Assembly: GCA_947384955.1 (NCBI GenBank)
Contig: CANDJC010000042.1
Location: 1 to 36,803 of the forward strand
Direction of reading: 5' to 3'
Length of the DNA stretch: 36,803 bases
Source: an uncultured Eubacterium sp.
Lineage (GTDB): Bacteria; Bacillota; Clostridia; Lachnospirales; Lachnospiraceae
In this document: positions 1-36,803 of the stretch, one piece after another
How positions within the stretch are numbered: position 1 is the stretch's first letter
Layout: each line of letters starts with the position of its first letter
Program-made: the position numbers and the translations under genes
Notes under the pieces: generated by a model
The model's database searches: none
What the model was told of the DNA's origin: nothing
The model's input: the letters and a program-made list of their open reading frames with translations, nothing else

Positions 1-173
1 CACTATAAAATGTTATGAAAAACAAATGTAAACAGATAACTGGAAGGGATTATAGACGGGATGCATGGAACCAGGCTTTCAGATTTTCAGATGCTGGATT
101 ATTGCATGCCGGTAAACGGACTGGCGGCATCAGCATGGCAGTATTTTGGAAGATATAAGGCGGGGAGGAAATT

Positions 174-584
174 ATGCGGGAACTGGATTACGGGAAAATC
201 GGGATGCGCATCCGCCAGGTGCGCAGGGCAAAGGGCTGGTCACAGGGCGAGCTGGCAGAAAAGTGCGGCATCAGCATGTCGTTTTTAGGACATATCGAGC
301 GGGGAAGCAGAATCATGAGCATGGAGACGTTTGCAAATATCTGCGCAGCGCTGGAATCCGGGGCGGACGAGCTGCTCTGGGGCCTGGCCGGGTCGGATTC
401 GAAGGCTGTGCTGGATATGTGGAACCTGCCGGATAAAAGGAAACAGAAAGGAAAGGCAGAAAATGCGGACAGACAGTCAGAATGTGGGATGCAGGAAAAG
501 GAAGCAGGGAAAAAGAATGCGGACAGCTATGCGATGTATGTGAAAATTATGAAGTCGGTGGCGGAGATTATGAACGGGGAATAA
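174..584 (+). CDS. XRE-family helix-turn-helix regulator at the head of the polysaccharide locus
   Basis: A 136-residue protein with an N-terminal Cro/C1-type DNA-binding domain at about residues 7-65. The fold is seen in the pattern IRQVRRAKGWSQGELAEKCG followed by SMSFLGHIERG and a third helix ending in LCAALE-like residues (ICAALE). The C-terminal half is charged and low in complexity and has no recognised ligand domain. The start is set by GGGGAGGAAATT directly before ATG. It ends 33 bases before the Wzz-like gene in the same direction, so it probably regulates the locus or itself; that role is inferred from position. The target is unknown. Shifted-frame ORFs over the same DNA lack a usable ribosome site and are not real. 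Confidence 0.85.
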   Translation: MRELDYGKIGMRIRQVRRAKGWSQGELAEKCGISMSFLGHIERGSRIMSMETFANICAALESGADELLWGLAGSDSKAVLDMWNLPDKRKQKGKAENADRQSECGMQEKEAGKKNADSYAMYVKIMKSVAEIMNGE

Positions 585-617
585 ATGTGCGGGTAGATGA
601 AAGGATAAGAAACAGGG

Positions 618-2063
618 ATGGAGAAACAGGATTCTTGGAAACGGACACAGGAGATGGAGATTGATTTAACGGACCTGATGCGCAGGTTTTTGGGGCAGTG
701 GAAGCAGATTCTTATCTGCGGGCTGGTGTTTGCTATAGCAGGGGCGGGATTTAGTTATGTGAAAAGCAGAAGCAGCACAGGAGTATCAGAAACAGTGACT
801 GCCGAGGAGACAGAGCTTACAGAAATGGAATTGCAGGATGCCAGGGACGCTGCGGCAGTGGAAGCAGAAATCAGGAATCTGAAAGAATATCTGGACAATT
901 CCATTCTGATGCAGGCAGATCCATATCATAAACAGAAGGTTATCCTGCTCTACAGCATTGACCATGCAAAAAGAAAAACCGTACAGAAGATTACAGAGGC
1001 TTACATCAGCTTTCTGGTCAATGGCGGACTGGCGGATGCATTGAAGGAATCCGGCAGCCCGCAGTGGGATATCGATAAAAGTTATCTCGCGGAACTGATT
1101 ACAGCTTATCAAAAGACCTATAGTTATCCATACCAGGTTCTGGCAGACCATACTGTGGAAGATGCTTTGCAATCGGAGTCGCTTTTTTATGTTGAGATAA
1201 CAGGAAGCAATGAAAAAATGACGCAAAAACTGGCCGAATCTGTGCAGTCTGCGCTGAAAACACAGCATAAAAAATTGAAAGAAACGGTCGGAAACCACAG
1301 GCTGGAACTGTTAAGCAGCGAAAAAAATGTACTGGCAGACAGCGGCCTGCAGGCACAGCAGCATGATAAAAGGGCACTTTTGAAAACATATAGGGACAGC
1401 CTGAATGCGTCTGTGGCTACATTTAACAGGGAACAGCTGGCAGTATACCAGGAAGAGGCTGACATAGACAGAGAGCAGCAGAATCAGGAAGAACCGCCGG
1501 AAGCGGTGATACCGGATTCTCCTGGAATCAGTGTGAAATATGTACTGGCCGGTTTTCTGGCAGGGACTTTTTTTTGCTGTGCTGTATCTGTCTTATGGTA
1601 TTTATTTTCAGATTCCATAAAGAGTGCGGAGGAAATCAAAGCGGTGTATGCATTTCCGTTTTACGGAGAGATATCTGCAAATAAGCAGAAAACAGCATGG
1701 AAGATATTAAAAAAAGACAGGGAATCCGGGAATGAACAAGAGCAGGCACAGCTGCTGAACCGGCTTCGGCTTGCATGCAGGAAGAATGGAATTACAAAAA
1801 TTTATGCAGCTTCTGATTTTGTATTTGACAGCCGGGAAATGGAATGCCTGGAAGAGGCAGCCGTACAGTTAAAAAACTGGGGAATTGAGCTGGTTCCGGC
1901 AGAAAATGCATATAGGGACACGTTTGTCTGGGATGACCTTGCAGAAGCTGGGAATGTGCTGCTTGTCTGCAGGATAGGAACAACGACACATCAGTCGGTT
2001 GATGAGGCAATGCGCTTTTATCTGGAAAATAGCATTGCAGTGGCTGGTGCCATGACATTTTAG
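618..2063 (+). CDS. Wzz/YveK-like chain-length determinant with a P-loop-less kinase-like C-terminal domain
   Basis: A 481-residue inner-membrane protein. Residues ~30-48 form the first membrane helix, ~50-300 are an extracellular mostly helical segment, a proline-rich stretch (PPEAVIPDSPG) leads into a second helix at ~306-328, and ~350-481 are cytoplasmic. This is the layout of the polysaccharide co-polymerase family that sets chain length with the Wzy polymerase. The cytoplasmic tail is unusual: it resembles the end of CpsD/YwqD tyrosine kinases (GNVLLVCRIGTTTHQSVDEA, then a hydrophobic strand ending IAVAGAMTF), but I see no Walker A glycine-lysine loop and no tyrosine cluster. It may be a non-catalytic relic or a docking domain. 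The ATG at 654 is a weaker start because its AGGAG sits too close. No separate kinase gene is present in the window. Confidence 0.75.
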   Translation: MEKQDSWKRTQEMEIDLTDLMRRFLGQWKQILICGLVFAIAGAGFSYVKSRSSTGVSETVTAEETELTEMELQDARDAAAVEAEIRNLKEYLDNSILMQADPYHKQKVILLYSIDHAKRKTVQKITEAYISFLVNGGLADALKESGSPQWDIDKSYLAELITAYQKTYSYPYQVLADHTVEDALQSESLFYVEITGSNEKMTQKLAESVQSALKTQHKKLKETVGNHRLELLSSEKNVLADSGLQAQQHDKRALLKTYRDSLNASVATFNREQLAVYQEEADIDREQQNQEEPPEAVIPDSPGISVKYVLAGFLAGTFFCCAVSVLWYLFSDSIKSAEEIKAVYAFPFYGEISANKQKTAWKILKKDRESGNEQEQAQLLNRLRLACRKNGITKIYAASDFVFDSREMECLEEAAVQLKNWGIELVPAENAYRDTFVWDDLAEAGNVLLVCRIGTTTHQSVDEAMRFYLENSIAVAGAMTF

Positions 2064-2262
2064 ATAAATGGAGTTAAATAAAACCGGATGTTTCATGTGG
2101 GTCTGAAGGCTGCATGAAAATAAAGGGGTAATATGGCCGCATTTGGATGCGGAAGAAAGCCTGGCACATGACAGATGAGCCGGGATGGCGAAGCACGCCC
2201 GAAAAACGGAAGATGCAGGATTTGGCAGCAGCAGACCTGAATAATGAAGGAAAGCACATAAC
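2064..2262 (+). promoter_or_regulatory. Structured 200-base leader between the wzz-like gene and the glycosyltransferase operon
   Basis: This gap carries no supported gene. Two compact hairpins can be read directly: CCGCAT-TTGG-ATGCGG at 2137-2152, and GGCG-AAGCA-CGCC at 2187-2199, the latter followed closely by CCGAAAAACGG. No run of T follows either, so they are not simple terminators. The position in front of a ~28 kb operon fits a processive-antitermination or other leader RNA, as with LoaP-type systems of Firmicutes, but I recognise no known RNA family and no loaP/nusG paralogue is in the window. The functional reading is inference. Confidence 0.3.
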
Positions 2263-4086
2263 ATGAAGAACGAAAAAAACGGCAGGAAGAAAAAAGGAAA
2301 AGTTCTGATGGTTGCATCAGTAGCTTCTATGATTGACCAGTTTAATATCCCCAATATCCGTCTTTTGATTTCGCTGGGATATCAGCCGGATGTAGCTTGT
2401 AACTTTCAAAAAGGCAGTACCTGCAGCGATGAAAAAATAAGAGGGCTGCTGGAACTTTTGGAAAATCTGCATGTGGACTGTTACCAGATAGATTTTGAAC
2501 GCAGCCCTTTTAACTTGAACGCAGCTGTCAGGGCATTTAGGCAGCTGGACAGGGTGCTGGAAGGAAATGCGCGGACAGTTCATGGAAAACGCTGGCATAA
2601 GGACAGGGAGCCGTACTGCTTTATCCATGCCCACAGTCCGGTGGGAGGTGCAATCGGCAGAATTGCAGCAAAGCGCAGGCATACAGCAAGCATATATACC
2701 GCGCATGGATTTCATTTTTACCGCGGAGCTCCGCTGAAAAACTGGCTTTTGTATTATCCGGCGGAGCTGGCATTAAGCTGTATTACCGATGTCCTGATAA
2801 CCATTAACAGAGAAGATTATAAAAGGGCAAAACAGAAGCTGCATGCAAAAAAAACCATTTATATTCCAGGTGTCGGGGCAGATACTGGAAAATTTTCAAT
2901 GATAAAAAGGAAACCGGAGGAAAAACGAAGGGAGCTTGGATTGCAAAAAGACGGCCTTCTGCTGCTTTCAGCAGGAGAGCTGAATGAAAATAAGAACCAT
3001 GCAGCTGTTATCCGTGCCCTGGCATTGCTGAAAGAGGAACCTTTTTTTTCACATATGCAGTATATGATCTGCGGTAAAGGGACACCTTCCAAAGAGCAAG
3101 AGCTGGAGAAGCTGGCGAAAGGGCTTGGCATATCCAGTCATGTCTGTTTTCTGGGATTTCGGGAGGATATGACGGACATATATGGATGCGCGGATATTTT
3201 CATACTGCCGTCCAAACGGGAAGGACTGCCGGCAGCGCTGATGGAAGCAATGGCAGCGGGGCTTCCGGTTATCTGTTCGGATATCCGTGGAAATACAGAC
3301 CTTGTAAAAAATAATGTGCATGGTTTTGTATGCACCATGGAAGAAAGGGAAACGGCGGGCCTGATAAAAAGACTGGCATGTGATGAGCAGCTGAGAAAGC
3401 AGCTTGGAGCGAATGCGGCCTGGGATATCCGAAGGTTTGATATTTCCAGGGTCAGTGCATCCATGAAAGAATTATATGAAAAAATGAAAGGGGGGGGGTA
3501 TTGCAGGACGGCAGCGCTGGCAGAACGAATGATTGTCAGAAAAAAGTATGGAATTTCAAAAGATGCGTTTGTCCTGCTTTCAGCAGGAGAGTTAAATGAA
3601 AATAAAAATCATGGCACAGTTATTCAGGCTGTAGCAGAACTGAGAAACAGCCATATCTGCTATATGATTTGCGGTCAGGGAAACCGCAGAATGGAATATG
3701 AAAAGCAGATTCGGGAAAAAAAGATGGAAGGTGTGGTGATTCTGGCCGGTTATCAGAAAGAAATGGCTGCATATTATCATGCATCAGACGCATTTGTGCT
3801 GCCATCCAAAAGGGAAGGTCTTGGAATGGCAGCATTAGAAGCCATGCTGGCCGGACTGCCGCTGATTTCATCCGATTCCGGGGGCATTACAGATTATTCG
3901 AAGGATGGGGTGACTGGGATTGTGATTAAAAATGGCAGCGGGAAGAAAGCGTATGCGGACGCAGCCGTAAGGATTCAGGATAAACGGAAGTGGAAGCTGT
4001 ATTCAGACAATGCCGCAGCCAGGGCGCTGGATTTTGGAAAAAGCGTGACGCAGCAGACCATGAGGAGAGTATATAAAGGATTTTAA
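2263..4086 (+). CDS. GT4 glycosyltransferase with a duplicated C-terminal donor-binding half
   Basis: A 607-residue cytoplasmic GT-B enzyme of family GT4. Residues ~13-405 are a complete enzyme: an acceptor-side Rossmann half (HAHSPVGG, YTAHGFHF) and a donor-side half with GELNENKNH at ~237 and the E-x7-E loop PSKREGLPAALMEAMAAG at ~317-334. Residues ~413-607 repeat only the donor half: GELNENKNH again at ~442 and PSKREGLGMAALEAMLAG at ~514-531. The two halves are joined by Gly-Gly-Gly encoded by a nine-G tract (codons 410-412). Usual GT4 proteins are 350-420 residues, so the extra ~195 residues are an internal duplication. Loss or gain of one G would leave the first enzyme complete and remove the repeat. 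The ATG lies 8 bases after a GAAGGAAAG-type site. The sugar is unknown. Confidence 0.85.
   Translation: MKNEKNGRKKKGKVLMVASVASMIDQFNIPNIRLLISLGYQPDVACNFQKGSTCSDEKIRGLLELLENLHVDCYQIDFERSPFNLNAAVRAFRQLDRVLEGNARTVHGKRWHKDREPYCFIHAHSPVGGAIGRIAAKRRHTASIYTAHGFHFYRGAPLKNWLLYYPAELALSCITDVLITINREDYKRAKQKLHAKKTIYIPGVGADTGKFSMIKRKPEEKRRELGLQKDGLLLLSAGELNENKNHAAVIRALALLKEEPFFSHMQYMICGKGTPSKEQELEKLAKGLGISSHVCFLGFREDMTDIYGCADIFILPSKREGLPAALMEAMAAGLPVICSDIRGNTDLVKNNVHGFVCTMEERETAGLIKRLACDEQLRKQLGANAAWDIRRFDISRVSASMKELYEKMKGGGYCRTAALAERMIVRKKYGISKDAFVLLSAGELNENKNHGTVIQAVAELRNSHICYMICGQGNRRMEYEKQIREKKMEGVVILAGYQKEMAAYYHASDAFVLPSKREGLGMAALEAMLAGLPLISSDSGGITDYSKDGVTGIVIKNGSGKKAYADAAVRIQDKRKWKLYSDNAAARALDFGKSVTQQTMRRVYKGF
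3490..3498 (+). repeat. Poly-G tract (G9) 1, in the inter-domain linker of the tandem GT4
   Basis: Nine consecutive G on the coding strand, codon phase 1, encoding GGG at residues 410-412. With eight G the frame meets TGA at 3530-3532; with ten G it meets TGA at 3597-3599. Both would give a protein of about 425-445 residues holding the whole first GT4 module but not the duplicated half. Slippage would therefore switch between two protein forms, not on and off. That it slips in vivo is inferred from length and composition. Confidence 0.75.
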
Positions 4087-4088
4087 GC

Positions 4089-4898
4089 ATGAAAGACAGA
4101 CCGTTAGTAAGTGTCATTATGGGTGTATATAACTGTGAAGAAACCGTGCGTGCCAGCATCGAATCTATTATCAGGCAGAGCTATGAAAACTGGGAATTTA
4201 TTATCTGTGACGACTGTTCTGAAGATGCCACCTATGACATATGCAGAGAGTATGCACGCAAAGACAAACGCTTTATAATATTGAGAAACAGGCAGAACAG
4301 AAAGCTGGCAGCAGCATTGAACAGATGTCTTGCAAGGGCACAGGGAAAATACATAGCCAGAATGGATGCGGATGATATCAGCCTGCCAAAGCGTCTGGAA
4401 AGGGAAGTAAGTTTTTTGGAAAAGCATCCGCAAATCGATGCGGCAGGCTGCTGCTGTTATATCACTGACGGAAAGGAAATTATTTCAAAGCGCAGATATA
4501 AAGAGCATCCGCAAAAAAAAGACCTGCTGTTTCGTCCGCCGTTTGCGCATCCGGCCATCTGTGTGAAAAAAGAAGTATATGACAGCCTGCAGGGCTATAC
4601 GAAGGATAAAAAAATAGTCCGTGCGCAGGATTTGGAATTCTGGTTCCGGTTTTATGAAAATGGATTTACGGGATATAATTTGCAGGAATATCTGTTTCAG
4701 TACCGGGAATCGTTTTCTGATTATAAAAAAAGAAGCCTGAAAACAGGAGTGCAGACAGCAAAGGTTTTTTTGGAAGGCTATAAGCGGCTGCATGTTCCGT
4801 GGTGTTTATATCCTCTTGCATGTAAGCCTGTGTTATCGGCGCTTCTGCCGGACAGGCTTTTATACTGGTTTCATAATGGAGGGGAATATGCCAGGTAA
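4089..4898 (+). CDS. GT2 family glycosyltransferase
   Basis: A 269-residue GT-A enzyme. The N-terminal nucleotide-binding signature VSVIMGVYNCEETVRASIES is at residues 7-26, the acidic pair CDDCSEDAT follows at ~40, and the metal-binding DxD is in ARMDADDISLP at ~91-101. An EFWFRFYENG segment near residue 188 matches the catalytic-base region of capsule GT2 enzymes. There is no membrane helix; it should act on an undecaprenyl-linked acceptor at the inner face of the membrane. It begins 2 bases after the tandem GT4 stop, so translation is probably coupled. Donor and linkage cannot be told from sequence. Confidence 0.85.
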   Translation: MKDRPLVSVIMGVYNCEETVRASIESIIRQSYENWEFIICDDCSEDATYDICREYARKDKRFIILRNRQNRKLAAALNRCLARAQGKYIARMDADDISLPKRLEREVSFLEKHPQIDAAGCCCYITDGKEIISKRRYKEHPQKKDLLFRPPFAHPAICVKKEVYDSLQGYTKDKKIVRAQDLEFWFRFYENGFTGYNLQEYLFQYRESFSDYKKRSLKTGVQTAKVFLEGYKRLHVPWCLYPLACKPVLSALLPDRLLYWFHNGGEYAR

Positions 4899-4928
4899 AT
4901 GTGCAAAGGAAGATTCAGGGAGAGCATA

Positions 4929-5816
4929 ATGAATGTTATTGTCAGGATAAAGGGCGGCATGGGAAACCAGATGTTCGAATATGCGTGTGCGAGAGCAATA
5001 CAGATAAGGCATCAGGGAGATGCTGTCATTCTTGATTTGGCGGAAATGGAAAATGAAAGGAATGGGCGAAAATACGCCCTGGATGCTTTTCGAATTCCAA
5101 AAAGTGTCCATATTTTGAAAACACATAGATATGATAAATATTCCAGAAAGGAAAATCCGTTTCTGCGTATTGGGCAGAAACTATATCCTGAAATGATATA
5201 CCGGGCATATGCAAAGAATAATATATTTATATGGGATAATGATGAATATAAAAAATTAAAAGCAGATAATGCAGGGGATATTTACCTGAATGGGTACTGG
5301 CAGAGCAGCAGGTATTTTTCCGATGTCAGCCGTCAGATACTGTCTGACTTTACTTTTATTACGAAATTAAATAAAGAACAGGAAGTGAAAAAGCGGAAGA
5401 TATCAGGTTCACAAAGTGTCTGTGTCCATATTCGTTTAGGTGATTATTTAAACACTGCGAATTATCTGGTGCGGGGGGGGGTATGCACAAGGGAATATTA
5501 TATAAAGGGAATGAAAATAATCAAAAATAAAATTCCTGATGCTGAGTTTCATATATTTTCTGATGATATGGCTGCGGCTTTTGAAATGCTTTCTGGACAG
5601 AATGATATGGATATGGTTTTTGAAGGAAGCAATTCAGAAAAAGCGGATTTGGAACTGATGTCATGCTGCAGGCATTTTGTTATTTCTAACAGTACGTTTA
5701 GCTGGTGGGCACAGTATTTGTCAAAAAATAAGGCTAAAATAGTATGTGCTCCTTCAAGATGGAAAAATGGCCAGAAAGTGGAATCTATTTATGAAAAGAA
5801 CTGGATTCTTATATAA
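4929..5816 (+). CDS. GT11-type alpha-1,2-fucosyltransferase, carrying a poly-G tract
   Basis: A 295-residue protein of the GT11 family, which moves L-fucose from GDP-fucose onto galactose or a similar acceptor. It starts with the family N-terminus (VIVRIKGGMGNQMFEYACARA), has the HxRxGDY donor motif as HIRLGDY at ~167-173, and the late motif SNSTFSWWAQYL at ~252-263. I chose ATG 4929 because GGGAGAG lies 4-5 bases upstream and the family starts there; ATG 4899 has no ribosome site. gmd follows at once and fcl lies at 11,148, so the donor is made by the same operon. A nine-G tract at codons 182-185 lies after the first motif, so frameshift would remove the last third of the enzyme including the SNSTFSWW region. 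Confidence 0.88.
   Translation: MNVIVRIKGGMGNQMFEYACARAIQIRHQGDAVILDLAEMENERNGRKYALDAFRIPKSVHILKTHRYDKYSRKENPFLRIGQKLYPEMIYRAYAKNNIFIWDNDEYKKLKADNAGDIYLNGYWQSSRYFSDVSRQILSDFTFITKLNKEQEVKKRKISGSQSVCVHIRLGDYLNTANYLVRGGVCTREYYIKGMKIIKNKIPDAEFHIFSDDMAAAFEMLSGQNDMDMVFEGSNSEKADLELMSCCRHFVISNSTFSWWAQYLSKNKAKIVCAPSRWKNGQKVESIYEKNWILI
5473..5481 (+). repeat. Poly-G tract (G9) 2, inside the GT11 fucosyltransferase
   Basis: Nine G on the coding strand, codon phase 2, encoding R-G-G-V. Eight G leads to TAA at 5503-5505; ten G leads to TAA at 5528-5530. Either product stops near residue 190-200 and lacks the C-terminal catalytic motifs, so the gene would be off. It is on in this sequence. Phase variation is an inference. 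Confidence 0.75.
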
Positions 5817-5858
5817 TATATGATTTTGACGGATAATTGGAAGGATAAAAGGGTTTGT

Positions 5859-6947
5859 ATGAAAAAAGCATTGATAACCGGGGTGACGGGCCAGGATGGT
5901 TCTTTTCTGGCTGAGTTTTTACTGGAAAAGGGATATGAAGTTCATGGAATCATAAGGAGGGCTTCCGTAGATTTTCGTGAGCGCATTATGCATTTAGAAG
6001 GACTGGAAAATTTTCATCTGCATTACGGTGATTTGTCTGATTCTATGAGCATGATTCAGGTAATAGGTGCTGTACGTCCGGACGAATTATATAATCTTGC
6101 AGCTCAAAGCCATGTGCAGGTAAGCTTTGATATGCCGGAATTTACGGCAGATGTAGATGCGGTTGGTGTTTTACGGGTACTGGAGGCTGTACGTGCCTGC
6201 GGTCTGGCAGATGTCTGCCGGATTTACCAGGCTTCGACATCGGAGCTGTTTGGAAAGGTTGAGGAAGTACCACAGTCAGAGACAACACCGTTTCATCCCT
6301 ACAGTCCCTATGCGGCAGCAAAGCAGTATGGCTTTTGGATTGTGAAAGAGTATCGGGAAGCGTATGGGATGTTTGCATGTTCCGGAATTTTGTTTAATCA
6401 TGAATCAGAGAGACGGGGAGAAACATTTGTTACAAGGAAAATTACACTTGCAGCCAGCCGCATTGCTCAGAAGAAGCAGGAAAAACTGTTTCTAGGCAAT
6501 CTATCTTCCAGACGCGACTGGGGATATGCAAAAGATTATGTGGAATGCATGTGGCTGATGCTGCAAAATGATAAACCACAGGATTTTGTGATAGCAACCG
6601 GAATCCAGCACAGTGTCCGTGAATTCTGTATGCTGGCTTTTCATTATGCAGGAATAGAGCTGGAATTTAAAGGCAGCGGCATAGACGAAAAGGGATATGA
6701 TAAATCATCAGGACGTGTTCTGGTAGAAGTGGCGGAAGATTTTTACCGGCCTACAGATGTTGTGAATCTTTTGGGGAATCCGGCAAAAGCGAAAGCACAG
6801 CTGGGCTGGAACCCGCAAAAAACTTCTTTTGAAGAACTGGTTAAAAAAATGGTTGTGCATGATATGAAGCGGGCTGCGCAAGAGAGAATGCAGGAACAAA
6901 TCAGGACAAACCTGGCCGAATATCTGGAAAAAGGAGTTGTAAAATAA
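5859..6947 (+). CDS. gmd: GDP-mannose 4,6-dehydratase
   Basis: A 362-residue NAD(P)-dependent short-chain dehydratase that turns GDP-D-mannose into GDP-4-keto-6-deoxymannose, the first step to GDP-L-fucose. The signs are the Rossmann loop GVTGQDGSF at residues 8-16, the catalytic STSELFG segment, the Y-x3-K pair in [11 protein letters not shown], and the family-specific [18 protein letters not shown] start at ATG 5859 ([14 protein letters not shown]), which matches the family and has AAAGGG upstream; ATG 5820 only adds a non-conserved leader. It sits between the fucosyltransferase and a GT4; its partner fcl is ~4.2 kb downstream. The length is normal for the family. Confidence 0.95.
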
Positions 6948-6976
6948 ATCTCTGGGCGCAGAATGAGGTTATTACC

Positions 6977-8170
6977 ATGAAAAAAGAAATAGCAGTATCT
7001 GCTTTAGGCGTTAAAAAGAAAAAAATAATTTTTACAGTTTCTACTTATTATCCGAAAAAAGACGGAGTGCAGTTTGTTACCGAATATTTAGCAGAAGGAC
7101 TGGCTGCTAGGGAATATGATGTAACAGTTATTACACAAAGTATAGATGGTGTTTCAGATGAGGAATGGCATAAAGGCGTGCATATCATAAGATTTCATAT
7201 CTATACAAAGCATGCTCTGCATTACGGTGATATTGAAAAATACAAAAAATATGTACTGAAAATATCGAAGCATGCGGATATTTTAGTAAATGTATGCATG
7301 CAGTGTGCGGCTACTGATTCAATACTTCCGTTGCTTAAAAAAATATCATGCAGAAAAATATTATATATGCATGGGATGTACCGGTTTCAGTGGAAAAAAG
7401 AAGATTTTGCATCTGCAAAAGAATCCGCACATAGAGTATGGAATTCCATTCTATGGGGAAGATTGTACCAGATGCATGGAGGGGATATCAGGCAGTACGA
7501 TAAAATCATTCAGATTCATCGGTTTGACGGGGCGTATGACTTCATAAAAAGAAGATACGGGATAGAAAGCATCGTGATTGAAAATGCCTGTGATGAGCAT
7601 TTTTTTGGAGAAACACAAAAAAACATATATGGTATAGATTCGCCATACTGCATTTGTGTTGCAAATTACTTAAGAATCAAAAACCAGATTTTTTCCATGA
7701 GAGCATTTTATCAGACAAAAGAAATGAAAGATTATGGCCTTATTTATATTGGAAGTGAGAAAAATGAATATTATTCCAAAATGTGCAGAGAAAAGGAAAC
7801 GCTGGAAAAGAAATATGGAAAAAGAAATGTGCAGTTCCTGACCAAAGTTGCGAGAAGTGATATTCCAGACTGGGTCAGGGGAGCTTCTATCTATCTTTTG
7901 AGCAGTATCAGCGAGGTTTTTCCGGTTTCGCTTATCGAAAGCATGGCTGCGGGAGTACCGTTTATAGCAACGGATGCTGGTGTTGCGAGGTTTCTGCCAG
8001 GCGGGGTAACAGTCCGTTCTGAAAGGGAGATGTCATACTGGCTGGCGCTGTTAGCTGAAAATAAAAAATGCAGGGATTCTTTAGGAACAGCCGGCAGAGA
8101 ATATGCCAGCTGTAATTTTAATATTACATCAAAAATTGAACAGCTGAAAAAAATGATAGAGGAATTATAA
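6977..8170 (+). CDS. GT4-like glycosyltransferase
   Basis: A 397-residue GT-B enzyme. The N-terminal half has the GT4 opening (IIFTVSTYYPKKDGVQFVTE) and MHGMYRFQW near residue 132. The C-terminal half has the E-x7-E region as SSISEVFPVSLIESMAAGVPFIATD at ~310-335, where the loop is shortened relative to the classic EGFGLPLLEAMA but keeps both acidic residues. The central region is AT-rich. It is preceded by a 29-base gap after gmd and followed by the Wzy-like polymerase. Cytoplasmic, acting on a lipid-linked acceptor; donor unknown. Confidence 0.8.
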   Translation: MKKEIAVSALGVKKKKIIFTVSTYYPKKDGVQFVTEYLAEGLAAREYDVTVITQSIDGVSDEEWHKGVHIIRFHIYTKHALHYGDIEKYKKYVLKISKHADILVNVCMQCAATDSILPLLKKISCRKILYMHGMYRFQWKKEDFASAKESAHRVWNSILWGRLYQMHGGDIRQYDKIIQIHRFDGAYDFIKRRYGIESIVIENACDEHFFGETQKNIYGIDSPYCICVANYLRIKNQIFSMRAFYQTKEMKDYGLIYIGSEKNEYYSKMCREKETLEKKYGKRNVQFLTKVARSDIPDWVRGASIYLLSSISEVFPVSLIESMAAGVPFIATDAGVARFLPGGVTVRSEREMSYWLALLAENKKCRDSLGTAGREYASCNFNITSKIEQLKKMIEEL

Positions 8171-8179
8171 AGCAGAAGT

Positions 8180-9541
8180 GTGGATGGAAATCATATGATG
8201 CAGTGGAACAAGCATTTAACAAGGGCAAAATACCGAAACCAGAATAATCAGTTTCGAAACATTCATATATTTGAAGCAGTCATTTTTTCATACTTATGGA
8301 ATCCTTTTTTTACAGCTGCATCATATAGAACAGAGCAAAAAGCTTATTATCTGGGGCTGGCATTGATTGTTCTTTTTGGATTAAAGAAAATTCCATTGTC
8401 AGGGCTTAGAAATGCCAGAATGAAAAATGTGCTGCTGCTGCTCGGTTTATGGATAGCAGTATTAGCTGCTATGCCGTTTTTGCATGGTACAATGGACTTT
8501 ACCTATCTGCGTTCATTTCGGACTATAGCAGGAAAGCTGCTGGCATGTGCAGCAGTTATCGTTATTCTTCATGGGAATGGAAAAAATCTATTTGATGATT
8601 TTTGCAATGCGTATCTGGCAGCGGAAACGTTTTATGTCATTATGACAGCTGTAATTATCCTGTTTCCACCTTATAGACAGTGGATAAAAGCAAATATTTT
8701 TATGCGTGCGGTTCCAGGCAGTTATGAAGCGGCTCATATTATTTCCCTGATGGAGCTTCCAAGCAGTTTTACAAGAATCGGGTTTGATGGATTTGCGATT
8801 TATGGAACAGGACTAAAGGTATCTGCTGCATTTGCATTGTCTATGTATATGCTTTATAAAAACAGGTTTCAAAAGGGATACATATTTACTACAGCAGTTC
8901 TTTTTGCGGGAGGAATTTTTTATACAAGAACAGGGGTTTTAGCTAACATATGTCTGGTTTTCATATTTATATTCAGCTATCATAGCAGGAAAAACCTGGT
9001 TTTCTATATAAAAATGATAGGCGCTGCCATGGTTTTTTTAACAGCCGGAATAGTTCTGTTTGCAGAGAAACTGCCGCAGGAGTCTGTAAAATGGGTATTT
9101 GCAATGTTTTTGGATGAACAGACAAAACAAATGTATTCTTTTGGCGGAAAAGAAAGTTTTTTTTCAACACATATATTTATTCCGAGAATGGATACACTGC
9201 TGGCTGGCAATGGTTATTTTCAAAAATTTGAAGGAATCCTATACGGACATACAGACTCCGGGCTGATGATTAAAATCATCTATCATGGTCTGCCTGTGTT
9301 AGTATTTTTATATATTTGCATAGCTTACATGGTATTTTCCATCAGAAAATATGGAGGAAAAAATGAGAAACTGCTTTCTTTTTCCCTGCTTTTGGTACTT
9401 GCTGTTTTTGAAGTGAAGGGAGAAGCCGTGATGAACATCCTGCCATTCTATATTGTTTTATCGTTTTTATATCTGAAGCAATGGAATTGCAGACAGGGGT
9501 GTACAAAAAAAGCAGCCTCATATAATATTTTGAAAGGATAG
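8180..9541 (+). CDS. Wzy-like O-antigen/capsule polymerase
   Basis: A 453-residue integral membrane protein with about ten to twelve hydrophobic helices (for example VLLLLGLWIAVLAAMPF, IVILHG, YIFTTAVLFAGGIFY, LPVLVFLYICIAYMVF). A large loop lies between helices at ~300-370 (MFLDEQTKQMYSFGGKES and GNGYFQKFEG with TDSGLMIKIIYHGLP). That loop with the TDSGL motif is typical of the O-antigen ligase/polymerase superfamily, which joins repeat units on undecaprenyl diphosphate outside the membrane. The start is uncertain: GTG 8180 or one of two adjacent ATG codons at 8195/8198; no strong ribosome site decides. It is the only polymerase candidate in the locus. Confidence 0.75.
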   Translation: MDGNHMMQWNKHLTRAKYRNQNNQFRNIHIFEAVIFSYLWNPFFTAASYRTEQKAYYLGLALIVLFGLKKIPLSGLRNARMKNVLLLLGLWIAVLAAMPFLHGTMDFTYLRSFRTIAGKLLACAAVIVILHGNGKNLFDDFCNAYLAAETFYVIMTAVIILFPPYRQWIKANIFMRAVPGSYEAAHIISLMELPSSFTRIGFDGFAIYGTGLKVSAAFALSMYMLYKNRFQKGYIFTTAVLFAGGIFYTRTGVLANICLVFIFIFSYHSRKNLVFYIKMIGAAMVFLTAGIVLFAEKLPQESVKWVFAMFLDEQTKQMYSFGGKESFFSTHIFIPRMDTLLAGNGYFQKFEGILYGHTDSGLMIKIIYHGLPVLVFLYICIAYMVFSIRKYGGKNEKLLSFSLLLVLAVFEVKGEAVMNILPFYIVLSFLYLKQWNCRQGCTKKAASYNILKG

Positions 9542-9549
9542 TCGGGGAT

Positions 9550-11115
9550 TTGGATAAGTGGTTTAACAAAAATTCCAAAATTAGAAACAGGGAATGGGTC
9601 ACTGTGTTTGTGTTAAGTGAAGCAGCTGTTTTTTTTGCGTATTCTTTATTTTTGAACCAGACGTATAACTGCGACCAGATTGCAGCGGCATTTACTGATA
9701 ATACAGATGGTTTTTTGCAGACATTGAAAAATTATACGCTGGGAGGAAGGCCTGTATCGATAATACGGATTTATATTGACCGGCTTTTTGCTTTATCTGG
9801 CGTTCATTATCTTCATCATCAGGGTGTTATGCAGGCATTTACGATGTTTCTGCTGGGAATGGATGCAGTGCTGCTTTATTTTATTATAAGAAACTATACA
9901 GCGGGTGAAAATTATAAGCAGATAGCAGCATTATGTGTACTGACAGGATTTATCAATCCGTTTTTTGTGGAGTGTTTTAGCTTTTATGGGCCTGATCATG
10001 CACTTGCTGTTATGCTGGCTATTGCAGGAATTTATTTTTTTGTAAAAGATAAGTACGGAATGTCTGTCCTGTTTGTTTTTCTTTCAATATCCTGGTATCA
10101 GTCTTATTATAGCTTCTTTATTATTTATGTGTGTGTCTGCATATACCTGAAGACAAGAGGCAGGATTTCATCTGCAATATTTAAAAAATATTTAACAGCC
10201 TGTTTTATTACAGCAGCGGCAGTCATATGTAATCTGTCCTGTGTGAAGATTACAGCATGGATATTCGGACAGTCAGAGGCAAAGCCTGCCGGGCTTCCCT
10301 TTACACTGTCAGCTTTTTTAGAGAAAATAAATCAGATTTCAGACAGCTATGAATTTGTTTGGAAAAATGGATATGGATTTTTGCCGGACTATTTTGTAAT
10401 GACGCTGGCGGTTCTTTTTGGTGCTGCTGCAATTTTATCAAAGCTATTACAAAAAGACTATTCCGGATTATTCTGGATGGTTCTGCTAAGTATATGCGTT
10501 TTTATAGCGCCAGCGGCATATGGCGTGATTATGATTTCATTTTATTATCCGCCAAGGGCGGCTGTTCCGTTTTTTATGGCGTTAGGGGGATATTTTCTGA
10601 TAACAGGTTTTGAAATTATTCAGTGGGAAAAATTGTGCATGATGCCGAAACATATTTTGAAGGCAGCAGTTATGGTGCTCCTGTCTTTCTATCTTATGGT
10701 AACGGTGCATCAGATACAGCTTGGAATTGCTGATATTCTGATTGCGAATCGCATTGAAATACAGACATGCAGGGATGTGGACAAGCTCATTAAAAAGTAT
10801 GAACAGGAGAGCCGGAATAAGATTAAAGCGATTAAAGTATCGCATCATTCAGGTGCAATGCTTGCATTTGATTACAATTATCTGAATATCCGGTATGAGG
10901 GATATCCAAGTGTGGCTACTGTTTTAAATGCAGAATGGGCAGATGTTGTGATGCTGAATTATGTAACAGGAGAAAATTATAGAAAAGAAAGCATTACACG
11001 CGAGGAAGAACTGGAATATTTTGGAAATTATGATAAAAATACAGCGCTGCGTTCTTTTGATCCGGACACCCAGCTGGTATTTAAGGGAAACACGCTCTAC
11101 TGGATGCTTTATTAA
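9550..11115 (+). CDS. GtrII-like membrane glucosyltransferase (GT-C type)
   Basis: A 521-residue protein with roughly ten membrane helices in the first ~400 residues and a soluble outer-face domain at ~410-521. The first loop holds CDQIAAAFTDNTDGFLQTL and GGRPVSIIRIYIDRLF, the acidic/arginine-rich loop layout of the GtrII family, which transfers glucose from undecaprenyl-phosphate-glucose onto a finished glycan outside the membrane. A GtrB-type enzyme that could make that lipid donor is at 16,495-17,457 in the same operon. The start codon is TTG at 9550, with AAAGGA ~10 bases upstream; no upstream in-frame ATG exists. The next gene overlaps its stop region closely. The exact sugar is unknown. 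Confidence 0.65.
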   Translation: MDKWFNKNSKIRNREWVTVFVLSEAAVFFAYSLFLNQTYNCDQIAAAFTDNTDGFLQTLKNYTLGGRPVSIIRIYIDRLFALSGVHYLHHQGVMQAFTMFLLGMDAVLLYFIIRNYTAGENYKQIAALCVLTGFINPFFVECFSFYGPDHALAVMLAIAGIYFFVKDKYGMSVLFVFLSISWYQSYYSFFIIYVCVCIYLKTRGRISSAIFKKYLTACFITAAAVICNLSCVKITAWIFGQSEAKPAGLPFTLSAFLEKINQISDSYEFVWKNGYGFLPDYFVMTLAVLFGAAAILSKLLQKDYSGLFWMVLLSICVFIAPAAYGVIMISFYYPPRAAVPFFMALGGYFLITGFEIIQWEKLCMMPKHILKAAVMVLLSFYLMVTVHQIQLGIADILIANRIEIQTCRDVDKLIKKYEQESRNKIKAIKVSHHSGAMLAFDYNYLNIRYEGYPSVATVLNAEWADVVMLNYVTGENYRKESITREEELEYFGNYDKNTALRSFDPDTQLVFKGNTLYWMLY

Positions 11116-11147
11116 TGGCTGCAGATTTCAGGGAGGACAGATTTGTT

Positions 11148-12083
11148 ATGGAAAAGGAATCAAAAATATATGTTTCAGGACACCGGGGCATGGCAGGCTC
11201 GGCCATTGTAAGGGAACTGAAAAAGCAGGGATATTCCAATCTTGTAACACGGACACATGAGCAGCTGGATTTAACCAGACAGAATGATGTAGAAGAATTT
11301 TTTATGTCAGAAAGGCCGGAGTATGTGTTTCATGCGGCAGGAAAAGTAGGCGGAATTATAGCGAATGAAACATTTCCAGCAGATTTTCTATATGAAAATA
11401 TGATGATGGGAATGAATATTATACATGCATCCTTCAGAAACGGATGCAAAAAGCTGGAATTTCTTGGTTCGTCCTGCATATACCCGCGCATGGCGGCGCA
11501 GCCAATAAAAGAAAAGGAGCTTCTTTCTTCAGAGCTGGAAAAGACAAATGAGGCTTATGCCCTTGCAAAGATAAGCAGCCTGAAGTATTGCGAGTATCTG
11601 AACCGGCAGTATCATACAGATTTTATATCCCTGATGCCTGCTAATCTTTATGGCCCTAACGATAATTATAATCCGCAAAAAAGCCATGTTCTTCCGGCAA
11701 TGCTGCGCAGATTTCATGAAGCAAAAATAAATGGAAGCAAGTCTGTTACCTGCTGGGGAGACGGAAGTGCGCTGCGTGAATTTCTGTATGTCGGCGACCT
11801 TGCAGAATTATGTGTATTTCTTATGAATCATTACAGCGGAAATGAAACAGTCAATGCTGGAACCGGGAAAGAAGTGACAATTAAAGAGCTGGCACAGCTT
11901 GCCGCCAAAACAGCAGGCTATCAGGGTGAAATATTATGGGATTATACAAAGCCGAATGGTACGCCGCGAAAGCTTTTGGATGTATCAAAGGCGGCCAGTC
12001 TGGGCTGGGTTTATAAGACCGAATTAGAAGACGGGATTCAGGCTGCATATGAAGATTTTTTAAAAAATCATGCCGTCGGGTAA
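11148..12083 (+). CDS. fcl: GDP-L-fucose synthase (epimerase/reductase)
   Basis: A 311-residue short-chain dehydrogenase that completes GDP-L-fucose from the Gmd product by 3,5-epimerisation and NADPH reduction. Visible signs: Rossmann loop YVSGHRGMAGSA near the N-terminus, FLGSSCIYPR (catalytic Ser/Cys region), Y-x3-K in YALAKISSLKYCEYL, and MPANLYGPNDNYNPQKSHVLPA, which is specific to this family. ATG 11,148 is chosen because GGGAGG lies ~11 bases upstream; ATG 11,115 only adds a leader. With gmd and the GT11 transferase it forms a complete fucose donor-plus-transfer route inside one operon. Confidence 0.95.
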   Translation: MEKESKIYVSGHRGMAGSAIVRELKKQGYSNLVTRTHEQLDLTRQNDVEEFFMSERPEYVFHAAGKVGGIIANETFPADFLYENMMMGMNIIHASFRNGCKKLEFLGSSCIYPRMAAQPIKEKELLSSELEKTNEAYALAKISSLKYCEYLNRQYHTDFISLMPANLYGPNDNYNPQKSHVLPAMLRRFHEAKINGSKSVTCWGDGSALREFLYVGDLAELCVFLMNHYSGNETVNAGTGKEVTIKELAQLAAKTAGYQGEILWDYTKPNGTPRKLLDVSKAASLGWVYKTELEDGIQAAYEDFLKNHAVG

Positions 12084-12121
12084 CTGCCAGGCATATTCCG
12101 GGAATGGAAAGGATTTTATTT

Positions 12122-13129
12122 ATGATAAATATATTGTTTTGTTCGGATGATAAGTATGCGCCGAAGCTGGCTGCTGCGATGGGTTCGCTTCTGGCAGCAA
12201 ACAAGGCTGTTCGCAGGCAGCTGAATATAATTATCCGTACCAATGACATGTCAGATATGGCAGTTTCGGAATTGTGGAACATAGCAAAAAGGTCTGGCCT
12301 GGAAAGGACACAGTTTCATGTTTTTTATACGGAAGAACTGTGCAGACAGCTGGAAAAAGAACAGGTAAAGAAATTTAAAGGTTCTTATCTATGCTATTTT
12401 AAGCTGTTTGGGCTGGAGAAGCTGGTGGCAGAGACAGAAGAACGGCTGCTTGTTATCGACTGCGATACGCTTATCTGCGGTTCTATATGGGAACTCTATC
12501 ATTTTAATCTGGATGAAAAGGCAGCAGCGGCTGTATGGGAATTCCCGTCCAGGCATACCTGTCATGGGAAAAACGGGCTGGGGGAATATAATACCGGAGT
12601 AATTTTATATGACATGAAAAAATATAAAAGCTTGGATATCCAGCGTAGGCTGAAAGAGGCTGTCTGGACAATTCCGCAAGAGGAATGGCATACTGGTGAC
12701 CAGGCGGTTTTTACATTAGGCCTGGATGGTAATCATGGAGGCCTGGTCAAAACACTTCCATTAAAATATAACTTTATTATGAACCAGATGTTTTTTTCTT
12801 ATGAAGATTTTGTTTATATAAGAAAAGTTAAAAATAAGTATTACTCAAGACAGGAGTATGAACTTGCGAGAAAGCATCCTTGTATTGTGCATCTGATATC
12901 AGGAGAATTTCTTACAGCGCCATGGTATTATGAAGGAGAGCGCAGTATTAAGAAAATATGGGATGGATATTTAAAAGGAACATGGTGGGAGAAGCATCCG
13001 GATAAGGTCTATGAACATTTGTCTGTAAAGCAGATAATAACAGGATGCGTGTGCCGAATGGTATATTGGTGTTTACCGGGCAAAATAAGCAGGCGGATTT
13101 TCAGAAAGGCATACTGGAATGGAAAATAG
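12122..13129 (+). CDS. GT8 family glycosyltransferase
   Basis: A 335-residue retaining GT-A enzyme. It has the GT8 opening INILFCSDDKYAPKLAAAMGS, the metal-binding DxD in LLVIDCDTLICGSIWELY at ~110, the acceptor-side EYNTGVILYDMKKYK, and the C-terminal HTGDQAVF plus HLISGE region. Such enzymes use UDP-glucose or UDP-galactose in LPS and capsule synthesis. ATG 12,122 has AAGGA eight bases upstream, so it is preferred over ATG 12,104. It ends 11 bases inside the next gene, which implies coupled translation. Confidence 0.85.
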   Translation: MINILFCSDDKYAPKLAAAMGSLLAANKAVRRQLNIIIRTNDMSDMAVSELWNIAKRSGLERTQFHVFYTEELCRQLEKEQVKKFKGSYLCYFKLFGLEKLVAETEERLLVIDCDTLICGSIWELYHFNLDEKAAAAVWEFPSRHTCHGKNGLGEYNTGVILYDMKKYKSLDIQRRLKEAVWTIPQEEWHTGDQAVFTLGLDGNHGGLVKTLPLKYNFIMNQMFFSYEDFVYIRKVKNKYYSRQEYELARKHPCIVHLISGEFLTAPWYYEGERSIKKIWDGYLKGTWWEKHPDKVYEHLSVKQIITGCVCRMVYWCLPGKISRRIFRKAYWNGK

Positions 13130-13949
13130 GAAAAAAAATAAAGATAAAGAAATGTCGCTGATTATCTATTCGTGCTGGAAGAACAGGGACATGTGGAATG
13201 TTTTTTCTATTCTTTTTAAAAAATACTGGCCAGACTGCCCTTATAAAATTTTGCTCGTTACAGATGCATATCATGATGAGGGACTGGAATATGTATTTGA
13301 TGAAATTGTAATCAGGGACAGTACATGGGCAGTCATGATAAAGGAAGCAGTCTGCAGGGAAGAAACAAAGTATGTCATGCTGTGGATGGATGATTATCTT
13401 CTTTGCGATTATGTATCGAATCATGAAATAAAAAAACAGCTTTTGAAAGCGCAGAAGTATCATGCCGGTAATCTGCGTCTGATAGAATCCCCGATATGCA
13501 GCGGATTCTATAAAAATGATAAAAATACTGGCTATTATAAAAAAGGAGAAGCATACTGTCTCTCCACTCAGGCAGGAATCTGGGATAGAAATTTTCTGCT
13601 CCGGGTAATCCGGGATGAATGGAGTGCATGGGAATTTGAACGGTTAGCTTCTGTAAATAAGAAAATGCCAGAGCAGCCGTTACTGGTTTCACTTGATTAT
13701 GTACTGCCATATGAAGAAGGGGTGCGCAGGGGCAGATGGATGCGGGGAGGGGTAAATCTGTGCAGGAGAAACGGAATTTATATAGACCCTGAAATCAGGC
13801 CGGTTATGACAAATATGGAAATGGCTGTTATTTATTTTCTGGGAGCCGTGCTGGACTGGAATCCATTACTGATTGTTAAAATACAGAATCTGATATACGG
13901 GGGTTCAAGGAAATTGAAAAGCTGGAGAAAGGTACTTCGTTTAAAATAA
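13119..13949 (+). CDS. Uncharacterised putative glycosyltransferase
   Basis: A 276-residue soluble protein that I cannot place in a named family with confidence. Its N-terminus (SLIIYSCWKNRDMWNVF) and a central acidic strand MLWMDDYLLCDYV near residue 90, followed by CLSTQAGIWDRNFLLRVIRDE near ~160, are laid out like GT-A enzymes of capsule loci, with the DD pair in the DxD position. The C-terminus is basic and moderately hydrophobic (MAVIYFLGAVLDWNPLLIVKI), possibly membrane-associated. It overlaps the GT8 gene by 11 bases. The opening codons include a run of eight A (13,131-13,138), a lesser slippage risk. Function is inferred from position and weak motifs. Confidence 0.6.
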   Translation: MENRKKNKDKEMSLIIYSCWKNRDMWNVFSILFKKYWPDCPYKILLVTDAYHDEGLEYVFDEIVIRDSTWAVMIKEAVCREETKYVMLWMDDYLLCDYVSNHEIKKQLLKAQKYHAGNLRLIESPICSGFYKNDKNTGYYKKGEAYCLSTQAGIWDRNFLLRVIRDEWSAWEFERLASVNKKMPEQPLLVSLDYVLPYEEGVRRGRWMRGGVNLCRRNGIYIDPEIRPVMTNMEMAVIYFLGAVLDWNPLLIVKIQNLIYGGSRKLKSWRKVLRLK

Positions 13950-13982
13950 TGGGATGCAGCCGGAATATGAATGGAGAAAATC

Positions 13983-14855
13983 ATGATAGAAGAAAAACTC
14001 TGGAAAATGATGATGTGTCTGGAGAAGTCTTATGCCGGACGGCTTGGGGTAAAACTGCTTTACGGCTGCGGAGCCGTATATATATGGAATGAACTGCAAT
14101 ATAAAAAGGATGCAGGAAATCCTGTAAAGGATATGCTGGATGCCAGAGACTATTTTAAGAAAAATAAAAGAAGAATCGGGCAGGTAGTGGACATGCTTGC
14201 GGATGAAAAGTCAAAGCAGGCATATTTGTCAGCTATTGAATACAGAAAAACCCATGACAGAAGGGACAGGCCGCAATACAGCCGGAAAGACCAGTATTTT
14301 CCAAAGGATATTGTAAAATTGTCTTCCAAAGAAGTGTTTATAGACTGCGGAGCATATAACGGAGATACAATAGCTGCATTTCAAAAGAATTCCAAAAACA
14401 GGTACCGGAGGATTGTAGCGTTTGAGCCGGATAAGGAAAATGCCCAAAGGATAAGGAAAACTTTTCCGGGGGGGGGTAAAATTGTTATCAAATGTACTGG
14501 TGTATGGAGCGAAGGCGGGACATTATTGTTTGCAGATGGAATGGGCAGCAGCAGTCATATAGCGGAAGAAGGGAAAAAAATAAAAGCCGCAGCGATTGAT
14601 GAAATCAGGGAATGCAGGGATGCGACATTTATAAAAATGGATATTGAGGGAAGTGAATATGAAGCGCTTCTCGGAGCAGAAAAAACAATAAAAAGAAACT
14701 GTCCGAAACTGGCTGTCTGTATTTATCACAGCCATGAAGATATGATACGGATTCCCGAGCTGATAGGCGCATGGAATCTTGATTATGATTATTTTGTACG
14801 TCACCATGCACAGAAAACTTCTGAAACAGTATTTTACTGTATTCCCAAACAGTAA
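13983..14855 (+). CDS. FkbM-family SAM methyltransferase 1, carrying a poly-G tract
   Basis: A ~290-residue protein with an N-terminal helical region and a C-terminal FkbM methyltransferase domain. SAM motif I is VFIDCGAYNGDTIAAF, the acidic ribose-binding strand is IVAFEPDKENAQ, and the family end motif is FIKMDIEGSEYEALLGA. FkbM proteins O-methylate sugars or related hydroxyls; here the likely substrate is a sugar of the surface glycan. ATG 13,983 has GGAG six bases upstream; ATG 13,971 is possible and adds four residues. A nine-G tract follows the FEPD strand by about 15 residues, encoding part of P-G-G-G-K. Frameshift would delete the DIEGSE half of the fold. The methylated position is unknown. 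Confidence 0.85.
   Translation: MIEEKLWKMMMCLEKSYAGRLGVKLLYGCGAVYIWNELQYKKDAGNPVKDMLDARDYFKKNKRRIGQVVDMLADEKSKQAYLSAIEYRKTHDRRDRPQYSRKDQYFPKDIVKLSSKEVFIDCGAYNGDTIAAFQKNSKNRYRRIVAFEPDKENAQRIRKTFPGGGKIVIKCTGVWSEGGTLLFADGMGSSSHIAEEGKKIKAAAIDEIRECRDATFIKMDIEGSEYEALLGAEKTIKRNCPKLAVCIYHSHEDMIRIPELIGAWNLDYDYFVRHHAQKTSETVFYCIPKQ
14468..14476 (+). repeat. Poly-G tract (G9) 3, inside FkbM methyltransferase 1
   Basis: Nine G on the coding strand, codon phase 3, encoding the end of Pro and Gly-Gly-Gly. Ten G puts TAA immediately after the tract (14,477-14,479); eight G reaches TAG at 14,560-14,562. Both remove the C-terminal part of the methyltransferase fold, so the gene would be off. It is on here. 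Phase variation is an inference. Confidence 0.75.
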
Positions 14856-14887
14856 AACAAAAGTAGGCGGCTGTCTGGAAAAACAGG

Positions 14888-16498
14888 ATGGAAGAAAAAA
14901 AGTTTGACTCAAAAATAAGAAGCCATAGAATACAAAACAGTGTCCGCGGTTCAATATCTGGAATTATGTTAGCTGCTGAAACGACGCTGGTTCCCTTTTT
15001 CATACGGACGGCTATGATGCGCCGGATGGGGGCAGAATACCTTGGACTGCACGGTCTGCTGCAGTCGGCCTGCGGGGTGCTGAATATGACAGAACTGGGA
15101 ATCAGTTCTGTGATGGTGTATTTTTTGTATGAGCCAGTGGCAGTCGGTGACCAGAAACGTGTGAATGCCTGTTTAATGGAAATGAAAAGGCTCTACCGCA
15201 GGGTGGCATGTGCGGTTCTGGCTGGGGGAATGCTTCTTATGCCGTTTTTGGAACAGCTTTCATCCGGGGAAATTCCAAAAGGGGAGAATATTTATCTGCT
15301 CTTTTTTTGTTATGTTCTGGCTGTGGCAGCCCAGTATCTGTTCTGGCCGGAAATGGCATCTTTGCTGATAGTATTTCAAAGAACGGATTTGCAGTGCATG
15401 ATAGCAGGAGCGGTACAGTTTACTGCTTATGGGATGCAGCTGGCAGCAGTCTGTATCTGGCATAATTACCCCGCTTACGTATGCATGATACTTCTGCAGG
15501 CTATAGTTACCGGGACTGTGCAAAAGCTTGTGGCGGGCAGGCTGTTTTCCGGCTGTGTTCCGCAGGGCAGGCTTGGCAAGGAGGAAAGAATCCAGATACG
15601 CAAAAAGATTTTTGCAATGGCCGGGCATCAGATGGATGAAAAGCTGCTGGGAAGCGCAGACAGCATGTATATATCAGCGATGCTGGGACTTTCAGCAGTT
15701 GCGGTTTATGGCAATTATTATTATGTAGCCACGGCTGTTTCTTTATTGTTTCAGCCTGTTTATCAGGCAGTTCTTTCCGCCATCGGCAATGCACTTGTGA
15801 CAGAGTCAGAAAAGGCGAATAAAGTAAGGTTTGACTGTCTGTTTTTTCTGGGAAATATGCTGGCCGGGTGGTCGTCCGCCTGCATGCTGTGCATGTATCA
15901 GACATTTATGGGGCTGTGGATGCCAGGGCAGCTGCTTCCGATGGAAATGGTTATCTGGATGTGCGTTTATTCATATATCATGCAGATGCGTAAAAGCGTA
16001 CAGGTATTTAAAAATGCCGGCGGGATGTGGGACAGTGACAAATTCAAGCCATATGTGTCGATGGCAGCGGATCTGGTATTGAACCTGATTCTGATACGCA
16101 GCATGGGGCTGCAGGGAGCTGTTCTCTCTACGATTTTATGTGTGGGATTTCTGGAACTGCCCTGGGAGACGCATGTGTTATATCATGACTATTTTAAAAT
16201 GCCGGCTTCTGATTATGCGAAACGGTTCCTGGCATATTCTTTCTGGAATGCAGCGCTGTGTACGGTTTGTTTTTTTGTACTGAAAAAGATGCCGCTTCCA
16301 GATGGTCTTATGGCACTGGTGATAGAATTGTCCGTCTGTACCGCTGTCAGTCTCTGTTTTTATATTATCCGGTATTATAGGAGCAGGGAAATGAAAATCT
16401 GGATGGATACACTGCGGATAGCAGCAGGAGACAGGGGACAGCATTTTAGAAGGCACAAAAAGCCGGGTGAAATGGAAGATGAAAGAAAAAGGAAATGA
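14888..16498 (+). CDS. Wzx-like polysaccharide flippase 1
   Basis: A 536-residue membrane protein of the MOP/PST exporter superfamily with about 12-14 helices. The N-terminus (FFIRTAMMRRMGAEYLGLHGLLQSA) matches the conserved first-helix pair of Wzx proteins, with TELGISSVMVYFLYEP after it, and the mid-protein has AMAGHQMDEKLLGSADSMYISAMLGLSAVAVYGNYY, the usual seventh-helix region. It should move undecaprenyl-linked repeat units to the outer face. The C-terminal ~35 residues are a charged cytoplasmic tail. Its stop overlaps the GtrB start (ATGA at 16,495-16,498). A second flippase-like gene lies at 25,154. Confidence 0.85.
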   Translation: MEEKKFDSKIRSHRIQNSVRGSISGIMLAAETTLVPFFIRTAMMRRMGAEYLGLHGLLQSACGVLNMTELGISSVMVYFLYEPVAVGDQKRVNACLMEMKRLYRRVACAVLAGGMLLMPFLEQLSSGEIPKGENIYLLFFCYVLAVAAQYLFWPEMASLLIVFQRTDLQCMIAGAVQFTAYGMQLAAVCIWHNYPAYVCMILLQAIVTGTVQKLVAGRLFSGCVPQGRLGKEERIQIRKKIFAMAGHQMDEKLLGSADSMYISAMLGLSAVAVYGNYYYVATAVSLLFQPVYQAVLSAIGNALVTESEKANKVRFDCLFFLGNMLAGWSSACMLCMYQTFMGLWMPGQLLPMEMVIWMCVYSYIMQMRKSVQVFKNAGGMWDSDKFKPYVSMAADLVLNLILIRSMGLQGAVLSTILCVGFLELPWETHVLYHDYFKMPASDYAKRFLAYSFWNAALCTVCFFVLKKMPLPDGLMALVIELSVCTAVSLCFYIIRYYRSREMKIWMDTLRIAAGDRGQHFRRHKKPGEMEDERKRK

Positions 16499-17457
16499 AA
16501 GAAAAACACGTTGAAATCATTGTGCCCTGTTATAACGAACAGGAATGCATCAGGCCATTATATCATGAATTATACAAGGTATTTGAAGGAATGGAAAACG
16601 TCATGTTTTCTGTTTTTTTTATTGATGATGGCAGCAGTGACACGACACTGGATGAAATACGGGGGCTGGCCGCAGAATTCGGCAGCCATGTTATCCGTTA
16701 TATCTCTTTTGCCAGAAATTTTGGGAAAGAAGCGGCTATTTATGCCGGTTTAAAGAACTGCAGGGGGGATTATATTGTTTTGATGGACGCTGACCTGCAG
16801 CATCCGCCCGGACTGCTTGCGGATATGCTTGCAGAAATGGAAAAAGGACATGACTGCTGCGGGGCGAGGAGGGTAACGAGAAAAGGCGAGCCAATGTTCC
16901 GAAGCCTGTTTTCCAGAATGTTTTATACCGTTATCAACCGTATTACATCCATGAAGCTGGTGCCGGGCGGCTCGGATTTTCGAATGATGACAAAGCAGAT
17001 GGCGGATGCGGCGGTTTCCCTTACCGAACGGGAGCGGTTTACGAAAGGAATTTTGTCATGGGTTGGATTTGATACGGTATGGATTGGATATGAAAATGTA
17101 AAGAGGGCTGCCGGTGAAACGAAATGGTCATTTTTCGGGCTCGCAAGGTATGCGTGGAGCGGGTTTTTATCTTTTGCGACGGCTCCGCTGCGTGCAGCTG
17201 TATATTTTGGAATGGTAATTGTTTTGGCTGATTTTTTATATGCAGCCTGGATATTTATCGGAGCCCTTTCTGGAAACAGTCCAAGGACAGGGTATGCTTC
17301 CATGATTATCCTGATACTGTTTCTGGGCGGGGTTATTATTACAATACTGGGAATTATTGGTGAGTATCTGGCCAGGATTTATATAGAGCTCAAGCACCGG
17401 CCGGTTTATATTTCGAAGGAGTCGAATGTGACGCTGGATAAAATGAATGAAAAATGA
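16495..17457 (+). CDS. GtrB-like undecaprenyl-phosphate glycosyltransferase (GT2)
   Basis: A 320-residue GT2 protein of the DPM1/GtrB/ArnC class. The catalytic domain shows EIIVPCYNEQECIRPLYHEL at the N-terminus, DDGSSDTT, SFARNFGKEAAIYAGL and the DxD-type strand LMDADLQHPP. GGSDFRMM and RERFTKGILSWVGF follow, then two C-terminal membrane helices at ~235-300 and a short basic tail. These enzymes load a sugar, usually glucose, from the nucleotide donor onto undecaprenyl phosphate. The GtrII-like GT-C enzyme upstream could use the product. The usual third member, the small GtrA flippase, was not found. Translation is coupled to the flippase by a four-base overlap. Confidence 0.85.
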   Translation: MKEKHVEIIVPCYNEQECIRPLYHELYKVFEGMENVMFSVFFIDDGSSDTTLDEIRGLAAEFGSHVIRYISFARNFGKEAAIYAGLKNCRGDYIVLMDADLQHPPGLLADMLAEMEKGHDCCGARRVTRKGEPMFRSLFSRMFYTVINRITSMKLVPGGSDFRMMTKQMADAAVSLTERERFTKGILSWVGFDTVWIGYENVKRAAGETKWSFFGLARYAWSGFLSFATAPLRAAVYFGMVIVLADFLYAAWIFIGALSGNSPRTGYASMIILILFLGGVIITILGIIGEYLARIYIELKHRPVYISKESNVTLDKMNEK

Positions 17458-17531
17458 AAGCGGATGACGGGAAAAGAACATAGAAAATAAAAAAAGAAAA
17501 TACAAAAATTCAAGGAAAGAGGAAACCTGGA

Positions 17532-18500
17532 TTGGAAAAATTAGTTTCCATTGTAATTCCCTGTTACAACCATGAGAAATATATTGATGACTGCATGGCT
17601 TCCATGATGGCGCAGACATATCCGGCTATGGAAATCATCATTGTGGATGATGCATCGGACGACAACAGCTTTGAAAAATTAAAAAAATGGGAACAGAAGC
17701 TTTGCAATAGATTCAAAAGGGTGGTTATCAGGCGGAATGAAACAAATCAGGGAATTACAAAAAATTTAAATTGTATGCTGCGGCTGTGCAGGGGCGCCTA
17801 TATCAAGCCGATGGCATCAGATGATATGCTTTTTCCAGATGCCGTTACGGCGCTGGCATCGTTTGCAGAAAAGTCAGATGCGGATATTATTTTCAGCAAT
17901 ACAGCATCTGTGGAAAATTCGTTTTGTTATGGACAGCTGGAAAAGAGAACATTTACCTATCACTTTAAACAGAATCCTCCGCAGGGGCGCGGCCTTACCG
18001 GGCGTTTATGTGCGGGAAATTATATCCCGGCACCAGGGATTTTGATTCCATACCGGACGTATGAAAAATATGGATTTTATAATGAGGATTTTCTTTTCGA
18101 GGACTGGGAGTACCTGCTCCGTGTTTCCACAAAAGGAACCATCCGGTATTTAAACAAGCCGACGGCGCTTTACCGCACGGGACAGCATTCCCTGTCCCAT
18201 TTTGGCAAAGGTGATGAAGAAAAACAAAGACACAGGCTGTTTCACGAGCATAAGAAAAAAATGCTTCAGCTGTATAAAGAATATGCGGATAAAGGACAGA
18301 TGGCAGAGTTTTATAATACAGAGGCTGTATCGGCAATGAATATGGACGACAGAGAACTGGTAAGTCAGATACTGGCTGAGATGCAGGAGGAAGGACTGGC
18401 AGTATCTGCAAATAACCGTCTGCGGCTGCTGTTAATGAAGCTGCATGTTTATCTGCCATTAAAGAAAATAAAAGAGGCGTTATGGATGCGTGTGAAATAG
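17532..18500 (+). CDS. GT2 family glycosyltransferase
   Basis: A 322-residue GT-A enzyme with VSIVIPCYNHEKYIDDCMAS at the N-terminus, IIIVDDASDDNS, and a metal-site strand YIKPMASDDMLFPDA in which the usual DxD reads SDD. EDFLFEDWEYLLRVS near residue 190 matches the catalytic-base region of capsule GT2 enzymes. The start codon is TTG at 17,532, supported by AGAGGAAA about seven bases upstream; no in-frame ATG fits the conserved N-terminus. It is preceded by a 74-base gap after the GtrB gene. Sugar and linkage are unknown. Confidence 0.85.
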   Translation: MEKLVSIVIPCYNHEKYIDDCMASMMAQTYPAMEIIIVDDASDDNSFEKLKKWEQKLCNRFKRVVIRRNETNQGITKNLNCMLRLCRGAYIKPMASDDMLFPDAVTALASFAEKSDADIIFSNTASVENSFCYGQLEKRTFTYHFKQNPPQGRGLTGRLCAGNYIPAPGILIPYRTYEKYGFYNEDFLFEDWEYLLRVSTKGTIRYLNKPTALYRTGQHSLSHFGKGDEEKQRHRLFHEHKKKMLQLYKEYADKGQMAEFYNTEAVSAMNMDDRELVSQILAEMQEEGLAVSANNRLRLLLMKLHVYLPLKKIKEALWMRVK

Positions 18501-18556
18501 AAATTGGAAAAGATGCCGCTGCATATGGCCGGAAAGCGGCTGGATAGGAGAAAAAC

Positions 18557-19396
18557 ATGGACATTTTAAAAATCGCAGGCAGGATATATGATAAAAACCC
18601 GGTAAGCTACCGTGTATTAAGGAACCTGAAGCAGAGCATGACAGCGGCTCATTTTTTTCTGGCAGCCGCGGTTCTTCCTGCCATACCTGTCTGGAATGTT
18701 CTGGCTTTGCTTGAGGTTAAAAAAATTCATGCGGGTGGCAGTATATACAAGGCAGGGCGGGAAACGCTGTTTTATCTGCCAAAGCTGGATTTAAAGGCAG
18801 GGGAATTTATTCAGAACCGGATTTTTCTGGAAGGGAACTATTTTGAGTGGAGGCGTCTGCTCCAGGCTCGAAAGTATATAAAAAAGAAAGGCGTTGTTTT
18901 GGATATTGGCGCCAATCTTGGAAATCATACACTGTTTTTTTTGAAAGAATGCGGCGCGGAAAGAGTATATGCGTTTGAACCGGTCAAAAGCACTTTTCAG
19001 ATTTTAAAAAAGAATATCTTCCTGAATCATCTGCAGGATAAGGCAGTTTTGTACAATACTGCGCTGGGCGAAAAAAGGTGTGGCGCAAGAGTGGTTTATA
19101 ATCCTGCTGATGCAGGGGGAAACCGTGTTGAAGCAGCCGGGGGGGGGTACGCAGATACGGTTATGTACAGACTGGATGATTTCAGGATTCCGGAACATAT
19201 TGATTTTATAAAAATAGATGTAGAAGGATATGAACAGATGGTTTTGCAGGGAGCTGGCGAAACATTGCGAAGGAATCGTCCGGTGATTATGATTGAAATT
19301 TTTGATGAAAATTATGGCAGGGTAAATGACTGTCTTTGTTCCATTGGATACCGATGCAGGATGAAGGTAGAAAATGATTATATTTATGCCATTTAA
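18557..19396 (+). CDS. FkbM-family SAM methyltransferase 2, carrying a poly-G tract
   Basis: A 279-residue FkbM methyltransferase, distinct in sequence from the one at 13,983. SAM motif I is VVLDIGANLGNHTLFFL near ~114-130, the acidic strand is RVYAFEPVKSTFQILKKNI, and the family end motif is HIDFIKIDVEGYEQMVLQGA near ~213-232. The N-terminal ~90 residues include a hydrophobic stretch (FFLAAAVLPAIPVWNVLALL) that may contact the membrane. AGGAG lies before the ATG. A nine-G tract at codons 195-197 encodes Gly-Gly-Gly just before the DVEG half. It probably methylates a different hydroxyl from its paralogue; that is inference. Confidence 0.85.
   Translation: MDILKIAGRIYDKNPVSYRVLRNLKQSMTAAHFFLAAAVLPAIPVWNVLALLEVKKIHAGGSIYKAGRETLFYLPKLDLKAGEFIQNRIFLEGNYFEWRRLLQARKYIKKKGVVLDIGANLGNHTLFFLKECGAERVYAFEPVKSTFQILKKNIFLNHLQDKAVLYNTALGEKRCGARVVYNPADAGGNRVEAAGGGYADTVMYRLDDFRIPEHIDFIKIDVEGYEQMVLQGAGETLRRNRPVIMIEIFDENYGRVNDCLCSIGYRCRMKVENDYIYAI
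19139..19147 (+). repeat. Poly-G tract (G9) 4, inside FkbM methyltransferase 2
   Basis: Nine G on the coding strand, codon phase 1, encoding Gly-Gly-Gly at residues 195-197. Eight G leads to TAA at 19,209-19,211; ten G leads to TGA at 19,177-19,179. Both lose the DVEGYE motif and the rest of the fold, so the gene would be off. It is on in this sequence. Phase variation is an inference. Confidence 0.75.
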
Positions 19397-19426
19397 AACA
19401 GTACCATGAAATACAAGGGAGTGCAT

Positions 19427-20524
19427 ATGCAGGGCAGGAGATTCTTTTTTATTGGAACAGAAGCGGAGCTGATTAAGGTTTTTCCGGTTATGGAAGAATG
19501 CAGGAAACGGAAGCTGGATTATGAAATCATAGCATCCGGACAGAACGAGATTGTACATAGCGCTGTTTTTCAAAAAACAGGATGCGGTAGGCGCATGCTG
19601 CGGCTGAGCAGGGAAGCGGATATCAAAAAAAGCGCCGTGGGACTGCTGCGGTGGTTTGCCCGCACATACAGACAGGCCAGGGCAAAAATTGTCCATGCAT
19701 ATCCTGATACGGATTTTGCAAAGTCCAGCATGATTGTACATGGAGATACGGTATCAACGCTGATGGGAGCAAAGATTGGACAGGATTTCGGGATGACTGT
19801 GTGCCATATCGAAGCAGGACTTCGCTCGCACCATTTGCTGAATCCTTTTCCGGAAGAAATTGACCGCATACTGACCGGAAGGCTTGCAGGGGTGCATTTT
19901 GCACCGGGAAAGGAAGCGGCGGGAAACTTAAAAAGAGCGAAGGGAAAGGTCATTGATACCGGGCATAATACCCTGATTGACAGTCTTGCGTATTCGTTTA
20001 CGGTGCCCGCCGGAAAGAAAATTGAAAAATATCTGGGCAGCAGCTATTTTGTATTTGTCATGCACCGTCAGGAAAACCTGGCAGTCAGGTCTTTTCTGGA
20101 AAATGTCATAACACATATATGCGGCATTTCACAAAACATGAAATGCCTGTTTGTGCTGCATGAAATTACCAAAAACAGCCTGGAACGATTTCATCTGCTG
20201 CCAAGGATTCGGGCGTGTCCTAATATCGAACTGCTGCCGCGGACGGATTATTTTGACTTTATGAAGCTGCTAAACCATGCGGAGTTTGTTATTACGGACG
20301 GCGGCAGCAATCAGGAGGAGCTGTTTTACATGGGAAAGCCCTGCCTGATTATGCGCAGGACGACAGAGCGAAGGGAAGGCATTGGAAAAAACGCGGTGCT
20401 TTTTGCGGGACGGCTGGATGCAATTGAGGAGTTTGCAGCCAGTTATCCAGAAATGAGACAGAAAGCGGTAATCGCAGAAACACCGCCAAGCATGGTAATT
20501 GCGGACGAACTGGAGAGATTATGA
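19427..20524 (+). CDS. WecB-like non-hydrolysing UDP-sugar 2-epimerase
   Basis: A 365-residue GT-B-fold epimerase related to UDP-GlcNAc 2-epimerase. Family signs are SMIVHGDTVSTLMGAKIG, CHIEAGLRS, NPFPEEIDRILTGRL, MHRQEN, and the UDP-binding end VITDGGSNQEELFYMGKPCL with RRTTERREGIGKNAVL. The acidic residues of the HGDT, IEAGLR and PEEIDR motifs are kept. It would supply a ManNAc-type or related 2-epimerised donor. The substrate may not be UDP-GlcNAc. ATG 19,427 follows AGGGAG with six bases between; ATG 19,406 has no such site. It overlaps the next start by four bases. Confidence 0.85.
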   Translation: MQGRRFFFIGTEAELIKVFPVMEECRKRKLDYEIIASGQNEIVHSAVFQKTGCGRRMLRLSREADIKKSAVGLLRWFARTYRQARAKIVHAYPDTDFAKSSMIVHGDTVSTLMGAKIGQDFGMTVCHIEAGLRSHHLLNPFPEEIDRILTGRLAGVHFAPGKEAAGNLKRAKGKVIDTGHNTLIDSLAYSFTVPAGKKIEKYLGSSYFVFVMHRQENLAVRSFLENVITHICGISQNMKCLFVLHEITKNSLERFHLLPRIRACPNIELLPRTDYFDFMKLLNHAEFVITDGGSNQEELFYMGKPCLIMRRTTERREGIGKNAVLFAGRLDAIEEFAASYPEMRQKAVIAETPPSMVIADELERL

Positions 20525-21345
20525 AAAAACTGGTATTTCGGTTTGATATCGACACACATAAATGCATCAGGGACGGCGTTCCAAACCTGCTGGCGCTTGC
20601 GGCGGAGTTTCAGACGGGCTTCAGCTTTTTTCTAAACCCGGGGAAGGCAGTTTCGGTGGCGGAATCTTTGAAAGAAACCATATTTCATAAAAGTCAGGAA
20701 GGACAGGCAGACTGCATGAGTGCAAGGCAGAAGCTGGGACTGGCTGATTATGCTGCCGCAGCGGTTATTAATCCAAGCCTGATAAAATATAAAGGAGTTA
20801 TCAGGCGCTTGTACGCCAGCGGTTCGGAACTGGGCATCCATGGCGGAAGGAACCATGCCGTCTGGCATAAACATGCGGGAGAATGGAAGGAACAAAAGGT
20901 AAGGAACGAAATAGCATGGGCATTGGGACAGATAAGGAATGTGATTCCCCAGTACCAGCCTAAAGGCTTTGCTTCGCCTGGATGGAACAGTCCGGCCCAG
21001 CTTGAAAAGGTGCTTGCGGAGTATGGATTTTTGTATTGTGCAGATTACCGGTGTAAAGGGGAGCGGAATGTTTTCAAACAGGGAAAGCATCTTGCGTATC
21101 TTGGGGTAAATCTGCTGGGAGAGCCGCATGGAGTGGCATTTTTTGAAAGCTGCCGCGTAAGGGGATTTCTGGAACAGGATATTATCGGCATGGCGCTGGA
21201 CAGCATTGACAGGAATGAGGTTACGGTTATTTACGACCATCCGTACTATGCGGGAACGAAGGAACTATCCTGCATTCGCAAAATCATGGAACTGGTAAAA
21301 AAACGGCAGGACACACAGATAGTCACACTGGAGAAGCTGTTATGA
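20521..21345 (+). CDS. ArnD-like polysaccharide deacetylase-family deformylase
   Basis: A 274-residue protein of the polysaccharide deacetylase (carbohydrate esterase 4-like) fold. The N-terminus FRFDIDTHKCIRDGVPNLL resembles ArnD, which has R-x-D-x-D-T-x4-RDGVP, and the metal-binding His pair lies in ELGIHGGRNHAVWHKH near ~103-118. GFASPGWNSPAQ and IYDHPYY complete the active-site set. ArnD removes the formyl group from undecaprenyl-linked Ara4FN in Gram-negatives. Here it overlaps both a WecB-like gene and a formyltransferase gene by four bases each, so it may act on an N-formylated or N-acetylated sugar of this glycan. The exact substrate is inference. Confidence 0.7.
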   Translation: MKKLVFRFDIDTHKCIRDGVPNLLALAAEFQTGFSFFLNPGKAVSVAESLKETIFHKSQEGQADCMSARQKLGLADYAAAAVINPSLIKYKGVIRRLYASGSELGIHGGRNHAVWHKHAGEWKEQKVRNEIAWALGQIRNVIPQYQPKGFASPGWNSPAQLEKVLAEYGFLYCADYRCKGERNVFKQGKHLAYLGVNLLGEPHGVAFFESCRVRGFLEQDIIGMALDSIDRNEVTVIYDHPYYAGTKELSCIRKIMELVKKRQDTQIVTLEKLL

Positions 21346-22097
21346 AAAAAATCATGTTTGTTATCAGGGATGGCTTTGATGCAAAGTTTATATGTACAAA
21401 ATTAAATTATGATAAAAAGAAATATCAAGTGTTTTATGTAATAGAATCTGGTACTGCTGCCAGAAGAAAAAAAGCCAGGAGGATGATTCAGAAAAGAAAA
21501 AATATCTGTGCGGTATTTCTGGATTTGTGCTGTTTGTATTTATATGACAAAATCATGCTTGGAAAAATGAAAAAGCTTTGCGGAAAACAGGAATATCCGG
21601 CAGGCATGTCCCATGAAAAGATTTTGGATGTGAATGAAAAAAAGTGCCTGGACATCTGCCGCAGGATTTCGCCGGATATCGTGATGATTTATGGAAGCGG
21701 CATATTAAATAGCAGGACAATCCGCAGCTTTGGCGGGGAAATTTATAATATACACAGCAGCATGCTGCCATATTACAGAAATGTGCATTCGGATTTCTGG
21801 GCTTATATGAACGATGACTATGATAAAATCGGCATTACAATTTTTAAACTGGCACGGGGAATTGATACGGGAAGCATTGCCATGCAGATGCCTTGCGGGC
21901 TTTCAAAAGAAGCAGGGCTGGCAGAGCATAAGGTGCGCAATCTGAATCATATTACAGAGCTTGTTCCAAGGTTCTGGGACGATTATTTTGAAAACAGGGT
22001 ATCCCTGGCCGTGCAGGATGAGCGGGAAGGTTCTGCTGCCACAACGCCTGGGATATCTGATTTTATCCGTTTTATTAGAAAAAGGAGAATGAAATAA
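21342..22097 (+). CDS. Formyltransferase (Formyl_trans_N family), sugar-type
   Basis: A 251-residue protein. The catalytic signature is EIYNIHSSMLPYYRNVHSDF near ~142-161 (Asn-His plus SxLPxYR), followed by the conserved Asp in IFKLARGIDTGSIAMQ. This is the N10-formyl-tetrahydrofolate-dependent formyltransferase fold of ArnA, WbtJ and methionyl-tRNA formyltransferase. The C-terminal OB domain of the tRNA enzyme is absent, and the N-terminal segment is unlike Fmt, so a nucleotide sugar or lipid-linked amino sugar is the likely substrate. It overlaps the ArnD-like gene by four bases. A dTDP-amino-sugar cassette lies 2 kb downstream. Confidence 0.8.
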   Translation: MKKIMFVIRDGFDAKFICTKLNYDKKKYQVFYVIESGTAARRKKARRMIQKRKNICAVFLDLCCLYLYDKIMLGKMKKLCGKQEYPAGMSHEKILDVNEKKCLDICRRISPDIVMIYGSGILNSRTIRSFGGEIYNIHSSMLPYYRNVHSDFWAYMNDDYDKIGITIFKLARGIDTGSIAMQMPCGLSKEAGLAEHKVRNLNHITELVPRFWDDYFENRVSLAVQDEREGSAATTPGISDFIRFIRKRRMK

Positions 22098-23102
22098 ATG
22101 AGTTCGATTTTCTTCAGCATGATTATGCCGGTACTCAATTCGGAGCGGACCATTGAAAAGGCATTGTGTTCCATACGGGAACAGGATTTCCCACAGGACA
22201 GAATCGAGATACTGGTCATTGACGGGGGTTCCAAAGACCGTACTCTGGAAATTGCAGAAAAATATAATGTAAGAATCCTGGAAAACAAGCAGGTAATACC
22301 GGAAACAGCAAAGCAGATTGGCATTCAAAAGGCAAGGGGAGAATGGATTGTATTTTTTGATTCCGATGAGGTGCTGACGGACAAAAGACAGCTTGGGCGC
22401 AGATATTATTTTTTGAAATCAAATCCAGACGTTTATTGTTATAAGGTAAACAGGCTGATTCCGGGTGAAAACAGCGGCTTTTGCTGTCCGTATTTAAATA
22501 TTGTTTCTGACCCGTTTTCCTATGTGGTTTATAAAAACAAAGGAAGCTTTATCAAAACGAATAAAAAGCATTTGAAATATAAAAATGCCGGATATGTATA
22601 TGAATATCAGGACAAGGACGTGATTCCTGTCGGGGATGGCGGGAATACAAGTGTGTCGCTGAAAAAGGCAAGGGAACTGTTTGGAGAGGAAGTAAATACA
22701 CAGGAGTTTGCAGTGTCAGCATTTTCGCAGGTAGCCAGCGCGACACATTATATCGGATGCATTCCGGGTGATAATGTCAGGCATTATTCTGCCGCGAAAA
22801 TGACGAACTATTTGAAAAAATTAAGGTTCCGGGTAAATATCAATCTGAATCAGGCTGAAAAATCCGGGTACAGTGCGCGCGAAAAATACAATGCGCCTTT
22901 ATCGAAAAGAAAATGGGTGTTTCTGGCATACTGCCTGACGGGAATCGGGCCGGTATTTGATTCCCTGAAGCTTGCATGTTTCTATCACAGGCCGTCATTT
23001 TTATTACACTTTTTTTATACATATTATGTATTTTTTGCGGCAGCAGCGGAGATGGCAGGAAAAATATTTAAATGCGGCGGCAGAAAATATACATACGGTT
23101 AA
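22098..23102 (+). CDS. GT2 family glycosyltransferase
   Basis: A 334-residue enzyme. The N-terminal half is a GT-A domain: FSMIMPVLNSERTIEKALCS, ILVIDGGSKDRT and the metal site WIVFFDSDEVLTD near ~85-97. The C-terminal third has a short hydrophobic region (PSFLLHFFYTYYVFFAAAAE) that may anchor it to the membrane. It begins at the base after the formyltransferase stop. No donor can be assigned; the hydrophobic tail is common in transferases that act on undecaprenyl-linked chains. Confidence 0.85.
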   Translation: MSSIFFSMIMPVLNSERTIEKALCSIREQDFPQDRIEILVIDGGSKDRTLEIAEKYNVRILENKQVIPETAKQIGIQKARGEWIVFFDSDEVLTDKRQLGRRYYFLKSNPDVYCYKVNRLIPGENSGFCCPYLNIVSDPFSYVVYKNKGSFIKTNKKHLKYKNAGYVYEYQDKDVIPVGDGGNTSVSLKKARELFGEEVNTQEFAVSAFSQVASATHYIGCIPGDNVRHYSAAKMTNYLKKLRFRVNINLNQAEKSGYSAREKYNAPLSKRKWVFLAYCLTGIGPVFDSLKLACFYHRPSFLLHFFYTYYVFFAAAAEMAGKIFKCGGRKYTYG

Positions 23103-23201
23103 ACCGTTATGCCGGGAGCAGTTCAGATTTAAAAGGGGATAGAAGAATATGGGAAAAAGAAAAGATATGGATTCCAAGTGTCTTTTTATGGAGGTACTGG
23201 C

Positions 23202-24227
23202 ATGAAAAGAATACTGGCAGCCGGAGGAGCCGGGTTTCTTGGCTCGCATCTTTGCAGGCGTCTTTTGGAAAATGGAGACAGGGTAATCTGTGCAGATAAC
23301 CTTTATACAGGGCGCATGTCAAATATACATGATTTGATGGACAGCGAAAAATTTACATTTGTAAACTGCAATATTATAAATTCAGAAGAAGTAAAAAAGC
23401 TGGATGAAGCAGGACCGATAGATGAGATATATAACCTGGCTTGTCCGGCAAGCCCGCCCCATTACCAGAAGTCACCCGTATATACGGTAAAAACATGTGT
23501 GCTTGGCACGATGAATCTGTTAGAGCTTGCTGTAAAAAACCATGCAAAAATCATGCAGTTTTCAACGAGTGAAGTATATGGCGACCCTTTTGTGCACCCG
23601 CAGGAGGAATCCTATCGGGGGAATGTAAATACGGTTGGAATCCGTTCCTGTTATGATGAAGGCAAGCGGTGTGCAGAAACTTTATGCTATGATTATGGCA
23701 GGGAATATGGGGCAAGGATTAAAATAATCCGTATTTTTAATACCTATGGGCCGATGATGGACCCGGCAGACGGGCGCGTGGTTTCCAATATGATTATGCA
23801 GGCCTTGAAGGGAGAGGACATTACCATATACGGAGATGGCAGCCAGACAAGGAGCTTTTGCTATGTGGATGACCTTATAGAAGGGATTGTACGTATGATG
23901 GCATCCAGGGACAGCTTTCATGGGCCGGTGAATCTGGGCAATCCTTGTGAATTCACAATCCGGGAGCTTGCAGAACTGATTTTAGAGCTGATTCCGACAT
24001 CTTCGCGGATTGTCTGTAAAGATTTGCCACAGGACGATCCGATGCAGAGAAAGCCGGATATATCGCTGGCACAGCAGCAGCTGGATGGATGGAGCCCGAA
24101 GATTTCTCTGCGGGATGGACTGGTGCCTGTGATTGCATATTTTAAAGAGACACTGGCGCAAAACCGTACCGGGACAGGAAAAACTATTTGCATGCGGACA
24201 ATACAGAATTCCACAGGGGGCGTATAA
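23202..24227 (+). CDS. uxs: UDP-glucuronate decarboxylase (UDP-xylose synthase)
   Basis: A 341-residue short-chain dehydrogenase. Family-specific strings are easy to read: AGGAGFLGSHLC at the N-terminus, YNLACPASPPHYQKSPVYTV, FSTSEVYGDPFVHPQEESYR, GNVNTVGIRSCYDEGKRCAE (Y-x3-K) and IIRIFNTYGPMM. It turns UDP-glucuronic acid into UDP-xylose or its 4-keto intermediate. No UDP-glucose dehydrogenase is in the window, so the UDP-glucuronate must come from elsewhere. ATG 23,202 is chosen for GGAGG eight bases upstream; ATG 23,178 has none. Alternative: a decarboxylase that releases UDP-4-keto-arabinose, in keeping with the ArnD and formyltransferase genes. Confidence 0.9.
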   Translation: MKRILAAGGAGFLGSHLCRRLLENGDRVICADNLYTGRMSNIHDLMDSEKFTFVNCNIINSEEVKKLDEAGPIDEIYNLACPASPPHYQKSPVYTVKTCVLGTMNLLELAVKNHAKIMQFSTSEVYGDPFVHPQEESYRGNVNTVGIRSCYDEGKRCAETLCYDYGREYGARIKIIRIFNTYGPMMDPADGRVVSNMIMQALKGEDITIYGDGSQTRSFCYVDDLIEGIVRMMASRDSFHGPVNLGNPCEFTIRELAELILELIPTSSRIVCKDLPQDDPMQRKPDISLAQQQLDGWSPKISLRDGLVPVIAYFKETLAQNRTGTGKTICMRTIQNSTGGV

Positions 24228-24228
24228 T

Positions 24229-24648
24229 ATGCAGGTGATTAAATATGTATTTCAGCCGCATGGGGATGACAGAGGACAGCTTATAGCGCTGGAAGAATTT
24301 AAAGACATACCATTTCAGATAAAACGTGTTTATTATATGTATGACACAGGAAAAAAAGTGACCAGGGGCTGTCACGCCCACAGGTCTTTGGAGCAGATTC
24401 TGATATGTATTCATGGAAGCTGCACGGTCAGGCTGGACGATGGAAAAGAGACAAAGACGGTACCTCTCGAAAGGCCCTATGAAGGATTATATGTATCTGG
24501 CAATATGTGGCGCGAGATGTATGGCTTTTCTGAAGATGCGGTGCTGATGGTGCTGGCTTCTGAATTATATGATGAGTCTGATTACATCAGGGATTATGAC
24601 GAGTTTTTAAAAATTGCAGAAAAAAACAGGGACGGGCGAAAAGGATGA
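24229..24648 (+). CDS. dTDP-4-keto-6-deoxyhexose 3,4-ketoisomerase (FdtA/QdtA-like)
   Basis: A 139-residue small cupin of the FdtA/QdtA/WxcM family. The markers are DDRGQLIALEEFKDIPFQIK near the N-terminus, RGCHAHRSLEQILICIHGSC with the catalytic His, VRLDDGK, and the late GLYVSGNMWREMYGFS and LASELYDESDYIRDYDEFL. It moves the keto group of dTDP-4-keto-6-deoxyglucose from C4 to C3, giving the aminotransferase its substrate. ATG 24,229 has AGGGGG ~8 bases upstream. It overlaps the GNAT gene by four bases (ATGA). Whether the product has fuco (FdtA) or gluco (QdtA) form cannot be told from the motifs I can see. Confidence 0.9.
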   Translation: MQVIKYVFQPHGDDRGQLIALEEFKDIPFQIKRVYYMYDTGKKVTRGCHAHRSLEQILICIHGSCTVRLDDGKETKTVPLERPYEGLYVSGNMWREMYGFSEDAVLMVLASELYDESDYIRDYDEFLKIAEKNRDGRKG

Positions 24649-25157
24649 GACTGAGAAAGCTATGTATGGAGGATGCACCATTGATGCTGGAATGGATGCA
24701 TATGGAAGATATAGCGGGATATTTTCAGACGGATTTCAGGTCAATGACAATCAAAGACTGTGAAAAGTTTATTATGAAAAGCGATACCAGCAGACATATT
24801 CATTATGCGGTTACTGACTGTATGGGAGAATATCTTGGGACAGTCAGCCTGAAGCATATTCAGAACCAGACGGCAGAATTTGCAATTGTGTTAAGAAAAA
24901 AGGCGATGGGGAGCGGATGTGCGGCAGAAGCAATGAAAGAGATTTTCAGGATAGGATTTTTAGACATGGACCTGCAGAGTATTTACTGGTATGTACTGCC
25001 GCAGAATCAAAGGGCTGTGAGGTTTTATGATAAAAATGGATGCCAGCGTGCTGACTGGCACAAAATAGAAAAGCTGCTTCGTGAAAATGCGGGGACAGAT
25101 ATGACAGCGGACAGGCGGTATTTATGGTATATGGAAAGCAGAATACACGAAGAATGA
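24645..25157 (+). CDS. GNAT-family sugar N-acetyltransferase
   Basis: A 170-residue GCN5-type acetyltransferase. The acetyl-CoA-binding loop is in LRKKAMGSGCAAEAMKEIFR near ~85-104, and the C-terminal IYWYVLPQNQRAVRFYDKNGC is the usual strand-helix end of the RimJ/RimL subgroup. Lying between the ketoisomerase and a flippase in the dTDP-amino-sugar segment, it probably acetylates the 3-amino group of dTDP-Fuc3N or dTDP-Qui3N (FdtC/QdtC role). It uses the GNAT fold, whereas many FdtC/QdtC enzymes are left-handed beta-helix proteins. It overlaps both neighbours by four bases. Confidence 0.8.
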   Translation: MRLRKLCMEDAPLMLEWMHMEDIAGYFQTDFRSMTIKDCEKFIMKSDTSRHIHYAVTDCMGEYLGTVSLKHIQNQTAEFAIVLRKKAMGSGCAAEAMKEIFRIGFLDMDLQSIYWYVLPQNQRAVRFYDKNGCQRADWHKIEKLLRENAGTDMTADRRYLWYMESRIHEE

Positions 25158-26566
25158 ATAAAACAAAGCTATTTGCAGAAAATTTTCTCGTTTATGGCCT
25201 GGGAGGGATTATCAGCAAAGTAATTCCGTTTGTCATGCTGCCTGTTATTGCAAGGCTGATGCCGGACACAGAGTATTTTGGAATCAGTGACCTGACAAAT
25301 ACGATGATATCTCTTTTTTCAGCGCTGGCAGTTATGGGAATGTATGATGCCATGTACCGGATGTTTTTTGAAAAAGATGATGCAGCGTATAAAAAAGATA
25401 TCTGCTCGACAGCGCTGGTGTTTACACTTATAACATCGGTGCTGGTTTTTGTTTTTATGATTCTGTTTCAAAAGCAGATTGCAGCCTGTTTTTTTGGCAG
25501 CAGTAAGTATGTATTTCTGGTCTGTATAGCCGCTGCTGCCACACTGGCAGGAGCTTCGAATTCGATTGTCTGTGCACCTTCACGCATGCAGAATAAGCGT
25601 AAGGTATTTCTTGTTACAAACACGCTTGCACCGGTTCTGTCTTATTCAGTTTCTGTCCCGCTGCTGCTGGCGGGGCACTATATGACTGCACTGTCAGCGG
25701 CGGCGCTTATATCAGGCATTCTGATGGAAATGGTTTTTCTGGCGCTTAACCGCCGCTGGTTTGACGTTACACGCTTTCGGGCAGATTATTTAAAGCAGAT
25801 GCTTGCGATAGCAGTCCCGATGCTTCCTAATTTTTTGATTTACTGGGTATTTCATTCCTGTGACAGGCTGATGATTACGCATTATCTGGGAGCAGGCGAA
25901 GCAGGAGTTTATTCGATTGGCTCAAAGCTTGGAAGTGCCAGCCAGCTGATATATACGGCATTTGCAGGAGGCTGGCAGTATTTTGCCTTTTCCACTATGA
26001 AAGAAGACAGTCAGGTGCAGACGAATGCCAGGATTTTTGAATATCTGGGAATGATTTCTTTTACATGCACAATGTTTGTCTGTGTGTGTTCACAACCGCT
26101 TTACCGGATATTGTTTACGGGAGATTACACAAGGGGTTATATTGCGGCGCCATACCTGTTTCTGGCTCCGCTGCTTCAAATGCTGTTTCAGGTGGCATGC
26201 AGCCAGTTTCTGGTTGTTAAAAAAACGTGGCCGAATCTGTTTATTCTGTCAGGGGGTGCAGCTGTGAATGTGGTGCTGAACCGGATTCTGATTCCTGTCA
26301 TTGGGATTGAGGGCGCTGCAGCAGCTACCCTGTGCGGGTATGTGGCAGCGGATGTGGCAGCAGTTTTTGTACTGTGCAGAATGAAGCTGATGATAATCCG
26401 AAGGCAGTTTTTAGCGGCAGTGTCCATTCTGGCAGGTTTTCTGGTATTCTGGAGATTTGCAGCGCTGCGGGAGACGGGAAAGGGCCTGGCAGGTGCAGCA
26501 GTCTGCACGGGAATTTTTCTGCTGTTGTATCGGAAAGATATTCTGGAATTTAAAAACAGGAGATAA
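25154..26566 (+). CDS. Wzx-like polysaccharide flippase 2
   Basis: A 470-residue MOP-superfamily protein with about twelve to fourteen helices. The N-terminus FLVYGLGGIISKVIPFVMLPVIARLMPD is the conserved first helix pair of the PST family. LPNFLIYWVFHSCDRLMITHYLGAGEAGVYSIGSK marks the seventh-helix region, with the charged Asp-Arg seen in Wzx proteins. It belongs to a different subgroup from the flippase at 14,888. The start is ATG 25,154, which overlaps the GNAT stop as ATGA; the ATG at 25,124 lies within the GNAT gene in another frame. Two flippases in one locus are unusual. Confidence 0.85.
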   Translation: MNKTKLFAENFLVYGLGGIISKVIPFVMLPVIARLMPDTEYFGISDLTNTMISLFSALAVMGMYDAMYRMFFEKDDAAYKKDICSTALVFTLITSVLVFVFMILFQKQIAACFFGSSKYVFLVCIAAAATLAGASNSIVCAPSRMQNKRKVFLVTNTLAPVLSYSVSVPLLLAGHYMTALSAAALISGILMEMVFLALNRRWFDVTRFRADYLKQMLAIAVPMLPNFLIYWVFHSCDRLMITHYLGAGEAGVYSIGSKLGSASQLIYTAFAGGWQYFAFSTMKEDSQVQTNARIFEYLGMISFTCTMFVCVCSQPLYRILFTGDYTRGYIAAPYLFLAPLLQMLFQVACSQFLVVKKTWPNLFILSGGAAVNVVLNRILIPVIGIEGAAAATLCGYVAADVAAVFVLCRMKLMIIRRQFLAAVSILAGFLVFWRFAALRETGKGLAGAAVCTGIFLLLYRKDILEFKNRR

Positions 26567-26571
26567 AGCTA

Positions 26572-28023
26572 ATGCTGTTCAATTCATTTACATACACAGC
26601 CTTTCTGCCAGCCGTATGCATTCTGCACTGGGCGCTGCCGCACAGATACCGCTGGATGCTGCTTCTGGCCGCAAGCTATTATTTTTACATGAACTGGAAT
26701 CCGGCTTATGCCGTCCTGATTCTGGTAACAACAGCCGTCTCTTACCTGGCTGCGGTTTTCATGGAAACGGCGGGAGAGCGGACAAAAAAAATCATTCTGT
26801 TTATTGCGTCGGCAGTCTGTTTTGGGATTTTATTTGTATTCAAATATTTTAATTTTGTGATGGATGCCGTCTGCGGAGGCCTGAGGCTGTTTTCTGTGAA
26901 TGCCAGCCCCCCTGTTCTGGACCTGCTTCTTCCGGTCGGAATCTCTTTTTATACTTTTCAGACAGCGGGTTATATCATAGATGTTTACCGGGGGGGGGTG
27001 AAAGCGGAGCGTCATTTTGGCTATTATGCCCTGTTTGTCTCGTTCTTTCCGCAGCTTGTGGCCGGGCCGGTGGAACGGGCAGAAAACCTGCTGCCGCAGC
27101 TGAAATCAGCAAAAAACTTTGATGAATCCAGGTTCATAAGCGGGCTAAAGGCCATGCTGTGGGGATATTACAAAAAGCTTGTGGTGGCTGATACGCTGGC
27201 TGTATATGTAAACCAGGTATACGGGAGTCTGGAAGATTACGAAGGGCCTGCGCTGGCAGCGGCGGTATTCTTTTTCTCGCTTCAGGTTTACTGTGATTTT
27301 TCGGGGTATTCGGATATTGCAATTGGGACGGCAGAGCTTTTCGGCATCCGCTTCCTGGATAATTTTGCGGCCCCGTATTTTGCGGTGTCCGTTCAGGAAT
27401 TCTGGAAACGGTGGCATATCTCGCTGTCTTCCTGGTTCCGGGATTACGTGTATATCCCGCTGGGCGGGAGCAGGTGCACTGTGGCGGTAAGATGCCGAAA
27501 TCTGCTCGTGACTTTCCTGGCAAGCGGCATCTGGCACGGGGCAGGATGGACATTTATGGCATGGGGTGCCCTGCACGGGCTTGCCCAGGCCGCGGAGGTG
27601 CTGATGCGGGGACCGCTGGAAAAGCTGCGGCGTTTGAAAGCCGGGAGATTTGTTATGCGGGCGGCAGTGTTCGGGTTCTGTACCGCGGCATGGGTCTTTT
27701 TCCGGGCGGACAGCCTGGGCGATGCATGGTATGTGCTGTCTCATATGTCAGATGGCATTGCTTCGCCTGTTTCCTATGTCCGCAGCGGGTGCATCAGCCT
27801 CGGGATTGATAAATTCAGGCTGATTTACCTTGCAGTCCTTATATTTATCCTGATGGCAGCAGATTATGGTTTATACCGGAATAAGGGGCACAAAACCGGG
27901 CGCATGGAGGCTCTTATGAAAAACCGGGCGGCTGAATGGGCGCTGTATGTTATGCTTGGCGTTCTGATAGTTTTGTTTTCCCAGAAAGGAGAGGCGGCTG
28001 AATTTATTTATTTTCAGTTCTGA
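26572..28023 (+). CDS. MBOAT-family O-acyltransferase, carrying a poly-G tract
   Basis: A 483-residue integral membrane protein of the MBOAT family (AlgI, PatA and DltB relatives), which passes an acyl group, usually acetyl, across the membrane for O-acylation of a surface glycan. Signs are LLLPVGISFYTFQTAGYIID with VSFFPQLVAGPVERAENLL, the channel motif FWKRWHISLSSWFRDYVYIP, GGSRCTVAVRCRNL, and the catalytic His in FLASGIWHGAGWTFMAWGAL near residue 324. A nine-G tract sits at codons 140-143 (R-G-G-V) in the loop before VSFFPQLVAGP. Frameshift removes both core motifs. The SGNH partner follows 14 bases downstream. Confidence 0.92.
   Translation: MLFNSFTYTAFLPAVCILHWALPHRYRWMLLLAASYYFYMNWNPAYAVLILVTTAVSYLAAVFMETAGERTKKIILFIASAVCFGILFVFKYFNFVMDAVCGGLRLFSVNASPPVLDLLLPVGISFYTFQTAGYIIDVYRGGVKAERHFGYYALFVSFFPQLVAGPVERAENLLPQLKSAKNFDESRFISGLKAMLWGYYKKLVVADTLAVYVNQVYGSLEDYEGPALAAAVFFFSLQVYCDFSGYSDIAIGTAELFGIRFLDNFAAPYFAVSVQEFWKRWHISLSSWFRDYVYIPLGGSRCTVAVRCRNLLVTFLASGIWHGAGWTFMAWGALHGLAQAAEVLMRGPLEKLRRLKAGRFVMRAAVFGFCTAAWVFFRADSLGDAWYVLSHMSDGIASPVSYVRSGCISLGIDKFRLIYLAVLIFILMAADYGLYRNKGHKTGRMEALMKNRAAEWALYVMLGVLIVLFSQKGEAAEFIYFQF
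26990..26998 (+). repeat. Poly-G tract (G9) 5, inside the MBOAT acyltransferase
   Basis: Nine G on the coding strand, codon phase 2, encoding R-G-G-V in the cytoplasmic loop. Eight G puts TGA directly after the tract (26,999-27,001); ten G reaches TGA at 27,120-27,122. Both lose the catalytic region, so the gene would be off. It is on here. The local protein context is normal for MBOAT proteins (DVYRG-x-[hydrophobic]-K), so the tract disturbs the protein little. Phase variation is an inference. Confidence 0.75.
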
Positions 28024-28037
28024 TTATTATAGAGGAT

Positions 28038-29009
28038 ATGAGAAAACTGACATGGAAAATCCTGGCATACCTTCTGTGCACAGGGATGGTGATAACCGGA
28101 ATCAATGCATGGTACCGGGGCAGGGCCGCTGATACAGACTATACCGGGAAGTTTCAGGACATGCCGGGAAAAATTCAGGTATGTAATTTTGGTTCCAGCC
28201 ATGGCATGTACGGGTTCAGCTATGACAGCCTGCAGCAGTACCGCTGCTTTAATTTTGCACTCAGTTCGCAGATGCTTTCTTATGACATCCGGCTGCTGGA
28301 AGTTTATAAAAGCCGCATTCAGGAAGGCGCGGCTGTGTTCATTCCAGTTTCTTACTTTTCACTGTTTGGAAAAGCGGAAGAACTGACAGGAGATTTTGAG
28401 TCCAAAAACAGAAGGTATTATAAGATACTGCCGCGGGACAGGATAAAAAACTACCGGCTGGAAACGGATATCTGCGAGAGGATTTTTCCGGTGCTTTCGG
28501 CTTATGAAAATATCCTCAAAGCGTTTGTGCAGGGGGAAGGCAGAAGGGCGCCGGCCATGGAAGAATGGCAGAAAAAGGCTTCGGATATATACCTTGGGGA
28601 AAATGCCCGGGCAGCGGCTGTGCGCCATATTGTCACAGATAAGCTGGATGAAGACGGGAACAGGATTTACAACCGCGAAGAAATCAGCGCTCTGTACGGG
28701 CTGATTGCACAGTGCAGAAAAATAGGCGCCAGGCCGGTGCTTGTGACAACGCCGTACCTGAAAGAATACCGGGACGCGGTCAGCAGCCTGGACAGCCGTT
28801 TTTATGAGGATTTTTACCGTCTGGCGGATGGGATAGCAAAGAGAACCGGGACAGAATATTATGATTATTCATCGGATAAGCGTTTTGCGGGGCATCTGGA
28901 ATTATTTATGGACGGCGACCATTTGAATAAAGACGGGGCACAGATGTTTGTGGAAATTTTAGCAAAGGAAGTTATTGAAAAGGAATCAGATATATGTATG
29001 AGAAAATAA
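28038..29009 (+). CDS. SGNH/DltD-like acyl transfer partner of the MBOAT protein
   Basis: A 323-residue protein with one N-terminal membrane anchor (~residues 7-27) and an exported SGNH-hydrolase-like domain. The first block is [11 protein letters not shown] near ~53-63, with the nucleophile Ser before His, and the last block is [11 protein letters not shown] near ~296-306, giving the Asp-x-x-His pair. Such proteins take the acyl group from an MBOAT channel and put it on the glycan, as in PatA/PatB and DltB/DltD pairs. If the MBOAT tract is out of frame, this protein would have no acyl source, so the phase state of one gene should decide the function of both. It overlaps the aminotransferase gene by 16 bases. 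Confidence 0.8.
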
Positions 29010-30136
29010 ATCAGGATATAAGCCGGGTAAATGCGATTCAGATTCCATTTGCAGATTTTTGCCCAATGCATCAGGAAATACGAAACGGGCTGGATGAAGC
29101 ATATCGCAGGGTCATGGATAAGAGCCGTTTTATCCAGGGAGAAGAATTAAGCTTATTTGAACAGGAGTTTGCTGCGTACTGCGGGACAAAATACTGTGTC
29201 GGCACTGCGTCCGGGCTGGATGCCATATACCTGATTCTGAGGGCATATGGCATCGGGCCCGGGGATGAGGTGCTTGTGCCTGCCAATACGTTTATCGCGA
29301 CTGCTCTGGCGGTTACCTATGCAGGCGCGGTTCCTGTGTTTGCAGAACCGGATATCAGGACTTATAATCTTGACCCGCAGCGGATGGAAGAAAGGATTAC
29401 TAATAGGACAAAAGCAGTCATTACCGTGCATCTGCAGGGAAGGACGGCAGATATGGATGCCATACATGCGGCGGCCCGAAAGCACGGGCTGCTTGTCATC
29501 GAAGATGCCGCTCAGGCGCACGGGGCAGCATATAAGGGAAAAAGGGCGGGCTCTCTTTCTGATGCGGCTGCGTTCAGCTTTTATCCCGGGAAAAACCTCG
29601 GCGCGCTCGGAGACGGGGGATGTGTTGTAACAGACAGCCGGGAAACTGCAGACAGAGTGCGTGCGCTTGGCAATTACGGCTCGGATTATAAATACCACCA
29701 TATTTATCAGGGAACAAACAGCAGGCTGGATGAACTTCAGGCAGCGTTTCTGCGCGTCAAGCTGCGGTACCTGGATAAATGGAACCGGGAGAGGAAAAGA
29801 ATTGCAGCAAAGTATCAAAGGGGGATTGTAAGCCCGGATATTATCCTGCCGCTGCCAGATTCGGAGGAATATTCCCATGTGTACCATGTGTTTGCGATAC
29901 GGCATGAAAAAAGGGATGAGCTGGAAGCTTATTTAAATGCGCACGGAGCAGGGACGGTCAGGCATTATCCCATTCCGGTACATCTGCAAAAGGCGTATGA
30001 AAGTCTGGGATATGTACCAGGAGATTTCCCGGTCGCGGAAAAAATCAGCAGCACGGTGCTCAGCCTGCCGCTGTATTATGGAATGACAGAAAGGGAAACA
30101 GATACGGTGATACGGCTTGTGAATCGCTTTGCATGA
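28994..30136 (+). CDS. DegT/DnrJ/EryC1-family sugar aminotransferase (FdtB/QdtB-like)
   Basis: A 380-residue PLP-dependent aminotransferase. Markers are [72 protein letters not shown] (Asp for PLP nitrogen) and [18 protein letters not shown], where the lysine forms the PLP aldimine. [21 protein letters not shown]-type residues near 225-245 match the FdtB/QdtB group, which aminates dTDP-3-keto-6-deoxyhexose at C3. The isomerase and acetyltransferase of that route are 4-5 kb upstream, split from it by a flippase and the acylation pair. It is the last gene of the operon. Confidence 0.9.
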
Positions 30137-30187
30137 CAGACTCTTAATCCCGCTTTTAAATACCTGGCATAAGAGAAATGGAAAAAA

Positions 30188-30239
30188 GACTGTCTGCTGC
30201 TGATATCAGACATATCATATCGGCAGCAGACAGTCTTTT
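30188..30239. terminator. Strong hairpin terminator ending the polysaccharide operon
   Basis: A 19-base-pair stem with one G-U pair and a ten-base loop: left arm 30,188-30,206, right arm 30,217-30,235. It is preceded by six A (30,182-30,187) and followed by TTTTG and more T. It can therefore end transcription in either direction, 50 bases after the last gene of the locus and before the reverse-strand genes. Confidence 0.9.
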
Positions 30240-30277
30240 GTTTTCTTTATGGTACTTCTTACTTCATTTACTTATCA

Positions 30278-30574
30278 TCAGCGTGCATACTCCCGGCGTT
30301 TTTCCAGGTGGCAGTAAGCAGTGCCGTATTTGGTATATCCGCTTGCAGAATAAGAAATCTCGTTTGGTTCTGTATCCGCACACGCTTCTTTCAGTACGCT
30401 TTCAAAACTCTGGTTCTGTCTTTTTTCGCGGCGCTTTTCGTCTTTCTGTTTAGAAGCAGTGTCGCGAAGGCTTGTTACAAAAATCACGTTTTCAATCCGA
30501 AATAAACTATTAACATATGCTGCTTTACTCCCCTCCCTGGTTGTAAATTTCAACAGTTGCCACACCATGCGCAT
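30278..30574 (-). CDS. Possible small hypothetical protein, start uncertain
   Basis: An open frame of up to 98 codons on the reverse strand, alone in a ~545-base stretch between the operon terminator and the PHP gene. The C-terminal half has a protein-like composition: a highly charged segment (KQKDEKRREKRQNQ), then FESVLKEA and an acidic-polar end with GYTKYGTAYCHLEKRREYAR. No family is recognised. The first ATG has no ribosome site. A strong GGGAGGGGAG lies inside the frame near 30,528; the ATG after it opens a ten-codon peptide that stops (TGA) across a GTG at 30,487 of this frame, so a coupled 69-residue protein is the better guess. No other feature is seen between 30,575 and 30,681. Confidence 0.35.
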   Translation of the reverse strand: MRMVWQLLKFTTREGSKAAYVNSLFRIENVIFVTSLRDTASKQKDEKRREKRQNQSFESVLKEACADTEPNEISYSASGYTKYGTAYCHLEKRREYAR

Positions 30575-30681
30575 GATGTCCGAAACACATTCGAAAATCC
30601 GTTTTCTTTTGTGTTCTTATTATTCATATCGGCAGATATGCAGATTTCTTAACCGCGGAATCAGAATAAAGAAAAATTTTT

Positions 30682-31539
30682 TCAGACTGTTTCCCGAAGA
30701 TTTTTAAAAGCCTGCAGATACGAATAAGGAATCACAAGGTTTCCTTTTCCGATTCCAAGATGAATGTCCGGCTTGTTTTTTCCATGAAAGTCCGAACCTC
30801 CGCTAATCAGCAGTCCGAATTCCTCTGCCAGTTTCCGCATATTTTTTTCGTCTTCCTGCGTATTTTCGGAATAAACAGCTTCTATGCCGCACATTCCGGC
30901 TTCCTTCATTTCACGAATCATCTGTTTTAATTCTTCCCAGTCAAGCTGGCACAATACCGGATGCGCCAGGACAGCAAGTCCTCCGGCTTCCCGAATCAGC
31001 TTTACAGCTTCCACAGGAGTAATTTTCGGGCGCTGAATAAAACAGCAGCAGTTCTCTCCAAGGTATTTTGCAAACGCGGTTTTAGTATCCGGCAGCTGCC
31101 CTGTTTCGCATAAATATCTGGCAAAATGGGCGCGTGTCAGCACGCTGTCAGGAAACTTTTCAGCCAGCTTTTCGATTGTAATAGAAAAACCTTCTTCCGC
31201 AAGGCGCTTCGCCATGCGTACATTGCGGGTATCGCGGAAATCCCTGAATTCTTCCAGCTTTGCTTTTAATGCCGGGTGCTCTTTTGATGCATAGTAGCCG
31301 AGCACATGAATTTCACGGTCTTTGTAATCAGCAGAAATTTCAACACCGGCAACCAGTTCCATATCCAGCCTGCAAGCGGCATCAGCAGCTTCTTCGATAC
31401 CGTCCATCGTATCGTGGTCGGTTAACGCTATCGCACAAAGTCCGGCTTGTTTTGCCTCGGATAAAAGTGCAGAAGGACTGAACGTGCCGTCTGAGGCAGA
31501 AGAGTGAACGTGCATGTCTATGATGCGTGTATCGGTCAT
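30682..31539 (-). CDS. PHP-domain phosphoesterase of the TrpH/YciV type
   Basis: A 285-residue metal-dependent phosphoesterase. PHP motif I is IDMHVHSSASDG at residues 7-18 (two His), motif II is LTDHDTMDG near ~40, a metal Glu lies in AGVEIS, a His in LAHPVL near ~188, and the final GGSDFHG near ~250. E. coli YciV of this group acts as a 5'-3' exonuclease on short RNA/3',5'-bisphosphates (RNase AM). The Lachnospiraceae protein may act on RNA ends or on nucleotide phosphates; the substrate is not shown by sequence. The start ATG has AAGGAG eight to nine bases upstream. It is a single-gene unit on the reverse strand. Confidence 0.88.
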   Translation of the reverse strand: MTDTRIIDMHVHSSASDGTFSPSALLSEAKQAGLCAIALTDHDTMDGIEEAADAACRLDMELVAGVEISADYKDREIHVLGYYASKEHPALKAKLEEFRDFRDTRNVRMAKRLAEEGFSITIEKLAEKFPDSVLTRAHFARYLCETGQLPDTKTAFAKYLGENCCCFIQRPKITPVEAVKLIREAGGLAVLAHPVLCQLDWEELKQMIREMKEAGMCGIEAVYSENTQEDEKNMRKLAEEFGLLISGGSDFHGKNKPDIHLGIGKGNLVIPYSYLQAFKNLRETV

Positions 31540-31726
31540 AATGGTAATCTCCTTTTCTGATAACAGGCGTATTTTTCAGGCAGTATGCTGTTATCTTTTT
31601 ATTTCATGTATCAGACTGTTTTCTATCATATCATAGAAACAGGCGCTGGGCAAATATAAAGTTTTCAAATATTTCTGGAGGATGAAAATCAGATGTTCCA
31701 TGAAAATTCTGTATGATATAATTAGC

Positions 31727-31754
31727 TTGAAAATTTTGCATAATCTGATATAAT
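31727..31754 (+). promoter_or_regulatory. Promoter of the toxin-antitoxin pair
   Basis: TTGAAA at 31,727-31,732 and TATAAT at 31,749-31,754 with 16 bases between, about 33 bases before the antitoxin ATG. A further TATAAT copy lies ~35 bases upstream (near 31,716). This fits a sigma-A promoter; an operator for autoregulation by the antitoxin is likely but not identified. Confidence 0.65.
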
Positions 31755-31786
31755 GAAAATATCAACTGAAAAGAGGGCTGTTGTGC

Positions 31787-32005
31787 ATGAGTGAGAGAGA
31801 ACAGGCAAAGCAGATCATTGATCGGCTTCCTGAATATAAAATAGGTAATTTACTTTTATTTTTAAAGGGAATGCAATTTGATGATGATATGGAAGATGAT
31901 TTATATTGTCAGAAATTGTATGAGGATTACCTGAACGACCCCGATTCTGAAAAGGATAAAGATTATACGCTTGAAGAGTGCAAAAAAGAATGGGGAATTG
32001 ATTAA
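31787..32005 (+). CDS. RelB-like antitoxin of a type II toxin-antitoxin pair
   Basis: A 72-residue acidic protein (about 20 Asp/Glu). Residues ~3-24 (EREQAKQIIDRLPEYKIGNL) form an N-terminal helical region, and the rest is strongly acidic (DDDMEDDLYCQ, DPDSEKDKDY), a typical toxin-neutralising tail. It has no clear DNA-binding motif of its own, but its stop overlaps the toxin start (TAATG), as in RelBE operons. ATG 31,787 has AGAGGG nine bases upstream; the TTG at 31,781 is weaker. Assignment to RelB is by partner and composition, not by a motif. Confidence 0.75.
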   Translation: MSEREQAKQIIDRLPEYKIGNLLLFLKGMQFDDDMEDDLYCQKLYEDYLNDPDSEKDKDYTLEECKKEWGID

Positions 32006-32256
32006 TGTATCAGATTGTTATAAAGAAGAAAGCAAAAAAATTTATTGATAAGCTGTCAGTTAGTGAAAGAAAGCGTGTTATTTTTGCTATAGAAAAGCTG
32101 CCGAATGGGGAAGATATAAAAAGACTGCAAGGGTATGACGGGCTGCTGAGGCTTCGTGTTGGCGATTATCGGATTATTTATACGATAAATAATACAAAAT
32201 TAATTATCTATGTTGTAGATGCCGGAAGCCGTGGAGATATATACAAAAAATATTGA
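32005..32256 (+). CDS. RelE/ParE-family toxin
   Basis: An 83-residue basic protein of the RelE/ParE superfamily. The pattern is YQIVIKKKAKKFIDKLSVSERKRVIFAIEKL, then GYDGLLRLRVGDYRIIYTIN, with the family arginine-rich central strand and the final VVDAGSRGDIYKKY. RelE-type members cut mRNA in the ribosome. Arginines at 63-65 of the LRLRVGDYRI strand and the C-terminal Tyr are the likely active-site residues. It is translated from an ATG overlapping the antitoxin stop. Confidence 0.85.
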   Translation: MYQIVIKKKAKKFIDKLSVSERKRVIFAIEKLPNGEDIKRLQGYDGLLRLRVGDYRIIYTINNTKLIIYVVDAGSRGDIYKKY

Positions 32257-32304
32257 TGTCAAAACTTTGTTTAAACTGCTGCTTTCGATAAATAAAAAAA
32301 GGGA

Positions 32305-32333
32305 TTGACTTCCAACTCTCCCTGTGTTATTCT
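32305..32333 (+). promoter_or_regulatory. Promoter of the infC-rpmI-rplT operon
   Basis: TTGACT at 32,305-32,310 and TATTCT at 32,328-32,333 with 17 bases between, a near-consensus sigma-A site. It starts ~150 bases before infC, which leaves room for the leader RNA. Confidence 0.75.
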
Positions 32334-32339
32334 ATATTC

Positions 32340-32476
32340 GTTGTAAATACAAAGTAGGGTATCCACTCTCACCTTAGCACAAAAGCGTGACTAAGCGTTC
32401 ATAATGACAATACGGGTTCAGCCAGCTGAATCATGTCTTTGAAAGTGGATGTTCTGCCTATCCACTTTATTTTTTT
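32340..32476 (+). ncRNA. infC operon leader RNA with transcription attenuator
   Basis: The leader ends in a terminator-like hairpin: AAAGTGGAT (32,442-32,450), nine-base loop, ATCCACTTT (32,460-32,468) and a T-run to 32,476, just before the infC ribosome site. A second copy of ATCCACT occurs early in the leader (32,361-32,367) and is complementary to the left terminator arm, so it can act as an antiterminator. This resembles the L20-controlled leaders of Bacillus infC operons, where ribosomal protein L20 governs the switch. Membership in a specific RNA family was not tested. Confidence 0.75.
32442..32476 (+). terminator. Attenuator hairpin of the infC leader
   Basis: Nine-base-pair perfect stem with a nine-base loop followed by A and seven T (32,470-32,476). 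It lies directly before GGAGGTG of infC, so it would stop transcription or block ribosome entry unless the antiterminator forms. Confidence 0.85.
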
Positions 32477-32490
32477 GGAGGTGTAAAACC

Positions 32491-32997
32491 ATTAGTGATT
32501 TAATGATTAATGAACAGATCCGTGACAGGGAAGTTCGCTTAATTGGTGAAGACGGACAGCAGCTAGGAATCATGTCCGCAAAAGAAGCAATGAAACTTGC
32601 GCAGGAGGCAGAACTTGATTTGGTAAAGATTGCTCCGACCGCGAAACCGCCGGTATGCAAAATTATTGATTATGGAAAGTACCGTTATGAACTGGCAAGA
32701 AAAGAAAAAGAAGCCAGAAAGAAGCAGAAGGTGGTTGAGCTTAAGGAAGTACGCCTTTCGCCAAATATTGATTCCAATGATTTGAATACCAAAATTAATG
32801 CTGCCAGGAAGTTTATTTCAAAAGGAAACAAGGTAAAAATAACGCTTCGTTTCCGAGGACGTGAGATGGCTCACATGCAGTCTAGCAGGCATATCCTGGA
32901 TGATATTGTCAAGGAGCTTGAAGAGGTAGCAGTAGTGGAAAAGGCGCCAAAAGTCGAAGGACGTGCAATCAGCATGGTGCTGGCAGAGAAAAAATAA
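32491..32997 (+). CDS. infC: Translation initiation factor IF-3, started at AUU
   Basis: IF-3 keeps the small ribosomal subunit free and checks the start codon. The protein opens INEQIRDREVRLIG at residues 6-19 and has LVKIAPTAKPPVCKIIDYGKYRYE and the C-terminal domain motifs VKITLRFRGREMAHMQ and ISMVLAEK. The length is 168 residues. The start is ATT at 32,491: GGAGGTG lies seven bases upstream and no ATG or GTG fits. An AUU start is the classic infC feature that lets IF-3 repress its own translation. The longer frame from ATG 32,449 runs through the attenuator hairpin and is not a real start. Confidence 0.95.
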   Translation: MSDLMINEQIRDREVRLIGEDGQQLGIMSAKEAMKLAQEAELDLVKIAPTAKPPVCKIIDYGKYRYELARKEKEARKKQKVVELKEVRLSPNIDSNDLNTKINAARKFISKGNKVKITLRFRGREMAHMQSSRHILDDIVKELEEVAVVEKAPKVEGRAISMVLAEKK

Positions 32998-33033
32998 AAG
33001 ATCACATCGATTAACTTAAGGAGGCCAAGAACA

Positions 33034-33231
33034 ATGCCAAAAATGAAAACAAAAAGATCAGCCGCTAAACGCTTTAAGGTAACGGGATCAGGAAAACTGA
33101 AAAGAAACAAAGCATACCATAGACATATCTTAACAAAGAAATCTCCGAAGACAAAGAGAAATCTCAGAAAATCAGCGATTGTAGATGCATCGAATGTTAA
33201 GAACATGAAACAGATTTTACCATACATTTAA
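33034..33231 (+). CDS. rpmI: 50S ribosomal protein L35
   Basis: A 65-residue very basic protein with the standard L35 opening [20 protein letters not shown] and the later [23 protein letters not shown] lies in front of the ATG at good spacing. It is the second gene of the infC operon, in the usual order. Confidence 0.97.
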
Positions 33232-33253
33232 GCAGTGAAGGAGGAAATCAGAT

Positions 33254-33610
33254 ATGGCAAGAATAAAAGGCGGCTTAAACGCTAAGAAAAAGCATAAAAA
33301 AGTATTGAAATTAGCAAAAGGTTACAGGGGAGCGCGTTCCAAACAGTACCGTGTAGCAAAACAGTCTGTTATGAGGGCGCTGGCATCTGCTTACAGAGGA
33401 CGTAAGGAAAGAAAGAGACAGTTCCGCAGCTTATGGATTGCACGTATCAATGCTGCCGCAAGAATGAACGGTATTTCCTACAGCAGATTTATGCATGGAT
33501 TAAAGCTGGCAAATATTGATTTAAACCGTAAAGTATTAGCTGATATGGCTGTAAATGATGCAGAAGGCTTTGCAAAATTAGCAGAGATTGCAAAAGAAAA
33601 AGCAGCCTGA
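33254..33610 (+). CDS. rplT: 50S ribosomal protein L20
   Basis: A 118-residue basic protein with the L20 signature [20 protein letters not shown] at the start and [20 protein letters not shown] in the middle. GGAGG is placed before the ATG. L20 is needed for early 50S assembly and, in Bacillus relatives, binds the infC leader to repress the operon; the leader upstream is in keeping with that. Confidence 0.97.
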
Positions 33611-33634
33611 ATCAGGACTATTTTCATAAATACT

Positions 33635-33706
33635 GCCCCCGCTGGCATCAGGCGGTATCAGAAGAGAGTTCTCTTTTCTGACGCCGGATGCCGGACGGGG
33701 GCTTTT
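33635..33706 (+). terminator. Extended hairpin terminator after rplT
   Basis: The outer stem pairs GCCCCCG (from 33,635) with CGGGGGC (ending 33,702), with inner pairs GGCATC/GATGCC and AGAAGAGA/TCTTTTCT, followed by TTTT. It ends the ribosomal operon. Confidence 0.85.
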
Positions 33707-33747
33707 GATGTCTGCGTTAGAAAAAGAAGAATGAGGAAGCTGCTAAG

Positions 33748-34089
33748 ATGAGAGAATCATTTGAAAAAAATAAGAAGGGTATTCTATTGATGCTGACTGC
33801 GGCTGTTTTTGCATGTATTGGACAGCTTTTATGGAAGCTTTCTGTGACAGACGGGACGCTGTTTCTGCTGGCAGGATTTGTGCTGTATGGCATCGGGGCG
33901 CTTTTGATGCTGAAAGCGTACCGGTTCGGGAGCGTATCGGTGCTGCAGCCTATGCTGAGTACAAATTATGTGCTGAGCGCGGTGCTGGGATTTCTGATTT
34001 TGAAGGAACCGATGACAGTGCAGAAGGCGGCCGGGATTGTCATTATTACAATCGGCGTGATACTGATTGGCGGAGGGGATGAATCGTGA
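33748..34089 (+). CDS. Small DMT/SMR-type membrane protein, subunit 1
   Basis: A 113-residue protein with four membrane helices (ILLMLTAAVFACIGQLLW, FLLAGFVLYGIGALLML, VSVLQPMLSTNYVLSAVLG, AAGIVIITIGVILIG). It is the size and layout of EmrE-like and ArnE/ArnF-like halves of the drug/metabolite transporter superfamily. The conserved Glu of EmrE helix 1 is not seen. Its stop overlaps the start of a second protein of the same type, so they probably form a heterodimer. GAGGAAG precedes the ATG. Confidence 0.75.
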   Translation: MRESFEKNKKGILLMLTAAVFACIGQLLWKLSVTDGTLFLLAGFVLYGIGALLMLKAYRFGSVSVLQPMLSTNYVLSAVLGFLILKEPMTVQKAAGIVIITIGVILIGGGDES

Positions 34090-34412
34090 TATTTTTTGTA
34101 CTGATTTTATGCATGACACTGATGGGCGCGGCAGCTTCGGTATTTTTAAAGAAAGCATCTGGCAGCGAGGGAATTTTGCAGATGCTTGCGAATCGTAATT
34201 TATATATCGGCGGATTTTTGTATGCGGCGGCTGCCGGGGTGAATATTCTTGTGCTGCGGTATCTGGATTATTCTGTGGTACTGCCGCTTACCTCGGTTAC
34301 TTATATCTGGACCATGGCGCTGTCTTATCTGATACTGAAAGAAAAAATTACAGGAAAGAAAGTGCTGGGGGTTTTGTGCATTGTAGCGGGGGCTGTCTGC
34401 GTTGTGCTTTAG
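34086..34412 (+). CDS. Small DMT/SMR-type membrane protein, subunit 2
   Basis: A 108-residue protein with four membrane helices, paralogous in layout to the upstream subunit (VLILCMTLMGAAASVFLKKA, LYIGGFLYAAAAGVNILVL, VVLPLTSVTYIWTMALSYLIL, VLGVLCIVAGAVCVVL). The start is GTG at 34,086 with GGAGGGG eight bases upstream and a four-base overlap (GTGA) with the first gene. Pairs like this include ArnE/ArnF lipid-sugar flippases and paired SMR pumps. A link with the lipid-linked sugar genes of the locus is possible but not shown. Confidence 0.75.
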   Translation: MIFFVLILCMTLMGAAASVFLKKASGSEGILQMLANRNLYIGGFLYAAAAGVNILVLRYLDYSVVLPLTSVTYIWTMALSYLILKEKITGKKVLGVLCIVAGAVCVVL

Positions 34413-34421
34413 GTCTTTCCA

Positions 34422-35246
34422 TTATTCTTTCTGTTTGTATTCCCGCGGAGACATGCCTTTTGCTTTCTTAAAGGCTTTGGAAAAATAAAGGCTGCTTTCA
34501 AAACCGACAGAATTTGCAATCGCTGTTACCGACAGGCTGGAATGCCGCAGCAGATAACAGGCCTGCTTAATGCGGAACTGGGACAGATATTCTTTGGGAG
34601 AAAGCTGCAGTACAAGCTCAAAGGAACGGAAGAGATGGCTGCGGCTTAAGCCCACATGGTCAGCAATGTCTTCGACCGTAATCGGATAGGAGTAATTTGC
34701 GCTGATAAATTCGATTGCTTTCTGTACATAGGTATGGTAATTATTCTGTACAGGCGCATGGCTGGCTCCTTTGATAAAAAGCGCTAATGCCGTGTACAGC
34801 CGTCCTGTCATTTCTACCGCGCTTTCAAAATCCTTTCCGCGGGCCTCGTAAATATGAAGCAGCTGGTGCGTGATTTCCTTTCCGTATGGCGTGTCGGATA
34901 CAAACGGATGGGAAGGCGAAAAATCGGTGGCCTTTAAAATAATCGGGGCATCGGAACCGTTAAAGCCGACCCAGGCATATTCCCATGGCTCCCTGGCATC
35001 TGCCGTATAGGAAATTTCGGTACCGGGATAGACTAAAAAGGAATCTCCGGCTTTGAGCCTGAAATCGTTCTGCTTTACGTTCAGACAGCCTTTGCCGGAA
35101 ATGATATGATGAATCAGATAATGGTCACGCACGCCGGGGCCCCACTGGTAAAGCGGGTCGCATTTTTGATATCCGACATTGTAGACCGCGAGGGATACGA
35201 GTTCTTTTTCCGTTGATTTATAAGAGTTTTTATAGTTTGTGTGCAT
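34422..35246 (-). CDS. AraC-family transcriptional regulator
   Basis: A 274-residue regulator. The N-terminal half is a cupin-like sensing domain ([42 protein letters not shown]). The C-terminal half has two helix-turn-helix units at ~185-270: [20 protein letters not shown] and [20 protein letters not shown], ending KGMSPREYK. Proteins of this shape often respond to sugars. The start ATG 35,246 has GGGAGG ~11 bases upstream. It is divergent from galE, so it may control galE, itself or a distant target; none is proved. Confidence 0.9.
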
Positions 35247-35287
35247 GGTGCATAAATCCTCCCGGAATATTTTTGACAGCTAAAAAG

Positions 35288-35316
35288 ATTATAATATGCT
35301 GTCTGTCTGAATGCAA
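35288..35316 (-). promoter_or_regulatory. Promoter of the AraC-family regulator
   Basis: On the reverse strand TTGCAT (35,311-35,316) and TATAAT (35,288-35,293) are separated by 17 bases. They sit 42 bases or more before the ATG of the regulator. Confidence 0.7.
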
Positions 35317-35470
35317 CAAAATTACATATTTATTATACATTTTTTTCTATACATTTTGGGCGCACAGGGTTAAACTAAGAGCATCAGAAATGAAAAACCT
35401 GACAGCGGCCCGCAGAAATGCGAAGGATATGGTGCGGGTTTTCAGGAAGCAAAGGAAAGGAGAACGAATT

Positions 35471-36487
35471 ATGTCAGTATTAGTAACAGGCGGAGCAGGG
35501 TATATCGGGAGCCATACATGTGTGGAGCTTTTAAATGCAGGCTATGAGGTTATAGTGCTGGATAACCTGAGCAATGCAAGCGAAAAATCTCTTGAAAGGG
35601 TAAAACAGATTACCGGAAAAGATGTAAAATTTTACAAGGGCGATATTTTAGACCGGGAAATTCTCGAAAAGCTTTTTACGGAAAATACAATTGACAGCTG
35701 TATTCATTTTGCCGGATTAAAGGCAGTCGGCGAGTCCGTACAAAAGCCATGGGAATATTACAACAACAATATTTCGGGAACACTGACGCTTGTGGACGAA
35801 ATGAGAAAGCATAACTGCAAAAACATTATCTTTTCATCTTCGGCTACTGTATACGGCAATCCGGCGCAGATTCCGATTACCGAGGAATGTCCGAAGGGAG
35901 AATGTACCAATCCTTATGGCTGGACAAAATCCATGCTGGAGCAGGTTCTGACCGATATTCAGAAAGCGGACCCGCAGTGGAATGTGATTCTGCTTCGCTA
36001 TTTTAATCCGATTGGCGCGCACAAGAGCGGGCTGATGGGCGAAAATCCAAACGGGATTCCAAACAATCTGATGCCGTATATTACCCAGGTAGCAGTCGGA
36101 AAGCTGAAAGAACTGGGTGTATTTGGAAATGACTATGATACGCCGGACGGAACCGGGGTTCGGGATTACATTCACGTTGTCGACCTTGCGGTGGGACATG
36201 TAAAGGCATTGAAAAAGATTGAGGAACATGCGGGGCTGTGTGTTTATAATCTGGGCACGGGACATGGATACAGCGTGCTTGATATTGTGAAGAATTTTGA
36301 AAAGGCGAATGGCGTGAAGATTCCGTATGTAATAAAACCGCGCCGTGCAGGGGATATTGCAACGTGTTATTCGAATGCTGATAAGGCGGAGAAGGAACTT
36401 GGCTGGAAGGCTGAGAACGGAATTCTGGAGATGTGCGAGGATTCGTGGAGATGGCAGAAAAATAATCCGAACGGCTATGAGGAATAA
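35471..36487 (+). CDS. galE: UDP-glucose 4-epimerase
   Basis: A 338-residue NAD-dependent epimerase of the Leloir pathway, which interconverts UDP-glucose and UDP-galactose and so feeds galactose into glycans. Markers are [19 protein letters not shown] at the N-terminus, the catalytic [10 protein letters not shown] and Y-x3-K in [24 protein letters not shown], and [15 protein letters not shown] 35,471 is chosen because AAAGGAGAACG lies just upstream and the family begins there; the frame extends to 35,213 but this extra leader overlaps the regulator promoter. It stands outside the polysaccharide operon. Confidence 0.95.
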
Positions 36488-36514
36488 ACAGACGGACGGA
36501 AGTTTATGAATACA

Positions 36515-36632
36515 CGGACGACGGGAGAGGGGAGCTGGCTGTTCTTTTGGCGGCGGTTTCGGAATGCTCAGGGCTTTAACATTTTTTCAATGTCCCGGGA
36601 AGCCGGGGCAGCTTCCCGTCACCTGTCGTCCG
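36515..36632 (+). other. Long inverted repeat after galE, possible structured RNA
   Basis: CGGACGAC (36,515-36,522) pairs with GTCGTCCG (36,625-36,632), and inside it GGGGAGCTG (36,529-36,537) pairs with CAGCTTCCC (36,609-36,617) with one G-U pair. The enclosed ~70 bases include further GC-rich pairs. No T-run follows. The 60-codon frame that covers the same DNA has no ribosome site and looks like a shadow. Confidence 0.4.
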
Positions 36633-36707
36633 CAAAGCCGTATATTTCTCATTATCTGGACTGCTGCCTGGATAGCAAAAAAATTTGAAAAAAATTGTAA
36701 AAAACAC

Positions 36708-36739
36708 TTGCATTATATGCCAGGCTGTGCTATTATAAT
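36708..36739 (+). promoter_or_regulatory. Promoter of the tRNA-Glu gene
   Basis: TTGCAT at 36,708-36,713, 17 bases, then TATTATAAT at 36,731-36,739 (the minus-10 box may be TATTAT or the overlapping TATAAT). It ends 10 bases before the tRNA. Confidence 0.7.
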
Positions 36740-36748
36740 ATCAGTTCG

Positions 36749-36803
36749 GGTCCGTTGGTCAAGCGGTCAAGACGCCGCCCTCTCACGGCGGAAACACGGG
36801 TTC
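36749..36803 (+). tRNA. tRNA-Glu (anticodon CTC), cut by the window end
   Basis: The acceptor 5' strand is GGTCCGT. The D-arm GTCAAGCGGTCAAGAC and anticodon stem CCGCC/GGCGG match tRNA-Glu. The seven-base loop CTCTCAC gives anticodon CTC, which reads GAG. The T-arm begins (CACGGGTTC) and is then cut at 36,803. CTC is the less common Glu isoacceptor; a TTC gene should exist elsewhere. Confidence 0.9.

Follow-up and report, generated by a model that had tools for sequence, protein, structure and literature searches.

Neisseria meningitidis is a pathogen with mixed repeat types and mismatch repair, and its SSR phasome reportedly comprises 115 predicted phase-variable genes in one genome. In Campylobacter jejuni, G runs lie inside surface-glycan genes (lengths G8-G12 were assayed), with 12-29 tracts per genome, and slippage in PCR occurred without an effect of the flanks (PMC4965091); this species is described as lacking mismatch repair (PMC4235727). 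In the gut commensal Bifidobacterium, sortase-dependent pilus genes are switched by slippage at G tracts (PMC9187656). Among the matches listed from the open-licence PMC literature there was no description of poly-G switching in Lachnospiraceae.

We analysed a stretch of 36,803 nucleotides (the window) from an uncultured Eubacterium sp. of this family. The likeness to C. jejuni lies in the G runs inside surface-glycan genes, where a slip leads to a frameshift. However, this genome has 45-56 genic tracts of at least nine compared to the 12-29 above, mutS and mutL are present, an extended DNA context surrounds the tracts, and their lengths are concentrated at nine. In Bifidobacterium the tracts belong to pilus clusters, of which a strain has one or two, whereas here tens of loci are involved, many of them in glycan-modifying families. 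Like N. meningitidis, the genome has many predicted phase-variable genes, although here G runs alone were counted and switching was predicted from sequence.

A first-pass annotation of the window had reported five runs of exactly nine G and proposed that they form a multi-locus phase-variation system in one glycan locus. Our recount gave the same five runs on the coding strand (Table 1), without any run of seven or eight G and with a single run of six (16763-16768); the longest C run was also six. The excess over chance was borne out, as 300 first-order Markov sequences contained on average 0.34 runs of at least nine, with a maximum of 3. The tracts start in differing codon phases (recomputed as 0, 1, 2, 0 and 1, zero-based), as had been noted, and profile matches agree with the gene families assigned earlier. 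All five genes are in frame at their present length. Eight or ten G brought a stop 0-41 codons past the tract in all five genes and in both directions (0-42 in the annotation).

Table 1. G9 tracts, tract genes and two neighbouring genes in the window; product lengths were computed for eight, nine and ten G.
Feature	Coordinates	Strand	Remarks	G8 (aa)	G9 (aa)	G10 (aa)
G9 tract 1	3490..3498	+	3' flank TATTGC; in tandem GT4 gene			
Tandem GT4 gene	2263..4086	+	profile matches at residues 219-385 and 436-571	422		445
G9 tract 2	5473..5481	+	3' flank TATGCA; in GT11 gene			
GT11 (fucosyltransferase-type) gene	4899..5816	+	PF01531, E 2e-36	201	305	210
GDP-mannose 4,6-dehydratase family gene	5820..6947	+	neighbour; PF16363			
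NAD-dependent epimerase family gene	11115..12083	+	neighbour; PF01370			
G9 tract 3	14468..14476	+	3' flank TAAAAT; in FkbM methyltransferase 1			
FkbM methyltransferase 1	13971..14855	+	PF05050	196	294	169
G9 tract 4	19139..19147	+	3' flank TACGCA; in FkbM methyltransferase 2			
FkbM methyltransferase 2	18557..19396	+	PF05050	217	279	207
G9 tract 5	26990..26998	+	3' flank TGAAAG, without TA; in MBOAT gene			
MBOAT O-acyltransferase	26572..28023	+	PF03062; G9 at YRGxV motif	142	483	183

The tract in the tandem GT4 gene is located at codon 410, where a linker joins the first GT4 region to a second Glycos_transf_1 domain. A slip would spare the first GT4 region and lose just the extra C-terminal domain, so that this tract may not be a plain on/off switch; it probably toggles between a tandem and a single form. 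The epimerase family gene in Table 1 is, as a guess, the GDP-fucose synthase. At the YRGxV site of the MBOAT gene many relatives have a single Gly, and among the matches listed (at most 50 targets) no relative has a G run longer than six there. Across this tract 83 loci could be aligned, 76 of them gap-free near the tract, and G9 as a three-codon insertion was therefore rejected as a general rule.

The five tracts are part of a larger genome-wide and genus-wide set. The assembly contains 116 G/C runs of at least nine, and such runs were found in 12 of the 12 other genus genomes (3 to 97 each). With runs spread over genome and genus, the reading as a local set of five genes at one locus was rejected; slippage switching, the other part of the proposal, was favoured by the length differences at matching sites of two relatives, the frameshifted alleles and the non-9 lengths that are mostly out of frame in four genus species. 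The view that all 116 runs are switches was also rejected, as 44 form the edges of one dispersed repeat family (clustered by downstream sequence) and several are poly-G at contig starts, some of which have runs of 29-51 G. A repeat core was located within 110 bp, with at most two mismatches, for 38 of the 44 repeat-edge runs compared to 15 of 116 upstream stretches; an Rfam scan of four class-B loci found no family on the repeat. Exact counts were 35 for G8, 73 for G9 and 43 for ten or more, which makes length 8 a trough in this genome. Genic tracts numbered 56 by a mechanical rule and 45 by a stricter one. Among 41 in-frame tract proteins scanned, matches were to glycosyltransferase families in 6 (one under cut-off), to methyltransferase families in 10 (3 FkbM), to acyltransferase families in 3 and to capsule-type families in 2, and 10 gave no family match; out-of-frame tract genes were scanned in pieces for 5 of 15. 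Only about one in two of the tract proteins scanned falls in a glycan-type family.

Exact length nine was found in 47 of the 56 genic tracts, and 39 of these 47 were in frame compared to 2 of the 9 longer ones, with frames assigned from the longest open stretch on either side and without homology. The length in genes of this genome is strikingly uniform at nine. In three related species, G003, G004 and G002, the G9 tracts were in frame in 19/21, 14/18 and 9/15 cases and those of other lengths in 0/3, 0/4 and 3/15, where regions were picked mainly where tracts cluster and the counts are not random samples. In all four species most G9 tracts were in frame, and most tracts of another length were out of it. 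The frame requirement was 0 mod 3 for 38/45 tracts in this genome, 19/22 in G003, 17/21 in G004 and 15/25 in G002. In G025 and G033, for which kinship is not given, 5/8 and 4/6 tracts of other lengths were in frame, as were 4/6 and 4/8 of the G9 tracts. As most tract genes of this genome are in frame at G9, the default state is likely ON, with OFF cells in the minority; a tendency of assembly to disfavour variable tracts could contribute to this picture.

Tract lengths differ between the two related species G002 and G004. At the three matching sites with both flanks aligned (77-90% identical), which were the only such between-genome pairs and included no window site, the numbers of G were 10/8, 12/8 and 10/8, whereas a paralogous pair inside G004 was equal (9/9). 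Frameshifted alleles were also identified. At C23:8903, a tract of 11 G breaks one Acyl_transf_3 match across two frames: profile positions 2-181 match before the tract (32.4 bits; cut-off 31) and 207-320 after it, under the cut-off (28.0 bits). Similarly, the L290 methyltransferase of G007, with G8, needs two frames to align with C33:29426 of this genome, which by eye is one residue longer than two tract-free homologues. Flank-pattern scans of viral contigs found no DNA of the same species.

The dinucleotide TA follows 36 of the 56 genic tracts of this genome, compared to 4-6.5% of coding G2-G5 runs; after coding G6-G7 runs it was found in 3/7 cases in regions of this genome, too few to weigh. 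It follows tracts in all three codon phases, and TAT is the commonest following trinucleotide. Stop exposure was rejected as the cause, since TAT is no stop and TA occurs in all three phases. That TA is common to any G9 run was unsupported (2/24 in a cyanobacterium, a weak control as many of its runs look intergenic), and a Campylobacter phage had two tracts of at least eight, with TA after neither, too few to inform. Four species have a codon-phase-independent context that consists of the 3' TA and an AT/GC periodicity of about 9 bp, AT-rich near -17, -8, +2 and +10 and GC-rich near -13, -2, +7 and +14, and present in all three phases and also at synonymous sites. This template was first spotted on pooled data and some tests, including one at synonymous positions, are partly circular; in the cross-species tests, including one at synonymous sites, training and test species differ. 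The context was weaker in G003 (AUC 0.62, p 0.025, matched controls), and for G025 and G033 p was 0.009 and 0.012 with unmatched controls compared to 0.09 and 0.34 with matched ones. Power was low in G007 (17 tracts), G025 (14), G033 (14) and G187 (9), and in G007 the extended context was undetected among its 17 tracts. Such a context goes beyond what slippage alone requires.

Of the 13 genus genomes, 12 have matches over the cut-offs to both mutS1 and mutL. The one that does not is G007, where the stretch upstream of miaA is without mutSL and the shift to G8 was strongest (24 G8, 1 G9 and 2 longer; 17 tracts were genic among 20 examined of the 24 G8). However, G8/G9 counts were 14/12 in G001, 5/1 in G006 and 15/7 in G012, and as these genomes match both repair models the link between mutSL loss and G8 in G007 is weakened. 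The repair matches of G001 are split genes.

The best supported reading of the five G9 runs, and in our judgement a very probable one, is that they are poly-G contingency loci subject to phase variation by slippage. DNA polymerase would slip at the G run, the gain or loss of one G would shift the frame and truncate the enzyme, and a later slip at the same run would restore it. Tract length would then vary among cells of the species and surface glycans would change. A fixed recognition site (for binding, uptake or Chi-like) made of G9-TA and the periodic flanks, without gene switching, would account for the prevalence of exact length nine, the frequent TA and the context in three phases and at synonymous sites. 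However, matching sites differ in length, frameshifted alleles exist and the G007 tracts are almost all G8, and we consider such a site quite unlikely. Programmed slippage at G9 during transcription or translation, with both products made from unchanged DNA, is compatible with tracts that are mostly in frame at constant length in this genome, but the DNA lengths at matching sites differ and this explanation appears very unlikely.

Sequencing or assembly errors at G runs are another explanation. Illumina poly-G artefacts might give the long runs at contig starts; Illumina contigs frequently break at tracts (PMC4235727) and assembled G-run lengths may be wrong (PMC9187656, PMC4235727). Nevertheless, the five window runs are internal and in frame, runs of this kind occur in every other genus genome, and the context is common to tracts of four species, which leaves an artefact highly improbable. 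Chance, or selection for glycine in the proteins, has in its favour that the tracts encode Gly-rich stretches, as at the MBOAT motif; given the three codon phases, the preference for T and A at synonymous positions, the low number of runs expected and the excess of G9 over G8 in this genome, we give it practically no credence. Apart from these alternatives, the contingency loci might be programmed hypermutation sites, at which a putative protein on a helically phased site of about 40 bp around G9 either drives slippage or hides loops from mismatch repair. The shorter tracts of G007 and the undetected context there would be expected if the context served repair evasion. We regard this extension as speculative and rather unlikely.

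If slippage switching is confirmed, some species of this genus would have tens of poly-G genes, glycan enzymes included, and surface diversity in such bacteria would be partly stochastic. The DNA context, together with a species without mutSL, opens ways to test what determines tract length.

The run count gave exactly five runs of nine G (G9) in the window, at the positions claimed by the first-pass annotation (see table), with no run of seven or eight G and a single run of six, as noted there; the longest C run is 6 at most. Chance had been expected to give well under one such run, and Markov simulation gave 0.34 runs of at least nine, with a maximum of 3 in 300 sequences. Profile matches returned the gene families already named for the tracts, i.e. 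a tandem GT4, a GT11, two FkbM methyltransferases and an MBOAT protein. The early stop that had been predicted after a one-G change was also reproduced, as eight or ten G truncates all five tract genes, 0-41 codons on. In the GT4 gene the tract is located in the linker between two GT4 regions, matched at 219-385 and 436-571, and the slipped products of 422 and 445 aa retain the first region and lose the second in both directions. The layout of this gene is resembled by that of a gene at C4:18081 in the same genome, which has G11 and two parts in different frames. Ten further window genes were scanned against protein families and include GDP-mannose dehydratase, epimerase, UDP-GlcNAc 2-epimerase, GtrII, GT2, FdtA and DegT aminotransferase; two of the ten were without a family match and one had a Wzz match only below cut-off. 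A partial tRNA is present at 36749-36803, cut by the window end.

Positions of the G9 tracts in the window and of examples of the dispersed repeat elsewhere in the same genome
Feature	Locus	Contig	Position	Strand
G9 tract		C42	3490-3498	+
G9 tract		C42	5473-5481	+
G9 tract		C42	14468-14476	+
G9 tract		C42	19139-19147	+
G9 tract		C42	26990-26998	+
Dispersed repeat	L223	C12	7332	
Dispersed repeat	L227	C20	15466	
Dispersed repeat	L228	C21	37151	
Dispersed repeat	L231	C25	24679	

Such runs are abundant in the whole assembly (G000, 5.06 Mb), which contains 116 G or C runs of at least nine, 75 of them no closer than 500 bp to a contig end. By mechanical rule 56 are genic, or 45 when at least 30 codons are required on both sides, and exact counts are 35 for G8, 73 for G9 and 43 for 10 or more. 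Runs were present in all 12 other genomes of the genus (3 to 97 each) and in 253 of 397 genomes of a family sample that includes only three of the genus. At least 30 runs were found in five of these 397, namely G187 (126), G000 (116), G411 (40), G102 (33) and G148 (31). G187, a 1.6 Mb, 68% complete genome from another genus of the family, thus has the highest number of runs of at least nine G in the sample, and eleven runs of at least eight G were seen in three of its stretches (L328-L330). In G025, corresponding to the Lachnospiraceae isolate Lapin-012, a stretch of about 26 kb carries ten G runs, each 9 to 12 long (C6:106000-136000; L320, L321).

Within the genome, 44 of the 116 runs cluster by downstream sequence and represent a dispersed repeat with the G run at its edge; the repeat core was found with 38 of the 44. 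By eye, a 16-sequence consensus is about 270 bp and imperfectly palindromic, with G9-G12 at the 5' edge. An Rfam scan of the four tabulated examples gave no family on the repeat.

Genic tracts of G000 were in frame in 39 of 47 cases at G9 and in 2 of 9 at longer lengths. The corresponding values at G9 and at other lengths were 19/21 and 0/3 in the relative G003, 14/18 and 0/4 in G004, and 9/15 and 3/15 in G002. The pattern was less clear outside these four genomes (G025 4/6 and 5/8; G033 4/8 and 4/6; G187 7/8 and 1/1). The number of G required by the frame was divisible by three in 38 of 45 genes of G000 (p = 2e-12 versus one third), in 19/22 of G003, 17/21 of G004, 15/25 of G002, 7/9 of G187, 5/13 of both G025 and G033, and 1/14 of G007.

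The DNA around the tracts was also distinctive. TA directly followed 36 of the 56 genic tracts of G000, in all three codon phases, compared to 4-6.5% of coding G2-G5 runs, and it followed 17/22 in G004, 19/30 in G002, 12/17 in G007, 10/14 in G025, 8/14 in G033, 5/9 in G187 and 8/24 in G003. Over 132 tracts of G000, G002, G003 and G004, AT content peaked near -17, -8, +2 and +10 and dipped near -13, -2, +7 and +14 (p = 0.002 each side, the floor of 500 codon-phase-kept shifts). The main peaks were visible in every codon phase taken alone, and the pattern was absent around ordinary coding G3, G4 and G5 runs. A classifier trained on other species and restricted to bases beyond 4 bp of the tract was tested against matched control positions from the same genes; it gave an AUC of 0.70 for G000, 0.76 for G002, 0.77 for G004 and 0.62 for G003, and failed to separate tracts in G007 (0.43), G025 (0.60), G033 (0.53) and G187 (0.51). 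With positions -1, +1 and +2 left out, a profile built from three species predicted AT bias at synonymous sites of G000 genes (p = 8e-7; reverse p = 3e-6). The context is a DNA-level constraint, beyond what slippage alone explains.

Length differences and frameshifted alleles were all found outside the window, and the length differences are between species. Three G002-G004 site pairs, none of them a window site, are the only between-genome pairs in the fetched regions whose two flanks both align; they have flanks 77-90% identical and carry 10/8, 12/8 and 10/8 G; one paralogous pair inside G004 has equal tract length. At C23:8903 (G11) in G000 an Acyl_transf_3 match is split over different frames, with profile 2-181 before the tract and 207-320 after it, the second part scoring below the family cut-off. 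A methyltransferase of G007 at G8 aligns across two frames to C33:29426 of G000. The tracts, their frames, their excess across the genome, the length differences between species, the frameshifted alleles and the DNA context are observations; replication slippage, clonal length variation and a surface effect are what we infer.

Models for mutS1 and mutL matched above cut-off in 12 of the 13 genus genomes, with both genes split in G001. The exception is G007 (96% complete), with 24 runs of G8, one of G9 and two longer; its frames (n = 14) require 8 G in six, 7 or 10 in seven and 9 in one. In G007, miaA and the five genes after it keep the order of G000 and G010, and over the 5.9 kb that lie upstream of miaA in that contig there are other genes and no mutS or mutL. 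In this stretch (L372 1-5900, contig C44) other ORFs take the place of the mutS-mutL found beside miaA in G000 and G010, some resembling, by eye, sugar oxidoreductases and a nucleotidyltransferase. For C. jejuni, which is without mismatch repair, PMC4235727 reports that tracts mutate at very high rates, and the shift agrees with this in direction. Against a link to repair, G8 also outnumbered G9 in G001 (14, 12), G006 (5, 1) and G012 (15, 7), all matching both repair models; two of these G8 runs, both from G001, were looked at individually. A link between mutSL loss and tract length, coming from one species, is suggestive and not proof.

Poly-G tracts are known from Campylobacter, with 12-29 per genome (PMC4965091), and G-tracts from bifidobacterial pili (PMC9187656), and the present tracts probably function like these. 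The present set differs in how many tracts are genic, in occurring alongside mutSL, in lengths concentrated at a single value and in its extended context. Among the matches listed from open-licence literature, none was an earlier report of poly-G switching in this family. G9 tracts of G000 at L206 (C48:21123), L212 (C67:2861), L215 (C70:2352) and L219 (C83:3717) were also observed in genes for a PRD antiterminator, an AraC-type regulator and two solute-binding proteins, and regulators and uptake genes may therefore also switch.
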